Shown one piece after another: positions 1 to 64,000 of a stretch of 64,000 bases of DNA; positions within the stretch are counted from its first letter, which is position 1; each line of letters starts with the position of its first letter. A program made the translations under genes and the position numbers. This stretch comes from Elusimicrobia bacterium RIFOXYA2_FULL_47_53. GTDB lineage: Bacteria > Elusimicrobiota > Endomicrobiia > Endomicrobiales > XYA2-FULL-47-53. Location of the stretch: the NCBI GenBank assembly GCA_001800315.1, contig MGVE01000011.1:1-64000 (forward strand), in the 5' to 3' direction. The notes under the pieces were generated by a model. The model saw nothing but the letters and a program-made list of their open reading frames with translations. It ran no database searches and was not told the DNA's origin.

Positions 1-243
1 CCGTACAATCCGAGGAAGCATACACAGGGAATGACGATAGCGAACCTGCCGGCGCGAGCCGAGCTGAAGATATACACGGTGGGCGGGGATCTGGTTAGGG
101 AAGTTGGTTACACCACGGGTAACAGCCGCACGGTGTGGGACGGGAAGAACGATGCCGGGCTGGAAGTAGCCAGCGGCGTGTATGTAATGCTGATAAAAAG
201 CCCCATAGGGCTTACGAAAATAAAGTTTGCAGTAGAAAGATAA
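1..243 (+). CDS. C-terminal end of a secreted protein with FlgD-like/T9SS-type tail domain (5' truncated)
   Basis: The reading frame is open from the first base and ends with TAA at 241-243, so this is the last 80 residues of a gene that starts outside the window; an internal ATG at 31 is probably not the start. The visible part begins with an NPRKHTQG-like stretch and continues through ELKIYTVGGDLVRE, a WDGKNDAG turn and a SGVYVMLIKSP strand. That order is characteristic of the FlgD-type Ig-like fold found at the C-terminus of many secreted or cell-surface proteins, sometimes serving as a sorting tail. The rest of the protein and therefore its function cannot be seen. No terminator-like hairpin follows; the next gene has its own promoter. 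Confidence 0.7.
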   Translation, partial: PYNPRKHTQGMTIANLPARAELKIYTVGGDLVREVGYTTGNSRTVWDGKNDAGLEVASGVYVMLIKSPIGLTKIKFAVER

Positions 244-254
244 TCGCTCATCTT

Positions 255-282
255 TTGAAAACCTTCCTTATTTTGCTATAAT
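255..282 (+). promoter_or_regulatory. Sigma70-type promoter placed for a leaderless transcript
   Basis: A TTGAAA -35 box (255-260), a 16-bp spacer and a perfect TATAAT -10 box (277-282) lie just before the ATG at 289. Only six bases separate the -10 box from the start codon, so transcription should begin at or next to the A of ATG. There is no Shine-Dalgarno sequence. Start-site position is inferred from the usual 6-8 nt distance. Confidence 0.7.
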
Positions 283-288
283 ACCCGC

Positions 289-2132
<1,844 letters not shown>

Positions 2133-2144
2133 CCCGGCATCCTA

Positions 2145-3206
2145 ATGAAAAAAATATATTTCGTCTTGGCGTTCGCATCATTTCTTATTTCAGGGCAGGC
2201 CCTGGCAAAAAATAATCAAGCAGAATTCAAGGTTATCCGTGCCGGTTTTGCCGACATCGACAGAGATGTGCGCCTGGCTTCCTGCGAGGCCGCGGGGGCA
2301 ATTTCAGGCAAAGAATTCTCTTCTGAACTCTCCGGGGCGTTGTCAGACCAGGTTGATCAGGTAAAAATCCGCGCGGCGGTTGTCCTTTATAAGGCGGGGG
2401 ACGCTTCAGGAATTCCCGTAATTAGAAAAATACTGACCAGCGCCGTGAAACTTTCCGACAATCCCACTCCTCTTGAGAGGGCCAGAGCCATCGCCAGGGG
2501 TACAATAAAAGTTGAGGCGGCAAGAGCGCTGGGCGATATAAAAGACACTTCTTCTGTATCTCTGCTTAAAAGTATGACTGAGGATATGGACGGCAGGGTT
2601 TCCGACGCCTGCCTGGTTTCTCTCGCCAAACTCGGAGATTCTTCCGCTAAAGACCAGTTTGTCTCGGCCCTGGAAAGCACAAAACAGGAAGTTCGGGCAA
2701 AGGCTGCCGAGGCGCTGGGCGACATAGGCGACACGGTTACTATTCCCGCGCTTCGCAAAAGGCTCAAAGACTGGAACAGAGACGCCAAAAACGCTGCGGC
2801 GATAGCGCTCGGAAAAATGAAGGATAAGGAAAGCGAACCGCTTATTAAGGAAATGCTCTGGGATAAAGACGAAATAGTCCGGGAGAAAGCCGCGACGGCC
2901 CTCGGTTACATGGGCGAAGAGTCTTCTCTGGAAGCGCTTAAGAAGGTCATGGAAGACACAAACGGTTTTGTAAGGATAGCGGCCGCAGAGGCTCTTCATA
3001 AGCTGGGCGACGATTCAGGCAGGGAATTCCTTCTGCGTGTCCTGAAGAGCGAAGACAGGGACGCGAAACTCAGGGCCCTGGATGTTCTGTCTGTAACGGC
3101 CTCCGCGAAGGAAGTTCCTCAAATGCAGAAACTCGCGGAGAACAAGGATAAGGTTTTGGCAATCAAAGCGTCTAAGGCCGTAATAATGGCCTCAAAAAGA
3201 AAATAA
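2145..3206 (+). CDS. Secreted HEAT-repeat protein
   Basis: 353 residues. Residues 1-21 form a typical signal peptide (positively charged MKK, hydrophobic core, cleavage after ALA). The remainder is a chain of roughly nine alpha-helical repeats of about 31 residues with the recurring pattern V+xxAAxALGxxxD, as in PBS-lyase/HEAT proteins. Such solenoids are protein-interaction scaffolds; no catalytic site is visible. It sits between tgt and yajC in the export operon, 12 bases after tgt and 10 before yajC, which suggests a periplasmic partner, but the role is unknown. No clear Shine-Dalgarno precedes the ATG, so translation may be coupled to tgt. Confidence 0.85.
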   Translation: MKKIYFVLAFASFLISGQALAKNNQAEFKVIRAGFADIDRDVRLASCEAAGAISGKEFSSELSGALSDQVDQVKIRAAVVLYKAGDASGIPVIRKILTSAVKLSDNPTPLERARAIARGTIKVEAARALGDIKDTSSVSLLKSMTEDMDGRVSDACLVSLAKLGDSSAKDQFVSALESTKQEVRAKAAEALGDIGDTVTIPALRKRLKDWNRDAKNAAAIALGKMKDKESEPLIKEMLWDKDEIVREKAATALGYMGEESSLEALKKVMEDTNGFVRIAAAEALHKLGDDSGREFLLRVLKSEDRDAKLRALDVLSVTASAKEVPQMQKLAENKDKVLAIKASKAVIMASKRK

Positions 3207-3216
3207 GGGAGAAATA

Positions 3217-3606
3217 ATGAAAAATCAAATTGTTTTAGCTGCATCGTTGTTAATTCCGGCCGGATTGTTCGCGGAAGGCTCTCCCGCGGGCGGAGCTGGA
3301 GGCATGTTCGGCGGTTTCTTTCCGCTTATAGTGATATTCTTCATATTCTATTTTATGTTGATAAGGCCCCAGCAGAAGAAAGCGAAAGAACATCAGAATA
3401 TTCTAAATGCCTTAAAAAAAGACGATAAAGTCATTACAAGCGCCGGCATATACGCTACTGTCGTGAGCGTCAATAATAACATCGTTGAAGTAAAGATTGC
3501 CGAGGGCGTTAAAATTCAGATAGAGAAAAGCGCGGTTACTACGGTAATAAACAAAGACAAGGAATCCAAGGAAGCAACAGTCGTTCCGGAGATAATAAAG
3601 AAATAA
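3217..3606 (+). CDS. yajC: Preprotein translocase accessory subunit YajC
   Basis: 129 residues with the diagnostic transmembrane helix at about 31-49 (FFPLIVIFFIFYFMLIRPQ), the RPQQKKAKEHQ motif directly after it, and the small cytoplasmic domain with KDDKVITSAGIYATVV. YajC associates with SecDF-SecYEG at the inner membrane. A clear AGGGAG Shine-Dalgarno precedes ATG 3217. Unusually, residues 1-19 look like an additional hydrophobic, signal-peptide-like segment followed by a Gly/Ala-rich linker. The stop codon overlaps the start of the second HD gene. Confidence 0.95.
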   Translation: MKNQIVLAASLLIPAGLFAEGSPAGGAGGMFGGFFPLIVIFFIFYFMLIRPQQKKAKEHQNILNALKKDDKVITSAGIYATVVSVNNNIVEVKIAEGVKIQIEKSAVTTVINKDKESKEATVVPEIIKK

Positions 3607-4289
3607 TGAATATTGAAGTTAAATATTCCGGCATCACCCTTGAAAGCGTAAAGCAGAATCCCGTGGTCAACCACTTTATTGAGGCCGCCAACGAATACCT
3701 CGGCAATGTGGGTTATACCGAGCACGGCTTTCGCCATGTCACGCTTGTCGCTTCGGTGGCGCATAACACGCTTTCTCATCTCGGATACCCCGCGCCGCTG
3801 CCTGAGCTGGCCGGAATAGCCGGCTATATGCACGATATGGGGAATGTCATTAACAGGCAGGACCACGGCAAGTCCGCGGCTCTGATAGCCATGAAGATAC
3901 TCAATGACATGGGCGCGACTCCCGACGAGATAGCAATTATTATTTCAGCTATCGGCAACCACGAAGAGGAGATAGGCGATCCCATAAATCCCGTGGCGGC
4001 GGCCCTTATTCTGGCGGATAAATCCGATGTGCACAAAACCAGGGTGCGCAACCCGAGCATGATTGCCGTTGATATTCACGACAGGGTTAATTTCGCCGCG
4101 GAGCGCTCTTTTTTAAAGGTTGACGGAAGGAAGAAAGTCATTTCTCTTGAGCTTACCATTGACACAAAGATATCTCAGGTAATGGAGTATTTTGAGATAT
4201 TTATGTCAAGGATGATAATATGCCGCAGGGCTGCAAAGTTCCTTAACAGCAACTTTGAGCTAATAATAAACGAAAGGAAACTTCTCTAA
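3606..4289 (+). CDS. HD-domain phosphohydrolase-like protein (copy 2)
   Basis: 227 residues, closely related to the protein at 289-957. It shares the TEHGFRH, GYMHDMGN, GNHEE and LADKSDVHKTR motifs that supply the HD metal ligands, and the VISLELTIDT and YFEIFMSR segments near the C-terminus. It lies exactly between yajC and secD and overlaps both by one base, so it is translationally coupled into the export operon. From memory, a homologous HD protein next to secD recurs in other phyla; that would make this copy the conserved one and copy 1 the duplicate. Substrate and any link to secretion are unknown. Confidence 0.85.
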   Translation: MNIEVKYSGITLESVKQNPVVNHFIEAANEYLGNVGYTEHGFRHVTLVASVAHNTLSHLGYPAPLPELAGIAGYMHDMGNVINRQDHGKSAALIAMKILNDMGATPDEIAIIISAIGNHEEEIGDPINPVAAALILADKSDVHKTRVRNPSMIAVDIHDRVNFAAERSFLKVDGRKKVISLELTIDTKISQVMEYFEIFMSRMIICRRAAKFLNSNFELIINERKLL

Positions 4290-5704
4290 TGGGCAAAATT
4301 CAGTTCAAGCTGATCTTAAGTGTTTTGGTCTTAGGTATTTCGCTTTACTATTTGTATCCGAGTTTTGAGTGGTACCGCATGCCTCAGTCTGAAAGAGAAC
4401 AGCGGGAGAAAATGAAGGACAAGATTGTCAATAAGGTTTTAAATCTCGGCCTTGATTTAAGGGGCGGAACGCACCTGCTTCTGGAACTTGACGCGACAAG
4501 ACTTGAGCCGGGCATAGATGTCGGCGAAGCCGTTGACCGCGCGAGGGAAATTATAAGGAACAGAATAGACCAGTTCGGCGTTACCGAACCGTTGATAGCC
4601 AGGCAGGGCGACCGCTGGATAGTGGTTCAGCTGCCGGGCGTAAAAGACCCGCAGAGGGCCAAAGACCTCGTGGGCAAAACGGCGCTTTTGGAGTTTCGCC
4701 TTGTTGAGACCGGTTCGGCTGTCAGTGATGTAATGGATAAGCTGCGCGATAAGGGAGCAACGCTTGATGAACTTGGCAAATACCCCGAAATAGCAAAATT
4801 GGTCCCTAAGGGTTTTGAGATATTTAAAGGCAAAGAAGAGAGTTATTATCTGCTTAAGTCCTCTCCGGAGTTGACCGGCGCCTATCTTGTAAACGCGAAA
4901 GTGGAGCTGGGCGGACAGTACGGTTTTCCTCATGTATCCATTGAATTCAATAAAGACGGCGCAAAACTTTTTGCCAGGGTAACAGAGGAGAATGTTGAGA
5001 AGAACCTCGCCATAGTGCTTGACGGAGTGGTTCAGTCAGCTCCGGTAATAAGGACAAGGATTCCAGACGGCAAGGCTATAATTGAAGGCAATTTTTCAAT
5101 GGATGAGGCCAAACTTCTCGCCACGGTGCTTAGAGCCGGCGCCCTGCCTGCTCCGGTAAAGATAATTGAAGAAAGAACCGTTGGGCCGACGCTTGGCGAT
5201 GACTCCATTAAATTCGGCGTCATGTCAACCGTCATCGGCCTTGCGATCGTATTAATATTTATGATTATCTATTACGGGCTTTCCGGCGTGATAGCCGATT
5301 TCGCTCTTTTGTTGAATTTCGTTCTGCTGCTCGGAGTTATGGCAAGCCTTCATTCCACGCTCACTTTGCCGGGCATCGCGGGTATAGCGCTGACACTGGG
5401 TATGGCGGTTGACGCCAATGTGCTGATTCTGGAACGAATCAGAGAGGAATTAAAGGCGGGTAAGACCACCCGGCTCGCTTTAGACGCCGGCTATGACAAG
5501 GCTTTTGTGACGATTCTTGACTCAAATCTTACGACTCTTATAGCGGCTCTATTCCTGTTCCAGTTCGGGACGGGCCCGATTAAGGGGTTCGCCGTAACTC
5601 TGACCATCGGCATAATAATCAGCATGTTTACCGCCATTATGGTGACCAGAATGATATATGACCTGCTTTTCAGAGAACAGATTATAGACACCATCAAGTT
5701 ATAA
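4289..5704 (+). CDS. secD: Protein translocase subunit SecD
   Basis: 471 residues. One transmembrane helix at 7-24 is followed by the conserved GLDLRGGTHLLLELD (about 54-68), a large periplasmic P1 region, the SxPVIRTRI and LRAGALPAPV segments, and a C-terminal block of five transmembrane helices (about 305-465) containing AVDANVLILERIREE. With SecF it uses the proton gradient to complete protein export. The start overlaps the preceding HD gene by one base, and an AAGGA lies 11 bases upstream. secF follows after 15 bases. Confidence 0.97.
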   Translation: MGKIQFKLILSVLVLGISLYYLYPSFEWYRMPQSEREQREKMKDKIVNKVLNLGLDLRGGTHLLLELDATRLEPGIDVGEAVDRAREIIRNRIDQFGVTEPLIARQGDRWIVVQLPGVKDPQRAKDLVGKTALLEFRLVETGSAVSDVMDKLRDKGATLDELGKYPEIAKLVPKGFEIFKGKEESYYLLKSSPELTGAYLVNAKVELGGQYGFPHVSIEFNKDGAKLFARVTEENVEKNLAIVLDGVVQSAPVIRTRIPDGKAIIEGNFSMDEAKLLATVLRAGALPAPVKIIEERTVGPTLGDDSIKFGVMSTVIGLAIVLIFMIIYYGLSGVIADFALLLNFVLLLGVMASLHSTLTLPGIAGIALTLGMAVDANVLILERIREELKAGKTTRLALDAGYDKAFVTILDSNLTTLIAALFLFQFGTGPIKGFAVTLTIGIIISMFTAIMVTRMIYDLLFREQIIDTIKL

Positions 5705-5719
5705 TAACGGAGGAATAAA

Positions 5720-6664
5720 GTGGAATTAAGTTTCTTGCATAACACGAATATTGATTTTATTAAGAAAAGGTATTTCTTTTTTGCCGTTTCGCTTATTATT
5801 ACGCTGTCCGGAGTGGTATCTTTGTTTATGCACCGCGGCCCTAACTACGGCATAGACTTTACCGGAGGCGTTCTTTTACAGGTTGCATTTGAAAAACCCG
5901 TGGCAATGAACGATGTCCGGTCGGCTTTGAACGCAGCCGGCATTCCCAGCGTTGAACTGCAAAGTTCTCAGAATAATTCTGTCATAATCCGTTCCAAGAA
6001 GTCGGCCATGAGCCAGGATGAGCTGACGGCCTTAATAAATAAATCCTTCGCCGAGAAATTCGCCGACAATAAATCAATAATTGAACGCACCGAGTTTGTC
6101 GGGCCTTCGGTAGGCAAACATCTCGTAAAACAGGCATTTTTTGCCCTGATTTTCTCGTTTTTTGGCATTATCGTCTATGTAGCTTTCAGGTTTAAATCCA
6201 GTATCTGGGGCGGCGCGGGCGTTATAGGCATTATTCACGATGTTTTTGTTATTGTAACGGTTTTTTCGCTCATGGATAAGGAGTTCACCCTTACTATCGT
6301 GGCCGCGCTGCTTACCATCGCGGGTTTTTCAATTAACGATACAATAGTAATATTTGACAGAATAAGGGAGAATTTAAGGCTGCTTGTCAAAGATGATTTC
6401 GGCACAGTTATTAATAAAAGCATAAATCAGACGCTTTCAAGGACTTTCATAACAACCCTTACGGTTTTTGTCGTCACGATAGCGCTTTTCTTTTTCGGCG
6501 GCGAGGTTATTCACGATTTCGCTTTCGCTCTGCTTATAGGCCTGGTGGCAGGAACTTATTCCACCGTGTTTATCTGCAGCCCTCTTGTCTATGAGTGGGA
6601 AGTATATAAAAAGAGAAGAGCCGCCTCGTTTGCCCAGAACAGGGTTCAGAAGCTCAAGAAATGA
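5720..6664 (+). CDS. secF: Protein translocase subunit SecF
   Basis: 314 residues starting at GTG 5720, chosen because a strong GGAGG lies seven bases upstream. It contains YGIDFTGGVLLQ near the N-terminus and the second signature SINDTIVIFDRIREN in the membrane domain, with six transmembrane helices expected. It forms the SecDF complex with the upstream gene. The last four bases overlap the next gene (ATGA). Confidence 0.97.
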   Translation: MELSFLHNTNIDFIKKRYFFFAVSLIITLSGVVSLFMHRGPNYGIDFTGGVLLQVAFEKPVAMNDVRSALNAAGIPSVELQSSQNNSVIIRSKKSAMSQDELTALINKSFAEKFADNKSIIERTEFVGPSVGKHLVKQAFFALIFSFFGIIVYVAFRFKSSIWGGAGVIGIIHDVFVIVTVFSLMDKEFTLTIVAALLTIAGFSINDTIVIFDRIRENLRLLVKDDFGTVINKSINQTLSRTFITTLTVFVVTIALFFFGGEVIHDFAFALLIGLVAGTYSTVFICSPLVYEWEVYKKRRAASFAQNRVQKLKK

Positions 6665-7275
6665 AAAAGATAAAAAACTTCAAGATTAATTTAAGACAGA
6701 GAGAAATATTAAGGCTCCTGAAAGCCACTTCCAAAGTATCGGAGATCACTCCCCAGCTGGAAGACGCGGTAAAGCAGGAAGTGGAGCGGCTGCAGAAGGA
6801 GATTAAACCTTCCGCTGTATACGAGACTGTCACCGGCGAGTCCATGGTTTCGGGCCTCTCGGGTGAAATTCCAAAAGAGAGCGTCGCGGCTACTCTTTAT
6901 ATTGTCACGATAAACACCTCCATAGGGCTGGATATACGCTCCGCCAGCGAAAGAGGCGAGAATATCCTGGCTAATGTGCTTCACTGCCTTGCTATTGAGG
7001 CGCTGGAGCAGACCATAAACTTTGTCCAGAGGCTCGTGGCCGATGAGGCCAAATCGGAAGCCTGTGAAATCTCCGCCAGGAAAAATATAGATTCAAAACC
7101 GGTTCTTGAAAAGATTTTCAAACTTCTTCCGGGCGAAAAGGTTGGAGTAAGCATAGCTCAGCAGAACGATCTTCTTCCGTCAGACAAAGGTGCGCTTTCG
7201 CCATTATATTCTTCATGCGGCGTTATGCCATGGGTTCCTGTTAAGAAACAATCCTCCAAAAGTTCTGCTAACTGA
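6661..7275 (+). CDS. Vitamin B12-dependent methionine synthase activation-domain-like protein
   Basis: 204 residues. The N-terminus (LRQREILRLLKA, then a helix ending KPSAVYETV), the middle (TLYIVTINTSIGLDI, NVLHCLAIEALEQTINFVQ) and the end (KIFKLLPGEKVGVSI, then a LSPLYSSCGVMPWVP-like tail) follow the order seen in small stand-alone relatives of the MetH reactivation domain. That domain binds SAM to remethylate cobalamin. I could not confirm the SAM-binding residues, and the segment before LLPGEK is shorter than usual, so activity is uncertain. It overlaps secF by four bases but has no obvious link to secretion. The many B12-type radical SAM genes later in the window give a possible cobalamin context. 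Confidence 0.5.
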   Translation: MKKIKNFKINLRQREILRLLKATSKVSEITPQLEDAVKQEVERLQKEIKPSAVYETVTGESMVSGLSGEIPKESVAATLYIVTINTSIGLDIRSASERGENILANVLHCLAIEALEQTINFVQRLVADEAKSEACEISARKNIDSKPVLEKIFKLLPGEKVGVSIAQQNDLLPSDKGALSPLYSSCGVMPWVPVKKQSSKSSAN

Positions 7276-7326
7276 CTCCCCCGTGTTCTCCGGGAAAAAG
7301 CATTGAAAAAAGTTACGGGCGGATAA

Positions 7327-8586
7327 ATGCTTCTATTTTACGACATTCTTCTATTTATAATTTTAATCCCCGCTTTTTTGTTTATAGTCATAAGGTATAA
7401 ACACAGATTGGCTTCTGAGTTTTTTTTCCTTTGGAAAGAGAGGCTTGCCGTATGGGATTACGAAAAAGTTAAGAAATCGGATAAGCCGGTAGTCTGGGTG
7501 CACTGCGCCTCGGTAGGCGAGATACGGGCTGCGGAGCCTCTGATTGAGGCCATGAAGAATTACAGTATACTGCTGACAACCTTAACGCTAAGCGGCAGGC
7601 AGTACGCCGAGCAAAACAGGATCGCCGATTATGTTTTCTTCGCGCCGCTTGACTTCGGTTTTTTGGTCAAGAAAGCGGTAAAAAGAATTAAACCAAAGGG
7701 GCTTGTGCTCATTGAAACTGAGTTCTGGCCCGGTCTGATCTGGTCCTTCAGGACCTATGGCATACCGATAGTGCTTGTCAACGGGAGGCTTTCCAGGCGT
7801 TCATTCCCGTATTATAAATTCTTCAGGTTTTTCTGGAAGCATGTACTGCGCAGAATAAATTGCATTGGGGCCAGGTACGAGGAGGACGCTCAGCGTTTTG
7901 AGAGGCTCGGTTTCAGCAGTAGTAAAATTGTTATAACCGGTAACCTCAAATATGAAAAGCAGGCGGCTCTGACGGCAGCTTCCAGGGAAAAATACGGTTT
8001 TGCCGATGATGATTTTGTGCTAGTCTGCGGCAGCACGCGTTCCGGCGAAGAAGATATAATTATTAACGCTTACCAAAAGCTTAAAGGCGGGCACGGACGG
8101 CTTAAGCTGGCCATAGCTCCCAGGCATATAGGGCGCGCTTCCGAAATCGCGGAGTTACTAAAAAAGCAGGGCCTGCGTTACGGACTATTTTCCCGCGGCG
8201 AAACGGCCTCTGACAGGGATTGCCTTATTGTTGACGCTTTCGGCGAGCTGCAGAACCTCTATTCCGTGTGTGACGCGGCTTTCGTAGGCGGCTCTCTGGT
8301 AGACAGGGGCGGGCAGAATCCTGTTGAGCCGGCGGCTTATTCCAGGGCGATAATTTTCGGGGAAAATATGGATAATTTCTTAAGCGAATCCAAAATGCTG
8401 CTTGACTGCGCCGGAGCGGTTTCCGTGAAGAACGGCGCTGAATTTGCGGCAGCCCTCTCCAGGTTTATTGAAAATCCCGAACTCAGAAAAACGACCGGTG
8501 GGAACGCCAGAAGGGCGATAGACGGGCAAAAAGGAGCCCTTGCCAAAAGCCTGAAAATTATAACGGACAATTTTGCCGATGAATAA
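7327..8586 (+). CDS. waaA: 3-deoxy-D-manno-octulosonic acid (Kdo) transferase
   Basis: 419 residues, the usual length for WaaA/KdtA, a GT30 enzyme that adds Kdo to the lipid A precursor at the inner membrane. A membrane anchor spans about residues 5-22. The catalytic glutamate is Glu65 in HCASVGEIRAAEPL, and ETEFWPGLIW is another family signature; the C-terminal half has the Rossmann-type nucleotide-sugar site with GQNPVEPA. GGCGGA just before ATG 7327 serves as the ribosome-binding site. It opens the LPS cluster and overlaps the next gene. Confidence 0.95.
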   Translation: MLLFYDILLFIILIPAFLFIVIRYKHRLASEFFFLWKERLAVWDYEKVKKSDKPVVWVHCASVGEIRAAEPLIEAMKNYSILLTTLTLSGRQYAEQNRIADYVFFAPLDFGFLVKKAVKRIKPKGLVLIETEFWPGLIWSFRTYGIPIVLVNGRLSRRSFPYYKFFRFFWKHVLRRINCIGARYEEDAQRFERLGFSSSKIVITGNLKYEKQAALTAASREKYGFADDDFVLVCGSTRSGEEDIIINAYQKLKGGHGRLKLAIAPRHIGRASEIAELLKKQGLRYGLFSRGETASDRDCLIVDAFGELQNLYSVCDAAFVGGSLVDRGGQNPVEPAAYSRAIIFGENMDNFLSESKMLLDCAGAVSVKNGAEFAAALSRFIENPELRKTTGGNARRAIDGQKGALAKSLKIITDNFADE

Positions 8587-10258
8587 ACTGCTTTCACTGC
8601 TCGGGTACCTGATAATAACCCTGATCAGCAGGACAATGAGGGTCAGCGAGATAAACGCGAAAAGCCTGTGGAAAAAACGGCAGGATGAGGTTGTTTTCGC
8701 TTTCTGGCACGGAGAACAGTTCGTCCTTTGTTTCCATCACAGGTCTCAGGGTGTAGGAATAATGTCAAGCCTTTCAAAAGACGGGGAGATTCAGTCAGGC
8801 ATACTTTCCAATTTCGGGTACAAGGTTGTCCGGGGTTCTTCTTCCAAAAGAGGGGACAAGGCCCTCGTTGAGATGATAAGGCTTGTGAAAAAAGGCAGTT
8901 CGGCGGCTTTCGCGGTTGACGGGCCGAAGGGCCCTAACCATGAGGTAAAACCAGGTATTGTTTATCTCGCGAAAAAAACCGGTAAGCTCCTTGTGCCGGT
9001 AAGCTCGGCGTCGGACAACTCTAAAATATTGCTCAGGGCCTGGGATAAATATGAGTTGCCGCTTCCTTTTTCAAAGGCGGTAATTGCTTACGGAGAGCCC
9101 TATAGGATAAATAGTGACGCTGATGTAAATGAGGAAGCCGCGCGCCTTGAATCCGTAATGGAAAAGCTTTCGGATTTCACTCATAACGCCTGTTTTTCCG
9201 GTGACATCGTAAAATATTTGGACAGCCACCCGAACCCGAAGATTCTTATTGTTCAGCCGAGCAGGCTGGGGGATGTAGTGTTTTCTCTGCCTGCTTTGAA
9301 ATCTTTGAGAGAACGCTATCCCAAAGCATGGATAGGCTGGCTTGTGGACGAGCGCTGCGCGCCTGTTCTTGAGAATAACAGCGATTTAAACGAGCTTATT
9401 ATATTTGACAGAAAACAGATTTCACTAAAATATGTCATCGGATTCGCGAAAAAACTCCGTGAAAAACAGATTGACCTTAGCATTGACCTTCATGGCCTGT
9501 TTAAGTCGGCGTTTCTTGTTGCCCTGGCCGGCGCGAGGTTTAAGCTGGCATCGGCTTCAACAAACGGCATGAGGGAATTTTCATGGCTGTTTTCATCTCA
9601 GGTAAAGCTTCCCAAAGAGGATATGCACTGCGTTGAAAGGCATCTTTCGGTCGCCGAATACCTGGGCGGCAAAAAACCCGCGGGCGCGCCCTTGATAAAA
9701 GCCGACACGGATTCGCTGAGGTCGGTTGAAAATATTCTGGCGCAGGCAGGCGTTGATCCGCTCAGGCCGCTGGTGGCGGTGCACCCGGGCGGCGGATGGA
9801 TATCCAGAAGATGGTTCCCTCAACGGTATGCCGCTCTTATAGACAGGCTTTCTTCCGAGCTTAACGCCGAAGTTGTTCTTGTAGGCGGCAGGGAGGGCGG
9901 CAGTTCAGAGGCCGGACTGGACGAGGAGATAGTTTCGCTCTCGGCTTCCAAACCCAAAAATCTGACCGGCAGGCTGGATTTAAAACAGCTGATAGCGTTA
10001 TTTGAAAAAACAAAGCTTTTTATCGCCAATGAAGCCGGCCCCATGCATATCGCCACCGCCATGGGAATTCCGGCTATCGCTCTGCTTGGCCCTACGAATC
10101 CGGCAAGGACGGGCCCTTTCGGGGGCAGTACTACGGTGATAAGGCATGTAATCAGATGTCAGCCCTGTCGTGAAAGGAACTGCGCTTCAAGGGAATGCAT
10201 GAAGCTGATAAGCGTGGAAGAAGTTTTTGAAAGCGCCAGAGAGAAAATAAAACGATGA
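8579..10258 (+). CDS. Fusion: DUF374 lysophospholipid-acyltransferase-like domain + GT9 heptosyltransferase
   Basis: About 559 residues from ATG 8579; a TTG two codons earlier is a weaker start. Residues 1-200 match the DUF374 acyltransferase-like family: FWHGEQ (His44), SxxDGE (68-70), RGSSSKRG and VDGPKGPNHEVKPG. Residues from about 221 onward form a full GT9 heptosyltransferase, opening with KILIVQPSRLGDVVFSLPAL and ending with NEAGPMHIATAMG and a Cys-rich tail (CQPCRERNCASREC). The pairing puts lipid A acyl modification and inner-core glycosylation in one polypeptide. No stop codon or frame change separates the halves. Both activities are inferred from family membership; sugar and acyl specificity are unknown. 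Confidence 0.85.
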   Translation: MNKLLSLLGYLIITLISRTMRVSEINAKSLWKKRQDEVVFAFWHGEQFVLCFHHRSQGVGIMSSLSKDGEIQSGILSNFGYKVVRGSSSKRGDKALVEMIRLVKKGSSAAFAVDGPKGPNHEVKPGIVYLAKKTGKLLVPVSSASDNSKILLRAWDKYELPLPFSKAVIAYGEPYRINSDADVNEEAARLESVMEKLSDFTHNACFSGDIVKYLDSHPNPKILIVQPSRLGDVVFSLPALKSLRERYPKAWIGWLVDERCAPVLENNSDLNELIIFDRKQISLKYVIGFAKKLREKQIDLSIDLHGLFKSAFLVALAGARFKLASASTNGMREFSWLFSSQVKLPKEDMHCVERHLSVAEYLGGKKPAGAPLIKADTDSLRSVENILAQAGVDPLRPLVAVHPGGGWISRRWFPQRYAALIDRLSSELNAEVVLVGGREGGSSEAGLDEEIVSLSASKPKNLTGRLDLKQLIALFEKTKLFIANEAGPMHIATAMGIPAIALLGPTNPARTGPFGGSTTVIRHVIRCQPCRERNCASRECMKLISVEEVFESAREKIKR

Positions 10259-11238
10259 AAATTCTTATAATAAAACCGAGCTCTTTCGGTGATATTATTC
10301 AGGCAAACCCGGTTCTAAGGGGTTTAAGAAATGAATATCCCGACGCCGAGATTTCCTGGCTTGTTTTTGACGCCTGGGCTCAGGTGCCGGCGCTGTTTCC
10401 CGACCTGGATAAGATAATATTCTGGAAAAGAGGCGGCGGGCTTGATGAGTTTTTGCGAGTTCTTAAGGCCGTGAGAAAAGAACGGTTTGATATTGTAATT
10501 GACCTGCAGGGCCTGTTCAGGACAGCCCTTGCGGCAGCGCTTTCCGGAGGTAAAAAAATAATAGGCGCTCCCGGCATGAAAGAGTTTTCCGGGTGGTTTG
10601 TTGAGGAAATATATCCGGAGAAAAAAAAGTTAAACGCGGTCAGGAGGTCGCTTGAGGTTATCAGGTATCTGACCGGCAAGGAGCCGTCTGTTGAGTTCTC
10701 CGTTAAGCCGCATGAAAAAGACAGAGAAACCGCCCTTCAGCTTCTAAGCGCCGCCGGCATACATCCGGGCAGAAAGATTATCGGTTTAATACCTTCGGCG
10801 CGCGGCCCGGCGAAGCAGTGGCCCAGGCAGCAGCTGCTGAAACTTATTGAGATGTCTTTGGATTACTCAAAAAATTTCGTTTTTGTCGTGCTCGGCTCCA
10901 AGGGCGACTCAATTAAATATAATGATCCGAGAGTTGTTGATTTGTGCGGAAAGACTACAATCTCCGAGCTTGCGGCGGTTCTTCAGCTGTGCCGCGGCGT
11001 TTTAGGCCCCGATACCGGGCCTGTGCATCTTGCTTCCGCCCTCGGGATAAGCGTTGCCGTTATTTTTGGAGGTTCGGATGTCAATGAAACGGCTCCGATA
11101 AACGGCAATCCGCTGATTATCAGAAAAGATTTTCCCTGTTCTCCGTGCAGGTCAAGGCCTTCCTGCCGCGATTATAAGTGCCTTGCGGAGATAAAACCCC
11201 AGGAAGTCTTCGGGCATATTAAGGGCTGGATGGTTTAA
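10255..11238 (+). CDS. GT9 family heptosyltransferase
   Basis: 327 residues. It opens with MKILIIKPSSFGDIIQANPVL, the N-terminal beta-alpha unit of ADP-heptose:LPS transferases, and contains IDLQGLFRTALA in the acceptor domain and GPDTGPVHLASALG in the ADP-heptose-binding domain. A C-terminal CSPCRSRPSC cluster resembles that of the neighbouring fusion protein. Start ATGA overlaps the preceding stop. It is probably an inner-core heptosyltransferase acting at the cytoplasmic face of the membrane; which linkage it makes cannot be said. Confidence 0.9.
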   Translation: MKILIIKPSSFGDIIQANPVLRGLRNEYPDAEISWLVFDAWAQVPALFPDLDKIIFWKRGGGLDEFLRVLKAVRKERFDIVIDLQGLFRTALAAALSGGKKIIGAPGMKEFSGWFVEEIYPEKKKLNAVRRSLEVIRYLTGKEPSVEFSVKPHEKDRETALQLLSAAGIHPGRKIIGLIPSARGPAKQWPRQQLLKLIEMSLDYSKNFVFVVLGSKGDSIKYNDPRVVDLCGKTTISELAAVLQLCRGVLGPDTGPVHLASALGISVAVIFGGSDVNETAPINGNPLIIRKDFPCSPCRSRPSCRDYKCLAEIKPQEVFGHIKGWMV

Positions 11239-12185
11239 TGTCACAAAAGACTAAATGCGTGTATTTTCATATGAACCAGCTGGGCGATATGCTTTTTTCG
11301 CTGCCGTTTCTTTCGGCGGCAAGAAAGGCCTGGCCTGACAGGCATCTGGCGAGCTTCGCGAGAGACTCTTTCCGCGGGCTTCTTGACTCGTCCGGTTTTG
11401 TTGATGAGGTGGTCGTAAGAAAAAACGGGGGCTTCAATTTTATTGAGAATATAGCCGCCCTGCGCCGGGGGAGTTTTGACTGTTCTATTCATTTCTCAGA
11501 GTCTCCGCGCTCCTCTTTGACGGCGCTTTTATCCGGAATACCGGAGATGGCGGGTTTCTCCACCGCGGCGCTTAGTCTGCTTTACAAAGTTAAGGCCGAA
11601 AGAATCGGCGTTCCTTCAATGCGTAACAACGCGAGGCTTGCCGAAAAGCTTGGCTTAAAGGCTTTGCCTGAAGATTACAGCGGATTGTTAAAGGTTCCCC
11701 GGAAAGCTTTAGAACTTATTGACGGCTGGGTTGAATCGCGCGGTTTAAATAAAGCCAAGCTTGTGGCTGTCGCTCCGGGCGCGAGCAGAAGGCGCAGGGA
11801 TAAATTGTGGCAGGCTTCTAAATGGGTTCAGGTTATAAAGGAATTATCGCTCAAAGGTTATGAACCGGTTCTCTGCGGAGGCCCGGCCGATGCCGGTGAG
11901 TTGCGCGGTATCAGCGAAGCCTGCGGTGGAAAGGCCGGCGTTTATGACGGTGTTTACGGCATAGACGGTTTGGCCGCTTTATTTTCAACCTCAGTAAAAT
12001 TCCTGGGCATTGATTCCGGCGCCATGCATCTTGCCGCGGCCCTGAAAGTTCCCGTTGTGGCGCTTTTCGGGCCGACAGACCCTTTACAGGTCGGCCCCAT
12101 GCCGCTTGAAAAAAATATTGTTGTTAAGAAAAATTATATGGATGAGATAGAAGTTAAAGATGTCCTGGAGGCTGCGGGAATATGA
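11238..12185 (+). CDS. GT9 family heptosyltransferase
   Basis: 315 residues, the third consecutive GT9 domain. Visible features are YFHMNQLGDMLFSLPFLSAA at the N-terminus, VAVAPGASRRRRDKLW at the start of the nucleotide domain and GIDSGAMHLAAALKVPVVALFGPTDP. It lacks the cysteine-rich tail of the two preceding enzymes and is more divergent. It overlaps the preceding stop by one base and the following ligase gene by four, so the three genes are co-translated. Donor is presumed ADP-heptose. Confidence 0.88.
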   Translation: MSQKTKCVYFHMNQLGDMLFSLPFLSAARKAWPDRHLASFARDSFRGLLDSSGFVDEVVVRKNGGFNFIENIAALRRGSFDCSIHFSESPRSSLTALLSGIPEMAGFSTAALSLLYKVKAERIGVPSMRNNARLAEKLGLKALPEDYSGLLKVPRKALELIDGWVESRGLNKAKLVAVAPGASRRRRDKLWQASKWVQVIKELSLKGYEPVLCGGPADAGELRGISEACGGKAGVYDGVYGIDGLAALFSTSVKFLGIDSGAMHLAAALKVPVVALFGPTDPLQVGPMPLEKNIVVKKNYMDEIEVKDVLEAAGI

Positions 12186-13387
12186 TTCTTATTAACGCGG
12201 TAAAAACGGCGGCCAACTATATTTTCGCGCTGAGCATGCCCTTTACCCATATCGGCGGATATGCCGCTGTAGGACTTGCATTTTTTGTTTCATGGAGCTC
12301 CTGGGGAAAGCACAGGGCCCAGCCTTTGAAGCTGCTTTTGAAAATTTTTATTATTTACGGTTTTGTAAGAGCGGTATTTTCCGGCCAGCCGCAGGTGGGG
12401 TACGCCGCGATGTTCGGATATTTCAGCCAGTGGTTTCTGCCGCTTCTTCTGGGCATGGCCGCCGGAGATTCTAAGGCGGCGGTAAAAAGCTTTTATATAT
12501 ACATGGGAGCTTTTTTTACGCTGGTTTTTCTTTCGGTGCTGGCGTACTTTGGTTTGTTCTACAAGCATCTGGGAGCCGATATTTATCTTGTAAACGAAGG
12601 GCTCCTTAAAGGCCTGCGTTCTCATATTGCCATGGCGGCGCTGAGCCTTCTGTTTTCATTTCTTGCTTTTTCGCAAACCTTGTATAACCAGAAATTATCT
12701 AAAAATTTCCGAGCGTTTTTCGCGGCTGCCGGCATAATCTCTCTGCTTGCTCTGGCGCTTACCGGTTCAAGAGGCTATTATATCGCGGCGGTGCTGTCGT
12801 ACGCGGCTTTCGGGATATACTGGTTCGTGCAGACCGGCAAAATAAAAGCCATGATTTACGCCGCGTTAGCAGCCTCCGCGGTTATGGCTCTCCTTCTGTC
12901 GGTTTCCCCGGGACTGAGGCAAAGAGTCACAGGAACTAAATTCAGCGAGCCGAATGTGCAGGGAAGGGTAATACTCTATAAGGTCGCCTTTTGGGAAATA
13001 CGGGAAAGGCCATTTTTTGGTTTCGGTCCCGGCGAGGGAGTCAAACAGGAGAAGTATTTTAATATGCTGCCGCCTGAACAGCAGGCGCTAAAAAATCATA
13101 CGCATCTGCATTCTTTCTATCTGAACTTTATGGCGGATTTCGGGCTGGCGGGTTTTGTTATATTTATTCTTATGGTTTTTTACTGGCTTAAAACGGTATG
13201 GACGGCGTATCACAGCGGCAGTAATTTCAATAAAGCTGTTTCCTTCGGGTTGTTTTGGGGTATAATAGGGATTTTAGCGGGAGATTCTTTTGACACTCTT
13301 CTTCGCGGGCCGGGGGTGGCTATGGAGCTGTTCTGGCTTACGGGTATCGTTATCGGGCTAAACGAGTCGGAAAAAGGCGATAAATGA
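12182..13387 (+). CDS. O-antigen ligase-like polytopic membrane protein
   Basis: 401 residues with about 10-12 predicted transmembrane helices. The family marker is the periplasmic loop near residues 270-310: an RPFFGFGPGEG turn followed by NHTHLHSFYLNFMADFGLAG, as in WaaL/Wzy-type ligases. ALTGSRGYYIAAVLSY in the middle is also typical. Proteins of this class attach undecaprenyl-linked glycan to lipid A-core on the periplasmic side, or polymerise it; ligase and polymerase cannot be separated by sequence alone. Overlaps both neighbours by four bases. Confidence 0.8.
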   Translation: MILINAVKTAANYIFALSMPFTHIGGYAAVGLAFFVSWSSWGKHRAQPLKLLLKIFIIYGFVRAVFSGQPQVGYAAMFGYFSQWFLPLLLGMAAGDSKAAVKSFYIYMGAFFTLVFLSVLAYFGLFYKHLGADIYLVNEGLLKGLRSHIAMAALSLLFSFLAFSQTLYNQKLSKNFRAFFAAAGIISLLALALTGSRGYYIAAVLSYAAFGIYWFVQTGKIKAMIYAALAASAVMALLLSVSPGLRQRVTGTKFSEPNVQGRVILYKVAFWEIRERPFFGFGPGEGVKQEKYFNMLPPEQQALKNHTHLHSFYLNFMADFGLAGFVIFILMVFYWLKTVWTAYHSGSNFNKAVSFGLFWGIIGILAGDSFDTLLRGPGVAMELFWLTGIVIGLNESEKGDK

Positions 13388-14253
13388 AGATAAGCGGCGC
13401 GGCCATAATAAGAAACGGAGTAAAACTGAAGTTCCCGTTCGTTGAATCAATACGCTCCGTCCTGCCTTTGTGCGGCGAGTTTGTCGTGGCTGTCGGCGAC
13501 AGTGACGACGGCACAAGGGAAAGGATAGAGTCTATAAACGATCCAAAAATAAAAATAATTGACACAAAGTGGGATATGGACAAGCGTTCCGGAGGACAGG
13601 TTCTTTCAGAACAGACAAATATCGCCCTGTGCGGCTGTTCCGGAGACTGGATTTTCTATATTCAGTCGGACGAGGCCGTAAGCGAGAAAGATTTTGATAA
13701 AATCAATCTGGCCGTGGATGCGGCCTCAAAAAGAGATGACATTGACGGCCTGGCGTTCGGTTATCTCCATTTTTACGGCAGCTATAATACTTTCCAGTCG
13801 GGAAAAAACTGGTATCCGCAGGAAATAAGGCTCGTAAAAAACGACAAATCCATTGTCTCGCACGGCGACGCGCAGGGTTTCAGAAAGAACGGAAAAAAAC
13901 TCAGGGGGATCGCCTGCGGGGCCGATATCTATCATTACGGCTGGGCCAGGCAGCCGGAAGTTATGGCGGAAAAAATCAGGTCATTTCATAAATTATGGCA
14001 TGATGACAGCTGGGTTGAAAAAAACTGCTCTAATAAAAGCCTCCCCGAATTTTATACTGATCTGGGCAACCTAAGAGAATTCAGGGGCAGCCACCCGGCC
14101 GCGATGTCGGAGCTGGTCAGCGGCGATTCAAGTGATTTCATATTGAAATGCAGGGACCAGTATCTGAAAAAGCGGGGCCTGCTCGCGTTCGCTAAAGACG
14201 CTCTCCGCAGGACTATGATAGGACAGCACAGAAACTTTATTCTGGTAAAGTAG
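13384..14253 (+). CDS. GT2 family glycosyltransferase
   Basis: 289 residues. A GT-A nucleotide-binding fold is visible: AAIIRNGVKLKFPFVESI, VAVGDSDDGTRERI, and YIQSDEAVSE in place of the usual DXD. The middle GFRKNGKKLRGIACGADIYHYGWARQPE resembles acceptor-side sequences of uncharacterised GT2 enzymes. No membrane segment is seen, so it should act in the cytoplasm on a lipid-linked or core oligosaccharide. It overlaps the ligase gene; a GAGGAG Shine-Dalgarno follows it for the next gene. Specificity unknown. Confidence 0.82.
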   Translation: MKISGAAIIRNGVKLKFPFVESIRSVLPLCGEFVVAVGDSDDGTRERIESINDPKIKIIDTKWDMDKRSGGQVLSEQTNIALCGCSGDWIFYIQSDEAVSEKDFDKINLAVDAASKRDDIDGLAFGYLHFYGSYNTFQSGKNWYPQEIRLVKNDKSIVSHGDAQGFRKNGKKLRGIACGADIYHYGWARQPEVMAEKIRSFHKLWHDDSWVEKNCSNKSLPEFYTDLGNLREFRGSHPAAMSELVSGDSSDFILKCRDQYLKKRGLLAFAKDALRRTMIGQHRNFILVK

Positions 14254-14271
14254 CTTTAACGAGGAGCCGCT

Positions 14272-14988
14272 ATGGTAAATTTTCTCAGAAACAAAGCCAT
14301 ACTGAACTTTTATGAGGCAATATATCCGTATTTAAAGACTTCTCTTCATGTGGAGAGCGAGCTTCCCGGAAGAAAGGCTATGGTTTTCGCGCCGCACGCG
14401 GACGATGAAGCCATCGGCTGCGGAGGAACAATTTTAAAGCATAATTTAAGCGGAGGCGAATCCTTCTGTGTATATATGACTGATGACGGCCCCCAGAGGC
14501 GCGCCGAGGCCGCAAAAGCAGCTGAACTGCTCAAGTTTCATAAAGTGGAAAATTTCGGCTATGGTGTTGAAACTTTGTCCTCCGCCGGGGATCTTCATGA
14601 AAGGCTTGCCGGAATATTAAACCGCGAAAATCCGGAAGTTGTTTTTGTTCCCTTTGTGCTGGATAATCATTCCGACCACCGCGCGTTAAACAGCGCTCTT
14701 TTTAAAGCGTCGGATATGATTGCCGGCAATCCCATGGTCTATGCTTATCCGGTCTGGTCGCCTCTTTATCCGAACCTGCTGGTAGATATTGAAGAGGTGT
14801 GGGATGCTAAAAAAGCCGCGATAGAGTGCTACAAGTCCCAGACCGCAACCAGGGATTATGTTTCTATGGCCTACTCGCTTTCAAAATATTGGAGCACGGT
14901 TAAAGGCGGCGGATTAAAGCTGGCTGAAAACTTTTTCAGGATGAGTTTAAAGAAATACGCTGAACTGGGGAGAAAATTAGGTGCGTGA
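14272..14988 (+). CDS. PIG-L/LmbE family N-acetylglucosaminyl deacetylase-like protein
   Basis: 238 residues. The zinc site is complete: FAPHADDEAIGCGG (His42, Asp44, Asp45) and the downstream DNHSDHRAL (His133, His136). Enzymes of this family remove the N-acetyl group from GlcNAc-containing glycoconjugates. Within an LPS/glycan cluster it may deacetylate a core or lipid-linked amino sugar; the true substrate is not known. GAGGAG upstream of ATG 14272 is a good ribosome-binding site. It overlaps the next gene by eight bases. Confidence 0.88.
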   Translation: MVNFLRNKAILNFYEAIYPYLKTSLHVESELPGRKAMVFAPHADDEAIGCGGTILKHNLSGGESFCVYMTDDGPQRRAEAAKAAELLKFHKVENFGYGVETLSSAGDLHERLAGILNRENPEVVFVPFVLDNHSDHRALNSALFKASDMIAGNPMVYAYPVWSPLYPNLLVDIEEVWDAKKAAIECYKSQTATRDYVSMAYSLSKYWSTVKGGGLKLAENFFRMSLKKYAELGRKLGA

Positions 14989-16435
14989 TATAAGGCCTTT
15001 TTTAAAGAATTACGGCTGGTTTATAGCGGTTTTTGCCATAGCTCTTTCACTGAGGCTCTGGCATATTACAAATCCGCTGCTTGACGAGCATTCCTGGCGG
15101 CAGACCGGAAGCGGCATGGTGGCGAGAAACTACGCGGCTAATATGAATTTCTTTCAGCCGACCGTTGATTTTGACTACCGCTATCCCATGGCCTACGGTT
15201 TGTTTGAGTATGTGGTGGGCCTGCTGTCAAAAGTATTCGGGTTTTCTGACCTGCTTGGCAGAAGCGTTTCTTTGTTTACCTTTGTATTTGGTTTTATATA
15301 TTTCTATAAGCTGGTTTTGAGGTATTTTAACGAAAGCGTGGCGCTGTGGTCAAGTTTCTTTTACGCCATTCTGCCGGTTTCCGTGTTTTACACGCGGGCT
15401 TTTCAGCCCGACGGAAACATGGTAAGTGCGAGCATTGTGTTTCTTTATTATTTCACGCTATGGGCCGATGAGGGCAGGCGGAGCCACTTTTTGCTGAGCG
15501 TTCTGCTGGCAAACCTGGCGTTTCTCTTTAAGATACCTTCATTGTTTATGCTTTTTCCTGCCTTCGGATACCTGATAATAAAAAACGGAGCCAGGGCTCT
15601 CTATGACTGGCGCTGGTATCTTTTTTTTGCGCTGAGTGTTTCGTTTCCTTTGTTCTTTCACTGGTATGTGCCGATAGCTACGGGGGGAAGTATTCAGAGC
15701 GCGTTGTTTGAACAGGATAAGTGGGGCGGCGGGCCGGTCTGGCTCGGCTATGAATTCTGGTGGAAAACATTTTTCATGAATCTTTCTGAATATCACTTTA
15801 TGCATGCCGGCTATGTCCTGTTTATTTTCGGCCTGTTCAAAAAAGCTGTGAGAAAAGAACAGTGGCTTTTTCATCTCTGGCTCTTAGGTGTGGCGCTGTT
15901 TTTTGTCGCCGTGGCAAAAGGCATGCACCATGAATATTACAACCTCCCGATACTGCCGGTGGGAAGCTTTTTTATGGGATGGTTTGTGTCTGAACATTTC
16001 GGCAGGCTGAGAACCGCCGGGGTTAAGTCGTTTTGGCAGTCGGCCTCCGGCTACCTGGTGGGCTTTATGGTTTTTTATACGGTTGTTTTCTCCATGATAA
16101 GGCTCAATGACAGGTATAAAATAAACGCCGATTACCTGGTTCTGGCGGATTTTGTAAAGATCAATTCTCAGGCCGGCGATCATGCCGTTGTTTTAAGCAA
16201 ATCCGAACCCGAGGTGCTGTATTACGCACACAGGAAAGGGGTAAACGCTCATACCGCTGAACAGCTTGAGCGGTATCTGTCGGGCGCTGGGCCTCAGTAC
16301 ACCGTGCTTGCCATAGCGGGAAGCGGCTTTAAGGCCGAGGCTCCGGAGCTTTATAAAAGAATCGCAAACAGTTATAATATCGTCTATGACGGCAAATCTG
16401 GGATAGTGGCGAAAATCACGGGAAAACTGAAATAA
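14981..16435 (+). CDS. GT39/ArnT-like integral membrane glycosyltransferase (GT-C fold)
   Basis: 484 residues, GTG start at 14981. The first transmembrane helix (about 12-28) is followed by NPLLDEHSWRQTG; the Asp35-Glu36 pair after helix 1 is the catalytic signature of PMT/ArnT-type GT-C enzymes. About ten more helices follow, then a soluble C-terminal domain from about residue 385. These enzymes use polyprenyl-phosphate sugars at the periplasmic face, so this may decorate lipid A, core or a protein. The sugar is unknown. Confidence 0.8.
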   Translation: MRDIRPFLKNYGWFIAVFAIALSLRLWHITNPLLDEHSWRQTGSGMVARNYAANMNFFQPTVDFDYRYPMAYGLFEYVVGLLSKVFGFSDLLGRSVSLFTFVFGFIYFYKLVLRYFNESVALWSSFFYAILPVSVFYTRAFQPDGNMVSASIVFLYYFTLWADEGRRSHFLLSVLLANLAFLFKIPSLFMLFPAFGYLIIKNGARALYDWRWYLFFALSVSFPLFFHWYVPIATGGSIQSALFEQDKWGGGPVWLGYEFWWKTFFMNLSEYHFMHAGYVLFIFGLFKKAVRKEQWLFHLWLLGVALFFVAVAKGMHHEYYNLPILPVGSFFMGWFVSEHFGRLRTAGVKSFWQSASGYLVGFMVFYTVVFSMIRLNDRYKINADYLVLADFVKINSQAGDHAVVLSKSEPEVLYYAHRKGVNAHTAEQLERYLSGAGPQYTVLAIAGSGFKAEAPELYKRIANSYNIVYDGKSGIVAKITGKLK

Positions 16436-16438
16436 CAA

Positions 16439-17551
16439 ATGATAAGCATTCTGCATGTGTATTCATCCTGGACGCCCGGCGGCGCTGAAAAAGTAATGCT
16501 TTTGCTGGCAAACTGCCTTGAAAAATCAGGCGTAAGGAATATTATCGCCAGCCCGAAAAACAGTTTTCTTTTTAACGAGGCCGTGAAGTCAGGACTTAAA
16601 ACACATAGCCTTAGAATTAACGGTTCTTTTGACCCGATCGGCATCCTTAAACTACTTTATATTGCCAGAAAAGAGCATGTTGATATTATTCACGCCCACC
16701 AGGGTAAAGTTTTTTGGCCCTGCATAATAGCCAAGCTTCTCAGTGGCGGCAGGATAGGGGTTGTTTTTCACCGGCATGCCCAGCTGGCCCACAGATTCTA
16801 TTCAAGGGGACACTACAAAATAGCCGATAAGGTTATAGCTATATCCAAAGCCGTGGCTTCCGGGCTTATTCAAAGAGAAAAAGTTCCGGCAGGCAAAGTT
16901 GAAGTTGTTTATAACGGCACGGATTTTGACAGATTTTCCGGGGCTGTTTCCGGCGAGACGGTCAGAAAACAGTACGGGCTGTCAGGTAAAACCGTCATAG
17001 GCACCGCCGCCGCGATGAATTATCCTAAAGGCAAGGGCCAGAAATATCTTATTGAGGCGGCTAAAACCTTAACCGCGAAATACGACAATTTGATTTTTCT
17101 TATTGTGGGTACCGGCCCGATGCTGGGCGACTTCAAGGAATACGCGAAAGCTTTGGGGGTCGCTGATAAGATTATATTTGCCGGACAGCAGTCAAAGGTG
17201 GAAGAATACATTGCCGCCATGGACATATTCTGCCTCCTGTCGTGGGATACCGAGGGTTTCGGGCAGGTTGTGGTTGAGGCCCAGGCGCTGGGAAAGCCGG
17301 TCATAGCCACAAATGTAGGCGGCATTCCCGAGGCCTTTGAAGACGGAATGGGCGGAATTTTAATTGAACCTGAAAATACGGCGGCCGTGGTTGAGGCGGT
17401 TTCAAAGCTTCTGGATAACCCCCGGAAAGCTTCCGAGATGGGAAGAGCCGGACAGAGTTTTGTTTATAAAAACTTTTCGCTTTCGCTTATGGTTTCAAAA
17501 ATCGGCAGGATATATCAGGATATATTAAGCGCAGTTCAGGAGAGAAAATAA
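16439..17551 (+). CDS. GT4 family glycosyltransferase
   Basis: 370 residues with the two-Rossmann GT-B layout. The N-terminal domain has HVYSSWTPGGAEKVMLLLAN and IIHAHQGKVFWP. The C-terminal donor site has GTAAAMNYPKGKGQKYLIEA, IFCLLSWDTEGFGQVVVEAQ and NVGGIPEAFEDG, where the conserved EGFGxxxxEA glutamates of GT4 enzymes are present. Cytoplasmic. It starts three bases after the GT39 gene and overlaps the next start by one base. Likely extends the LPS core or O-chain; donor unknown. Confidence 0.9.
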   Translation: MISILHVYSSWTPGGAEKVMLLLANCLEKSGVRNIIASPKNSFLFNEAVKSGLKTHSLRINGSFDPIGILKLLYIARKEHVDIIHAHQGKVFWPCIIAKLLSGGRIGVVFHRHAQLAHRFYSRGHYKIADKVIAISKAVASGLIQREKVPAGKVEVVYNGTDFDRFSGAVSGETVRKQYGLSGKTVIGTAAAMNYPKGKGQKYLIEAAKTLTAKYDNLIFLIVGTGPMLGDFKEYAKALGVADKIIFAGQQSKVEEYIAAMDIFCLLSWDTEGFGQVVVEAQALGKPVIATNVGGIPEAFEDGMGGILIEPENTAAVVEAVSKLLDNPRKASEMGRAGQSFVYKNFSLSLMVSKIGRIYQDILSAVQERK

Positions 17552-18312
17552 TGAATGCCGGAAAGATATCGGTCTATGTTATCGCGTACAACGAAGAGGC
17601 AAAGCTCAGGGACTGCCTGGAGAGCGTGAAGTGGGCCGGCGAGATAGTTGTGGCGGATTCTTTCAGCACCGATAAAACCGTTGAAATAGCAAGGCAGTAT
17701 ACGGACAAGATTGTTGAGATAAAGTTTGAGGGTTTCGGAAAACTGCGGAACGAGGCGCTCAAACATCTCTCCAACGAATGGGTGCTTAGCGTGGATTCTG
17801 ACGAAAGGGTCACTCCCGAGTTAAGGGATGAACTGCTCTCCTTAATGGAGAAAGGGCCGGAGTGCGACGCCTATCTGGTTCCGAGAAAGACGCATTTTAT
17901 GGGCAGGTGGATAAGGCATTGCGGCTGGTATCCGGATTTCCGCCAGCCCCAGTTTTTCAATAAGAACAAGATGAAATATTCCGATCAGCTGGTTCACGAG
18001 ACCTACGAACTTGACGGCCGGCTCGGCAGGCTGAAAGGCCATGTGCTGCAGTTTCCTTTCACGGATCTTGGCCAGTATCTCAAAAAGATGGACAGGTATT
18101 CGGATTTGAGAGCCAGGGAGATGCATTCAAAAGGCAAAAAATTCAGCGTTTTGAATCTGATAGTAAATCCTCTGGCTATGTTTTTCAGAATGTTCGTAGC
18201 CAAACTCGGTTTTCTTGACGGCAGGGAAGGTCTGGTTCTATCTTATCTTTACGCGTATTACACAGCGATTAAGTATATAAAACTCTGGGAAAAGGAAACT
18301 CCGGTTAAATGA
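17551..18312 (+). CDS. GT2 family glycosyltransferase, WaaE/KdtX-like
   Basis: 253 residues. YNEEAKLRDCLESVKWAGEIVVADSFSTDKTVEIA, SVDSDERVTPEL (DXD-type motif) and HFMGRWIRHCGWYPDFRQP match LPS core beta-glucosyltransferases of the WaaE type. The C-terminus contains one or two hydrophobic stretches that probably contact the membrane. The start overlaps the preceding stop by one base; the stop is overlapped by lpxK by four. The assignment to core assembly is supported by context; the transferred sugar is not certain. Confidence 0.85.
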   Translation: MNAGKISVYVIAYNEEAKLRDCLESVKWAGEIVVADSFSTDKTVEIARQYTDKIVEIKFEGFGKLRNEALKHLSNEWVLSVDSDERVTPELRDELLSLMEKGPECDAYLVPRKTHFMGRWIRHCGWYPDFRQPQFFNKNKMKYSDQLVHETYELDGRLGRLKGHVLQFPFTDLGQYLKKMDRYSDLRAREMHSKGKKFSVLNLIVNPLAMFFRMFVAKLGFLDGREGLVLSYLYAYYTAIKYIKLWEKETPVK

Positions 18313-19328
18313 TCAGATTTTGTCTCTTGTCGGGAGTTTACGCTTTTTTCGCGCGGATTGACAGAAAAATTAAGTCAAAAAACGCGGTAAAACTCGCCAA
18401 ACCCGTAATAAGCGTCGGCAATATAACCTGGGGCGGCACCGGGAAAACCCCGGTTGTAATAAAACTTGCCAGGCTTCTTTCAGGGGCTGGAAAGAAAGTA
18501 TGCGTGCTTTCCCGAGGCTATAAACGCAAAATATCTTCCCGCGGCCCTGTGGTCGTAAGCGACGGAGCAGGAATTCTTTCATCGGTTGAGGAGTCGGGGG
18601 ATGAGCCGATGTTAATCGCCAGGAGCGTCCCGGGCGCTATTGTAATTTGCGGGAAAGACAGAGGTGAGTCCGCGGCCCTCGCGCTAAAGAATTATAATGT
18701 TGATGTCTTTATCCTTGATGACGGATTTCAGCATTGGAAGGTTTTGCGCGACCTGGATATTGTCTGCGTTAACGCCAAAAACCCCTTTGGCAACGGCTGT
18801 TTAATACCTGCAGGAATACTCAGAGAACCGCTCAGCGAACTTAAAAGAGCAGGTTTAATAGTTATAAATAATACCAATTTTGTCCGGGCCTCGGAACTTG
18901 AGGCGATTGAGCGGGAAATCGCCGCTCATTGCGCCGCTCCTGTGGTAAGATCGGCGCTTAAGGCGGAATATTTCGCGCGCCTGGACGGGTCGCTGCCTGA
19001 TGCCAGGCCAAAGGCGGCTGTCCTTATGTCGGCGATAGCAAATAACGATTTATTTAAAGCCTCGGTTGAATCGCTCGGCGTAAAGGTGTTAAAGCACTAT
19101 CAGTACAGGGATCATTTCAAATATTCAGAAGCCGAGGTCTCAAACGCGCTTTCCGGGCTCCCCGACGGAGTTCCTGTTATAGTGACGGCCAAAGACGCTG
19201 TTAAGATATCGCGGTATGTTCCCAAAGACAGCCTGAGCAGAGTTCTGCTTCTGGACAATACGGTGGAGTTTAATCATGGAGAACAAGTGTGGCTAAGCAA
19301 AATAAGAGAAACCGTGCGGTCTTCTTAG
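18309..19328 (+). CDS. lpxK: Tetraacyldisaccharide 4'-kinase
   Basis: 339 residues, standard length. LpxK phosphorylates the lipid A disaccharide at the 4' position. The P-loop is SVGNITWGGTGKTPVV (about residues 35-50), followed by VCVLSRGYKRK, DEPMLIAR and FILDDGFQHWKVLRDLDIV, all family signatures. The N-terminus has the expected short hydrophobic segment. Its last 40 bases overlap gmhB, an unusually long overlap in a different frame. Confidence 0.95.
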   Translation: MIRFCLLSGVYAFFARIDRKIKSKNAVKLAKPVISVGNITWGGTGKTPVVIKLARLLSGAGKKVCVLSRGYKRKISSRGPVVVSDGAGILSSVEESGDEPMLIARSVPGAIVICGKDRGESAALALKNYNVDVFILDDGFQHWKVLRDLDIVCVNAKNPFGNGCLIPAGILREPLSELKRAGLIVINNTNFVRASELEAIEREIAAHCAAPVVRSALKAEYFARLDGSLPDARPKAAVLMSAIANNDLFKASVESLGVKVLKHYQYRDHFKYSEAEVSNALSGLPDGVPVIVTAKDAVKISRYVPKDSLSRVLLLDNTVEFNHGEQVWLSKIRETVRSS

Positions 19329-19858
19329 ACCGGGACGGAACCATAATAGCAGAGCGCAACTATCTGCGCAGGGTAAAAGATGTAAAACTTCTCAAGGGCT
19401 CCGTTGAGGCCATGAAATTATTAAAAGCCCTGGGCTATAAACTGATTATCGTCACCAACCAGTCGGGCATTGGCAGAGGGTATCTTACGGAGAATAAGCT
19501 CGCTCAGATTCATAAATACCTCCTCAAGCTGCTTAAAAGTAAAGGTGTTAAAATTGATGGTATCTATTACTGCCCTCATCATCCTGATGAGAAATGCGCC
19601 TGCAGAAAACCAAATACCGAGCTTGTAAAGCTGGCCCGGGATCGATTTAATCTTGACCTGAAAAAATCTTTCACAGTCGGTGACCACACCGGTGATTTCA
19701 GGCTGGGCCGGAATATGGGCGGGAAGGGAATATTCGTAAAAAGCGGGCATTGGAAACACGAACAGAAAAAGATTGACGCCAGCGGCGGGGCTGTCCGGCC
19801 TGATTACACGGCTGCCAATATCCTGGCGGCGGCAAAGTTAATAGAGCGCGTTTCATAA
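19289..19858 (+). CDS. gmhB: D-glycero-D-manno-heptose-1,7-bisphosphate 7-phosphatase
   Basis: 189 residues, GTG start at 19289 with GGAG at 19278-19281. HAD-superfamily motif I is FLDRDGTII (Asp14, Asp16), motif II is IVTNQSGIGRG and the zinc loop is Cys95, His97, Cys103 and Cys105 (CPHHPDEKCACRKP). GmhB dephosphorylates heptose bisphosphate in ADP-heptose synthesis. The start lies inside lpxK, so translation is probably coupled. Histidinol-phosphatase activity is an alternative in this family, but the LPS context favours heptose. Confidence 0.92.
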   Translation: MAKQNKRNRAVFLDRDGTIIAERNYLRRVKDVKLLKGSVEAMKLLKALGYKLIIVTNQSGIGRGYLTENKLAQIHKYLLKLLKSKGVKIDGIYYCPHHPDEKCACRKPNTELVKLARDRFNLDLKKSFTVGDHTGDFRLGRNMGGKGIFVKSGHWKHEQKKIDASGGAVRPDYTAANILAAAKLIERVS

Positions 19859-19862
19859 GGCA

Positions 19863-20642
19863 ATGATGAGACTTGAAAGAAAAATGGTGTTGCTTTTGTT
19901 CCTGTCGCTTATTCCTGCTTTTGCCCTGACAACCGGCCTGGCGAATGGCGGTTTCGCCTGGAGGCAGGAAAAGAACGAGGCTTTCAAAGTCGGGGAATAT
20001 CTTAAATTTGATGTTGTCTGGGAATTTATTCCCGTGGGCACGGGAACGCTTGAGATACCGCGGATAACGGAGATAGACGGGCGCAAGGCGTACCATATAG
20101 TCAGCAGGGCGAATTCGTCGGCTTTTTTTGACACATTTTATAAAGTCCGCGACCTTAACCAGTCGTGGATGGATGTTGAAAGCCTGTGTTCTTTAAAGTA
20201 CGAAAAAAAAGAGATAGAGGGCGGTTTCAGGAGCCATGAAACTGTATTTATAGACCAGAAACGCAATGAGTTTATGGTCGCCGAGTCTTCAAAATCAGGC
20301 GCAATACCGGTATGGGCGCACGATGTGCTGTCTTCTCTATACTATTTGAGAACGAAAAAACTTGTTGTAGGCGAATCCCATACTTTTGATTCCTATCAGG
20401 GCGGTTTGGCCTGGCCTCTGGTTGTGGATGTCTTAAGAACCGAGGAAATTGACACAATTTTAGGCAGGGTAAAATGCTGGGTAGTGGAGCCGAAAGTGAG
20501 GCCCGGGGCCAATATATTTAAGGCCAAGGGCACGCTCATGGTCTGGCTCACGGCTGACGATAAAAAGCTTCCGGTTCTTCTGCGTTCAAGGATTTCGGTT
20601 GGGCGCGTTGAAGCGAGGCTGAGCGAAATGAAACTGGAGTAG
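19863..20642 (+). CDS. DUF3108 family exported protein
   Basis: 259 residues with an N-terminal signal peptide (about 1-27) and a predominantly beta-sheet body: AFKVGEYLKFDVVWEFIPVGTGTLEI, then KAYHIVSRANSSAFFDTFYKVRD and a C-terminal KGTLMVWLTADDKKLPVLLRSR. This order matches DUF3108, a family of exported proteins of unknown function. No catalytic residue is apparent. Placement between gmhB and LPS precursor genes suggests an envelope role. It begins four bases after gmhB. Confidence 0.8.
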   Translation: MMRLERKMVLLLFLSLIPAFALTTGLANGGFAWRQEKNEAFKVGEYLKFDVVWEFIPVGTGTLEIPRITEIDGRKAYHIVSRANSSAFFDTFYKVRDLNQSWMDVESLCSLKYEKKEIEGGFRSHETVFIDQKRNEFMVAESSKSGAIPVWAHDVLSSLYYLRTKKLVVGESHTFDSYQGGLAWPLVVDVLRTEEIDTILGRVKCWVVEPKVRPGANIFKAKGTLMVWLTADDKKLPVLLRSRISVGRVEARLSEMKLE

Positions 20643-20651
20643 GGAGGTAAA

Positions 20652-21599
20652 ATGGCCGCTAAACCGATTGATCTGAAAAAAGTCAGGACTGTTTCTTTGA
20701 TGACAAGGCCGAGCAAGGTAGATGAGTCTCTGTTTGCTTCGGTGTTAAAAAAACCCGTATTATTAAGTGATTTTGTTGATTCCCTGCCGGGCATTCTGGC
20801 TGGCAAAAACTTCAAAAATTTAGTAAACTTAATACTTAAAGCCAGGGAGAAGAACAAACCTGTGATAATGAGCTTCGGCGCACATGTCATCAAGTGCGGC
20901 CTTTCGCCATTGATCATTGATCTGATAAAGCGAAATATTGTGACGGCTATCGCCACAAACGGGGCCTCCACGGTTCATGATTTTGAGCTGTCCCGATCGG
21001 GACAGACTTCGGAAGATGTGGCGGTAAGGCTCCTGGACGGTTCTTTCGGCATGACGCGCGAAACCGGCGAGTTTTTAAACAAAGCCGCTAAAACGGCGGC
21101 TAAGTCCTCAAAGGGCCTGGGCGAGACAATAGGCAGGCAGATAGAAAGATCGTCTTTTCCTCATAAACATTTAAGCGTTTTCGCAGCGGCCCACAGACGC
21201 GGCATAAGAGCCACGGTTCATGTCGCCGTTGGCACGGATATAATTTACCAGCATCCTCAGTGTGACGGCGCGGCCTGGGGCAAAGCAAGTTATCAGGATT
21301 TTAAGAACTTCGCCGATGAAGTCTCCCGCATAGGGCAGGGCGGAGTGCTCTTGAACTTCGGAAGCGCCGTGATACTGCCCGAGGTTTTTTTAAAAGCGCT
21401 GACAGTCTGCAGAAACCTCGGTTTTAAGGCCTTTGACTTTACGACAGCCAATTTTGACATGATAAGACAGTACCGGCCGTATCAGAATATTGTTTCAAGG
21501 CCCACCCAGGACAACGGGAGAGGCTATGATTTCAGCGGCCACCACGAAATAATGCTGCCGCTTTTGTACGCGGCGCTTGTAAACGGAGAGAGTAAATGA
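20652..21599 (+). CDS. Conserved deoxyhypusine-synthase-like protein of unknown function
   Basis: 315 residues. Segments such as KPVIMSFGAHVIKCGLSP, TAIATNGASTVHDFE, VAVGTDIIYQHPQCDGAA, LNFGSAVILPEVFLKALT and FSGHHEIMLPLLYAAL match a conserved bacterial family that resembles deoxyhypusine synthase and is often annotated as such or as hypothetical. Bacteria do not usually make hypusine, so the true reaction is unknown. An AGGGAGG Shine-Dalgarno precedes ATG 20652. It overlaps the heptose-7-phosphate kinase by four bases, which argues for a linked role, perhaps in the heptose branch. Confidence 0.7.
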   Translation: MAAKPIDLKKVRTVSLMTRPSKVDESLFASVLKKPVLLSDFVDSLPGILAGKNFKNLVNLILKAREKNKPVIMSFGAHVIKCGLSPLIIDLIKRNIVTAIATNGASTVHDFELSRSGQTSEDVAVRLLDGSFGMTRETGEFLNKAAKTAAKSSKGLGETIGRQIERSSFPHKHLSVFAAAHRRGIRATVHVAVGTDIIYQHPQCDGAAWGKASYQDFKNFADEVSRIGQGGVLLNFGSAVILPEVFLKALTVCRNLGFKAFDFTTANFDMIRQYRPYQNIVSRPTQDNGRGYDFSGHHEIMLPLLYAALVNGESK

Positions 21600-22579
21600 A
21601 GTCACTGATAAAAATCATACCCGAGTTTTCAAAGCAGAGGATCCTTGTTCTCGGCGATGTAATGGTGGATAAGTTCGTGTGGGGCAAGGTTTCAAGGATT
21701 TCTCCCGAGGCTCCCGTGCCCGTAGTGGAAGTTACCAGAGAAACCCACGCCTTCGGCGGCGCCGGAAATGTGGCCAACAACCTCATCAGTCTTGGCGGCA
21801 ATGTTTACCTGATTGGCGTTATCGGTAACGATGTTTCGGGCGACAAGCTTTTTGAGGATTTAAATCAGGGTAAAATAAACACCGACAGAATAATAAGAGA
21901 CAGCGAGCGTCCGACAATAGTAAAAACGAGAATAATAGCCCAGCATCAGCAGGTCGTAAGAGTGGACAAGGAGATTAAGGGCGAATTTTCCTCTAAAATA
22001 GTCAATGAAATCATCGCTCAACTTGAAAGAACGGCTCCGGAAGTGGACGCTATAATTATCTCCGATTACGGAAAAGGCGTAATAAACCCGCCGGTGCTAA
22101 AAAAAGCTATAAGCCTCGCCCACAAATATAAAATACCCGTCACTGTTGACCCTAAAATAGAGCATTTCCTCCGTTACAAGAAAGTCAGCTGCATTACACC
22201 CAATACTCTTGAAGCCATCACCGGCATGAGAGCCCCGGACGCGAGGGAAGACAAGGATATGTTTGAGCTCGGCAGAAAGATCCTCAAAAAACTTGATTCC
22301 GAGTCTGTGCTTATCACCCGGGGAGAGAGAGGAATGACGCTGTTTGAACCGGGCAACAAAATCACTCATATACCAACTCGGGCTAAAGAAGTTTACGATG
22401 TCACGGGAGCCGGAGACACGGTTATATCCACTTTTACATTAGCGCTGGCCGCGAAGGCCAGTTTCATTGAGGCCGCGGAAATCTCAAATTTCGCCGCGGG
22501 CATAGTGGTCGGAAAGCTGGGAACGGCGACGGTCAGCCAGGACGAACTTAAAAGAGCTATTTTGAGCTATAAAAAATGA
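21596..22579 (+). CDS. rfaE1: D-glycero-beta-D-manno-heptose-7-phosphate kinase (HldE kinase domain alone)
   Basis: 327 residues of the PfkB/ribokinase family. Family marks are LVLGDVMVDKFVWG, RISPEAPVPVVEV, FGGAGNVANNLISLGG, and the catalytic DVTGAGDTVIST near the C-terminus (anion hole and base Asp). It phosphorylates heptose-7-phosphate at C1 before GmhB. E. coli HldE carries a second adenylyltransferase domain; this protein stops after the kinase domain, so the nucleotidyltransferase must be encoded elsewhere. A GGAG precedes ATG 21596. Confidence 0.93.
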   Translation: MKSLIKIIPEFSKQRILVLGDVMVDKFVWGKVSRISPEAPVPVVEVTRETHAFGGAGNVANNLISLGGNVYLIGVIGNDVSGDKLFEDLNQGKINTDRIIRDSERPTIVKTRIIAQHQQVVRVDKEIKGEFSSKIVNEIIAQLERTAPEVDAIIISDYGKGVINPPVLKKAISLAHKYKIPVTVDPKIEHFLRYKKVSCITPNTLEAITGMRAPDAREDKDMFELGRKILKKLDSESVLITRGERGMTLFEPGNKITHIPTRAKEVYDVTGAGDTVISTFTLALAAKASFIEAAEISNFAAGIVVGKLGTATVSQDELKRAILSYKK

Positions 22580-22584
22580 AGCTT

Positions 22585-22602
22585 CATGGGCCCACGCCCA
22601 TG
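22585..22602 (+). terminator. Hairpin after the heptose kinase gene
   Basis: A 7-bp perfect GC-rich stem (CATGGGC / GCCCATG) with a four-base loop lies six bases after the rfaE1 stop and is followed by a mixed T-rich stretch. It may terminate the first LPS transcript or slow it; the T tract is interrupted, so termination is uncertain. The rest of the 93-base gap holds a second imperfect CTTCGG/CCGAAG inverted repeat. Confidence 0.4.
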
Positions 22603-22672
22603 GTATCTTTATTTCCTTCGGTGTGCGTCATCCGTTACGGGAGATCACCCGAAGGGGGATAATGGTTAATTG

Positions 22673-25844
<3,172 letters not shown>

Positions 25845-25858
<14 letters not shown>

Positions 25859-26105
25859 ATGCCAGAGCGAGAATAAAGAAAATACAAAAAACTGCAAAAA
25901 ATGCGGAGCGGATCTTACTCCCATGCCGTTGTGGAAGCCGACCTGGAAGTGGCATGCAAGAACCCTGGGCGCTATTTTCGGCGCGCTCATCGCCGCGTAT
26001 TTTTTGCTTAACCATCTTTTAAAACCTTATATGCGCCAGATACCTTCCGAGATCACGCCCTGGCTTGCCGAGGCGCAGAAACAGGATGCGGCGGAAAAGA
26101 AATGA
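25845..26105 (+). CDS. Small zinc-ribbon membrane protein
   Basis: 86 residues from ATG 25845, chosen because GGAGG (25834-25838) lies six bases upstream; an ATG at 25815 has no such site. Residues 1-25 form a treble-clef zinc ribbon (CYKCQSENKENTKNCKKCG, four cysteines as two CxxC pairs). A single transmembrane helix follows at about 43-60 and then a charged tail. It overlaps kdsA by 14 bases and kdsC by four, so it is made together with the Kdo enzymes. No known function; it might be a membrane tether. Confidence 0.75.
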
Positions 26106-26638
26106 AATATCCGGCGGGTATAGCGAAAAAGGCCGGGAAGATAAAGCTTATTGCCATGGATGTGGACGGTGTCATGACAGGCGGCGAGATAATTGTTTTT
26201 GATTCCGGCGAAGAGCTTAAAATATGGAATGTAAAAGACAGGCTCGGCTTTCATCTGGTCCGCCTTTCAGGCGCGCCAATCAAATTCGCGTGGATTACAG
26301 GGAGAGTTTCCAAACAGGTTTCCGACCGGGCCCGCGAGATAGGCATAGAAAAACTTTATCAGGGGTGTTCCAATAAACGGGAGGCGCTCAAGGAAACAAT
26401 GGAAGAATTCGGGGTAAAGAGCGAGGAAACTGTTTTTATCGGAGACGATCTTATTGATATTCCGGCTTTGCGCGAAGCGGGTTTCGCCATAAGCCCCAGC
26501 GATGCCCCTGCTGAAGTCAGGAAAGAAGCGGATTACATAACAAAATCAATAGGCGGCAGAGGCGTCATACGGGAAGTGATAGAAATTGTGCTCAAAAGCC
26601 AGGGCCTCTGGGCTAAAGCGGTTTCAAAGTACCAGTAA
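26102..26638 (+). CDS. kdsC: Kdo-8-phosphate phosphatase
   Basis: 178 residues, HAD superfamily type C0 without a cap. Motif I is LIAMDVDGVMTGG (Asp20, Asp22), motif II is FAWITGR and motif III plus IV is VFIGDDLIDIPAL. The KdsC family's KIWNVKDRLGFHLV and the C-terminal GGRGVIREVIE tail are present. It removes the phosphate from Kdo-8-P to release Kdo for KdsB. Only KdsD, the isomerase that makes arabinose-5-phosphate, is missing from the window. Confidence 0.95.
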   Translation: MKYPAGIAKKAGKIKLIAMDVDGVMTGGEIIVFDSGEELKIWNVKDRLGFHLVRLSGAPIKFAWITGRVSKQVSDRAREIGIEKLYQGCSNKREALKETMEEFGVKSEETVFIGDDLIDIPALREAGFAISPSDAPAEVRKEADYITKSIGGRGVIREVIEIVLKSQGLWAKAVSKYQ

Positions 26639-26643
26639 ATAAT

Positions 26644-27534
26644 GTGAAACAATATATAAGACAGCTATATTACCTGTTCGCTCTGATATTTTCAAAAATC
26701 GTTTTAGTCCTTCCGTACAGGCTTGCGGTCGGCCTCGGCCGGATTATCGGCAGCCTGGCGTATTTTCTCGTCAAACAGGCCCGGCTGACTGTCATAAAAA
26801 ACCTTGAAAAATCTTTTCCGGAAAAAACGGCGCGGGAAATAAGGAGCATAGCTCTGGATACTTTCCGCAATCAGGGCAAGAATTTATTTGAACTCTTCTC
26901 TTTTCCCAAACTTAAAGAATCCGATATTAAGCGCCTTGTAAAAGTATTGAATCCTCAGGTGATGGAAAAAGCTCTTTCCGTCAAAAAGGGTGTTTTGATA
27001 GCCAGCGCTCATTGCGGCAACTGGGAACTGATGGGCGCGGCGCTGTCTGCTTCCGGTTTTCCGATAAATGTTATAGCCCGCAGAATATATATAGAAGGGC
27101 TCAATAGAATGCTGGTCGGCTTTAGAAACTCAAAGGGTGTGAGGGTAATTCTGCGTTCCGGGCAGGAATCGGCCAGGGAAATACTGCGGAGCCTCAGACA
27201 CAACGAGGCTATCGGCATGCTGATAGATCAGGATACCGCGGTGCCCGGGGTTTTTGTTGATTTTTTTAACGATAAGGCCTGGACTCCCTCGGGCCTGGCG
27301 ACTCTGGCGCTTAGAACCGGAGCGCAGGTTATACTGGCTTTTGACATAAGGCTTGAGGACGACCGGCATGAGGTTCTGCTTTCAGGGCCCCTGTCTATGC
27401 GCGTAACCGGCGATAATGAACAGGATATTTTGTTTAACACTCAGCTGATAACAAAAGAAATAGAACAGCATATAAGAAAATATCCGTCACAGTGGGTGTG
27501 GATGCATAACAGGTGGAAAACAAGGCCCTCATGA
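26644..27534 (+). CDS. lpxL: Lipid A biosynthesis lauroyl-type acyltransferase
   Basis: 296 residues with a GTG start at 26644. The LpxL/HtrB family mark is the HX4E motif, His123 to Glu128 in ASAHCGNWELMG. An N-terminal membrane helix, the DQDTAVPGVFVDFF segment and the C-terminal YPSQWVWMHNRWKTRP are also diagnostic. It adds a secondary acyl chain to Kdo2-lipid IVA. Only one copy is present here. It overlaps lptC by four bases. The acyl length cannot be predicted. Confidence 0.92.
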   Translation: MKQYIRQLYYLFALIFSKIVLVLPYRLAVGLGRIIGSLAYFLVKQARLTVIKNLEKSFPEKTAREIRSIALDTFRNQGKNLFELFSFPKLKESDIKRLVKVLNPQVMEKALSVKKGVLIASAHCGNWELMGAALSASGFPINVIARRIYIEGLNRMLVGFRNSKGVRVILRSGQESAREILRSLRHNEAIGMLIDQDTAVPGVFVDFFNDKAWTPSGLATLALRTGAQVILAFDIRLEDDRHEVLLSGPLSMRVTGDNEQDILFNTQLITKEIEQHIRKYPSQWVWMHNRWKTRPS

Positions 27535-28043
27535 AAAACACGCGGTTTTTGTTATTTATTCCGGTATTCTTTTTTGTTTCCTGCTCGGAAAAAAAAGCCG
27601 GAGAGGCGCACCCGAAGATACCCGAACAGGCCATTGAGAAGTTCAGCGTTACGGAGACCAGGGAAGGGAAACCAAACTGGGAGCTTGAATCCGCTTCGGC
27701 GCAGGTGATAGAAGCAAAAAAAATAGCTCTTTTGAAGGCCCCGAAAATTAAATTCTATCAGAAGGGCGAGCATATTTCTACTTTAACCGCCAATAACGGC
27801 AGGATTAACACGGAGAATTACGATATTTGGGGAGAGGACAGCTGCGTCCTGACCACGGTGAAAGGCGAACGGCTTGAAACGAGCAACCTGCATTACAGGT
27901 CTGACATACAGAAAATCGTGACGGCTGATAAGGTAAAACTGATAAGGCCCAACGAAATTATTTATGGCGTCGGCATGGAAGCGACACCTGACCTGGAAAG
28001 CATAATCATAAAGAAACAGCGTGTGGAAGTAAAGGGTAAATGA
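27531..28043 (+). CDS. lptC: LPS export protein LptC (predicted lipoprotein)
   Basis: 170 residues from ATG 27531, which overlaps the lpxL stop; an upstream ATG at 27513 would lie inside lpxL. The N-terminus is a hydrophobic segment ending VSC, a lipobox, so the mature protein may be a lipoprotein rather than an inner-membrane bitopic protein as in E. coli. The rest is a beta-jellyroll of short repeated strands (WELESASAQVIEAKKIALLKAPKI and so on), typical of LptC. It bridges LptBFG to LptA. LptF and LptG are not in the window. Confidence 0.85.
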   Translation: MKNTRFLLFIPVFFFVSCSEKKAGEAHPKIPEQAIEKFSVTETREGKPNWELESASAQVIEAKKIALLKAPKIKFYQKGEHISTLTANNGRINTENYDIWGEDSCVLTTVKGERLETSNLHYRSDIQKIVTADKVKLIRPNEIIYGVGMEATPDLESIIIKKQRVEVKGK

Positions 28044-28708
28044 AAAAATTTTCGGCAGTTTTTCTTGTTTCCGCCGCTTTTTACGCTTTTTCAGCGGCTG
28101 AGAACACCTCGGAAAAGGCGGTAATCACCGGGGATCAGATGGAGATTATTAAGTCCGGCAGGGAAGTGGTTTTTTCCGGCAACGCGGTGGTGACGCGCGG
28201 TTTAAGCGTCCTGAAAGCCGACTGGCTAAAGCAGGATAAAGCAACCGGCCTTGTTGAAGCCAGGGGAAATGTGTATTTAAAGACATTTTCTCAGGACGGA
28301 GAGCTTATAGTCGGGCGGGGCGGCAGGGCCAGGTATCTGCCGGAAGACGGGAAGGGCGAGTTCTGGGAATCGCGCCCGAATGTGGTTTATTATGTAAAAT
28401 CTTCAACGGAACCGCTTAACCTGACCGCCGATAAAATTGATTTTGATAACCTCTCTAAGATAATTCACGCCGAAGGGGCGGTTGAGATAATCACTTCGTC
28501 GGGTTCCGCTTTCGCTCAGGACGCGGTTTACCGCCAGCAGGAGATGAAAGTGTTTTTGACGGGCCAGCCGAGGCCCAGGATAATCTACGACGAGAAAAGC
28601 CGCAAAGGCGAATACACCGCTGATCTGATAACATTGTCAACGGAAAAGCGAGACGCTGACCTGCAGGGTCATGTGCACGGGAAAATATATGATTTTGAGA
28701 AGCGCTGA
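28040..28708 (+). CDS. lptA: LPS transport periplasmic protein LptA
   Basis: 222 residues with a signal peptide (1-19, cleavage around SAA). The body repeats OstA-type beta strands: ITGDQMEIIKSGREVVFSGNAVVTRG, LVEARGNVYLK, LTADKIDFDNLSKIIHAEGAVEI and YTADLITL. It forms the periplasmic bridge for LPS with LptC. It overlaps lptC by four bases and is itself overlapped by lptB. Slightly longer than E. coli LptA. Confidence 0.9.
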   Translation: MKKFSAVFLVSAAFYAFSAAENTSEKAVITGDQMEIIKSGREVVFSGNAVVTRGLSVLKADWLKQDKATGLVEARGNVYLKTFSQDGELIVGRGGRARYLPEDGKGEFWESRPNVVYYVKSSTEPLNLTADKIDFDNLSKIIHAEGAVEIITSSGSAFAQDAVYRQQEMKVFLTGQPRPRIIYDEKSRKGEYTADLITLSTEKRDADLQGHVHGKIYDFEKR

Positions 28709-29417
28709 ATTAAAGAAAAAGTATAAACAGCGGACCGTGGTAAACGGTGTCAGCATTGAAGTCAAACAGGGCGAAATAGTCGGCCTTTTGGGGCCCAACG
28801 GCGCTGGAAAAACCACGACTTTTTACATGACCGTCGGCCTGATAAAGCCGTTTTCGGGCGATGTTTTGCTTGACGATAAGGTTATCACCGGCCTGCCTAT
28901 GTACATGAGGGCGCGCGCCGGGATAGGTTATCTGTCGCAGGAACCTTCCATATTCAGAAGGCTGACGGTGCAGGACAATCTCTGGGCGGTGCTTGAAACG
29001 CTGGATATACCCATGGCGGAGAAAGAAGCCAAGGCAAAACGCCTTCTTTCCGAGCTGGGGCTTGAGCATTTGAAAGATCAGTACGCCATGACGCTTTCCG
29101 GCGGCGAAAAGAGAAGGTGCGAAATTGCCAGGGCGCTTGTGACCGATCCCAAGTTCCTGCTTCTTGACGAGCCTTTTGTAGGTATTGACCCTATTACCGT
29201 TTCTGACATTCAGGGGATAATAGCCAGGCTCAGAGATTCCGGCCTAGGCATACTTATTACCGATCATAATGTCAGGGAAACTCTTGAGATTATTGACCGC
29301 GCCTATATCATTTATGAAGGCAGAATACTGCTTGAGGGCAAGGCCAGGGACCTGTTGAACAGCCCTGAAGCGAAGCGCGTTTATCTGGGCGAGAATTTCA
29401 AGATGCATCTGGATTGA
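28689..29417 (+). CDS. lptB: LPS export ABC transporter ATP-binding protein LptB
   Basis: 242 residues from ATG 28689; a GTG at 28671 would add six residues with no family match. Walker A is GPNGAGKTTT, the signature is LSGGEKRRCEIARAL and Walker B is FLLLDEPFVGIDP, followed by the switch His in ITDHNVRETL. This combination, with the phrase EPFVGIDP, is specific for LptB. It powers LPS extraction from the inner membrane together with LptFG. In many bacteria rpoN follows, but here a promoter and hpf follow directly. Confidence 0.95.
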   Translation: MILRSAELKKKYKQRTVVNGVSIEVKQGEIVGLLGPNGAGKTTTFYMTVGLIKPFSGDVLLDDKVITGLPMYMRARAGIGYLSQEPSIFRRLTVQDNLWAVLETLDIPMAEKEAKAKRLLSELGLEHLKDQYAMTLSGGEKRRCEIARALVTDPKFLLLDEPFVGIDPITVSDIQGIIARLRDSGLGILITDHNVRETLEIIDRAYIIYEGRILLEGKARDLLNSPEAKRVYLGENFKMHLD

Positions 29418-29442
29418 AGAATTATCCAAAATATGATATAAA
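29414..29442 (+). promoter_or_regulatory. Sigma70-type promoter for hpf
   Basis: TTGAAG (29414-29419), a 17-bp spacer and TATAAA (29437-29442) form a good housekeeping promoter overlapping the end of lptB. The predicted leader is about 50 bases. It would start the hpf-ptsN-hprK-rapZ-yvcK-PTS run. Confidence 0.65.
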
Positions 29443-29462
29443 ATAGAGCACATATTAATATT

Positions 29463-29488
29463 CAGCCCTGCCTTAAGGCATACGGCTG
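29463..29488 (+). other. Leader hairpin upstream of hpf
   Basis: CAGCC (29463-29467) pairs with GGCTG (29484-29488) around a perfect TGCCTTAAGGCA palindrome (29469-29480). It lies just before the AGGAG ribosome-binding site (29491-29495) of hpf and could affect translation or mRNA stability. Confidence 0.4.
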
Positions 29489-29502
29489 ACAGGAGAAGAG
29501 TA

Positions 29503-30054
29503 ATGCAGGTAAACATTACAGCAAGGCACCTTGACTTAACACCGGCTCTGGCTTCATATGTAAGAAAAAAAGTTGAAAGATGTGAAAGGTATTTTGACCA
29601 CTTAGTCTGGGCTCAGGTGATTCTGACGGTTGAAAAGTACCGCCAGGTCGCCGAAATAGTAATTCACGCGGCTAAAATGACTTTCCGTTCAAAAGAAGAA
29701 TCCATTGACCTCTATGCAGCTATTGACCTTGCTCTGGATAAGATAGACAAACAGCTCAAGAAGCATAAGGAAATTTCAAAAAGCAACAGAAAAGCAAAAG
29801 CTTCCAAGATCTCAAAGCTCTCAATGCCCGACACAGGCAAAATACCTTCCCTTAAATCCGATGAAAATTCAAAACACATGATTAGCGAGATTAAGCGCTT
29901 TGATGTAAAGCCTTCTACGGTCAGCGAGGCGCTTGATGAAATGGAACTGCTCGGCTACAAGTTCTATATGTTTTTAAACGCCCAGACTTCCCAGATAAAT
30001 GTGGTCTATAAAAGAGACAACGGTTCCTTCGGTCTTATTGAACCCGAGATGTAA
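29503..30054 (+). CDS. hpf: Ribosome hibernation promoting factor, long form
   Basis: 183 residues. The N-terminal 100 residues are the S30AE/HPF fold (QVNITARHLDLTPALASYVRKKVERCERYF, then a basic helix DLALDKIDKQLKKHKE). After a charged linker, the C-terminal dimerisation domain (KRFDVKPSTVSEALDEMELLGYKFYMFLNA) defines the long form that makes 100S ribosome dimers. The gene has its own promoter and ribosome-binding site. The hpf-ptsN order matches that seen downstream of rpoN in proteobacteria, although rpoN is absent here. Confidence 0.95.
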   Translation: MQVNITARHLDLTPALASYVRKKVERCERYFDHLVWAQVILTVEKYRQVAEIVIHAAKMTFRSKEESIDLYAAIDLALDKIDKQLKKHKEISKSNRKAKASKISKLSMPDTGKIPSLKSDENSKHMISEIKRFDVKPSTVSEALDEMELLGYKFYMFLNAQTSQINVVYKRDNGSFGLIEPEM

Positions 30055-30083
30055 AAATTGAATATCTTTAAGGAGAAAAAGGC

Positions 30084-30542
30084 ATGAAGATTATGGATTT
30101 TCTTTGTCCTGAAGCGATCAGTATTGACCTGAAAGGCCAGGACAAAAAATCGGCGATTAATGAACTGGTTGATCTGCTCGTAAAAGCTAAAAAAATCAAG
30201 AAACCCGCCGAGGTTATAGAAGCCGTCCTTGAAAGGGAAAAACTCGGTTCAACCGGCATCGGGCAGGGCGTCGCGATTCCTCACGGAAAAACCGAAGCTC
30301 TTTCCCAGCAGTTCGGCGTCCTCGGAATTTCCCAGAAAGGGCTTGATTTTAATTCTCTTGACGGCGAACCGGTATATATGGTGTTTCTGCTTGTGGGCCC
30401 CGTTGAAGTGGCGGGCCAGCATCTCAAGGCCCTGGCAAGAATATCCAGGCTTTTTAAGGATAAGTTTTTCCGGCAGGCTTTGCGCGACGCCAAATCGCCG
30501 GATGATGTGCTGAAAATCATACAGCGCGAGGACGCGTACTAA
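30084..30542 (+). CDS. ptsN: PTS EIIA-Ntr-like regulatory protein
   Basis: 152 residues of the fructose/nitrogen EIIA fold. The phosphorylatable histidine is His67 in IGQGVAIPHGKT. The rest (GISQKGLDFNSLDGEPVYMVFLLVGP and LARISRLFKD) matches PtsN. No membrane component or fructose-specific partner is adjacent, so a regulatory rather than transport role is likely. AAGGAG lies upstream of ATG 30084. It precedes hprK by 21 bases. Confidence 0.92.
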   Translation: MKIMDFLCPEAISIDLKGQDKKSAINELVDLLVKAKKIKKPAEVIEAVLEREKLGSTGIGQGVAIPHGKTEALSQQFGVLGISQKGLDFNSLDGEPVYMVFLLVGPVEVAGQHLKALARISRLFKDKFFRQALRDAKSPDDVLKIIQREDAY

Positions 30543-30563
30543 TAAATATTCCCGGGATAAATA

Positions 30564-31499
30564 ATGTCTGAAATTAATGTCGGGAAATTTCTTCAGGAAA
30601 AAAGCGAAGACCTTAAGCTTGAGTTGCTTGCCGGAGTTGAGGGCCTGCCGAGATCAATAAAAGTGCCGGATGTAAACAGGCCCGGCCTTGCTCTCAGCGG
30701 TTACTTTGAACATTTTCCTGCCGAAAGAATACAGATAATAGGCCTTGGCGAGAACTCCTACCTTTCCACCCTGTCTTCAGAAAAACGAATTGAAAAATTA
30801 GAAAAAGTCCTTTCCTTCGGAGATATCCCGTGCGTTATACTGGCGCGCTCTCTTGAACCGTTTCCTGAGATGCTGGAAGCTCACCAGAAATACAAGGTAC
30901 CTCTTTTAAGAACTTCCATGAGGACTTCGCAGCTTGCCGGAGACCTCATTTTTTACCTTGAAGACAAGATGGCTTCTTCAACTTCAATGCACGGCGTGCT
31001 GGTAAGCGTTTACGGTCTTGGCGTCATGCTGGTGGGCAATGCCGGTATTGGAAAATCCGAGTGCGCATTGGAACTTGTGAAAAGGGGCCATATGCTGGTG
31101 GCCGACGATGTGGTTGAGATCCGCCAGCGTTCCGGCGGAATACTTATCGGCAAGGGCGAGGAGATCGTCCGCCATCATATGGAGGTCCGGGGGCTGGGCA
31201 TAATTGATATAAGAAGCCTGTTCGGCATAGGCTACATTCTTGATGAAACCAGAATTGAACTCATGATTAATCTTGAAGAATGGGGCCCGGACAGGCAGTA
31301 TGAAAGGGTCGGGCTTGAAGAACATTACACAACTATTTTGGAAGTGAAGGTCCCTGAAGTTACATTCCCCGTAAGGCCAGGAAGGAACCTCGCAGTGCTT
31401 GTGGAAATAGCCAGCCTTAACCAGCGCCTGAAAAACCGAGGCCATTATACGGCGCAACAGCTTAACCAGAGACTGATTCAGCTGATGAATCAGAAATAA
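30564..31499 (+). CDS. hprK: HPr kinase/phosphorylase
   Basis: 311 residues, normal length. The N-terminal regulatory domain spans about 1-130 and the catalytic P-loop is GNAGIGKS (158-165). His143, the VADDVVEI segment, and the HPrK signature around MEVRGLGIIDI are conserved. It phosphorylates HPr on Ser46 and removes it, linking carbon state to PTS activity. The HPr target with Ser46 is encoded at 37763-38026 in the same cluster, so the pair is probably functional. Confidence 0.96.
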   Translation: MSEINVGKFLQEKSEDLKLELLAGVEGLPRSIKVPDVNRPGLALSGYFEHFPAERIQIIGLGENSYLSTLSSEKRIEKLEKVLSFGDIPCVILARSLEPFPEMLEAHQKYKVPLLRTSMRTSQLAGDLIFYLEDKMASSTSMHGVLVSVYGLGVMLVGNAGIGKSECALELVKRGHMLVADDVVEIRQRSGGILIGKGEEIVRHHMEVRGLGIIDIRSLFGIGYILDETRIELMINLEEWGPDRQYERVGLEEHYTTILEVKVPEVTFPVRPGRNLAVLVEIASLNQRLKNRGHYTAQQLNQRLIQLMNQK

Positions 31500-31504
31500 T
31501 CCTA

Positions 31505-32371
31505 ATGAAAACAGAATTTTATATCATCACGGGGCTTTCCGGTGCGGGAAAAAGCCAGGCGTTGAAAATATTGGAAGACCTGGGTTTTTTCTGCGTTGAC
31601 AATCTTCCCGTCGCTTTGGTGCCGACTTTCGCCGATATGTGCCTGGACGAGAAAAACGGGCTTGATAAGGTCGCTCTCGGTATAGATGTGCGGGCCGGGA
31701 AAAATTACCTGAGTTCACTTGATAAAAATCTTGAACTTATCCGCGGCAAAGGGATTAAATATAAAATAATATATTTCAGAGCGGACGAGGCGACTCTCGC
31801 GCACAGGTATTCGGAGACAAGGCGAAAGCATCCTCTCGGTAAAAGAGTCGTGGACGCCATAAGAGGAGAGAAGAAGCTTCTTGAGAAAATCCGTCTTAAG
31901 TCAGACCTTGAAATAGATACTTCACACCTGACGCTTGGCGAGCTTAAGGAAATACTCGGCAGGTTGTTGGGTATTTCGTCCGATGTCTTGAAAATTTCGG
32001 TTGTCTCTTTTGGATATAAGTTCGGCATCCCCGTTGATGCCGACCTGGTTATTGATGTGAGGTTTCTTCCTAATCCAAATTATGTCGCTTCGTTGCGCGA
32101 GAAGACCGGAAAAGATTCCAGCGTGAAGAGGTATGTTGAGCGCCAGAAACCCACCAAAGAATTTTTTGGAAGATTTTTAAAACTGCTTGAGTTTTTGGTG
32201 CCTCTCTATATAAACGAAGGCAAAAGTTATCTGACCATTGGCATAGGCTGCACGGGAGGAAGGCACCGTTCCGTTGTCGTAGCCGAAAGAGTTGCCGCTT
32301 TCCTGAGAAAAATCAAATATAATCCTGTGATTCACCACAGGGATATTGAACGGAAGCTCCTGCCCGGTTAA
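31505..32371 (+). CDS. rapZ: RapZ/YvcJ-type nucleotide-binding protein
   Basis: 288 residues. Walker A is GLSGAGKS (10-17) close to the N-terminus; FCVDNLPVALVP and the C-terminal GIGCTGGRHRSVVVAE are family hallmarks. In E. coli RapZ controls glucosamine-6-phosphate synthase through small RNAs; in Firmicutes YvcJ is a nucleotide-binding protein of less clear role. The hprK-rapZ-yvcK order is a conserved cluster. It starts five bases after hprK. Confidence 0.95.
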   Translation: MKTEFYIITGLSGAGKSQALKILEDLGFFCVDNLPVALVPTFADMCLDEKNGLDKVALGIDVRAGKNYLSSLDKNLELIRGKGIKYKIIYFRADEATLAHRYSETRRKHPLGKRVVDAIRGEKKLLEKIRLKSDLEIDTSHLTLGELKEILGRLLGISSDVLKISVVSFGYKFGIPVDADLVIDVRFLPNPNYVASLREKTGKDSSVKRYVERQKPTKEFFGRFLKLLEFLVPLYINEGKSYLTIGIGCTGGRHRSVVVAERVAAFLRKIKYNPVIHHRDIERKLLPG

Positions 32372-32374
32372 GCT

Positions 32375-33334
32375 ATGAATAAAACTTTAAAGCGGAGTAA
32401 AATTGTCGCCCTGGGAGGAGGAACCGGCCTCGCTAACCTTCTGAGAGGGCTGAAAAAATATTCCTGTGATATTACCGCGGTTGTGGCCGTAACCGACGAC
32501 GGCGGCAGTTCCGGACGGCTCCGCCGCGAGCTTGGGATATTGCCTCCGGGAGACATCAGAAACTGTCTTGTGGCTCTTTCTCAGGAAGAGAATCTGATGG
32601 CAAGGCTTTTTCAGTATAGATTCCCGGCGGAAGGGTCTCTGGCAGGGCATTCCTTCGGAAATTTGTTTTTAACGGCGATGTCTGCCATTACAGGCGGTTT
32701 TGACAAGGCTATCTACAGCTCCGGAGAAGTGCTCGCGATAAGCGGAAGGGTTTTGCCCGTGACTCTGAAATCGGTAACCCTGAGCGCCGGCCTCGCCGAC
32801 GGCAATATTGTTGACGGCGAAACAAATATATCCCGTTCCAGTTCAAGGGTTAAAACCCTGATGATAAAGCCGTATTCTCCTCCCGCGGCTCCCATGGTTT
32901 TAGACGCGATAGCCGAGGCCGACTGTATTATTATGGGGCCGGGGTCGCTTTACACTTCTGTTATCGCCAATCTGCTTGTTGAGGGGGTAGCCGACGCCAT
33001 AGCCGCTTCAAAGGCCGCCAGGGTGTATGTCTCAAATATCATGACCCAGCCCGGAGAGACATCCGGATACACTATTGAGGATCATATTTCCGCTATTGAG
33101 AGCCACGCGGGACAGAATATAATTGATTATATTATTGTAAACGACGGCAGCATACCGGCAGGTATAGCTAAGCGTTACGCGAAAGAAGGTTCGGCTCCAG
33201 TTAAGGCGGAGAAAAAAGCCAGGTTTAAGGCCAGGATTATTAAGGCCGATCTTGTGGGGCTTGATGAGTATGCCAGGCACAATCCCGATAAATTAGCCGC
33301 TGTCATATATAAAAAAATATTAAAAAAACTGTAA
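32375..33334 (+). CDS. yvcK: YvcK/CofD-like gluconeogenesis factor
   Basis: 319 residues. KIVALGGGTGLANLLRGLKKY, AVVAVTDDGGSSGRLRRELG and PPGDIRNCLVALS at the N-terminus and IIMGPGSLYTSVIANLLV later identify the YvcK family. YvcK proteins bind UDP-sugars and are required for growth on gluconeogenic carbon sources and for normal peptidoglycan synthesis in Firmicutes. It is three bases after rapZ. A cofactor-F420 role (CofD) is unlikely because the sequence and neighbours are those of YvcK. Confidence 0.94.
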   Translation: MNKTLKRSKIVALGGGTGLANLLRGLKKYSCDITAVVAVTDDGGSSGRLRRELGILPPGDIRNCLVALSQEENLMARLFQYRFPAEGSLAGHSFGNLFLTAMSAITGGFDKAIYSSGEVLAISGRVLPVTLKSVTLSAGLADGNIVDGETNISRSSSRVKTLMIKPYSPPAAPMVLDAIAEADCIIMGPGSLYTSVIANLLVEGVADAIAASKAARVYVSNIMTQPGETSGYTIEDHISAIESHAGQNIIDYIIVNDGSIPAGIAKRYAKEGSAPVKAEKKARFKARIIKADLVGLDEYARHNPDKLAAVIYKKILKKL

Positions 33335-33347
33335 ACCGGGTGTTAGA

Positions 33348-33755
33348 ATGATTAAAATTCTCGTAATTACTCACGGAAGTTTCGGCACGGAAATGGTCAG
33401 GACGGCCGAGAACATTGTCGGGAAGCAGGATCATGTGGGGGTAATCGCGGTCAATCCCGAGGACAGCCTTTCTATCATGTGCAAGAGAACCGCCGAAACT
33501 CTTGAAAGCATGGAATCGGACAAGGGGATATTGATTTTTACCGATATGCTGGGCGGCACACCTTGTAACGCGTGCCTGCCTTACTCAATAAATAAAAATG
33601 TTGAAATTGTCAGCGGCGTTAATTTGTACATGCTTCTTTCGGCCTTTATCAACAGAAAAAATATGGATATAAAAGAGCTGGTGAAAAAGGTTCTTGCCGA
33701 CGGCGCGAAAAGCATTACGAACGCGAAAGAACTGCTTATCCAGAAAATGAAGTAG
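33348..33755 (+). CDS. Mannose-family PTS EIIA component
   Basis: 135 residues. The active histidine is His9 (LVITHGSFG); TDMLGGTPCNAC is the second family signature. It accepts phosphate from HPr and passes it to EIIB. It is a stand-alone domain, not fused to EIIB. No clear Shine-Dalgarno precedes the ATG 13 bases after yvcK. The EIIA lies next to the HprK-RapZ-YvcK block, a position also known for incomplete PTS regulatory systems, but here all other subunits follow. Confidence 0.93.
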   Translation: MIKILVITHGSFGTEMVRTAENIVGKQDHVGVIAVNPEDSLSIMCKRTAETLESMESDKGILIFTDMLGGTPCNACLPYSINKNVEIVSGVNLYMLLSAFINRKNMDIKELVKKVLADGAKSITNAKELLIQKMK

Positions 33756-33764
33756 GAGATTATA

Positions 33765-34259
33765 ATGCCGGTTATTTTAGTAAGAATTGACGACAGATTG
33801 ATTCATGGACAGATAGTTGAAGGGTGGCTTAAGCCCATTAAGGCCAATCACATCCTTATTGTGTCAGAGGAAGTGGCGAAGGACAAAATGCAGCAGATTC
33901 TGCTCGGGATGGCCGTTCCCGCCGGAGTCAAGCTCACCGCGGTAGGGGTTGAGGACGCGGCCGCCAAACTGAAGGCCGGGCTGTTTGAAAAAGATAATAC
34001 CCTGCTCCTTGTTTCGGGCCCTCAGTATGTGCTGGAGCTTGTGAAGCGCGGCATTGATTTTAAATCTGTTAATGTCGGCGGAATGCATTACTCGCCCGGA
34101 AAAAAACAGATTTCCAGAACGCTGTCGGTGAACGATGAGGAAATAACCGCCCTTATGGATTTGCACAAGGCCGGCATAGAGCTTGAAGGAAGGATCCTGC
34201 CGGGCGATGACAGGACGGATGTCTACGAAATTCTGAGAAAGGAACTGAATCTTCCTTAA
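33765..34259 (+). CDS. Mannose-family PTS EIIB component
   Basis: 164 residues. The phospho-acceptor histidine is His14 in VRIDDRLIHGQIVEGW. VNVGGMHYSPGKKQISRTLSV is also typical of the ManB/SorB family. It transfers phosphate from EIIA to the incoming sugar at the EIIC/EIID channel. TAGGAG precedes ATG 33765. The GH57 enzyme gene starts nine bases downstream. The sugar is not predictable. Confidence 0.95.
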   Translation: MPVILVRIDDRLIHGQIVEGWLKPIKANHILIVSEEVAKDKMQQILLGMAVPAGVKLTAVGVEDAAAKLKAGLFEKDNTLLLVSGPQYVLELVKRGIDFKSVNVGGMHYSPGKKQISRTLSVNDEEITALMDLHKAGIELEGRILPGDDRTDVYEILRKELNLP

Positions 34260-34268
34260 TATATAATT

Positions 34269-36323
34269 ATGAAAAAAGCATACCTTGCTATCGGTACTCA
34301 CAACCACCAGCCTGTCGGCAACTTCCCCGAAGTTTTTGAAAGGGCGTACCAGGAATCCTATAAGCCGTTCATGGAAACAATGGAGAAGAGGCCGAATTTT
34401 AAATGGTCTCTTCATTTAAGCGGCATCCTGTGGGATTTTATGGTTGATAAACACCCTGAATACATCGCCAAAGTGAGCGAAATGGTGCGCGCGGGGCGGC
34501 TTGAGCTTCTTTCCGGCGGGTATTACGAGCCAATCCTGGCTGTAATCCCGGACGCCGACAAGAAAGGCCAGGTGGCGAAACTGAATAAATTCCTGAAAGA
34601 TACATTCAAATATGATTCTACGGGAGTCTGGCTGACCGAGAGGATATGGGAGCCGCATATGCCGAGGCCTCTGAGCGAGTCCGGCGTTCAATATACCGTA
34701 ATAGACGATTCTCATTTCGCGGCTTCAGGCATGGATGTGGAAAACCTGCGCGGCTATTTTCTTACCGAAGAACAGGGCATGCCGCTATCCGTGTTCCCTA
34801 TCAGCCAGCGCCTGAGATACTATATGCCTTTTAAGCCTCCCCATTACACCATTGATTACATGAAGTCGTTTTTGAATAATTACGATAATCCGCTTTTTGT
34901 GATGGCCGATGACGGCGAGAAGTTCGGCCACTGGCCCGGCACCTATAAACATGTCTACCAGGACGGCTGGCTTGAACAGTTTTTAAACGAGGTGGAAAAG
35001 CACGACTGGATAGAAACAATCACCTTTTCCGAGTACCGCGAGAAGTTCCGCCCTGTCGGCAGGGTGTATATCCCGACGGCTTCTTATTTTGAGATGTCGG
35101 AGTGGTCCCTGCCGGAGTCCTCGCAGGAGTCCTTTGAACATGTTGTTAAAGAGTTTGAACACAGAGACGATGTTAAAAGATACCTCAAGGGCGGTTTCTG
35201 GAGAAATTTCCTGACAAAGTATTCCGAGTCCAATAACATGCACAAAAAGATGCTTTATGTCAGCTCAAAGATTAATTCTAAACTCAACGGTAAGCCCGCG
35301 GGAGGCAGCCTCAGCGCAGCCGTAGATTCGCTTTACGCGGCTCAGTGCAACTGCGCGTACTGGCACGGTGTTTTCGGAGGCCTTTACCTGCCGCACCTGA
35401 GGAACGCGGTTTACAGCGAAATAATAAACGCCGAGAATAACTGTGAGCCGGATGCCGATTCCAGGGCGTGGAAGGAAACTGATTTTAATGTTGACGGCAG
35501 GAATGAACTGCTTTTTGAATCAAAAAAACAGAATGTTTATGTCTCGCCTTCAAAGGGCGGCGCGATATTTGAATGGGATATAAAGGGAAAGAGGTTAAAC
35601 CTTCTCAATGTCCTGACCAGGCGCAAAGAGGCCTATCATAAGAAGCTCGTTGAATTTAACCGGAATAAGCAGGAAGCCTCGGCGGGTGCCGCGAGCATCC
35701 ACGATGTTGTTAAGGTCAAGGAAGACAATCTGGATAAATACCTTAATTATGACTGGTATGAAAAATTATCCCTGATAGATCATTTTATTCATCCGGACAC
35801 GAAATTTGAAAATTTCAGAAGATGCCAGTACGGCGAACAGGGAGATTTTGTTTTCGGCGAGTACGACGCGCTGCGCAAAAATAGCTTGTTAAGTTTGTCC
35901 AGGAACGGGAAAGTCTGGTTTGAGGACAAGCATATAGACATTTCGCTGTCAAAAGAGATTGAGCCCGGGCCCGAGGGCATTAAGGTTCGCTATAAGATAA
36001 AGAATAATTCTAAAATTGAGGTGGCTCTGCGTTTCGCCCCGGAGTTTAACTTCTCGTTTTCCTCTAATAACGCCGATACGGACGGAGAGTTCAAACAGGC
36101 TTCCCAATGGGCCCGTAAAGACAGCCATTTCGGCGTTGACTTGTCATTAGTTCCGGACAAGAGCGTAATGTTCTGGGCTTTCCCGATAGAAACGGTTTCT
36201 CTCTCCGAGGCGGGGTTTGAAAAGACCTATCAGGGCACCACGGTCGCCCTGGTGCATAATCTGGCCATAAAACCCTCCGGCACCCAGAGTTTTGAAATTT
36301 TGGTTAAGATAAAGGAAAAATAA
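34269..36323 (+). CDS. GH57 4-alpha-glucanotransferase/alpha-amylase
   Basis: 684 residues, close to the length of Thermococcus-type GH57 4-alpha-glucanotransferases. The catalytic barrel starts GTHNHQPVGNFPEVFERAY. The nucleophile is predicted as Glu124 (WLTERIWEPHMP) and the acid as Asp214/215 (MADDGEKFGHWPGTYKHVY), at the positions expected from the family. The C-terminal half has the DUF1925/DUF1926-type beta-sandwich (DFNVDGRNELLFES, GGAIFEWDI, WYEKLSLIDHFI). No signal peptide, so it works on glycogen or malto-oligosaccharide in the cytoplasm. It lies between PTS EIIB and EIIC and abuts EIIC without a gap, showing co-expression with sugar import. No Shine-Dalgarno is visible. Confidence 0.9.
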   Translation: MKKAYLAIGTHNHQPVGNFPEVFERAYQESYKPFMETMEKRPNFKWSLHLSGILWDFMVDKHPEYIAKVSEMVRAGRLELLSGGYYEPILAVIPDADKKGQVAKLNKFLKDTFKYDSTGVWLTERIWEPHMPRPLSESGVQYTVIDDSHFAASGMDVENLRGYFLTEEQGMPLSVFPISQRLRYYMPFKPPHYTIDYMKSFLNNYDNPLFVMADDGEKFGHWPGTYKHVYQDGWLEQFLNEVEKHDWIETITFSEYREKFRPVGRVYIPTASYFEMSEWSLPESSQESFEHVVKEFEHRDDVKRYLKGGFWRNFLTKYSESNNMHKKMLYVSSKINSKLNGKPAGGSLSAAVDSLYAAQCNCAYWHGVFGGLYLPHLRNAVYSEIINAENNCEPDADSRAWKETDFNVDGRNELLFESKKQNVYVSPSKGGAIFEWDIKGKRLNLLNVLTRRKEAYHKKLVEFNRNKQEASAGAASIHDVVKVKEDNLDKYLNYDWYEKLSLIDHFIHPDTKFENFRRCQYGEQGDFVFGEYDALRKNSLLSLSRNGKVWFEDKHIDISLSKEIEPGPEGIKVRYKIKNNSKIEVALRFAPEFNFSFSSNNADTDGEFKQASQWARKDSHFGVDLSLVPDKSVMFWAFPIETVSLSEAGFEKTYQGTTVALVHNLAIKPSGTQSFEILVKIKEK

Positions 36324-36977
36324 ATGGCGGAAATCACGGTTCTTGCGTTTATCGCGGCGCTTATCAGCCTTGATATCACGGCTTTCGGGCAGTTTATGAT
36401 TTCAAGACCGGCGATAGTCGGCCCCCTGTTCGGTTATCTCATGGGGGATATTAAAACCGGCCTTGTAATAGGTTTTATTATTGAGCTTATCTGGGTTTCG
36501 TTTATACCCATGGGAGCGGCTATACCCACCGATGTAACTACCGTCGCGGTTTTATCGTCCGTCTGGGGCCTTAAGTACTTCAGCGGGCATCACGGCATAA
36601 TCGTGCTTGCCATGCTTCTTGCTATACCGGCCGGCATGCTCTATAAACAGTTTGACATCATAGTAAGATACTTTAATGTCAGCGTTATGAGGTGGGTGGA
36701 GGAAGGCGTTAAGAACGGCGATGAACGCAGGATAGAATACGGCGTGCACTTCAGCCTGCTGCTTTTTTTCTTTAAGTCATTTGTGTTCTATTTTCTGCTG
36801 ATCGCGACAGGAAAACTTCTTGTTCACGGAATGTTCTTAAAGCTTCCCGGCGGAGTGATGGAAGGCTTTGATATTACCTGGCATGTGCTCCCGGCCTTCG
36901 CTATGGCCGTTATGCTTGTCAGCTTTCTTCCAGGCCGGTTGGCTTTCAATAGAGAACGGAAAGAAAATGAAAAATAA
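36324..36977 (+). CDS. Mannose-family PTS EIIC component
   Basis: 217 residues with about six transmembrane segments. Family features are LISLDITAFGQFMISRPAIVGPLFGYLMGD and GFIIELIWVSFIPMGAAIPTDVT. It forms the sugar channel with EIID. It is shorter than the 250-270 residues of E. coli ManY, mainly at the C-terminus. ATG 36324 follows the GH57 stop directly. The last 11 bases overlap EIID. Confidence 0.92.
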   Translation: MAEITVLAFIAALISLDITAFGQFMISRPAIVGPLFGYLMGDIKTGLVIGFIIELIWVSFIPMGAAIPTDVTTVAVLSSVWGLKYFSGHHGIIVLAMLLAIPAGMLYKQFDIIVRYFNVSVMRWVEEGVKNGDERRIEYGVHFSLLLFFFKSFVFYFLLIATGKLLVHGMFLKLPGGVMEGFDITWHVLPAFAMAVMLVSFLPGRLAFNRERKENEK

Positions 36978-37746
36978 TAAAATCCTGACACTCGCTTTTT
37001 TGAGGTCCTTTTACCTCCAGGCTACCTGGAATTTTGAAAGGATGCAGAATGTCGGATTTCTGTATATCCTGCTCCCGTTTTTTCAGTTTATTTACCCAGA
37101 CAAAGAAAAGAGGAAGGCTGTGCTGCTGCGGCACCTGGGATTTTTTAATACTCATCCTTACGCGGCCAGCGTAATTCTGGGTATCGTGGCTTCAATGGAG
37201 GCCGAAAGGGCCGAACAGGACACTATCGGTGAAGGCGAGATAATGGTATTAAAAACTAATATGGCCGGCCCCCTTGCCGCGATAGGGGACGCGTTTTTCT
37301 GGGCGACCTGGCGGCCTTTTGTGGTTGCCTTGTCTTTGTTTATTGTCGTATTTTTTGTTGAAGACCCCGGTTTTCGCGGGACCTGGTTCGCTCCTCTGTT
37401 TTTTCTTGTGGTGTTTAACGCTCTTCATCTTCCTTTCAGGTACTGGGGTCTTAAGGTAAGTTACACTGCCCGCACCAGGGTTGTTAAGATCATCGCCGGA
37501 ATGGAGTTTCAGAAAATAATAGATTTTATCAGGTATATGGGCATGGTTATTGTTACGCTGTCTTTTGTTTTCTATCTTTTATTTTCACTGCATAGCACGG
37601 CTGAGTATGCCGTTGTGATAATTGTGTTTCTCGCCACCATAGCGGGCGGAGCTGTTTTAAAATCGCCGACCGCGCTGTTTTATATTTTAACGGCTATAGG
37701 CGTCGTACTGGCTTATATGAAAATAGATTTTATTAAATTCATGTGA
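36967..37746 (+). CDS. Mannose-family PTS EIID component
   Basis: 259 residues from ATG 36967. A longer frame from 36868 would overlap EIIC by 110 bases and adds no family match. FLRSFYLQATWNFERMQNVGFLY, FFNTHPYAASVILGIVASME and TNMAGPLAAIGDAFFWATWRP are ManZ/EIID signatures; the C-terminus has three or four transmembrane helices. EIID is unique to mannose-family PTS permeases, which fixes the class of this system. Confidence 0.94.
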   Translation: MKNNKILTLAFLRSFYLQATWNFERMQNVGFLYILLPFFQFIYPDKEKRKAVLLRHLGFFNTHPYAASVILGIVASMEAERAEQDTIGEGEIMVLKTNMAGPLAAIGDAFFWATWRPFVVALSLFIVVFFVEDPGFRGTWFAPLFFLVVFNALHLPFRYWGLKVSYTARTRVVKIIAGMEFQKIIDFIRYMGMVIVTLSFVFYLLFSLHSTAEYAVVIIVFLATIAGGAVLKSPTALFYILTAIGVVLAYMKIDFIKFM

Positions 37747-37762
37747 ATGGAGCGTTATAATA

Positions 37763-38026
37763 ATGCAAGAGAAAGTTATTACCATTAAAAATAAACTTGG
37801 TTTACACGCGAGGCCGGCGGCCATGTTCGTGCAGACTGCCGCCAGATTTAAGTCAAAAATCAAGATTATCAAGGATGAACAGGAAGTGGACGGCAAAAGC
37901 ATCATGGGTATTATGACTCTTGCGGCTTCCTTCGGCACAGAAATAAAGCTTATCGTTGACGGAGCTGACGAGGCGGCCGCTGTAGAGGCGATCTCTCTGC
38001 TTTTTGAATCGGGTTTCGGTGAATAA
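37763..38026 (+). CDS. ptsH: Phosphocarrier protein HPr
   Basis: 87 residues. The active His15 lies in KLGLHARPAAMFVQ and the regulatory Ser46 in VDGKSIMGIMTLAA, so both phosphorylation sites are intact: His15 for enzyme I and Ser46 for HprK. A GGAG 10 bases upstream of ATG 37763 is the likely ribosome-binding site. Enzyme I follows after 21 bases. Confidence 0.96.
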   Translation: MQEKVITIKNKLGLHARPAAMFVQTAARFKSKIKIIKDEQEVDGKSIMGIMTLAASFGTEIKLIVDGADEAAAVEAISLLFESGFGE

Positions 38027-38047
38027 AATTTATCAGGGGAGCTGACA

Positions 38048-39799
38048 ATGGCGTTAAAAATTACTAATGTGCTTCAGGGAATAGCTGCCTCGCCGGGTAT
38101 TGTTATCGGCAAGGTTTTCCTGCTTGAAGACGAGGAGCTTACTCTCGTTCAGAAAGAGATTGGTAAGGACGAGGTAAAACGGGAGATCCAGCGTTTTCGC
38201 GACGCGCTTGTTAAAACACGCGCCGAGATGGTTTCTATTCAGGAAAAGATACTTAAGACTCTTGGTAAGGAATACGCCAGGCTTTCCGACGCTTATCTTT
38301 TGATTCTTGAGGACCCGCTGATAACCAGGGATGTTATTAAGAGAATAAATGAAGGGGTAAACGCTGAATACGCCCTTTTTAAAATACTGGAAAGAGTCAT
38401 ACATTCATTTGAAATGATTGACGATGAGTATTTCAGAGAGAGAAAGCACGATATTCAGGATGTCGGCAAGAAAATATTAAGGCATCTTCTGGGCAAGGAA
38501 AGAAGGCAGTTATCGGATCTGACCTCGGAGTCCATAGTAGTGGGCCATAATCTTACCCCGTCAGACACGATTTCCATGAAGGAAAGCCTTATTAAGGGCT
38601 TTGTTACGGACATAGGCGGCAGGACTTCTCATACCGCCATAGTTGCGCAGGGCCTGGAGATACCCGCGGTTGTCGGGCTTAAGAATGTGACCGGCCAGGT
38701 TAATGAAGGGGAAGTAATCATTGTTGACGGCAATCAGGGGCTGGTAATCATAAATCCCACCGCGGAGCTTCTTGAAAATTACAGAAGAGAGCAGGAGATA
38801 CAGCTCGCGCAGATACGCGAACTTGAAAAGTTAAGGGATCTTCCTGCCCAGACTACCGACAGTCACAGGGTTACGATAGCCGCCAATATTGACAATGTGG
38901 ACGAGGTTAAATCGGTCCTAAGCCACGGCGCAGAGGGGATCGGCCTGTACAGAACCGAATTTTTATATTTTAATAAAAGCGCTTTGCCTTCGGAAGAAGA
39001 ACACTACCAGAACTATCTCAAGGTGGCGCAGAAAATGCTGCCTTACTCGGTGATAATAAGAACGATAGATCTTGGCGGCGATAAGCTTTCTCATCTCGGG
39101 CTGGAAGGCATTACAGTTGAAAATAATCCATTTATGGGACTTAGGGCTATCCGTCTTTGCCTTAAATATCCGTCAATATTTAAAACGCAGTTAAGGGGCA
39201 TATTGCGAGCTTCGGCGGAATGCAAAATAAAAATAATGTATCCGATGATTTCCGGTATTAATGAGCTGCGCGACGCGAACAAAATCCTTGAAGAAACTAA
39301 GGCTGAACTGAGGAAGGAAGGCAAGAGGTTTGACGAGAATATTGAAGTCGGCGTAATGATAGAAGTCCCTTCGGCGGCTCTGACAGCCGACCTTATCGCG
39401 AAAGAGGCGGATTTCCTCTCCGTGGGAACCAATGACCTTATACAATACACTCTGGCCGTTGACAGGGTAAACGAGAATGTGGCCAACCTTTATGAGCCGT
39501 TGCATCTTTCTATCTTAAGGCTTTTAAAGACTGTGATTGACGCGGGGCATAACGCCGGTAAATGGGTCGGCATGTGCGGTGAAATGGCGGCTGACGCCAC
39601 CTTTACCACAGTTCTTCTTGGCCTCGGGCTAAATGAGTTCAGCGTGTCCCCGGTTCAGATTCCCAAGATAAAAAGGATAGTGAGAAGTGTTTCTATAATG
39701 GAGGCAAGAGCTCTTGTCGCCGAGATTATGGAATGCACCGAGCAGGAAGAAATCATAAAAATAATAAAAAAACGCGAGTTTAAGGGGATGTCTAATTAA
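38048..39799 (+). CDS. ptsI: PTS enzyme I (phosphoenolpyruvate-protein phosphotransferase)
   Basis: 583 residues, full length. The active His195 lies in [23 protein letters not shown]. The PEP-binding barrel has [52 protein letters not shown] and the catalytic Cys of GMCGEMAAD. It starts the phosphorelay to HPr. A GGGGAG ribosome-binding site is present. The stop codon lies inside a long hairpin that may end the PTS transcript. Confidence 0.97.
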
Positions 39800-39820
39800 A
39801 GCTGCCCACAGCTTTAATTA
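39793..39820 (+). terminator. Perfect 12-bp inverted repeat spanning the ptsI stop codon
   Basis: TAATTAAAGCTG (39793-39804) and CAGCTTTAATTA (39809-39820) form a perfect stem with a four-base CCCA loop. The ptsI TAA (39797-39799) is part of the 5' arm. No strong T tract follows on the plus strand, so it may be a weak terminator or an mRNA 3'-end stabiliser. lepA starts 11 bases later. Confidence 0.5.
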
Positions 39821-39831
39821 AGAATATATTA

Positions 39832-41616
39832 ATGCAGATAAGAAACTTTTGTATCATTGCCCATATTGACCACGGTAAAAGCACTTTGGCTGACAGGCTT
39901 CTTGAATACACCGGGACCATTTCAAAACGGGAAATGAAGGAGCAGATCCTTGACGGAATGGATCTTGAGCGCGAGAGAGGCATAACTATAAAGGCCAAAG
40001 CGATCAAGATGAATTACCGCGCCGAAAACGGCGAAGAATATATTCTTAATCTAATTGACACGCCGGGCCATGTTGACTTTACTTACGAGGTTTCAAGGGC
40101 CCTTGCCGCCTGCGAAGGCGCGCTGCTTATAGTTGACGCTTCTCAGGGTGTTGAGGCTCAAACTCTTGCCAACACTTATCTGGCCCGCCAATCCAAATTA
40201 AAAATTATTCCGGTTATCAATAAGATTGACCTCTCCACGGCGGATATAGAGTCAGCCAAGGAGCAGATTAGAGAGGGGCTTGATATTACCGACGAGCCGA
40301 TTTTAGTCAGCGCCAAAGAGGGCAAGGGCATACCCGAAATTGTTGAGCGCATCATCAGCGATGTGCCGCCTCCTGAAGTGAAATCAGACGAGCCGCTTTC
40401 AGCGCTTGTTTTTGATTCATTCTATGACACTTACAGGGGCGCGATAATACTGGTGCGTGTGCTTGAGGGTGAAATAAGGCCCAAGATGAAAATTAAGTTT
40501 GTTTCTTCCGGCAGGCCTTACGAAGTGATTGAAACAGGGTATATGAAGCTAAAGACAATGCCATCGCAGTCCGTGCCGGCCGGGGAGGTCGGGTATGTCG
40601 TGGCCGGCATTAAGGATATCCATGACATAAGGATCGGCGATACGATTACGGAACTCTCCCGCCCGACAGCGCGGCCCCACCCGGGCTACAAAGAAATCAA
40701 ACCATTTGTCTTCGCCGGGCTTTATCCTGTCAATTCCTCGGATTATGACAACCTTAAAACCGCGCTGGGAAAGCTGCACCTTTCCGATTCCTCTCTTTTT
40801 TACGGCCCCGAAACATCAACGGCGCTCGGCTTCGGCTTCAGGTGCGGATTTTTAGGTTCCCTCCATCTTGAAATCGTCAAAGAAAGGCTGGAAAGGGAAT
40901 TTAATCTCAACCTCCTGGTAACGGCGCCAAATGTTATTTACAAAGTGCAGACTCATAAAGGCACCGCTGAAATTGACAATCCGGCCAAATTCCCGAATTA
41001 CGGAGATATTATTGAGATTCAGGAACCCTATGTGCTTGCCACCATAATTTGCCCGTCGGAATTCCTTGGCCAGATTCTTGAACTCTGCCAGAAAAAACGC
41101 GGCACGCAGATACTGTTAAGATACATTGACATGAAGAGGGTTATTGTTAAATACGAACTGCCGCTGGCAGAGATTATAGTCGGGTTTTACGATTCATTAA
41201 AGTCCGTTTCAAAAGGATACGCGTCTTTTGACTATGAACATATAGATACAAGGCCCGGTGACCTGGTTAAGCTTGAAATACTTATCAATCAGGAAGTCGT
41301 GGACGCGTTTTCCGTCATTATTCACAAAGACAAAGCTTCAATGACGGCGCATTTCCTGGCTGAAAAGCTCCGCGGCATAATACCCAGGCAGATGTTTGAG
41401 ATCCCCATTCAGGCGAGAGTCAATAACAAGGTTATTGTCAGGGAAAACATCAGCGCCATGAGAAAGGATGTTCTGGCCAAGTGTTACGGCGGCGACATAT
41501 CCAGAAAACGAAAGCTTCTGGAAAAACAGAAAGAGGGAAAGAAGCGTATGCGCCAGTTCGGGAGAGTGGAAATCCCTCCGGAGGCTTTTGTCGCGGTTCT
41601 TAAAATCAGCGAGTAA
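39832..41616 (+). CDS. lepA: Elongation factor 4 (LepA)
   Basis: 594 residues, typical length. G-domain motifs are [47 protein letters not shown] and NKIDL. The LepA-specific C-terminal domain ends in a basic tail ([20 protein letters not shown]) that enters the ribosome. It is a GTPase that acts on stalled or mis-translocated ribosomes. No Shine-Dalgarno is visible before ATG 39832; the preceding bases are AT-rich. lepB follows, as in many bacteria. Confidence 0.98.
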
Positions 41617-41642
41617 GTTGACTCAATTTACCGGGAGATATA

Positions 41643-42461
41643 ATGTTAAACAAATTGTGGCAGGTCATTAGTGAAAGCATGTACACCATGGAGTTTAAAC
41701 TTTTCGTCGCGGGCATAGCGCTGTATTTTTTAGCCAGGCTTCTTCATAGATGGCTGGCTAAATCACAGGGCAAACCGTGGGGAAAACTGTATAAAGAAGT
41801 GTACGAATGGATAGAAACCGGCTGGTCGGCTGTTTTGCTGGCGTCATTTCTGATGTATTTTTTTGTCCAGGCCTTTGCTATCCCTTCAGGCAGCATGCGG
41901 GTTACCCTTCTGGAGGGAGACCATCTTTTCGTAAACAAGTTTATCTACGGTTTTCATATTCCCTTCAGCGGCGGGAAACGCTTCTGGCCCGCCAGGGAAG
42001 TAAAACGGGGCGATATTATTATTTTCCAGTGTCCGCCGGAGGCGCTGACTCTTGAGGAAAGAGAAAGGGGCGTCAGAAAGGATTTTATCAAGAGGTGCGT
42101 TGCCGTAGGCGGCGATGTCGTCCAGATAAAGAACAAGAAAGTTATCGTCAACGGTGAAGAGCTCAAAGAATCATATGTTTCATTTGTTGACGACGCCGTT
42201 TATCAGGGCGTAAATATTTACAGGAGCAGCGAAGAGTATCAGCGCGCCTGGGAATCCGGGAAATTCGCGAATTTCACTCCCGATATGGTCCGTGACAACC
42301 TTGGGCCTGTTGTTGTGCCTCCCGGGTATTATTTTGCCATGGGCGACAACAGGGACAGGTCTTTTGATTCAAGGTTCTGGGGCCCGGTTCCGGATAAGCT
42401 GATGAAGGGGCGCGCGCTTGTGATTTACTGGCCTCTCTCCAGGATCAGGGTAATAAAGTAA
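41643..42461 (+). CDS. lepB: Signal peptidase I
   Basis: 272 residues with two N-terminal transmembrane helices (about 18-34 and 62-78). The catalytic Ser84 is in FAIPSGSMRVTLLEGD and the general base Lys150 in DFIKRCVAVGGD; box E is GDNRDRSFDSRFWGPV. It removes signal peptides at the periplasmic side, which fits the many secreted proteins in this window. GGGAG precedes ATG 41643. A loop of about 35 residues after the VNGEEL strand is larger than in minimal homologues. Confidence 0.96.
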   Translation: MLNKLWQVISESMYTMEFKLFVAGIALYFLARLLHRWLAKSQGKPWGKLYKEVYEWIETGWSAVLLASFLMYFFVQAFAIPSGSMRVTLLEGDHLFVNKFIYGFHIPFSGGKRFWPAREVKRGDIIIFQCPPEALTLEERERGVRKDFIKRCVAVGGDVVQIKNKKVIVNGEELKESYVSFVDDAVYQGVNIYRSSEEYQRAWESGKFANFTPDMVRDNLGPVVVPPGYYFAMGDNRDRSFDSRFWGPVPDKLMKGRALVIYWPLSRIRVIK

Positions 42462-42473
42462 GCCGGAGGTGAT

Positions 42474-42893
42474 ATGTCTTTTACCGCATGGATAACAGTA
42501 GCGGCTGTTCTTTTGGTTATTGAAATAGTTACGCCGGGAGTATTCTTTTTCGCCTGTCTTTCATTCGGCGCGCTTCTGGCGGGGCTCAGCCTGTTTGTAA
42601 ACACCGCCAACTGGGTACAGTGGCTGGTTTTCGTGGCCGTAAGCGTACTGTCAATATATTTTGTCAGGCCGCTGGCTCTAAAGCTCTTTAAAACCGGAGG
42701 TAAAAAGTTCAACGCCGACGCGCTGATTTCGCAAAAGGCCTGGGTTCTGGAGGCTATCAACCCCCCGAGCCTCGGTTTGGTCAAAGTGGAGGGGGAAACC
42801 TGGCGTGCCGAAGCCGAAGAGATTATACCCGCGGAAACTTATGTGGAGATAACCGCGGTAAAAGGCACCAGAGTTCTGGTGAAAAAAATATAG
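42474..42893 (+). CDS. NfeD-like membrane protein
   Basis: 139 residues. Three hydrophobic segments (about 4-20, 24-42 and 46-64) are followed by a small OB-fold-like beta domain (GLVKVEGETWRAEAEEIIPAETYVEITAVKGTRVLVKKI), the standard layout of short NfeD proteins. They are thought to partner SPFH proteins; such a gene follows ten bases later. GGAGG precedes ATG 42474. Confidence 0.9.
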   Translation: MSFTAWITVAAVLLVIEIVTPGVFFFACLSFGALLAGLSLFVNTANWVQWLVFVAVSVLSIYFVRPLALKLFKTGGKKFNADALISQKAWVLEAINPPSLGLVKVEGETWRAEAEEIIPAETYVEITAVKGTRVLVKKI

Positions 42894-42903
42894 GAGAATA
42901 AAA

Positions 42904-43800
42904 ATGCCTACGGGATTGATACTTGTAATAGTGGTTTTAGCCGTTATTTATGTTTTCAGGGCTTTAAGAATTGTTCAGCAGTACGAGAAGGCGCTTATAG
43001 AGACCCTCGGACAGTACACCAGAACCGCCGAGCCGGGCCTTGTGATTATATTTCCGCCCTTTCAGTCATTGAGAAAAGTGGATATGCGCGAGCAGGTCAT
43101 AGATGTCCCGCCGCAGGATGTTATAACAAAAGACAATGTGCTCGTCACCGTTGACGCCGTCATCTACTTTCAGATTACCGATCCTACAAAAGTGGTTTAT
43201 AATGTGGCCAACTTCGCGATGGCCGCTTTAAAGCTTGCTCAGACGAACCTGAGGAATGTGGTCGGCGACATGGAACTGGACCAGACGCTTACTTCAAGAG
43301 AAAAGATAAATGTCCAGCTCAGGATGGTCTTAGACGAGGCCACCGACAAATGGGGCGTCAAGGTCTCAAGAGTGGAACTGCAAAAAATTGACCCTCCGAC
43401 CGATATCACGGATTCCATGTCCAAACAGATGAAGGCCGAAAGGGAAAAACGCGCCAATATCCTTGATGCCGAGGGCTTTAAACAGGCCGCTATTCTCAAA
43501 GCCGAAGGTTCCAAACAGGCCGCGGTGCTTGAGGCTGAGGGCAAGGCCGAGGCTATTAAAAGAGTCGCGGACGCAGAAAAGTATCAGATTGAGATCGTCT
43601 ATGAAGCTATACATACTGGCAGACCTACCAGCGACCTGCTCGCTATAAAGTACCTTGAGACGCTGGAAAAAGTCGCTGACGGCAACGCCACTAAGATATT
43701 TCTTCCTCTGGAATCCAGCGGGGTTCTCGGTTCAATAGCGGGTATAGCCGAAGTCTTTAAGGACAAAAACAAGCCGGCGCCCGCGCCTAAAAATGGCTAA
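42904..43800 (+). CDS. SPFH/band-7 family membrane protein (QmcA-like)
   Basis: 298 residues. A short N-terminal transmembrane helix (about 4-20) is followed by the SPFH domain (YEKALIETLGQYTRTAEPGLVIIFPPFQSLRKVDMREQV is its opening region) and a coiled-coil with Ala/Glu-rich repeats (LDAEGFKQAAILKAEGSKQAAVLEAEGKAEA). These proteins form large oligomeric cages around membrane proteins, often with NfeD partners, and influence protease or lipid-domain function. The C-terminal tail is Pro/Ala-rich. Overlaps hemW by eight bases. Confidence 0.94.
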   Translation: MPTGLILVIVVLAVIYVFRALRIVQQYEKALIETLGQYTRTAEPGLVIIFPPFQSLRKVDMREQVIDVPPQDVITKDNVLVTVDAVIYFQITDPTKVVYNVANFAMAALKLAQTNLRNVVGDMELDQTLTSREKINVQLRMVLDEATDKWGVKVSRVELQKIDPPTDITDSMSKQMKAEREKRANILDAEGFKQAAILKAEGSKQAAVLEAEGKAEAIKRVADAEKYQIEIVYEAIHTGRPTSDLLAIKYLETLEKVADGNATKIFLPLESSGVLGSIAGIAEVFKDKNKPAPAPKNG

Positions 43801-44866
43801 GCTCGGGCTTTATGTCCATGTGCCTTTTTGCAGGCGCAAATGCGGGTACTGCGACTTTTATTCAATTGTCCGCGACGAAGAACTTGTCAAAAAATATATT
43901 GCTGCCGTAGGGCGTGAAGCCGCTGAATATGCCGATATAGCGCCCGGGACTGTTTTCGCGGGCGGCGGGACGCCTTCCATGCTGTCTGCCGAAGAAATCA
44001 CGGACCTGTTTAACGGTATTTTTTCTTCTTTAGACAAAAGATTAGTCAAAGAGTGGACTGTTGAGTGCAACCCGGAGTCTTTAGACAAGGACAAACTGCT
44101 GGCTATGAAGTCCTGCGGAGTAAACAGGTTAAGTATAGGCATCCAGTCCTTTAATGACGACGAATTGAGATATTTAGGCCGTGTGCACGACTCGGAGCAG
44201 GCAATAAGGGCTTACAACCTGGCAAGAGAGCGCGGTTTTAATAATATCTCCTGCGATCTTATCTACGGCCTTCCCGGACAGGACAAAGATCTCTGGAAGC
44301 GGAATCTCTCTGCCGCCGTAAAACTCGGTTTTGAGCACATTTCAATATATCCTCTTACAGTAGAACCCGGCACGGCGCTGTTTGAAAAGGCGCTGACTGT
44401 TGACGACGAGCTTCAGGCCGGCCTCTACACCTGGTCAATGGATTTTCTGTTGAAAAGCGGTTACGGCCAGTACGAAATTTCCAACTGGAGCAGGCCGGGT
44501 TTTGAGTGCGCCCATAATATTAATTACTGGGAAAACGGCGAATATATCGGGCTGGGGCCGGCGGCGGCCTCGCATCTGGATTTTCTCAGAAGCAAGAACG
44601 AGCCCGATATTAATAAATATGTTCAGGGAGCTGTTCAAAAGGTAGAATGCGAAAGGCTTGAGCCGGACGCGAAGCTGGGAGAAAATATTATGCTCGGCCT
44701 TCGCTGCGAGAAAGGTGTTGTGATAACGCCCAGGATCAAAGAGCTTTACGGCAGCGCGATAGACAAGCTTTACGGAGAGGGACTGGTGCAAATATCAGCT
44801 GATTTAATCTCTCTGACAAGTAAAGGGAAGCTTCTTGCTAACAGAGTGTTCGGAGAATTTATTTAA
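43793..44866 (+). CDS. hemW: HemW-like radical SAM heme chaperone
   Basis: 357 residues. The iron-sulfur motif is Cys13, Cys17 and Cys20 in HVPFCRRKCGYCDFYS. GGGTPSMLS, ECNPESLDKDKL, RLSIGIQSFNDDELRYLGRVH and CDLIYGLPGQ are HemW family signatures, and the C-terminal HemN_C-like domain is present. HemW is a heme-binding chaperone, not a coproporphyrinogen oxidase, despite common annotation. It starts within the SPFH gene and its stop overlaps the next glycosyltransferase. Confidence 0.93.
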   Translation: MAKLGLYVHVPFCRRKCGYCDFYSIVRDEELVKKYIAAVGREAAEYADIAPGTVFAGGGTPSMLSAEEITDLFNGIFSSLDKRLVKEWTVECNPESLDKDKLLAMKSCGVNRLSIGIQSFNDDELRYLGRVHDSEQAIRAYNLARERGFNNISCDLIYGLPGQDKDLWKRNLSAAVKLGFEHISIYPLTVEPGTALFEKALTVDDELQAGLYTWSMDFLLKSGYGQYEISNWSRPGFECAHNINYWENGEYIGLGPAAASHLDFLRSKNEPDINKYVQGAVQKVECERLEPDAKLGENIMLGLRCEKGVVITPRIKELYGSAIDKLYGEGLVQISADLISLTSKGKLLANRVFGEFI

Positions 44867-46002
44867 TGGTTGAGAATATTGAAGTTTCAGTTGTAATTCC
44901 CTGTTTAAACGAAGAAAAGACTATAGCCTCCTGCGTGGATAAGGCTATGAAATCTTTTGCCGAGGGCGGATTGCGCGGCGAGGTAATAGTCGTGGATAAC
45001 GGCTCAACGGATCAATCAAAAGCTATCGCCGCGGCCCGCGGGGCTAAGGTCATAGATGAAACAAGGAAAGGCTACGGCAGCGCGCTCAGGCGGGGAATTG
45101 ATGAAGCGCAGGGCAGTTATATAATCATGGCTGACGGAGACGATACTTACGATTTCTCTTTGTCTCACAAGTTTGTTGGGAAACTCAAAGAGGGCTATGA
45201 CCTGGTGATGGGTTCAAGGTTCAGGGGCAAAATACTCCCCGGCGCCATGAGCTGGTCCCACAGGTATGTCGGCAACCCGATACTTTCAGGTATGCTCAGG
45301 CTTTTTTTCGGAGGCACCGTATCGGATTCCCACTGCGGCCTGAGAGCTTTTACCAAAGACGCCTACAAAAAAATGGGGCTTCACACGACCGGCATGGAAT
45401 TTGCCTCGGAAATGGTTATTCACTCGCTGAAAAAGAAACTTAAAATAGCCGAGATACCCATAATATATTACGCGAGGCTGGGCGAGTCCAAACTGGCCTC
45501 TTTCCGCGATGCCTGGCGCCATATGCGTTTTATGCTTGTATATTCGCCGGGTTATCTTTTTCTTCTGCCCGGGGCGGCTGTATTTACCGCCAGCTTCCTG
45601 CTCTCCTGCAGGCTTCTTTTGGGCCCTATTTACTGGCTGGGCAGGCCCTGGGATATTCATGTTATGGTTTTCTCAGCGATGTTTACCCTGCTTGGATGGG
45701 AGATATTAAACCTCGGCCACGCCGCTAAAATGTTCGCCTACGAAATATCGCTTGAGCAAAGCAGATACGCGCTGACCGCGTCAAAATTTGTCACGCTTGA
45801 GAAATCTCTGCTGCTGGGAACATTTTTTATATTGTCAGGTTTCGCGATAATGACTTTGATTATTTATAAATGGGCGAACAATAATTTCGGCGAGCTTTCC
45901 GAGGTAAAGACCGGCGTATTCTCTTTAACTCTCATAGTAATGGGTTTCCAGACCATCTTTACGGCGTTTCTCTCGGGAATGCTCTCCATAAAATACAGGT
46001 GA
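44866..46002 (+). CDS. GT2 dolichol-phosphate-mannose-synthase-like glycosyltransferase with membrane domain
   Basis: 378 residues. The GT-A domain (1-230) has SVVIPCLNEEKTIASCVDKA, VVDNGSTDQSKAIA, MADGDDTYDF (DXD) and SRFRGKILPGAMSW. At least four transmembrane helices follow (about 232-375). Enzymes of this type usually load a sugar onto a polyprenyl phosphate in the membrane. It overlaps the hemW stop by one base and is followed after one base by a radical SAM gene, opening the accessory glycan region. Confidence 0.88.
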   Translation: MVENIEVSVVIPCLNEEKTIASCVDKAMKSFAEGGLRGEVIVVDNGSTDQSKAIAAARGAKVIDETRKGYGSALRRGIDEAQGSYIIMADGDDTYDFSLSHKFVGKLKEGYDLVMGSRFRGKILPGAMSWSHRYVGNPILSGMLRLFFGGTVSDSHCGLRAFTKDAYKKMGLHTTGMEFASEMVIHSLKKKLKIAEIPIIYYARLGESKLASFRDAWRHMRFMLVYSPGYLFLLPGAAVFTASFLLSCRLLLGPIYWLGRPWDIHVMVFSAMFTLLGWEILNLGHAAKMFAYEISLEQSRYALTASKFVTLEKSLLLGTFFILSGFAIMTLIIYKWANNNFGELSEVKTGVFSLTLIVMGFQTIFTAFLSGMLSIKYR

Positions 46003-46003
46003 T

Positions 46004-47446
46004 ATGAAAGTATTTATTATCAACGAGCCTTTTGTGCCTGACTTCTGCAGGACGCAAAGATGGGCCGCCAGGACCAGAGGGCGGGTTTTGCGCGCTCCCG
46101 ACTGGCTTGCCTATGCCGCGGCGGTCGTGGAGAGAGATATCCCGGGCGTTGAGGTAAAACTTTACGATTTTCCGGCCTTAAACTGGGATAAAACGAAATT
46201 AAAAGAGATTGTCTCCGCGGAAAAGCCTGATTTCGTCGTTCTTGATTCAACCACTCCTTCAATATTTTCAGACATTGAGTGCGCCCGCATAGTCAAAGAC
46301 AACTGCGGAGCCGCCGTGATAATGGTCGGACCGCACTGTTCGTCGCTCCCTGAGGAAACATTAAATAAGGCCGCGGGGGCGGTTGACGCGGTCTGTATCG
46401 GCGAATACGATTACACGGTGCGCGATGTTATTGCCAACTATGGGAATCTAAGCGCCGTGCCAGGCATCTGTTATCTGGATAACGGCGCGCCGCGGCTGAC
46501 AGCCTCCCGGGCTCCCATAGAAAAACTTGACGATCTTCCTTTTCCGGCGTGGAAACACCTGGACCTTAAAAAATACTTTGACGGCGGTAAGCTCTACCCG
46601 TACATTGACATAATTTCGGGGCGCGGCTGTCCCAACAGGTGCATCTTTTGCTTATGGCCGCAGGTTATGCACGGCTACCGTTACCGTTTCAGAAGCCCGG
46701 AAAATGTGGTGGACGAAATAGAATACGACATAAACCTCTGCCCCGGCGTTTTAAAGGGCGGGGAGTTTTTCTTTGAGGACGATACATTTACGGTTGATAA
46801 ACCCAGGGCCCATAAAATATGCGACGAGATAATCAGAAGAGGCCTTAAACTGACTTTTTCTGTAAACGCCAGGGCTGATATTTATGACCTGGAATTGTTT
46901 TCTAAGATGAAGAAGGCCGGCTGCCGCGAACTGCTGGTCGGCTTTGAATCCGGCGACCAGGAAGTTCTTGATAAGATGCGCAAGAATATTAAACTTGAGG
47001 ATTCCGCGCGATTCATGGAAATCGCTAAAAAGGCCGGCCTTGAGGTTCACGGCTGTTTTGTTTTCGGCCTGCCCGGGGAGACTCCGCGGACCGCTGAAAA
47101 AACCATAAAGTTCGCCTTAAGCCTCGGTCTTGATACCGTGCAGTTTTCGGGCGCCGTTCCTTTCCCTGGGACAGATTTTTTTAATATCTGCGAAACTAAC
47201 GGGTGGCTTCTGACAAAAGACTGGGGGAAATGGCTGGACGCCGGAGAACAGCAGGGCGTGGTTTCATATCCGACCATCTCGCAGCAGCAGATCAATTATT
47301 TTGTTGACAAGGGCCTTAAGAGTTTTTATTTCAGGCCTTCATATATGATAAAGTTTCTTCTCAAGACCAGGTCTTTGCCGGATCTGTACAGAAAGTTCAG
47401 GGGCTTTGGCAACTTTATGTCGTATCTCACGGAAAAGATATTTTAA
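46004..47446 (+). CDS. B12-binding-type radical SAM protein
   Basis: 480 residues. Residues about 1-170 form a Rossmann-like domain similar to B12-binding domains (VVLDSTTPSIFSDI, VMVGPHCSSLPEE, VCIGEYDYTVRD), though no DxHxxG His motif is present. The radical SAM core has Cys209, Cys213 and Cys216 (GRGCPNRCIFC), then FFEDDTFTVDKPRAH and GFESGDQEVLDKMRKN. Such enzymes often methylate unactivated carbons or remodel lipids and secondary metabolites. Neighbouring GT2 suggests a glycolipid substrate. Exact reaction unknown. The 351-base gap that follows contains repeats. Confidence 0.87.
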   Translation: MKVFIINEPFVPDFCRTQRWAARTRGRVLRAPDWLAYAAAVVERDIPGVEVKLYDFPALNWDKTKLKEIVSAEKPDFVVLDSTTPSIFSDIECARIVKDNCGAAVIMVGPHCSSLPEETLNKAAGAVDAVCIGEYDYTVRDVIANYGNLSAVPGICYLDNGAPRLTASRAPIEKLDDLPFPAWKHLDLKKYFDGGKLYPYIDIISGRGCPNRCIFCLWPQVMHGYRYRFRSPENVVDEIEYDINLCPGVLKGGEFFFEDDTFTVDKPRAHKICDEIIRRGLKLTFSVNARADIYDLELFSKMKKAGCRELLVGFESGDQEVLDKMRKNIKLEDSARFMEIAKKAGLEVHGCFVFGLPGETPRTAEKTIKFALSLGLDTVQFSGAVPFPGTDFFNICETNGWLLTKDWGKWLDAGEQQGVVSYPTISQQQINYFVDKGLKSFYFRPSYMIKFLLKTRSLPDLYRKFRGFGNFMSYLTEKIF

Positions 47447-47530
47447 TGCGCGGCATCGTTCTTGCCCAAATTGTGCGACAAAACAAGGCGAAATCCTTAA
47501 TTTGATATATTCAATCATATAACCAGATTG

Positions 47531-47620
47531 TCATGCCGGAAATGCGTAGTCCGGCATCCACAACAAAGTCATTTATGAATGACTTTCTGAACTGGATACC
47601 CGACTGCAGCCTCGGGTATG
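47531..47620. repeat. Palindromic intergenic repeat with three stems
   Basis: Three perfect stems follow one another: ATGCCGGA/TCCGGCAT (47533-47540 and 47550-47557), AAAGTCATT/AATGACTTT (47565-47573 and 47578-47586) and ATACCCGA/TCGGGTAT (47596-47603 and 47612-47619). The outer TCAT..GGCATCCA and TGGATACC..ATGA arms mirror each other. This is the architecture of widespread non-coding bacterial palindromic repeats. It sits in the largest gene-free stretch of the window (47447-47797). Confidence 0.7.
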
Positions 47621-47633
47621 ACACCAAGAGTGT

Positions 47634-47786
47634 TAATTGAGTCAATTGAAAAACCTTAAACATTTTATGTCATTGCGAACCCGGAGGGTGAAGCAATCTC
47701 GCTTTTCCGTAGGTAAGGACGGGATTGCTTCGTCGTTTCACTCCTCGCAAAGACGGCCCGAAATACTTTTTCAACTGACTAAATTT
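47634..47786. repeat. MITE-like element of about 153 bp with imperfect terminal inverted repeats
   Basis: The ends 47634-47653 and 47767-47786 are inverted copies (17 of 20 positions pair). Inside, GTCATTGCGA (47669-47678) mirrors TCGCAAAGAC (47745-47754; nine of ten pair) and GAAGCAATC (47690-47698) mirrors GATTGCTTC (47723-47731). The element has no coding capacity. A nested palindrome with terminal repeats resembles a non-autonomous mobile element. It ends 11 bases before the next gene and so may supply its upstream region. Confidence 0.65.
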
Positions 47787-47797
47787 GGACGGCAATA

Positions 47798-48715
47798 ATG
47801 TGGTATATTGAAAAACTCGCGGCTCCGCTCAGCAGGGAAAAACTCCGTCTTTCCGGAAACAGGCTCATCGGCGAGGCCTCGGGCGTGAGTTTTGATATTA
47901 ATGATATGGGGATACCGCTTTTTGGAGCAAAGGCTTGTTCAAAAGAAGCGAGGATTCAGGAAAAACATTATAAGAAGATCAATGAATCCTATATAGAGAA
48001 CCTGGCTTACCCTCACACGGACGAATATACGCGTTATCTGGATAACAGGCTGTTGGCTCTGGCAAAACAGCGGAATTTTGGCGATGTAGCTGAACTCTGC
48101 TGCGGCAACGCTGAAGGCCTGGCTCTTTTAAAGGGCCGCCTCACTCACGGGCTTGGCGTGGATATATCAACGGAAATGCTTTCAGAGGCGCGAAAGAGGC
48201 TGCCGCAGGATCTATTTTATTTCGCGCAGGCTGACGCGGTTATGCTTCCTCTGGCGGACAGTTCGTTTGACTCGGTTATAATGCTGGGCGGCATACATCA
48301 TATTATTGATAGAAAGGCGCTTTTCGGCGAAGTGCGCAGGATTCTTAAGCCCGGGGGAGTATTTTACTGGAGGGAGCCTCTGAGCGATAACTTTATATGG
48401 AAAGGGCTGAGGAGCCTTATTTACAGGCTTTCGCCTTCTCTTGATTTTGACACCGAAAGGCCTCTGGAGTTCTCGCGTGATTCAGCAGCGCTGGAAGAAA
48501 GCGGTTTAAAACTGCTAAACTGGCAGCGCTGCGGTTTTTTCGCGTTCGCTTTGTTTATGAACAGCGATATTCTGCACTTCAATAAACTGTTCAGGTTCGT
48601 GCCGGGTATCCGCGCTGTTGTTCGCGCCGTGGCAACGGTTGACGAGGCGCTGCTTAAAATATTCAATGAGTTCGGCCTGCTGGTAATAGGATCCGCCGTA
48701 AAACGGGAGGTTTAA
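47798..48715 (+). CDS. Class I SAM-dependent methyltransferase
   Basis: 305 residues. Residues 1-80 are a leader domain without a recognised fold. Motif I is VAELCCGNAEGLALL, followed by LGVDISTEMLSEARKR, SFDSVIMLGGIHHI and RRILKPGGVFYWREP, the typical UbiE/UbiG-like order. The C-terminus lacks clear membrane helices. No strong ribosome-binding site is seen. It overlaps the next GT2 by one base. Substrate is probably a sugar or lipid intermediate of this cluster. Confidence 0.82.
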   Translation: MWYIEKLAAPLSREKLRLSGNRLIGEASGVSFDINDMGIPLFGAKACSKEARIQEKHYKKINESYIENLAYPHTDEYTRYLDNRLLALAKQRNFGDVAELCCGNAEGLALLKGRLTHGLGVDISTEMLSEARKRLPQDLFYFAQADAVMLPLADSSFDSVIMLGGIHHIIDRKALFGEVRRILKPGGVFYWREPLSDNFIWKGLRSLIYRLSPSLDFDTERPLEFSRDSAALEESGLKLLNWQRCGFFAFALFMNSDILHFNKLFRFVPGIRAVVRAVATVDEALLKIFNEFGLLVIGSAVKREV

Positions 48716-49668
48716 TGGATAATACTGTGATAAGCGTGATCGTCCCGGTATTCAATGAAGAGGACAGCCTCAAAGAGCTCTATGCCCAGCTGGTAGCGGT
48801 CCGCGAGAGCGCCAAACTGAACATGGAGATAATATTTGTTGACGATTCGTCAACGGACGGCTCAAAAAATATTTTAAAAGAGCTCGCCGGATCCGACAAA
48901 TCGTGCAAGCTGGTCAGCTTTAATAAGAATTACGGACAGACAGCGGCCATCGCCGCCGGCATACGCGCCTCGCGCGGCTCAATTATCGTTACCATGGATT
49001 CTGACCTTCAGAACGATCCCGCCGACATTCCTATATTAATTGCCGGGCTCAACAATGGGGTGGATGTAGTCAGCGGCTGGCGCAGGGAAAGAAAAGACCC
49101 TTTTATCTCAAGGCTTCTCCCAAGTATGGCCGCTAACGCCATATTGTCTTTTATGACCGGCATTAAACTGCATGATTTCGGCTGCACGCTGAAAGCCTAC
49201 AAAAGGGAATATATTGAAAATATCTCTATTCACGGCGAGATGCACAGGTTCCTGCCGGCATACTGCGCCTGGCAGGGCGCGAAAATAACCGAGGTTGTCG
49301 TAAACCACAGGCCGAGGAAATACGGTTCTTCCAAGTACGGTTTCGGTTCCAGGACTTTCAAAGTTACCTTAGACCTGCTGGTTTTAAAATTTCTGCTTTC
49401 ATATATCACCAAGCCTATTTATGTTTTCGGCGGAGTGGCCTTGATTTCGTTTCTGGCGGGCGGCGCGGTGGGCTTATGGGCCTTGTATAGAAACTTGTAC
49501 CTGAATGTTCCCTGGATGAATCCTCTGTTTTTTGTCTGGATGCTTTTCTGGGCCTTAAGCGTTGTTTGTTTCCTTCTCGGACTTCTGGCGGAGGTAATAG
49601 TGCGTTTTTATCTTGAGGTCAGGGGTTTTCCAGTATATAAAATCGCCGAGAAGGCAAATTTAGAATAA
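48715..49668 (+). CDS. GT2 polyprenyl-phosphate glycosyltransferase (ArnC/GtrB-like)
   Basis: 317 residues. SVIVPVFNEEDSLKELYAQL, IIFVDDSSTDGSKNIL, VTMDSDLQNDPADIP and HDFGCTLKAYKREYIENI, then HRPRKYGSSKYGFGSRTFK, are hallmarks of ArnC/GtrB enzymes. Two C-terminal transmembrane helices (about 236-258 and 270-296) anchor it. It probably makes an undecaprenyl-phosphate sugar that a GT-C enzyme, perhaps the one at 50658-52601, uses outside. Overlaps both neighbours by one base. Confidence 0.9.
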   Translation: MDNTVISVIVPVFNEEDSLKELYAQLVAVRESAKLNMEIIFVDDSSTDGSKNILKELAGSDKSCKLVSFNKNYGQTAAIAAGIRASRGSIIVTMDSDLQNDPADIPILIAGLNNGVDVVSGWRRERKDPFISRLLPSMAANAILSFMTGIKLHDFGCTLKAYKREYIENISIHGEMHRFLPAYCAWQGAKITEVVVNHRPRKYGSSKYGFGSRTFKVTLDLLVLKFLLSYITKPIYVFGGVALISFLAGGAVGLWALYRNLYLNVPWMNPLFFVWMLFWALSVVCFLLGLLAEVIVRFYLEVRGFPVYKIAEKANLE

Positions 49669-50657
49669 TGAAAAAGGAATTGCTCGGTTATATCTGCTGC
49701 CCTTCGTGCCGTTCCCCGCTGGAGCTTGAGGGAGCCGTTGAAGAAGGCGCGGAGATCGTGTCCGGCAGCCTGCTCTGCCGCGCCTGCGGCGGAATATACG
49801 CTGTTGAAGGTGGCGTGCCAAATCTTTTGCTTAAACAGAAACTCGGCGACGAAAAAATAATGTCGCGCGGTTTTGAATTTGAGTGGAAATATTTCTTCAG
49901 AACCTCTAAGCCGTATTTTAAGCAGATGTTTTTAGAGTGGGTCGCGCCGCTGAAAGACGATGATTTTTCAGAGCGGGTTATTTTAGACGCCGGCTGCGGG
50001 ATGGGGAGAAACAGCCTTATAGCGGCTTCAATGGGAGCAAAAGCGGTTATAGCTTTTGATATCCATGATGCCGTCAAACTGTTTTACGGCAGAAGCAAGG
50101 CTGTGAAGAACCTGCACATCGTTAAGGCCGACATATTTAACCCTCCTTTTAAGCGGGTATTTGATATTGTATATTCCGCCGGTGTTTTGCATCATACGCC
50201 CAGCCCTTCATTGGCTTTTAAAAAACTCTCAGAGCTGGTAAACCCCGGCGGTGTATTCTCCAGTTTTGTATACGGGCGGGAAAACAATTCGTTTATCGCG
50301 AAGGTGGTGTCTTTTTTCAGGGAGTCCGTGATATCCAGAATGCCCAACCTGTTTGTCCTGCTGTTGTCCTATGTTTTGGGGTTTCTGCTTTTTATTTTCC
50401 TTAAATTCGTTTTCACGCCCGTTAATTATGTTTTCAAACTTGCCGGTACCGGGAATTTTGCCGGCTATTTCAGGTTTCTTGCCGGGACCGATTTTGAATA
50501 CAGCGTCCATGTGGTCTTTGACCATCTGGTCACTCCGATAGCTTCTTATCACGCTAACAGCGAAGTTGAGTCCTGGTACAGGGATAACGGGTTTTCGGAT
50601 GTCAAAGTGTGGAACCGTTACGGTATCACTCATATAGGTTTTGGAAGGAAAAAATAA
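49668..50657 (+). CDS. Methyltransferase with N-terminal zinc ribbon and internal hydrophobic segment
   Basis: 329 residues. The N-terminal Trm112-like ribbon has Cys11, Cys14, Cys37 and Cys40. The SAM site is LDAGCGMGRNSLIAASMG followed by VIAFDIHDA and the GVLHHTPSP loop. A strongly hydrophobic stretch at about 228-250 (LFVLLLSYVLGFLLFIFLKF) sits in the C-terminal half, which suggests action at the membrane. Such enzymes are found in many glycan clusters. Overlaps its upstream neighbour by one base and abuts the next. Confidence 0.83.
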   Translation: MKKELLGYICCPSCRSPLELEGAVEEGAEIVSGSLLCRACGGIYAVEGGVPNLLLKQKLGDEKIMSRGFEFEWKYFFRTSKPYFKQMFLEWVAPLKDDDFSERVILDAGCGMGRNSLIAASMGAKAVIAFDIHDAVKLFYGRSKAVKNLHIVKADIFNPPFKRVFDIVYSAGVLHHTPSPSLAFKKLSELVNPGGVFSSFVYGRENNSFIAKVVSFFRESVISRMPNLFVLLLSYVLGFLLFIFLKFVFTPVNYVFKLAGTGNFAGYFRFLAGTDFEYSVHVVFDHLVTPIASYHANSEVESWYRDNGFSDVKVWNRYGITHIGFGRKK

Positions 50658-52601
50658 ATGGCGTTTGTAATAAACCTGTTACTGCTTTTATTCGGAGCCT
50701 GGCCGCTTCTGGGCGGCAGCCCGGTGCAGTCTGCGCCGCTCGCGATAGCGCTGTACTACTACATACTTATCTACCTGCCCGGATATTACCTGTTAAAATA
50801 CTTTCTTGAAAAAGACAAGTACTCAATGCTTGAACTGATTCCCTTAAGCCTCTGCGCCGGTTACATATTTATTCTTCCCTGGGTGTTTCTCTCTTACACA
50901 TTTAATCTGCACATATCGGTTTTACTTAAGCTTTATATCGCGGCAGTCGCCCTGGCGCTGTTGGCGGACAAGTTCCTTGCCGGCGCGAAGCAGGATTTCT
51001 CTTTCAATAAGATACAGGTCAAAGGCTGGTATCTGTTCGGTTTGGCGGCGGTGCTCGCGGCGGCCGCGATAATGTCAAATTATTACGGCGGCTTTATAAG
51101 CGGGAATTTTCTGCCACATGTAAGCCAGATCAGGAAGCTGGCTGAATTCGGGGTTATTGAGCAGCGGTCGTGTTATTTTAAGGATTTTTTGTACGATCCG
51201 AATGTTTACAGCAGTTATTATGTGTTTCTTTCTTCTTTATCCTGGATAACTAAGATAGACCCGGTAAAGATATGGATTTTTCTGCCCCAGTTTATTTTTC
51301 CGGTGGGCCTGCTGGCGAACTTTGTTTTCGCGGGAAGAGTTTTAAAAAATTACGCCGCGGCTCTGTTGTATGTAGCGGTATATTTCGTATATTACGCGCT
51401 GTATAACCCGGGCGGCCCAGCGGACGGCCACGCGTGGCTTCAGTCGGAGCTTTCCGCCTGCAACAACTACATCGCGATGGGTATTTTCCTTCCTATGATA
51501 TTCCTTGTGCTGTATGATTATCTGGAAGAGAAGAACAAAAAGCTCCTCTATCTTCTGCCGCTTTTATTTCTCGGGCAGGGCGCGGTTCATCTTTATGTCC
51601 AGTCAAAGACCTATTTCATTCTCTTTTCGCTCCTGTTTATGGCGTTTCTCATCAGGCCAAGGCCGTTTGACTGGAAGACACTGCTAAAACCCGTCGCGTT
51701 CTCTCTCGCGGGTTTCGTCCTTTTTATATATGTGTTTTTTCTGCTTCAGCCTAACATTAACCCGGCATACAAAACGGCGGGCGGGACCGGCGGCGGCCTG
51801 CCTATGGTGTTTTTCGGCAAGTGGCCTCTGGTAAATCCTTTGCTCACTTTGCTCAACGACCCGGTAACCATAGCGGCCTGTATATTTTTCTTCCTGCTTG
51901 TGCCGTTTGTTAAGAGCGATTTTCCGGCTTTTTATATTTTCGCGATTGTTTCTTCCGTTTCTTTTATAATTTTTAATCCGCTGATGCTTCGTTTTGGAGG
52001 AATACTCCAGCCTTCCTACGAGAGAATAACCAGGCTGTATAATATTATCCCTTTTGCCCTGATGCTGGCTTATCCTCTGAGCAGGGCTTTTGAAAATAAC
52101 GGTAATTATTTAAGGAAGTACAGGCGTTACATAGCGATAGCTCTTGTCGCGGCGCTGGCTTTTACGCTGAAGGATGTTCCAAAACGCCTCGGAGCGATAG
52201 TTTATAACAAGAGCAATTCGCTGCTTGAGCTTGGGAGGAACAAACCTCTTTACGATCTTATCAGGGCGCATATCCCGGCCGGCTCGGTGGTTATGATTAA
52301 CGAGCCTCTTACTACCTGGTGGACGACCTATTTTCCGCACTACATTGTGGCTCATGCTTTTGGTTTTGTTCTGCCTCCCAATATGGATCAAACTCAGAGA
52401 AAAAAAGACCTCGCTGATTTTTATGCCAATCCGTTTTCGTCTCAAGGCGAGGAGATTCTGCGTAAATACGATGTAAGTTACATTTTCTTTATGGCCGCGG
52501 AATTAAAGCCCTTTGATGCCGCTAAGGCCGGTTTTCTGGAAAGAGTTTACGCTAACCCGCAGTTTGAGATTTTTAAGGTGAAAAGCAATGCCGGACAATA
52601 A
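50658..52601 (+). CDS. Large polytopic membrane protein, putative GT-C glycosyltransferase
   Basis: 647 residues with about 13 transmembrane helices in residues 1-510 and a soluble C-terminal domain (about 520-647) with RAHIPAGSVVMINEP and ILRKYDVSYIFFM. This layout resembles uncharacterised GT-C enzymes that use polyprenyl-linked sugars, but the acidic pair after helix 1 is not evident, so catalysis is unproven. It lies just after an ArnC-type GT2 and a methyltransferase, consistent with a glycan transfer step on the periplasmic side. The end overlaps the next GT2 by 14 bases. Confidence 0.6.
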   Translation: MAFVINLLLLLFGAWPLLGGSPVQSAPLAIALYYYILIYLPGYYLLKYFLEKDKYSMLELIPLSLCAGYIFILPWVFLSYTFNLHISVLLKLYIAAVALALLADKFLAGAKQDFSFNKIQVKGWYLFGLAAVLAAAAIMSNYYGGFISGNFLPHVSQIRKLAEFGVIEQRSCYFKDFLYDPNVYSSYYVFLSSLSWITKIDPVKIWIFLPQFIFPVGLLANFVFAGRVLKNYAAALLYVAVYFVYYALYNPGGPADGHAWLQSELSACNNYIAMGIFLPMIFLVLYDYLEEKNKKLLYLLPLLFLGQGAVHLYVQSKTYFILFSLLFMAFLIRPRPFDWKTLLKPVAFSLAGFVLFIYVFFLLQPNINPAYKTAGGTGGGLPMVFFGKWPLVNPLLTLLNDPVTIAACIFFFLLVPFVKSDFPAFYIFAIVSSVSFIIFNPLMLRFGGILQPSYERITRLYNIIPFALMLAYPLSRAFENNGNYLRKYRRYIAIALVAALAFTLKDVPKRLGAIVYNKSNSLLELGRNKPLYDLIRAHIPAGSVVMINEPLTTWWTTYFPHYIVAHAFGFVLPPNMDQTQRKKDLADFYANPFSSQGEEILRKYDVSYIFFMAAELKPFDAAKAGFLERVYANPQFEIFKVKSNAGQ

Positions 52602-53556
52602 TCCTCTTGTCAGCGTCATCATCCCGGCCTATAATTCGGAGGCGACGGTTGCCAAATGCCTTGACAGCGTGCTTTCGCAGGACTATAAAAACATTGAACT
52701 CATTGTTGTTGACGACGGTTCAACTGATTCAACTCCTGCGATACTCTCCTCCTATGAACAGCGCCCGGGCGTAAAGGTAATAAAGGTCATAAACGGCGGG
52801 CCGTCAAAAGCCAGAAATCTCGGAATACAATATTCAAAAGGGGAATTCCTTGCCTTTACGGACGCGGACTGTATTGTGAAGGCTGACTGGATAACCAGGC
52901 TTCTTGAATGTTTTAACTCGGATGCGGTAGCCGGAGCCGGCGGCGACCAGCTGAGCCCTCCAGATGAGACAGGTTTCGGAAAAACCGTTAACGATTTCAT
53001 GAGGGCCATCGGTTTTATTTCGGACTACATCAAAGACAAAGCCGGCGGTCCGGCAAAGGTTGTCTCCCATAATCCAACCTGTAATGTTATGTACAGGCGC
53101 GAAATCATATCAAAGCTTGGCGCTTTTCTTGAAGAACTCTGGCCCGGCGAAGATGTGGAATTGGATTACAGGATAATAAAGGCCGGGCACCGGCTTCTTT
53201 ACACTCCGGGCGCCGTTGTGTATCATTACAGGCCAAAAACCCTGGCGTTATTTTCAAAAATGATGAACCGCTACGGTTACGCGCAGGCGTTTCTTGTAAA
53301 GAAATACGGTTTCTGGCGTGTGCTGCATTTTGTTCCGGTCATATTGCCTCTGCTTGTCGTTTATGACGCCTCAATATGGGCCTACGATCTGCCGCTGTTC
53401 GTGCTGACAAATGCCATTGGTGCCGCGCTAATCTATCTGTATTTCTCCGTAAAAAGCGGTTCTGCCGTTAAAGGGAGCCGGTATTTTGTTCTGTATTTTG
53501 TGACGCTCTTTTCCTGGCTGAAGGGATTTTACTTTGAAATACTGAGGAAGAAATAA
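52588..53556 (+). CDS. GT2 family glycosyltransferase with C-terminal membrane segments
   Basis: 322 residues. SVIIPAYNSEATVAKCLDSVLSQ, IVVDDGSTDSTPAIL, GPSKARNLGIQYSKGEFLAFTDADC (DXD) and LWPGEDVELDYRI are clear GT2 motifs. Two or three hydrophobic helices near the C-terminus (about 250-300) indicate a membrane location, as in processive or polyprenyl-linked glycan synthases. It overlaps the putative GT-C gene by 14 bases and a radical SAM gene by one. Confidence 0.9.
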   Translation: MPDNNPLVSVIIPAYNSEATVAKCLDSVLSQDYKNIELIVVDDGSTDSTPAILSSYEQRPGVKVIKVINGGPSKARNLGIQYSKGEFLAFTDADCIVKADWITRLLECFNSDAVAGAGGDQLSPPDETGFGKTVNDFMRAIGFISDYIKDKAGGPAKVVSHNPTCNVMYRREIISKLGAFLEELWPGEDVELDYRIIKAGHRLLYTPGAVVYHYRPKTLALFSKMMNRYGYAQAFLVKKYGFWRVLHFVPVILPLLVVYDASIWAYDLPLFVLTNAIGAALIYLYFSVKSGSAVKGSRYFVLYFVTLFSWLKGFYFEILRKK

Positions 53557-54992
53557 TGAAAGTATTGTTGATTTATCCAAACCGCGAGCAGTACATATTC
53601 GGGATAACTCCCCATGTCTATATTGAAGCCGATGCCGGCAATTATCCGCCCATCGGCCTCCTTTATATCGCGGCCTATCTAAAGAAACACTCGGATATTG
53701 AGGTCTCGGTTCTTGACGCCTATACCAGGAACTTAAGCCGCAGTCAGATTAAGGACGAGGTGAGGAGGCTCTCGCCTGATATCGTCGGGGTTTATTTTTC
53801 CACCTATTACCTTTATGACAGCGTTGACCTGATTTCGGATATTAAAGAAGTAAATCCCGCGATAGTCACAGTCGCCGGCGGGCCGCATTCAACGCTTTTT
53901 CCGCGCGAAGCCGTAAAAGTTAAGGGCGTGGACTATGTTATGACAGGGGAATCCGAGGAAAGCTTTTTAAAATTCGCCCGGCTCATTGAAACCGGGAAAT
54001 TTAATGAAATTGACGCGCTGGCTAATGTGCTTTCCTTGTCGTCGCCCTCCGATAAGGCCGTATGCGACGGCAAGTCCGAGAATCTTGACGAACTGCCTTT
54101 CCCTGCCAGAGAGCTTCTGGATACCGCTTCTTACCGCTCCATACTTGCAAAGAGAAACCCGATAACAACCGTAATTACTTCCCGCGGCTGTCCCTTTAAG
54201 TGCCATTTCTGCTCAAATATTGAGAGCGGGAAAAAAGTGCGCTACCGTTCCGCTTCTAATGTGGTTGACGAACTTCAACTGCTTGTAAAGGATTACGGTA
54301 TACGCGACTTTCTGCTTTTTGACGAGCTGTTCACTTCCAACAAGGAAAGAACACACCATATCTGCGACGAAATACTGAAAAGAGGCCTCAAAATCCGCTG
54401 GCACTGCAGAAGCCGAGCCGATGTTTTAGACCGGGAGCTTGTTGCAAAAATGAAGAAGGCCGGCTGCAGGCTTATTCAGTTCGGCATTGAGACCGGCAAC
54501 CAGCGTCTGCAGAAAGCTATTAACAAGAACCTTAACCTGGAAAGCGTCAGGGAAACCGTAGCGATGGTCTATGACGCCGGTATATACACCTATGGCGATT
54601 TCATGTTCGGCCTGCCGGGTGAGACCGCCGAAGAAACAGCTCAGACGCTTGAATACGCCAAATCCCTTAAGCTTGATTATGTGGCCTTCGGAATGTTTCA
54701 CCCGGTGCCTGGAAGCTATTTTTACGGCCAGGGCCTCGCGGAAAATAAATTTGAGGACTTCTGGATGAAATACATCCGCGACAGAAACTATATAATAGAG
54801 GATCATTCCTGGACCGGCAGAGACCGCGAGAAGTTTCATTTGATGATGGCGGCGGCATACCGGAAGTTCTATTTTCGCCCGGGATTTATTTTCAAAAAAA
54901 TTATCAGGTTAGATTCGCTTTCGCAGCTGGCCTGGCAGGCGAAATCAGCGGTCAGGGTATTCTCAAACTTAATCCTCAAAAGGTTTAAATGA
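53556..54992 (+). CDS. B12-binding-type radical SAM protein
   Basis: 478 residues. A B12-binding-like N-terminal domain (IYPNREQYIFG, PPIGLLYIAAYLKKH, VAGGPHSTLFPREAV, VMTGESEESFL) precedes the radical SAM core with Cys212, Cys216 and Cys219 (SRGCPFKCHFC). LLFDELFTSNKERTHHICDEILKRG and FGIETGNQRLQKAINKNL follow, with a GLPGETAEETAQTL segment. No DxHxxG motif, so cobalamin binding would be base-off without the His ligand. It is closely spaced with the next radical SAM gene (4-base overlap), so the two may act in sequence. Confidence 0.88.
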   Translation: MKVLLIYPNREQYIFGITPHVYIEADAGNYPPIGLLYIAAYLKKHSDIEVSVLDAYTRNLSRSQIKDEVRRLSPDIVGVYFSTYYLYDSVDLISDIKEVNPAIVTVAGGPHSTLFPREAVKVKGVDYVMTGESEESFLKFARLIETGKFNEIDALANVLSLSSPSDKAVCDGKSENLDELPFPARELLDTASYRSILAKRNPITTVITSRGCPFKCHFCSNIESGKKVRYRSASNVVDELQLLVKDYGIRDFLLFDELFTSNKERTHHICDEILKRGLKIRWHCRSRADVLDRELVAKMKKAGCRLIQFGIETGNQRLQKAINKNLNLESVRETVAMVYDAGIYTYGDFMFGLPGETAEETAQTLEYAKSLKLDYVAFGMFHPVPGSYFYGQGLAENKFEDFWMKYIRDRNYIIEDHSWTGRDREKFHLMMAAAYRKFYFRPGFIFKKIIRLDSLSQLAWQAKSAVRVFSNLILKRFK

Positions 54993-56395
54993 AAATTCTT
55001 TTCATTGATCCCAGGGGCGATGTCTCGGGTATTAATGCCGGCATAGGCTATCTCGCCGCGGCCCTTAAATCTTGCGGCCACGAGGTTAAGGCGCTGGATT
55101 TCAATAATAATACCGAAGATGAAGCCGAGAGGCTGGCAAAAGCCCTGGCCTGGAAACCTGATATAGCCGCGTTTTCCGTGAAAACCAATACGGTGCCGGA
55201 AGCGGCCCGTCTGGCAGGAATATTTAAGGATGCCGGCGCGGTTACTATCGCCGGAGGCCCGGGAGCGACCTGCGAAAAAGAGGGCCTGCTTGCCGATAAC
55301 CCGGTATTTGACTATGCCTTTTCCGGCGAGGCTGAAAACGCCATAGCGGCATTTGCCTCCGCGGCGCCGGGAGGCGATCTCTCAGGCCTTTCCGGCCTTT
55401 GCTTGAGGCAGGGAGGCAAAAGCGTCTGCAACGGAACGAGTCTTGTTTCTGACCTTGATTCCCTTAAGTTCCCTGATTATTCGGATTTTGACACCGTGGC
55501 TCTGTTAAAGGAAAAATACCCTCTTGTGACAAGCAGGGGCTGTCCCTACGACTGCACCTACTGTTCGGTAAATAAAATAAGCGGAAGAAAATGGAGATTC
55601 AGAAGCGCCCGCAATGTAATTGACGAGCTTGCCGCCGCGAAAATAAAATACGGCATTAAACAGTTTGATATAGCCGATGACAACTTTACCATGGATATGG
55701 GGCGCGCAAAGGAGATCTGCCGCCTGCTGATAGATGAAAAAATCGGCCTGCGCTGGTCCTGCATAAACGGCATCAGGGCCGACCGGGTTGACGCCGAACT
55801 GCTCGCTTTAATGAAACGCTCGGGCTGCGGGGAAGTCTGGTTCGGCATTGAGAGCCTCAATGAACAAGTTTTTGACGGCATAAAGAAAGGCGAGAAACTT
55901 GAAAGCATAGTCAAAGCGGTTCGGCTCGCCAAAGACAGCGGCCTTGAGGTATGCGGATTCTTTGTCGCGGGCCTGCCGGGCAGCAGTTACAACTCAGATA
56001 TGGAAACGCTCAGAAAAGCTAAAAAGCTCGGCCTTGACGAGATGCTCTGGAGCCTGGCCACCCCTTATCCTCACACTGAGTTTTATGAGTGGGCGAAAAC
56101 CAATGCCCGGCAGATCGGGGATTTCAGAGAGGTAAGCTTTTTTAAGCGCCCCAGCGCGGTAATTGAGACAGACGATTATCCCGCGGCCTGGCGCCTTGAG
56201 ATGTTTTACCGCGGCAACCTCGCGGGCTATTCGTACAGCTGCTTTTTTCCGAAAAATATCGGTTTGCGCGATATCATTCGTTTTGCTTTTTATATTATCA
56301 GGTATGATTTGCCGAGACTGCCGGCGCACGCCGCCAAAATTCTTTTCGGAGCCCATCATAGAAAACATTTAAAAGAACTCTTAAAACGGATTTAA
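54989..56395 (+). CDS. B12-binding-type radical SAM protein
   Basis: 468 residues. The N-terminal domain (FIDPRGDVSGINAGIGYLAAALKSCGHEV, TIAGGPGATCEKEG, FSGEAENAIAAF) is B12-binding-like. The cluster cysteines are Cys185, Cys189 and Cys192 (SRGCPYDCTYC). FDIADDNFTMDMGRAKEIC and FGIESLNEQVFDGIKKGEK are typical of this class. The C-terminal region beyond 390 is particular to this protein. ATGA overlap with the preceding radical SAM gene. Substrate unknown; context suggests a glycan or lipid. Confidence 0.87.
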   Translation: MKILFIDPRGDVSGINAGIGYLAAALKSCGHEVKALDFNNNTEDEAERLAKALAWKPDIAAFSVKTNTVPEAARLAGIFKDAGAVTIAGGPGATCEKEGLLADNPVFDYAFSGEAENAIAAFASAAPGGDLSGLSGLCLRQGGKSVCNGTSLVSDLDSLKFPDYSDFDTVALLKEKYPLVTSRGCPYDCTYCSVNKISGRKWRFRSARNVIDELAAAKIKYGIKQFDIADDNFTMDMGRAKEICRLLIDEKIGLRWSCINGIRADRVDAELLALMKRSGCGEVWFGIESLNEQVFDGIKKGEKLESIVKAVRLAKDSGLEVCGFFVAGLPGSSYNSDMETLRKAKKLGLDEMLWSLATPYPHTEFYEWAKTNARQIGDFREVSFFKRPSAVIETDDYPAAWRLEMFYRGNLAGYSYSCFFPKNIGLRDIIRFAFYIIRYDLPRLPAHAAKILFGAHHRKHLKELLKRI

Positions 56396-56397
56396 TA

Positions 56398-57645
56398 ATG
56401 AAAATAGCTTATGTTTCAAATTATCTGCCGGGATTTCATTCCCATGTGGGTGGCGCTGAAAAGGCTTTAAAACAGACGGCCGAACTTGCCCGTGCAAAAG
56501 GGCATGAGCCTGTTTTTTTCTCTCTGCCCGCGGGGAGCCGCGCCAACGGCCTTTATCAGATAAAAACTTTAGAGTCATATCTTCCTTTTCTCTCCAGACT
56601 CATTGAAATTCTAAAATGGTACATATTTCAGTTTGATCCCGTCGCGTATTTTGGTGCTTTGAAAGCCTTAAGGATGGCAAAGCCTGATATAGTCCATCTG
56701 GGCAACTTTCAGTTTCTGACTTTTTCCGTAGTCGCGGCGGCCCAAAAACTCGGGATACCGGTTATAGTTTCAATTTACGATTACTGGTATTTCTGCCCGC
56801 TTACGACGCTTATCCGGTATGATACAAAGGCCTGCCGTTTGTTCCACGGGCCGGAGTGCGTAAAATGCACCCCGAAAACCTTCAGCGCGGCGCAGAGCGT
56901 TTTGTTGCGCTTCCGTAAGGATCTGTTTAACAAGTATTTAAATATGGCGGACAGGTTCATTGTTTTGTCGGAATCGTCCCGCTCCATACTCAACGCTTAC
57001 GGAATACCATTCAACAAAATAAATGTTATCAGGTTTTCCGTACAACCCGAAGCCGCCGCGGCGCGTGCCGATAAGGCCGAGGAAGACAGCGTTTTGTTTA
57101 TCGGCTGGAAGCAGAAAAGAAAGGGTTTTCATATTCTGCTGGAAGCCATGAAGAAAATAGTTAAAGAGAAACCTTCGGCTAAACTGACAGCTCTTTTGCA
57201 GGATGTAAAATGGGAGAAAGATTACGAGAAGCAGATTGAATCTCTTTTATCCCAACTGCCGGAAGGCTCTGTTGTTATTGAAAAGGGGCAGAAAGACAAA
57301 GCATATATTGACCGGCTGTTTTCTCGGGCCGCGGTAGTGGCGGTGCCGGAACAGTGGGAGAATATGTCGCCGCTTATAGTAATAGAAGCGATGCTTAAAG
57401 GGAAAGCGGTCGTGGCGTCTGATCTGGGCGGAATTCCCGAGTTTATAAGTTCCGGGAAAGACGGCCTGCTTGCCGTTTACGACGACGCGGATGATTTTTC
57501 TAAAAAAATATTGTATCTTTTTGGCAATAAGGACAAGGCCGCGGAGCTCGGCGATAACGCCAGGGCAAAGGTTGAGCGGCTGCTTTCGGAAAATATAATA
57601 GCGGAAGAACTGAATACGGAGTATTCCAAATGGATAAAGCGGTAA
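56398..57645 (+). CDS. GT4 family glycosyltransferase
   Basis: 415 residues. The N-terminal domain has VGGAEKALKQTAELARAKGHEP and IVHLGNFQFLT; the donor domain has LFIGWKQKRKGFHILLEAM, AVVAVPEQWENMSPLIVIEAMLKGKAVVASDLGGIPE. The EQWENMSPLIVIEA stretch replaces the EGFG motif but keeps the second glutamate. It contains a cysteine-rich patch (CRLFHGPECVKC) seen in some GT4 enzymes. It overlaps the next gene by 16 bases. Confidence 0.88.
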   Translation: MKIAYVSNYLPGFHSHVGGAEKALKQTAELARAKGHEPVFFSLPAGSRANGLYQIKTLESYLPFLSRLIEILKWYIFQFDPVAYFGALKALRMAKPDIVHLGNFQFLTFSVVAAAQKLGIPVIVSIYDYWYFCPLTTLIRYDTKACRLFHGPECVKCTPKTFSAAQSVLLRFRKDLFNKYLNMADRFIVLSESSRSILNAYGIPFNKINVIRFSVQPEAAAARADKAEEDSVLFIGWKQKRKGFHILLEAMKKIVKEKPSAKLTALLQDVKWEKDYEKQIESLLSQLPEGSVVIEKGQKDKAYIDRLFSRAAVVAVPEQWENMSPLIVIEAMLKGKAVVASDLGGIPEFISSGKDGLLAVYDDADDFSKKILYLFGNKDKAAELGDNARAKVERLLSENIIAEELNTEYSKWIKR

Positions 57646-58373
57646 TTCTTGCCGGCGGCAAGGGCCTTAGGTTCGGCTCGGACGCGAACGATGTTCCAAA
57701 GCCCATGGCCGAGGTCTGCGGTAAACCTATAATTCATTATATCGTGTCCATGCTAAAAGGCCTGGGCTTTAAGAAATTATATGTCGTGGTCGCCTATAAA
57801 AAGGAAGTCATAATAGATTACCTTTCCGGCGGCCGCTACGGGCTTGATTTTGAGTTTATTGACAACAGCAATATCAATAACCTGGTGAAAAGCGGACTCA
57901 GCGACGCCGTACTGCTTTTAAAGGAAAAAATCAAAGAGCCGTTCATGACTATTTTGGGCGACGAGATCTACGCCGGCACTTCCCATAAAGCTATGATAGA
58001 GAAATACGAATCCGGCGCGGGCTATTCATCGGTGATCGCGGTGCACAGAGCAAAGGATATTGAGGAAGTAAAAAAGAATTACTCGGTTATGACGGACAAG
58101 AGCGGGCTGATTGTTGACCTGGAGGAAAAGCCGCAAAAACCCTGGAACGACCTTATCGGCTGCGGAACTTATATATTTGACTCTGAAATATTCGGCTACA
58201 TAGAAAAGACCCCGGTTTCAGCCAGAAGCGGCAGGAAAGAGCTGGCCGACACCATGAAGCTGATGATACGGGACAACAAAAAAATATTCGCGTTTGATAT
58301 CGCCGGGCAGTACCTCAATATAAATTATCCGGAAGACATCGCGAGAGCCTGCGCGATAATGGGAGCTAAATAG
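57630..58373 (+). CDS. Sugar-1-phosphate nucleotidyltransferase
   Basis: 247 residues. The activation loop is AVILAGGKGLRFGSDANDVPKPMAEVCGKPII, the standard NTP-transferase motif; YVVVAYKKEVIIDYL, FMTILGDEIYAG and VDLEEKPQKPWNDLIGCGTYIF complete the fold. It likely makes an NDP-sugar for the nearby glycosyltransferases. The base and sugar cannot be assigned, since GDP-mannose, dTDP-glucose and CDP-glucose enzymes share these motifs. The stop overlaps the next GTG start by one base. Confidence 0.87.
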   Translation: MDKAVILAGGKGLRFGSDANDVPKPMAEVCGKPIIHYIVSMLKGLGFKKLYVVVAYKKEVIIDYLSGGRYGLDFEFIDNSNINNLVKSGLSDAVLLLKEKIKEPFMTILGDEIYAGTSHKAMIEKYESGAGYSSVIAVHRAKDIEEVKKNYSVMTDKSGLIVDLEEKPQKPWNDLIGCGTYIFDSEIFGYIEKTPVSARSGRKELADTMKLMIRDNKKIFAFDIAGQYLNINYPEDIARACAIMGAK

Positions 58374-59500
58374 TGGAAATTATAGACTCAAGACGGCTAA
58401 AGCTTATCGCGATGGCGTGGTCGCGCTTAAAGTATGTTTTATACCACCTCTCACGGCTTGATTTCGCCTCCGCCTACAACTATGTATGGGTGTCAATGTT
58501 CACGCGCGACGCCGGCCTCGGGCTTGCGGACTGGATATACAGGATAAACCCTTTCCTCGCGCCGTATCCTAAAACCATGGAGGTGGAAGTTACCACCAGA
58601 TGCCATCTGAAATGCAGGATCTGCGAGCATTCCTACTGGAAAGAACCGGCGCGGGATATGTCTTTTGACGAGTTCAAGCGCGTTGTGGACCAGTTTCCGG
58701 ACCTTAAGTGGATCGGGCTTACGGGCATCGGTTCTTCCTTTATAAATAAAGATTTTCTTGCCATGCTGCGCTACCTTAAATCCAGGAATGTTTTTATTGA
58801 ATTTTTTGATACCTTTGACCTTGTGGACGAAAAAGTATCGCGGGAGCTCGTGGACATAGGCGTTGACAAAATATGGGTCTCCATGGATGCCGCTACAAAA
58901 GAAACCTATGAATCCATACGCGTGGGGGCCAGATTTGAACGGACGCTCGGCAATATCAATAAATTGTTCGCCGAAAAGAAAAAACGCGGACGCAGGCTTC
59001 CCGAGGTCTGGTTTCACTACATCATTAATAAGGACAATGTCGCCGAGATGCCAAAATATGTGGATCTGGTTAAACAGATTGCTGACGGCGGAAACAATTA
59101 CGCCACGCTTATTTATTTTACCTCTCTGCTGTATTTCAACGAGGTTAAGGATTTGATTCCTCAGATACCCGCCGAAACAAAAGCCGAGGTTCTAAAAAAG
59201 GCTCACGAGGCCGGAATTTTTGTGAACTGGAACGAGAATGTTTCCTGCGACAAGCCCATAAGGGACTGCACCAAATGGGTGGAACCCTTTGTGCTTGTGA
59301 CAGGACATGTTCAGCCCTGCTGCGCGATGAATATGGCAAACGACAGGGAGTTTCAGAAAGAGAACAGCTGGGGCAACCTGCTGACCGAAGATTTTAAAGA
59401 CATCTGGGACTCGCCTAAGGTTAGGGAGTTCAAGAAGCGGATAAACTCCAATATCCGGCCCGCCGTATGCAAAAACTGCAGAATTTACCTCTCCAAATAG
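58373..59500 (+). CDS. Radical SAM/SPASM domain protein
   Basis: 375 residues, GTG start at 58373. There is no B12-binding domain; instead a helical, possibly membrane-associated leader of about 65 residues precedes the core. The cluster cysteines are Cys77, Cys81 and Cys84 (TTRCHLKCRICEH). The C-terminal SPASM-like region has QPCCAMNMAND and a final VCKNCRIYLS, suggesting auxiliary clusters. The middle IWVSMDAATKETYESIRVGARFE is typical of this class. SPASM enzymes modify peptides, or sugars (as in some aminoglycoside enzymes). A sugar substrate is plausible from context. Confidence 0.85.
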   Translation: MEIIDSRRLKLIAMAWSRLKYVLYHLSRLDFASAYNYVWVSMFTRDAGLGLADWIYRINPFLAPYPKTMEVEVTTRCHLKCRICEHSYWKEPARDMSFDEFKRVVDQFPDLKWIGLTGIGSSFINKDFLAMLRYLKSRNVFIEFFDTFDLVDEKVSRELVDIGVDKIWVSMDAATKETYESIRVGARFERTLGNINKLFAEKKKRGRRLPEVWFHYIINKDNVAEMPKYVDLVKQIADGGNNYATLIYFTSLLYFNEVKDLIPQIPAETKAEVLKKAHEAGIFVNWNENVSCDKPIRDCTKWVEPFVLVTGHVQPCCAMNMANDREFQKENSWGNLLTEDFKDIWDSPKVREFKKRINSNIRPAVCKNCRIYLSK

Positions 59501-59587
59501 AATGTCCTTATTCCTCTTATAATTTTCTTTGGCGAGCAAGGAAAGTTAATAAAGAAACTTGTGACGCCTCGCCGTCTCGGACCAGGC

Positions 59588-59706
59588 CGTCATTCCAGAA
59601 ATTTTCTGTCTGGAATCCACAACGGCCGTCGTTCTGATCTCCCGCAGGGAGAGAAGAATCTCGTTGTTGGATGAAAAACGAGACCCTTCACTTCGCTCAG
59701 GGTGAC
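59588..59706. repeat. Palindromic intergenic repeat (two units)
   Basis: The first unit pairs ATTCCAGA (59592-59599) with TCTGGAAT (59609-59616), inside CGTCATTCC..GGAATCCA. The second pairs TCTCGTT (59659-59665) with AACGAGA (59677-59683), flanked by GTCGTTCTGA and CTCAGGGTGAC, the form of common dispersed bacterial repeats. The right part overlaps the apparent start of the following reading frame. The rest of 59501-59587 holds no gene and only a weak GGCGAG/CTCGCC inverted repeat. Confidence 0.65.
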
Positions 59707-60306
59707 TTTACATGTTTTGGGAAATCTTCACAGTCAGCCCTGAGCTGGGGATTTGCCGATGTCATAAGCGCTGAAGAGACAACGCTAAAGCTGATGCTGG
59801 ATAACCCTATGTTCGGCACAGCATCGGGATTATTGAAAAACAGCGCAACAAAATCCATGTGGCTTGTTGTGACAAAACTGGACATGGGCGAATCGCCTCA
59901 AGCCGATATAGTAGTTGAATTGTTTGGACCTGATCGTATTAGTCCAGGGCAGACAATTACCTACACTATTGAGGTGAAGAATAATGGATTGGCGTCAGCA
60001 AATGATATAAGTTTAATTGCAAAAACACCTGAACGCTCGCAATTCATTTGTGCTTCCGGGAACTATATATATAACGAACTGGCCCATTGGGTTACCAACA
60101 GTGAATATTATAATGTTTCAGTGCTTAGATGGGACTTTACAGAATTGCCTGCAAAAACAACAACAAAGATAACTATGACAGTGAAGCTCAATTGGGGGAT
60201 TAGTTGGGGCGCAAATATGCAGGTTGAAACATTTGCAATGCCAAAATCCAATGCTGATGAAATATTCCCATTACCGTATCCGGACTATGGGACAGATGAT
60301 GATTAG
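59671..60306 (+). CDS. DUF11-type repeat domain protein, probably a truncated gene remnant
   Basis: The frame codes for 211 residues, but its first ATG and about 12 codons lie inside the palindromic repeat, so the N-terminus is doubtful and the gene may be 5'-truncated. The part from about residue 75 (PQADIVVELFGPDRISPGQTITYTIEVKNNGLASANDISL) is a DUF11/CARDB-like beta-sandwich found as tandem modules in large surface proteins. There is no signal peptide. Codon use becomes AT-rich from about 59.9 kb, unlike the neighbours. It may be a fragment of a larger surface protein. Confidence 0.45.
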   Translation: MKNETLHFAQGDFTCFGKSSQSALSWGFADVISAEETTLKLMLDNPMFGTASGLLKNSATKSMWLVVTKLDMGESPQADIVVELFGPDRISPGQTITYTIEVKNNGLASANDISLIAKTPERSQFICASGNYIYNELAHWVTNSEYYNVSVLRWDFTELPAKTTTKITMTVKLNWGISWGANMQVETFAMPKSNADEIFPLPYPDYGTDDD

Positions 60307-60335
60307 AATAGTGTTTCTATTTTAGGAGGATATAT

Positions 60336-61637
60336 ATGAAATTATTGCACAGTGCATTTATTGTATTGTTTCTGATTTTGCCAAAACTGAATGCCCAGGA
60401 GGTTCAGCCTAAGCTTCTTTGGAACAAGCAGTTTGAAATGCCTATTCAGGACATTGCAATGAGTAAGGACGGTTCAAGAATTGTTGTTGTAACTGAACCG
60501 AAAATAGAAATTATCAAAGACAAGCGCTATGGCGAAGGTAGAAAAACATGGAAAGGCGGTAATAAGCTATTTTACTTAGACAACACAGGTAATGTTTTAT
60601 GGGCATATGAATGCAATGAAGCCAGGCCTTTAAAAAGAAAAGCATCTGAAGTTGTTAGTGAAGATGGATTTAAGATGGAATTGTCAAAAATTAGTGATGA
60701 CGGAAAATATGTGGCCTGTAAAGTCATAAAGATATATTCGGAAAAACCATATTCAGATAATTCTCAATTGTGGCAGCCAAAAGAAATCGTTCAAACACTG
60801 TTTTTTGGTTCAGATGGTAAATTATTTTGGTCAAACGATAAATATAATATAGAAGAAATATCACCTGATAATACATATTTACTTGCCATGATAAATAAAC
60901 CCGATGAGAATAGTATGGATCATTGCGCGCTACTTGGGGTTGATGGTGCAGTCATCAAAGAAATTGATAGTGAAGTTAGCGGCCGTTCGCTTACAAAAAT
61001 AATTAGTGGCGGGGAATATGTTTTTATTGACAATATGATTTTGGATAGAAAGGGCAATGTTTTTTTCAGACAAACAAACCCTTTTGTTTTATGGGAATAT
61101 ATTAGTGAAAATGAAGAATATGCGCTTGGGGTAGTATATAATGACCTAAGTGATGCAAGTATTTTAGAAGGGGATTACTCTAAAGGTTTTGCATGCTTTG
61201 ATATTAAAAACAAAAAAATATTGTGGTCAAAAGAAAAACATAAAAAACCGAATATAAAAAGATGCTTTATTTCTACTAAAGGTGTGAATGAATATTTTAT
61301 AACTTTCTCTGACCAAACTATAAATAGTAGTGAATCGGGAACAGTAAATATATATGATTTAAAGACCGGGGATAACCTGTTTTTATGGGGGATAAAGTCA
61401 GAGAATTTCGGAATTATGCCATATTTCTTTCAATGCGCAACAGTTAATAACGGTGATAATTTAATGTTGTATGAAATTATGAATAGATCGTTTATTTATT
61501 CAATAACTACAGGTGATTTTATGAGAGAATTTATAAGCGATATAAATGCAATTTCTGTAGATAATGGATTTGTGATTTCGATAAGTCAAGATAATTTAAA
61601 CCTAAAATATTATGATACGGGTGACACATTGAAATGA
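60336..61637 (+). CDS. Secreted beta-propeller-like protein of unknown function
   Basis: 433 residues. Residues 1-20 form a signal peptide (cleavage after LNA). The rest consists of repeated strands with SKDGSRIVVV, LFYLDNTGNVLWAYE, ISDDGKYVACKV, SSDGKLFWSNDKY-like (GSDGKLFWSNDKY), DIKNKKILWSKEKHK and YDLKTGDNLFLWG, which resembles PQQ/WD-type propeller blades. A perfect AGGAGG precedes ATG 60336. The gene is clearly AT-rich compared with the rest of the window, suggesting recent acquisition with the preceding frame. No catalytic function is apparent. Confidence 0.7.
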   Translation: MKLLHSAFIVLFLILPKLNAQEVQPKLLWNKQFEMPIQDIAMSKDGSRIVVVTEPKIEIIKDKRYGEGRKTWKGGNKLFYLDNTGNVLWAYECNEARPLKRKASEVVSEDGFKMELSKISDDGKYVACKVIKIYSEKPYSDNSQLWQPKEIVQTLFFGSDGKLFWSNDKYNIEEISPDNTYLLAMINKPDENSMDHCALLGVDGAVIKEIDSEVSGRSLTKIISGGEYVFIDNMILDRKGNVFFRQTNPFVLWEYISENEEYALGVVYNDLSDASILEGDYSKGFACFDIKNKKILWSKEKHKKPNIKRCFISTKGVNEYFITFSDQTINSSESGTVNIYDLKTGDNLFLWGIKSENFGIMPYFFQCATVNNGDNLMLYEIMNRSFIYSITTGDFMREFISDINAISVDNGFVISISQDNLNLKYYDTGDTLK

Positions 61638-61763
61638 AGTATAAATTTATTTTAGATTTGATTTTATTTTTGTTTATTATGGTCTTATGTAATATTTTGT
61701 GCGTATTGACCTTCCCCCGTGTTATGTGCCAGTGTTAGGTAGAGTCATTAGATTCTCCGGCAT

Positions 61764-61792
61764 TTTACAATCCTTTTTAATAATACTATAAT
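61764..61792 (+). promoter_or_regulatory. Near-consensus sigma70 promoter for a leaderless radical SAM transcript
   Basis: TTTACA (61764-61769), a 17-bp spacer and a perfect TATAAT (61787-61792) lie nine bases before ATG 61802. Transcription should begin between about 61799 and 61802, leaving at most about three bases of leader and no ribosome-binding site. The rest of the 61638-61801 gap is AT-rich with nothing else recognisable. Confidence 0.7.
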
Positions 61793-61801
61793 CTTACCGT
61801 T

Positions 61802-63304
61802 ATGCCCGAGATTAAATCAAAAAAAGTTTATATTTTTTATACATCTAACAGTAAGATGTATCCCTATTTCCCGAGCTCCGCGCTTGCCATTTCCGGCGTA
61901 ATGCTTAAAAGCGGTTATGAGCCGGTAATAATTGACACCGAACTAAATTCTAAGTGGGCGCAAACAGATCTCTCTGACGCGCTTTGCGTCTGTATAAGCA
62001 CCTTCACCGGCCCCTGGCTTAAAACCGCAATTCAGGCCGCCGGTATGGTGAGAAAAAATTATCCCGGCCTTAAAATTCTCTGGGGCGGGCCGCATGCCAT
62101 AGCGCTTCCCGAAGTTACCGCCAAACACCACCTTGTTGACTGCGCCTGCTATACAGAAGGGGAAAATGTGATTGTTCCTCTGCTGGACAGCGTTTACAAC
62201 GGAACCCCTTTTAGTGAAGTAAAAGGCGTAATTTTTAGAGATGAGCGCGGCGTTATAGTTAAAACCGATTTGCCTGCTGAAGTTGAGATGGATTCCCTTG
62301 AACTGCCGCCTTACCAGCTTCTGGATCTTAAGCTTTACTCCATAAAAGAGGGCAGGGTGTATTATCAGACCAGCAGGGGCTGTGTTTTTAAGTGCAGGTT
62401 CTGCTCTTACGAGGCCGGAAAAAAATGGCGTTCAAAAACCCCCGAAAAGGTAATTGAAGATTTTAAGAAAATCATATCCATGTTTAATCCCGAGGAGTTC
62501 CAGATTTTTGACGGGAATTTCTTTGTGGACCTTTCACGGGTGAGAAAAATACTTGAAAAGAAGCTGGAGCTCGGGCTGAAATTCAAGTGGAGCGCTTACT
62601 GCCGCTTTGACACCTTCTCTCGCTTGGACGAATCCATGCTTTCTCTGCTTAGAAGCTCGGGCTGCTGCGAACTAAAGTTCGGAGGCGAGTCCGGTTCTCC
62701 GAAAATCCTGAAGTATGTCCAGAAAGAGACCAAGCCCGAACAGATAATTTACGGTGTCGGCAAATGTTTTGAGTACGGCATTACGCCCACGCTTTCATTT
62801 ATGACCGGATTTCCCGAAGAGGGCGACGCCGAACTCGGCGAAACTCTGGCGCTTATAAATAAACTGCGCCGCGAGTATCCCAAACTTGCCATCAACGGGC
62901 TTTTCATGCTCCAGCATCTCCCCAATACGCCGCTTACCGACGAGATACTTGAAAAATACGGCATAGAGCATCCCAAGACCATGGAAGAATGGGTTGATTA
63001 CCATTTAATTTGGACTAAAAAAAGCGACTATCCTTGGATGAATAACAGAGAGTATTCCAAACGAAAAACGCTCTCTTCCATAATGAGCTACCTCTACCTC
63101 TCAGGTGTGCTTGAGAACCTGCCGAAAAAACAACGGGCCGGAACTGTCTTAAAATCCGATATGGTTTTCGCGCTTTTTAAAGCAGTGAATATGATAGTCA
63201 GAAAAGTTTTTGTGAAACTGCGCTGGGATATGGGTGTCACGGCCTTGCCCGTTGAGTGGCGAGTCTGGGACTACATCAGGGAAGACATTCTGAGGATGTG
63301 CTGA
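61802..63304 (+). CDS. B12-binding-type radical SAM protein
   Basis: 500 residues. The N-terminal domain (YPYFPSSALAISGVMLKSGYEPVIIDTE, ILWGGPHAIALPEVTA, CYTEGENVIVPLL) is B12-binding-like. The cluster cysteines are Cys194, Cys198 and Cys201 (SRGCVFKCRFC). FQIFDGNFFVDLSRVRKIL and LKFGGESGSPKILKYVQKE continue the core, followed by a long C-terminal region. The GC content returns to that of the main chromosome. A separate promoter starts a new transcript that also includes the next radical SAM gene, two bases downstream. Confidence 0.87.
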   Translation: MPEIKSKKVYIFYTSNSKMYPYFPSSALAISGVMLKSGYEPVIIDTELNSKWAQTDLSDALCVCISTFTGPWLKTAIQAAGMVRKNYPGLKILWGGPHAIALPEVTAKHHLVDCACYTEGENVIVPLLDSVYNGTPFSEVKGVIFRDERGVIVKTDLPAEVEMDSLELPPYQLLDLKLYSIKEGRVYYQTSRGCVFKCRFCSYEAGKKWRSKTPEKVIEDFKKIISMFNPEEFQIFDGNFFVDLSRVRKILEKKLELGLKFKWSAYCRFDTFSRLDESMLSLLRSSGCCELKFGGESGSPKILKYVQKETKPEQIIYGVGKCFEYGITPTLSFMTGFPEEGDAELGETLALINKLRREYPKLAINGLFMLQHLPNTPLTDEILEKYGIEHPKTMEEWVDYHLIWTKKSDYPWMNNREYSKRKTLSSIMSYLYLSGVLENLPKKQRAGTVLKSDMVFALFKAVNMIVRKVFVKLRWDMGVTALPVEWRVWDYIREDILRMC

Positions 63305-63305
63305 T

Positions 63306-64000
63306 ATGGTAAAGGTGGCTTTAATTAATCCCGGCAAATCACAGCGTTTCGCGGTTCAGGAACCGCTTAACCTCGGTTTTCTCGCCGCCTACCTTGAAAA
63401 AAACGGCGCTCAGGTAAAAATATTTGACCAGCTTTCAGGCCAGGATGTGCCCGCGCTTCTTAATGACTTTAAGCCCGATGTGGCCGGCATTACAAGCACA
63501 ACTCCCGTGGCCTATGACGCCTATGCCGTAGCCGACCACTGCAAAAGCAGGGGGATTCTTACCGTCATGGGCGGTGTTCATCCCTGGATGTTTCCCGAGG
63601 AGGCCCTTGAGCACTGCGACATTGTGGTAAAAGGCGAAGGGGAAAAGGCGCTCGTTGATATTGCGCTTCACAACAAAAGGGACCGCGTTATTGAGGGCGG
63701 CTATATAGAGAATATTGAGGAGATACCCTTTCCGGCGCGCCATCTAATGGACATGGAACGCTACCTCTACTGCAAAAAGTATGTGCCCTACATTCTTCAT
63801 CTGCCCTATGTGCCGGCCAACGCGAAAATTATTCATATACTTACAAGCCGCGGCTGTCCTCACTCGGAATGTATTTTCTGCCACAACTCGTTCAAACGCT
63901 TCCCGTACCGGGCTAACAGCGCCGAGAAGGTCATTGAGGAAATAAAACAGCTTAAAAAAGATTACGGTATAGAAGCGCTTTATTATGTGGAAGACGATTT
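63306..64000 (+). CDS. B12-binding-type radical SAM protein (3' truncated by the window)
   Basis: 231 full codons are visible from ATG 63306; the frame is open to the window end. The N-terminal domain has ALINPGKSQRFAVQEPLNLGFLAAYLEKNG, VMGGVHPWMFPEEAL and VVKGEGEKALVDIAL, typical of B12-binding-type proteins. The iron-sulfur motif is Cys184, Cys189 and Cys192 (RGCPHSECIFC), which has four residues rather than three between the first two cysteines. The start is two bases after the preceding stop, so both are in one operon. The substrate is unknown. Confidence 0.85.
   Translation, partial: MVKVALINPGKSQRFAVQEPLNLGFLAAYLEKNGAQVKIFDQLSGQDVPALLNDFKPDVAGITSTTPVAYDAYAVADHCKSRGILTVMGGVHPWMFPEEALEHCDIVVKGEGEKALVDIALHNKRDRVIEGGYIENIEEIPFPARHLMDMERYLYCKKYVPYILHLPYVPANAKIIHILTSRGCPHSECIFCHNSFKRFPYRANSAEKVIEEIKQLKKDYGIEALYYVEDD

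Follow-up and report, generated by a model that had tools for sequence, protein, structure and literature searches.

The window examined here, a stretch of 64,000 nucleotides from a 2.4 Mb genome of the phylum Elusimicrobiota (class Endomicrobia), carries on its plus strand a nearly gapless series of genes in the order hpf, EIIA of the fructose/Ntr type, hprK, rapZ, yvcK, EIIA-Man, EIIB, GH57, EIIC, EIID, HPr, EI, lepA and lepB. The genes that precede the mannose-family PTS encode the fructose/Ntr-type EIIA (30084..30542; PF00359, E 7.8e-40; TIGR00848 above cut-off), the HPr(Ser) kinase/phosphorylase HprK (30564..31499; TIGR00679, E 6e-110, above cut-off), a RapZ-like protein (31505..32371; PF03668 and PF22740) and a YvcK/CofD-like protein (32375..33334; PF01933, E 2.6e-113). 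An earlier note on this DNA had read these genes as ptsN-hprK-rapZ-yvcK. The order is as described, but the gene called ptsN is best matched by the fructose-EIIA model TIGR00848, and its scores with the PtsN models do not reach their cut-off.

The PTS proper consists of EIIA (33348..33755; PF03610, E 1.9e-21), EIIB (33765..34259; PF03830, E 6.9e-48), EIIC (36324..36977; PF03609, E 3e-29), EIID (36967..37746; PF03613, E 1.6e-50), HPr (37763..38026; TIGR01003 above cut-off) and EI (38048..39799; TIGR01417, E 4e-194, above cut-off). All four subunits of the permease match Pfam models of the mannose-fructose-sorbose family (TC 4.A.6) above cut-off. The active-site residues can be read directly: His9 in EIIA, His14 in EIIB, His15 and Ser46 in HPr and the GGRTSH motif in EI, as expected from the earlier claim of a complete system with intact active histidines. 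HprK and HPr Ser46 (within GKSIMG) are both present, which are the sequence requirements of an HprK/HPr-regulated system, and such regulation is predicted. The EIIA active His is kept in 60 of the 61 loci compared, the exception being an operon that lacks the permease (L166:11884-12315, minus strand), where TRG stands in place of THG and the active His is gone. EIIC and EIID of the window (36324-37746) fall far short of the NCBIfam cut-offs set for the mannose-PTS subfamilies known so far; EIIC, with 217 aa, is shorter than the reference models, and the EIID match covers only the first 190 or so of 265 profile positions. Judged by these profiles, the two proteins represent a distinct branch of the mannose-PTS family. 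The EIID start codon, an ATG at 36967, places the 5′ end of this gene 11 nt inside the 3′ end of EIIC.

Between EIIB and EIIC lies a GH57 gene (34269..36323), separated from EIIB by 9 nt and from EIIC by 0 nt, in agreement with the earlier reading of this junction. The EIIC start is preceded by AAGGA inside the 3′ end of GH57. Terminator-like and promoter-like sites in the window operon are no commoner than in shuffled sequence, and the genes may be read as a single transcript. The encoded protein matches PF03065, PF09094 and PF09095, all above cut-off, which is the three-domain architecture of 4-alpha-glucanotransferases, and the Thermococcus litoralis 4-alpha-glucanotransferase (PDB 1k1w) matches it over its full length (E 7e-148). 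Its Glu124 and Asp214 align with Glu123 and Asp214, the catalytic residues of the T. litoralis enzyme, and all 99 homologues compared have the same two residues. In GH57 enzymes of the 4-alpha-glucanotransferase type, the Glu is the nucleophile and the Asp the acid/base. Among the NCBIfam models, no family names the window GH57. The T. litoralis enzyme belongs to another domain of life, whereas here the gene is bacterial and sits inside a PTS operon, and its activity is a prediction: the protein is a putative 4-alpha-glucanotransferase (EC 2.4.1.25) that would transfer alpha-1,4-glucan chains.

An intact GH57 gene of the window type is present in 82 of 246 Elusimicrobiota genomes, each at least 80% complete, and 71 of these 82 also encode EIID. 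The two genes are neighbours on one contig, with EIID immediately downstream, in 68 of the 71; they lie on different contigs in two genomes, and one was not judged. Among the 80 loci listed for the nearest GH57 homologues, GH57 belongs to the PTS operon or adjoins HPr-EI in nearly every Elusimicrobiota locus of sufficient length to judge. Where EIIB and GH57 occur in the same locus (47 loci), EIIB is adjacent to GH57 in 46 and GH57 to EIIC in 45, on one strand and with a median gap of about 10 nt. Within the operon GH57 is under purifying selection (dN/dS of 0.05-0.10 in the better-diverged pairs, like the other operon genes). Chance or an assembly artefact is ruled out by the identical order in dozens of independent assemblies. 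The earlier note had held that the link would be weak if the order were confined to its one assembly, and had known of no other example; the order recurs, being usual in Endomicrobia and present in other phyla as well.

Five metagenome-assembled genomes labelled as lying outside Elusimicrobiota carry GH57 in a PTS operon or by HPr-EI: L034, L036, L038, L064 (Eisenbacteria) and L084 (Firestonebacteria). Operon-borne copies do not form one clean clade in the GH57 tree, where the L064 and L084 copies group, with moderate support, with copies from other phyla that lie outside such operons; these two loci are long branches in the HPr/EI/HprK and EII trees. Adjacency of GH57 and the PTS is not forced, because genomes of Caldithrix, KSB1 and one member of Zixibacteria (L030, L037 and L057) hold both GH57 and EIID with GH57 not beside PTS genes. 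Outside the PTS operon, GH57 follows a ROK kinase gene (LCP-89) or an MlaD-domain gene (Zixibacteria) at L068:7036-8001, L032:383-1423, L046:7066-7995 and L073:5229-6134. A search of PLSDB for plasmid-borne GH57 copies gave no match. The association of GH57 with the PTS genes is real and conserved, and it is probably functional.

Growth of Endomicrobium proavitum, whose PTS is very similar, is supported by glucose but by neither mannose nor fructose (PMC8809381), and for this reason the PTS described here, by analogy, probably imports glucose. The PTS of Endomicrobia has been described as a glucose system (PMC11257099), and the mannose-type glucose PTS of Endomicrobiaceae (PMC11257099, PMC8809381) is the present system, in the same bacterial family. 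Term searches of these two papers found no mention of glycogen or glucanotransferase. In the open-access literature searched we likewise found no description of the EIIB-GH57-EIIC arrangement, which is a weak negative.

Glycoside hydrolase genes inside or beside EIIA-EIIB-EIIC-EIID genes are known from Streptococcus pneumoniae, an instance that also bears on the earlier note, which knew of no other example, although with a different logic. By locus numbers, SP0322 lies between the genes for EIIA (SP0321) and EIIB (SP0323) in SP0321-SP0325, and bgaC precedes the SP0061-64 mannose-PTS genes; the enzymes act on imported glycan, and a glucuronyl hydrolase in such an operon is the model for processing of an imported oligosaccharide (PMC3302838). 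If this model applied, GH57 would make or consume the sugar of the permease, either by freeing glucose that EIIBCD phosphorylates from the inside or by processing an imported oligosaccharide derived from glucan. In mannose-PTS operons the transported glycan is indeed the usual target of the glycosidase (SP0321-SP0325, PMC3302838), and in the window translation of EIIC begins directly at the GH57 stop. The enzyme family found here, however, acts on storage glucans, HPr, EI and HprK belong to the same cluster, and enzyme and permease have been lost independently. EIID is found without intact GH57 in 137 genomes overall, including at least 11 symbionts, and GH57 is found without the permease in about ten; a ROK glucokinase, kept where GH57 is, would provide freed glucose with a kinase of its own. 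The mutual dependence of glycosidase and permease expected of a substrate-processing operon is not seen, as each is kept alone in several lineages, and the pneumococcal logic therefore fails here. Metabolic coupling of this kind is thus quite improbable, and the glucan-derived PTS substrate that the earlier note had offered as one option is disfavoured because the permease persists in those symbionts after GH57 decay and in the 137 genomes at large.

These symbionts belong to one genus of intracellular flagellate symbionts in Endomicrobia (g7). At least 11 of its genomes have continuous EIIA, EIIB, EIIC, EIID, HPr and EI genes without an intact GH57 (in G160 the contig ends inside EI), and in five loci (L154, L155, L156, L158 and L160) GH57 remnants, truncated or interrupted by stops, occupy exactly the place between an intact EIIB and an intact EIIC. 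Across the genus, GH57 and glycogen phosphorylase are both present in seven genomes and both absent from 21; GH57 alone occurs in one genome and phosphorylase alone in none. The presence of GH57 thus tracks phosphorylase and not EIID, which occurs without GH57 in 11 genomes. ROK glucokinase is intact in seven of the eight g7 genomes that have GH57, whereas every other g7 genome searched lacks an intact copy. All members of this genus are reported to have lost the ABC glucose importer (PMC11257099), and the remaining client of ROK is therefore plausibly glucose freed inside the cell. On the tree, the joint loss of GH57 and phosphorylase is backed by four independent pairs, all in the same direction; with four pairs only, the sign test gives at best 0.125 and cannot reach significance, and symbiont genomes shed many genes simultaneously. 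One symbiont, G031 (L189), is alone in having an intact GH57 without glycogen phosphorylase; its ROK gene is broken, and it has perhaps been caught at the onset of losing the glycogen pathway. In another symbiont operon (L153, genome G012), hprK and hpf are broken, with EIIA-EIIB-EIIC-EIID-HPr-EI and rapZ intact; to judge from these genes, its PTS has lost HprK control.

A second line of evidence comes from GH77, a glycoside hydrolase family distinct from GH57 in CAZy, to which the amylomaltase MalQ belongs. Among the 246 genomes, 61 have GH57 only, 136 GH77 only, 21 both and 28 neither, so that the two are largely complementary, and 201 of the 207 phosphorylase-bearing genomes have one or the other. 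A strict rule pairing GH57 with phosphorylase across the phylum is rejected (Fisher p 0.71; these p-values for gene co-occurrence ignore the relatedness of the genomes), and the partnership is not strict because 14 genomes, mainly of families f11, f13, f14 and f10, have GH57 without a detectable phosphorylase. The complementarity of GH57 and GH77 is the stronger signal, and it lends indirect support to the predicted glucanotransferase activity (EC 2.4.1.25). The distribution expected of a MalQ-equivalent, complementary to GH77 and tied to phosphorylase, is therefore found in the main, not strictly.

Within the taxonomic order to which the window belongs, GH77 is confined to G050 and G055, if one disregards a few matches that are weak or partial. 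These are non-symbiont Endomicrobiaceae whose operons (L162 and L163) run EIIA-EIIB-EIIC-EIID without GH57 and which have kept phosphorylase. In the EII tree both fall in a single clade that is nested among GH57 carriers, and hence one loss of GH57 and one replacement account for them. MalQ, presumed to catalyse the same reaction as GH57, takes its place in these two genomes and in most GH57-less Elusimicrobiota, but it is of another glycoside hydrolase family and is not found in the PTS operon. In the two genomes GH77 (G050:C93:787-2646 and G055:C147:1082-2923) lies in open frames of about 900 aa, a length well beyond that of MalQ. The other non-symbionts without an intact GH57 (G032, G035 and G154) are fragmented assemblies; a contig end cuts GH57 or EIIC in G035 and G154, and G032 shows no EIID either. 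The strongest single result of this analysis is that, with the loss of glycogen breakdown, GH57 alone decays in a PTS operon that otherwise stays whole, and that intact PTS operons lack GH57 where the genome has GH77.

That genomes have lost one partner and not the other suggests a role for the enzyme in turning over glycogen, not in the work of the transporter. In established MalQ-type pathways, maltodextrins are recombined and the resulting glucose is then phosphorylated. We consider it likely that GH57 fills the place of MalQ in the turnover of intracellular glycogen, is co-expressed with a probable glucose PTS and HPr/EI/HprK, and is neither a part of the permease nor the maker of its substrate. 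In the cytoplasm the enzyme would have glycogen and maltodextrins as substrates and would work together with glycogen phosphorylase and ROK glucokinase: phosphorylase would shorten the glycogen chains and leave short maltodextrins, GH57 would recombine these into longer chains and free glucose, and ROK glucokinase would phosphorylate the glucose released. Co-transcription with the PTS and HPr/EI/HprK would let the cell adjust the expression of glucose import, of phospho-signalling and of store turnover together. Linked control of uptake and alpha-glucan turnover, the other suggestion of the earlier note, is the best-supported explanation for an arrangement that is conserved, selected and phylum-wide.

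The genome of the window also encodes GlgA, a phosphorylase with DUF3417, a GH57 branching enzyme and ROK, all on contigs other than that of the PTS operon. Many other genomes similarly keep GH57 with the PTS and the remaining glycogen genes elsewhere, and each partner can be lost alone, as would be expected if GH57 had simply been trapped in a highly expressed ancestral operon and its position had no regulatory meaning. We regard such purely historical linkage as unlikely in view of the position being held across phylum-level distances and in the Eisenbacteria and Firestonebacteria genomes, and of what happens when the permease is lost. In L024, L029, L047 and L166-L173, GH57 still lies by HPr-EI, with or without EIIA, after EIIBCD has gone; these genomes have no clear EIID elsewhere. 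By one count, nine loci have this permease-less form. Moreover, a second pair of glycogen genes has entered the same operon in another clade: in family f11 and its relatives, the PTS operon has gained genes for a GH57 branching enzyme and a DUF4912 protein (L024, L027, L047, L169 and L171), in L027 as well as in several permease-less loci. DUF4912 may itself take part in glycogen metabolism. The DUF4912-branching enzyme pair of the window's own genome sits elsewhere, at L202:4964-7529.

A more speculative reading is direct control of the enzyme by the phosphorelay. By analogy, unphosphorylated or P-Ser HPr, or EIIA, might bind the enzyme and control it. There is a precedent in E. coli, where HPr controls glycogen phosphorylase (PMC11046441) and thus provides a molecular link of the PTS to glycogen breakdown; that case involves another enzyme family and another step without gene linkage. 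Operons with EIIA-GH57-HPr-EI and HprK persist without the permease, the HPr Ser46 region and the EI active His are kept, and EIIA retains its active His in L024, L167 and L171. On the other side, EIIA appears dispensable in some permease-less loci, because it is absent there or, in L166, is without the active His. Such targeting of GH57 has, in our estimate, only a small chance of being correct. A dedicated PTS-to-glycogen module, in which the phosphorylation state of HPr or EIIA, set by EI and HprK, would directly switch GH57, and in which EIIA-GH57-HPr-EI-HprK would become a purely regulatory PTS for the glucose store after loss of EIIBCD, is rather unlikely.

By this arrangement of genes the principal sugar-sensing phosphorelay is linked with the turnover of glycogen, as the rule in Endomicrobia and again in other lineages. 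It thereby becomes testable outside E. coli whether storage glucan is under PTS control and by what means, and the termite-gut symbionts are natural knock-outs of each half.

Follow-up and report, generated by a model that had tools for sequence, protein, structure and literature searches.

The right-hand part of the window, the whole stretch of 64,000 nucleotides analysed here, carries six radical SAM genes among genes of glycan assembly, and raises the question of whether they form one dedicated system and what such a system might make. A preliminary description of this DNA had listed six radical SAM genes, five of the B12-binding type and one of the SPASM type, interleaved with glycosyltransferase, methyltransferase, nucleotidyltransferase and GT-C-like genes. 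All the open reading frames it named are present where it had placed them, every one on the forward (+) strand, and many neighbours overlap by 1-16 bases. The first glycosyltransferase gene, GT2a, at 44866, comes immediately after hemW. The locus continues past the window, as had been supposed: its rightward end lies at C11:66928, 2.9 kb further on, and its last gene, GTC2, is directly followed by hrcA-grpE-dnaK-dnaJ. The whole genome of 2.41 Mb yields 38 Radical_SAM matches, or about 0.3 expected per 20 kb; the six genes found here, with hemW next door, are therefore clustered above chance. Richness in B12-type radical SAM genes is not unique to the locus, since they also abound in glycan-type loci on contigs C1 and C8. 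A literature search on Elusimicrobia and radical SAM returned no paper on such loci.

Gene content and the lineage-specific layer

Pfam recognises both Radical_SAM and B12-binding domains in rS1 (46004..47446), rS2 (53556..54992), rS3 (54989..56395) and rS5 (63306..64000, running on to C11:64655), the last searched as the whole protein taken from the contig, past the window edge. In rS4 (61802..63304), also described as B12-binding, the Radical_SAM domain stands and the B12-binding domain stays below its cut-off (22.4 against 32.1 bits). The CxxxCxxC motif ascribed to these proteins gives way in rS5 to CX4CX2C (CPHSECIFC), as it does in the orthologue from the related genome G007. The accessory SPASM protein (58373..59500) combines Radical_SAM and SPASM domains and reaches 137 bits on W_rSAM_matur, whose cut-off is 380. 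In NCBIfam a radical SAM protein of the locus lies beyond every named family cut-off. TIGR04295 (B12_rSAM_oligo) is likewise a B12-binding radical SAM family, and its name points to oligosaccharide clusters; against its cut-off of 400 bits, rS1-rS4 reach 39-94 bits and rS5 reaches 70.

The four glycosyltransferases reported earlier, three of family GT2 (44866, 48715, 52588) and one of GT4 (56398), were borne out by Pfam, together with the methyltransferases and the nucleotidyltransferase. The accessory genes include MT1 (47798..48715), a class I SAM-dependent methyltransferase (Methyltransf_11, 72 bits); GT2b (48715..49668), an ArnC-like polyprenyl-phosphate sugar transferase (PRK10714, 175 bits); MT2 (49668..50657), with Trm112-like and methyltransferase domains and 2 predicted TM segments; the GT4 glycosyltransferase (56398..57645; Glycos_transf_1, 82 bits); and the sugar-1-phosphate nucleotidyltransferase NTP (57630..58373; NTP_transferase, 86 bits), which is AglF-like at 137 bits, under the NCBIfam cut-off. 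Two large membrane proteins complete the set: GTC1 (50658..52601; 10 TM segments) and, outside the window, GTC2 (C11:64652-66928), which has a PMT_2 domain. The putative GT-C nature of GTC1 finds no Pfam or NCBIfam family match and is carried by a structural model of low confidence (pLDDT 65), weakly STT3/PglB/DPY19-like in its best PDB folds; Foldseek places oligosaccharyltransferase subunits first (E 2e-4 to 1e-3, TM 0.36-0.41). Given the low confidence of the model, we do not accept GTC1 as a proven oligosaccharyltransferase.

The expectation that gene order would be kept in relatives proved right. Synteny of the locus is seen in genomes G007 and G001, and 12 genes of the window and contig are collinear in G007. 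The genes for rS2, rS3, rS5, the SPASM protein, GT4, NTP, GTC1 and GTC2 are collinear only in close Endomicrobia. Orthologues of rS2 (61-67%) occur only in Endomicrobia relatives; those of rS3 show 58% identity in G007 and 54% in G001, that of rS5 67% in G007, GTC1 has orthologues in both genomes, and a 58% orthologue of GT2b adjoins rS1 in G007. The rS4 gene is an insertion, missing between the SPASM and rS5 genes of the syntenic G007 locus. No orthologues of MT1, MT2 or rS4 (at least 38% identity) were found in the rS1 loci of other phyla, and the SPASM protein has 48-52% relatives in two of those loci. The locus is made up of two layers, a cross-phylum core and accessory radical SAM and glycosyltransferase genes. 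A single dedicated system of all six radical SAM genes is rejected beyond close relatives: across lineages only GT2a, rS1 and GT2c stay together, and rS1 is the one radical SAM gene conserved among them.

The middle of the locus varies between Endomicrobia families, which speaks for reading it as an ordinary variable O-antigen or exopolysaccharide locus, where each B12-type radical SAM enzyme would independently C-methylate or deoxygenate a nucleotide sugar or residue and the genes merely accumulate together. Elsewhere in this genome, the glycan-type loci L003, L004 and L005 abound in B12-type radical SAM, glycosyltransferase, epimerase and asparagine-synthase-like genes, and no reaction is commoner in the cobalamin-dependent radical SAM class than C-methylation (PMC13142503). 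This explanation may still be right for rS2-rS5; for the locus as a whole we hold it to be rather unlikely, though deserving of weight, because GT2a, rS1 and GT2c do not behave as freely assorting genes but occur together in many phyla.

The GT2a-rS1-GT2c core across phyla

Core gene 1, GT2a (44866..46002), encodes a GT2 enzyme of the type that makes polyprenyl-phosphate sugars, with membrane helices at its C-terminus (3 TM segments). Its best NCBIfam match is AglJ (TIGR04182) at 170 bits, short of the cut-off of 325, and its solved relatives are dolichyl-phosphate-mannose synthase (5mlz) and undecaprenyl-phosphate Ara4FN transferase. Core gene 2, rS1, encodes an HpnJ-like B12-binding radical SAM protein with the motif CPNRCIFCLWPQ, and core gene 3, GT2c (52588..53556), a GT2 enzyme with C-terminal membrane helices (Glycos_transf_2, 137 bits) that is MftF-like at 151 bits. 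The weak matches of GT2c and the SPASM protein to MftF and maturase models, and the known presence of SPASM and B12-type radical SAM enzymes in RiPP clusters, might suggest a cluster for a peptide (RiPP) or another natural product, with glycosyltransferases as tailoring enzymes. No named RiPP radical SAM family is matched at cut-off, and the locus holds several polymer-type glycosyltransferases and two large multi-TM proteins, which makes this origin highly improbable.

About fifteen phyla, some of them bacterial and some archaeal, contain relatives of rS1 with 57-74% identity, and rS1 was found at 68 loci in many phyla. Neighbouring genes were called with a simple hexamer script that missed some genes; at L098, L099, L103 and L109 it missed rS1 itself, which was found by tblastn. 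Of 58 testable loci, 42 have a GT2c relative directly downstream of rS1 (≤2.5 kb, in most cases <250 bp) and 48 have a GT2a relative, which lies upstream in 36. Near rS1, at distances up to 3.5 kb, relatives of the two glycosyltransferases are 17-19 times denser than in the rest of those loci (0.10-0.12 against 0.006 per kb). GT2a, rS1 and GT2c belong together across about fifteen phyla, and this core is mobile and widely conserved. Counting against the reading preferred below, 16 of the 58 loci have no adjacent GT2c at the threshold used, and in the window and some relatives inserted genes part GT2c from rS1. Minimal three-gene cassettes are found in the archaeal-labelled loci L074, L078 and L080. 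The preliminary description had missed both the cross-phylum cassette and the HpnJ-likeness of the protein at 46004.

The cassette often stands beside an STT3-type oligosaccharyltransferase. In 16 loci an STT3/PglB/AglB gene is found at a distance of 1-5 genes from rS1, among them loci of Omnitrophota and Nitrospirota in which STT3 adjoins the cassette; its presence near rS1 was confirmed by Pfam in three loci and also through a genome search with PF02516. The same search at E≤1e-3 found STT3 in other cassette genomes and none in the genome of the window, so that protein glycosylation is not established for this organism. Large multi-TM proteins of GT-C size are only weakly enriched near rS1 (38 of 268 genes, against 17 of 184 further away).

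rS1 compared with HpnJ and AprD4

HpnJ converts glucosamine on bacteriohopanetetrol to a cyclitol ether (PMC12583986). In the HpnI-HpnK-HpnJ pathway a GT2 enzyme places a sugar on the lipid and the HpnJ-type radical SAM enzyme then remodels that sugar, an order of steps like that proposed for the core. HpnJ (TIGR03471) is also the best NCBIfam match of rS1, at 366 bits, in keeping with a hopanoid pathway in which rS1 is HpnJ and makes the cyclitol ether head group. The two proteins are about 34-39% identical and have in common CxxxCxxCLWPQ, EDD and other residues; rS2-rS5 lack the shared CLWPQ, EDD and other residues. The score of rS1 nevertheless falls under the cut-off of 577.6, while true HpnJ sequences reach 685-833 bits, and in a quick tree the rS1 clade (78 rows, SH-aLRT 96) lies outside the HpnJ clade (100). 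On these sequence comparisons, rS1 represents an HpnJ-like clade distinct from true HpnJ, with a conserved Arg-rich N-terminal loop (residues 16-35; R16, R19, R25, R27, R30) that is mostly missing from HpnJ and whose arginines are predicted to contact the phosphate of the lipid. Four genomes (G167, G168, G179, G181) encode a true HpnJ alongside a relative of rS1. By profile scores GT2a, of the polyprenyl-phosphate type, and GT2c are not HpnI. The link to hopanoids raised earlier fails on the absence of any squalene-hopene cyclase match in the genome of the window; a cyclase scores above cut-off in only 8 of 45 rS1-bearing genomes. Short of hopanoid import, a hopanoid pathway is thus refuted for the genome of the window, and as an account of the locus it is barely credible.

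The cysteines C209, C213 and C216 of rS1 are invariant in 38 sequences, and its B12-binding domain scores 38.7 bits in Pfam. The CxxxCxxC motif, the N-terminal position of this domain and the modelled fold, which after AprD4 most resembles TsrM, OxsB, CysS and TokK, are those of a cobalamin-dependent radical SAM enzyme, and cobalamin binding is predicted. AprD4, a radical SAM diol-dehydratase, is the closest solved fold (6fd2, with its aminocyclitol-sugar substrate; TM 0.76-0.81) and the best PDB sequence-profile match. It differs in that identity is 23%, rS1 scores 98 bits against a family cut-off of 500, and AprD4 serves a soluble antibiotic pathway and not a lipid-linked one. AprD4 is not known to use cobalamin. 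It is a dehydratase and not a ring-contracting enzyme, which counts against the preferred reading.

Proposed role of the core

The evidence supports the earlier idea of a modified, probably polyprenyl-linked glycan. We consider the locus to be, on balance, a surface-glycan assembly cluster (O-antigen-like or glycoprotein-glycan) of an Endomicrobia-class Elusimicrobiota bacterium, built around GT2a-rS1-GT2c, with rS1 remodelling a lipid-linked sugar. GT2a would load a sugar onto polyprenyl phosphate; rS1, with SAM and probably cobalamin, would by analogy with HpnJ form a radical on the lipid-linked sugar and remodel it, or might instead C-methylate or deoxygenate it. GT2c would extend or transfer the remodelled sugar, and a GT-C enzyme, STT3 elsewhere and perhaps GTC1 or GTC2 here, would then transfer the finished sugar to a protein or a glycan. 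The remaining radical SAM, methyltransferase, glycosyltransferase and nucleotidyltransferase genes may supply lineage-specific decorations. The hopanoid side-branch (HpnJ) is, to our knowledge, the one setting in which a radical SAM enzyme is known to act on a lipid-linked sugar.

Action of rS1 on the polyprenyl or another lipid chain, by methylation or ring formation, is conceivable, given the membrane type of GT2a and GT2c and the action of related cobalamin-dependent radical SAM enzymes on lipids, for which formation of ladderane and GDGT rings has been proposed (PMC13142503). Both conserved partners, however, are sugar transferases, HpnJ works on a sugar head group and AprD4 on an aminocyclitol sugar, and we regard a lipid-chain substrate as very unlikely.

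The preferred role as a remodeller of lipid-linked sugars recalls AglJ-initiated AglB/STT3 N-glycosylation in its AglJ-like GT2a and the STT3 genes beside the cassette elsewhere, and departs from it in that the genome of the window lacks a Pfam STT3. We know of no radical SAM step described in that pathway. Among the papers searched, none joined oligosaccharyltransferase, radical SAM and cobalamin, and there was nothing related on a radical SAM step in glycosylation and nothing relevant on O-antigen with B12-binding radical SAM proteins. The recurrence of the core near a protein-glycosylation enzyme suggests an undescribed kind of modified sugar. A bolder and unlikely version supposes an undescribed step of polyprenyl-linked glycan synthesis, common to bacteria and archaea, in which rS1 ring-contracts or carbon-rearranges a polyprenyl-phosphate sugar, so that surface glycans or N-glycoproteins would begin with a carbocyclic sugar (cyclopentitol-type) or one as unusual.

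If the role proposed for rS1 is true, an undescribed sugar is part of the glycans or glycoproteins of many uncultured bacteria and archaea, and one family among the many B12-type radical SAM proteins that Elusimicrobiota and Omnitrophota carry in glycan loci gains a lead to its function. A compact GT-C-GT2a-rS1-GT2c set is present in the cultured sulfate reducer Solidesulfovibrio alcoholivorans DSM 5433 (L105, with the rS1 gene at about 10027-11464), which offers a defined three-gene system for asking what non-methylating cobalamin-dependent radical SAM enzymes do.

Borders and gene order of the locus in Endomicrobia

The window corresponds to bases 1-64000 of contig C11 in genome G000. The genes named in the preliminary description are all present, and their classes were confirmed with Pfam. 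The locus begins immediately after lepB-nfeD-stomatin-hemW and, as had been anticipated, continues to the right of the window: reading the contig onward completes rS5, a B12-binding radical SAM (rSAM) protein crossing the window end (C11:63306-64655), and then GTC2, a 758-aa membrane protein with a PMT_2 domain (C11:64652-66928), the last gene before hrcA-grpE-dnaK-dnaJ. Two attributes of the rSAM proteins require amendment. The product of 61802 (rS4), described as B12-type, belongs to the gene set, but its B12-binding domain falls below the Pfam cut-off; and the cluster motif in rS5 (window 63306-64000) and its G007 orthologue is CX4CX2C, not the CxxxCxxC ascribed to these proteins.

An rS1 orthologue (69-74% identity) was found in 8 of 150 relatives, distributed over four families of the same class. 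G007, from another family of the same order, retains 12 genes in the window's order, bounded likewise by hemW and hrcA: GT2a, rS1, GT2b, GTC1, GT2c, rS2, rS3, GT4, NTP, SPASM, rS5 and GTC2. The syntenic G007 locus lacks rS4 and the methyltransferases MT1 and MT2, and carries other inserted genes. G001 shows the same order, with a contig break inside GTC1. Either the GT2a-rS1 or the rS1-GT2c pair is kept in G003, G085, G087, G091 and G094, where the remainder differs, and the GT2a-rS1 pair in G084. Relatives therefore conserve the gene order, but across families only the hemW-GT2a-rS1 border and GT2c are conserved. Between SPASM and rS4, window 59671-61637 encodes a fragment with a DUF11 domain and a protein of 433 aa that matches no family; neither is present at the syntenic G007 locus, and the segment is perhaps an insertion.

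Association of rS1 with GT2a and GT2c across phyla

Scanning genome contigs with the rS1 alignment yielded 68 loci, most at 57-74% identity; the scan used two peptide patterns taken from Endomicrobia sequences, and distant members are therefore under-sampled. The loci carry MAG labels, possibly wrong, of Elusimicrobiota/Endomicrobia, Omnitrophota, Sumerlaeota, Caldiserica, Chitinispirillaceae, Chloroflexi, several delta-proteobacterial groups, Nitrospirota, Myxococcota, Bdellovibrionota, Planctomycetota, Magnetococcales and WOR-3, and of the archaeal Hydrothermarchaeota, Methanosarcinales and Methanophagales; three sequences with archaeal labels are nearly identical and were treated as a single lineage. 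Genes were called with a simple caller.

The glycosyltransferases GT2a (44866-46002) and GT2c (52588-53556) are associated with rS1 (46004-47446) across this range. In 42 of the 58 loci with enough flank, tblastn placed GT2c (at least 33% identity over at least 180 aa) downstream of rS1 at a distance of up to 2.5 kb; a GT2a relative lies within the locus in 48, upstream of rS1 in 36. As a control, match densities were compared inside these loci: GT2a/GT2c matches are 17-19 times denser up to 3.5 kb from rS1 than in the remainder. No other window protein recurs comparably in these 58 loci by tblastn; SPASM (48-52%) and GT4 (40-41%) have relatives in two rS1 loci each. A compact copy occurs in a cultured strain, Solidesulfovibrio alcoholivorans DSM 5433 (L105), in the order GT-C-type multi-TM protein (7030-8706), GT2a (8799-9989), rS1 (ending at 11464) and GT2c (11424-12506), beyond which lies an unrelated oxidoreductase gene encoded on the opposite strand.

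An STT3/PglB/AglB gene precedes GT2a in Omnitrophota (L068) and Chitinispirillaceae (L082), and lies just upstream of rS1 in Nitrospirales (L101). A local profile, iterated on its own matches, detects such proteins at one to five genes' distance from rS1 in 16 loci; one of these is Methanosarcinales L085, whose genome, G166, has an independent PF02516 match on a contig bearing an rS1 relative. The genome search of G000 gave no PF02516 match. For GTC1 (50658-52601; orthologues in G007 and G001), the folds closest to a low-confidence model are those of STT3, PglB and DPY19, a hint, not proof, of an oligosaccharyltransferase.

Identity and possible reaction of rS1

Among named families rS1 matches HpnJ best, scoring 366 bits where the cut-off is 577.6 and true HpnJ proteins reach 685-833. 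A quick IQ-TREE tree groups the rS1 relatives in one clade (96), separate from true HpnJ (100); G167, G168, G179 and G181 each have a true HpnJ as well as an rS1 relative. rS1 belongs to a distinct HpnJ-like clade. Two further HpnJ-like groups (L126, L129-L138, L156, L158, L159), at 361-411 bits and also below the cut-off, fall outside both clades. CLWPQ after the cluster cysteines, an EDD stretch and other residues are common to rS1 and HpnJ and missing from rS2-rS5; an Arg-rich N-terminal loop is a feature of rS1 mostly absent from HpnJ. Hopanoid synthesis is ruled out in G000, which has no squalene-hopene cyclase match; the cyclase exceeds the cut-off in none of 100 relatives searched and in only 8 of 45 rS1-bearing genomes.

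The rS1 model is confident overall (pLDDT 88.5), except for the Arg-rich loop (residues 11-30), which we infer may become ordered when an anionic substrate, for example a polyprenyl-phosphate sugar, is bound. Among solved folds, AprD4 with paromamine is closest, followed by TsrM, MgmA, CysS, OxsB and TokK.

The nearest named or solved relatives of GT2a are AglJ, dolichyl-phosphate mannose synthase and undecaprenyl-phosphate aminoarabinose transferase. In hopanoid synthesis HpnI attaches GlcNAc to bacteriohopanetetrol, HpnK removes the acetyl group and HpnJ forms the cyclitol ether; one species without hpnJ has the glucosamine form alone (PMC12583986). Among Cbl-rSAM enzymes, the few non-methylating examples described carry out ring formation or rearrangement (PMC13142503). 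Together these precedents suggest a putative substrate, reaction and step order in which GT2a would make a polyprenyl-phosphate sugar, rS1 would rearrange it and GT2c would extend the rearranged sugar. For the rS1 reaction, ring or carbon rearrangement is only slightly favoured over C-methylation, each at less than even odds; deoxygenation or dehydration is less likely, and a small remainder is left to other reactions.

Other rSAM and glycan-type loci in the genome

G000 contains 38 Radical_SAM and 14 B12-binding matches, and contigs C1 and C8 carry other glycan-type loci with several B12-type rSAM genes. One on C1 includes an rS1 paralogue (46-47% identity; C1:100402-101814, L005:10391-11815) that branches just outside the rS1 clade in the quick IQ-TREE tree. 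Read by eye, window 8573-22579 resembles a second LPS-type gene group (DUF374/GT4-like fusion, PIG-L-like, GT-C-like, GT4-like and RfaE-like members). A single open frame of 9296 aa at C6:232358-260248 (L180, L181, L182) has a signal-peptide-like start, TPR repeats, a CofD match, a radical SAM and B12-binding stretch and a HATPase domain.
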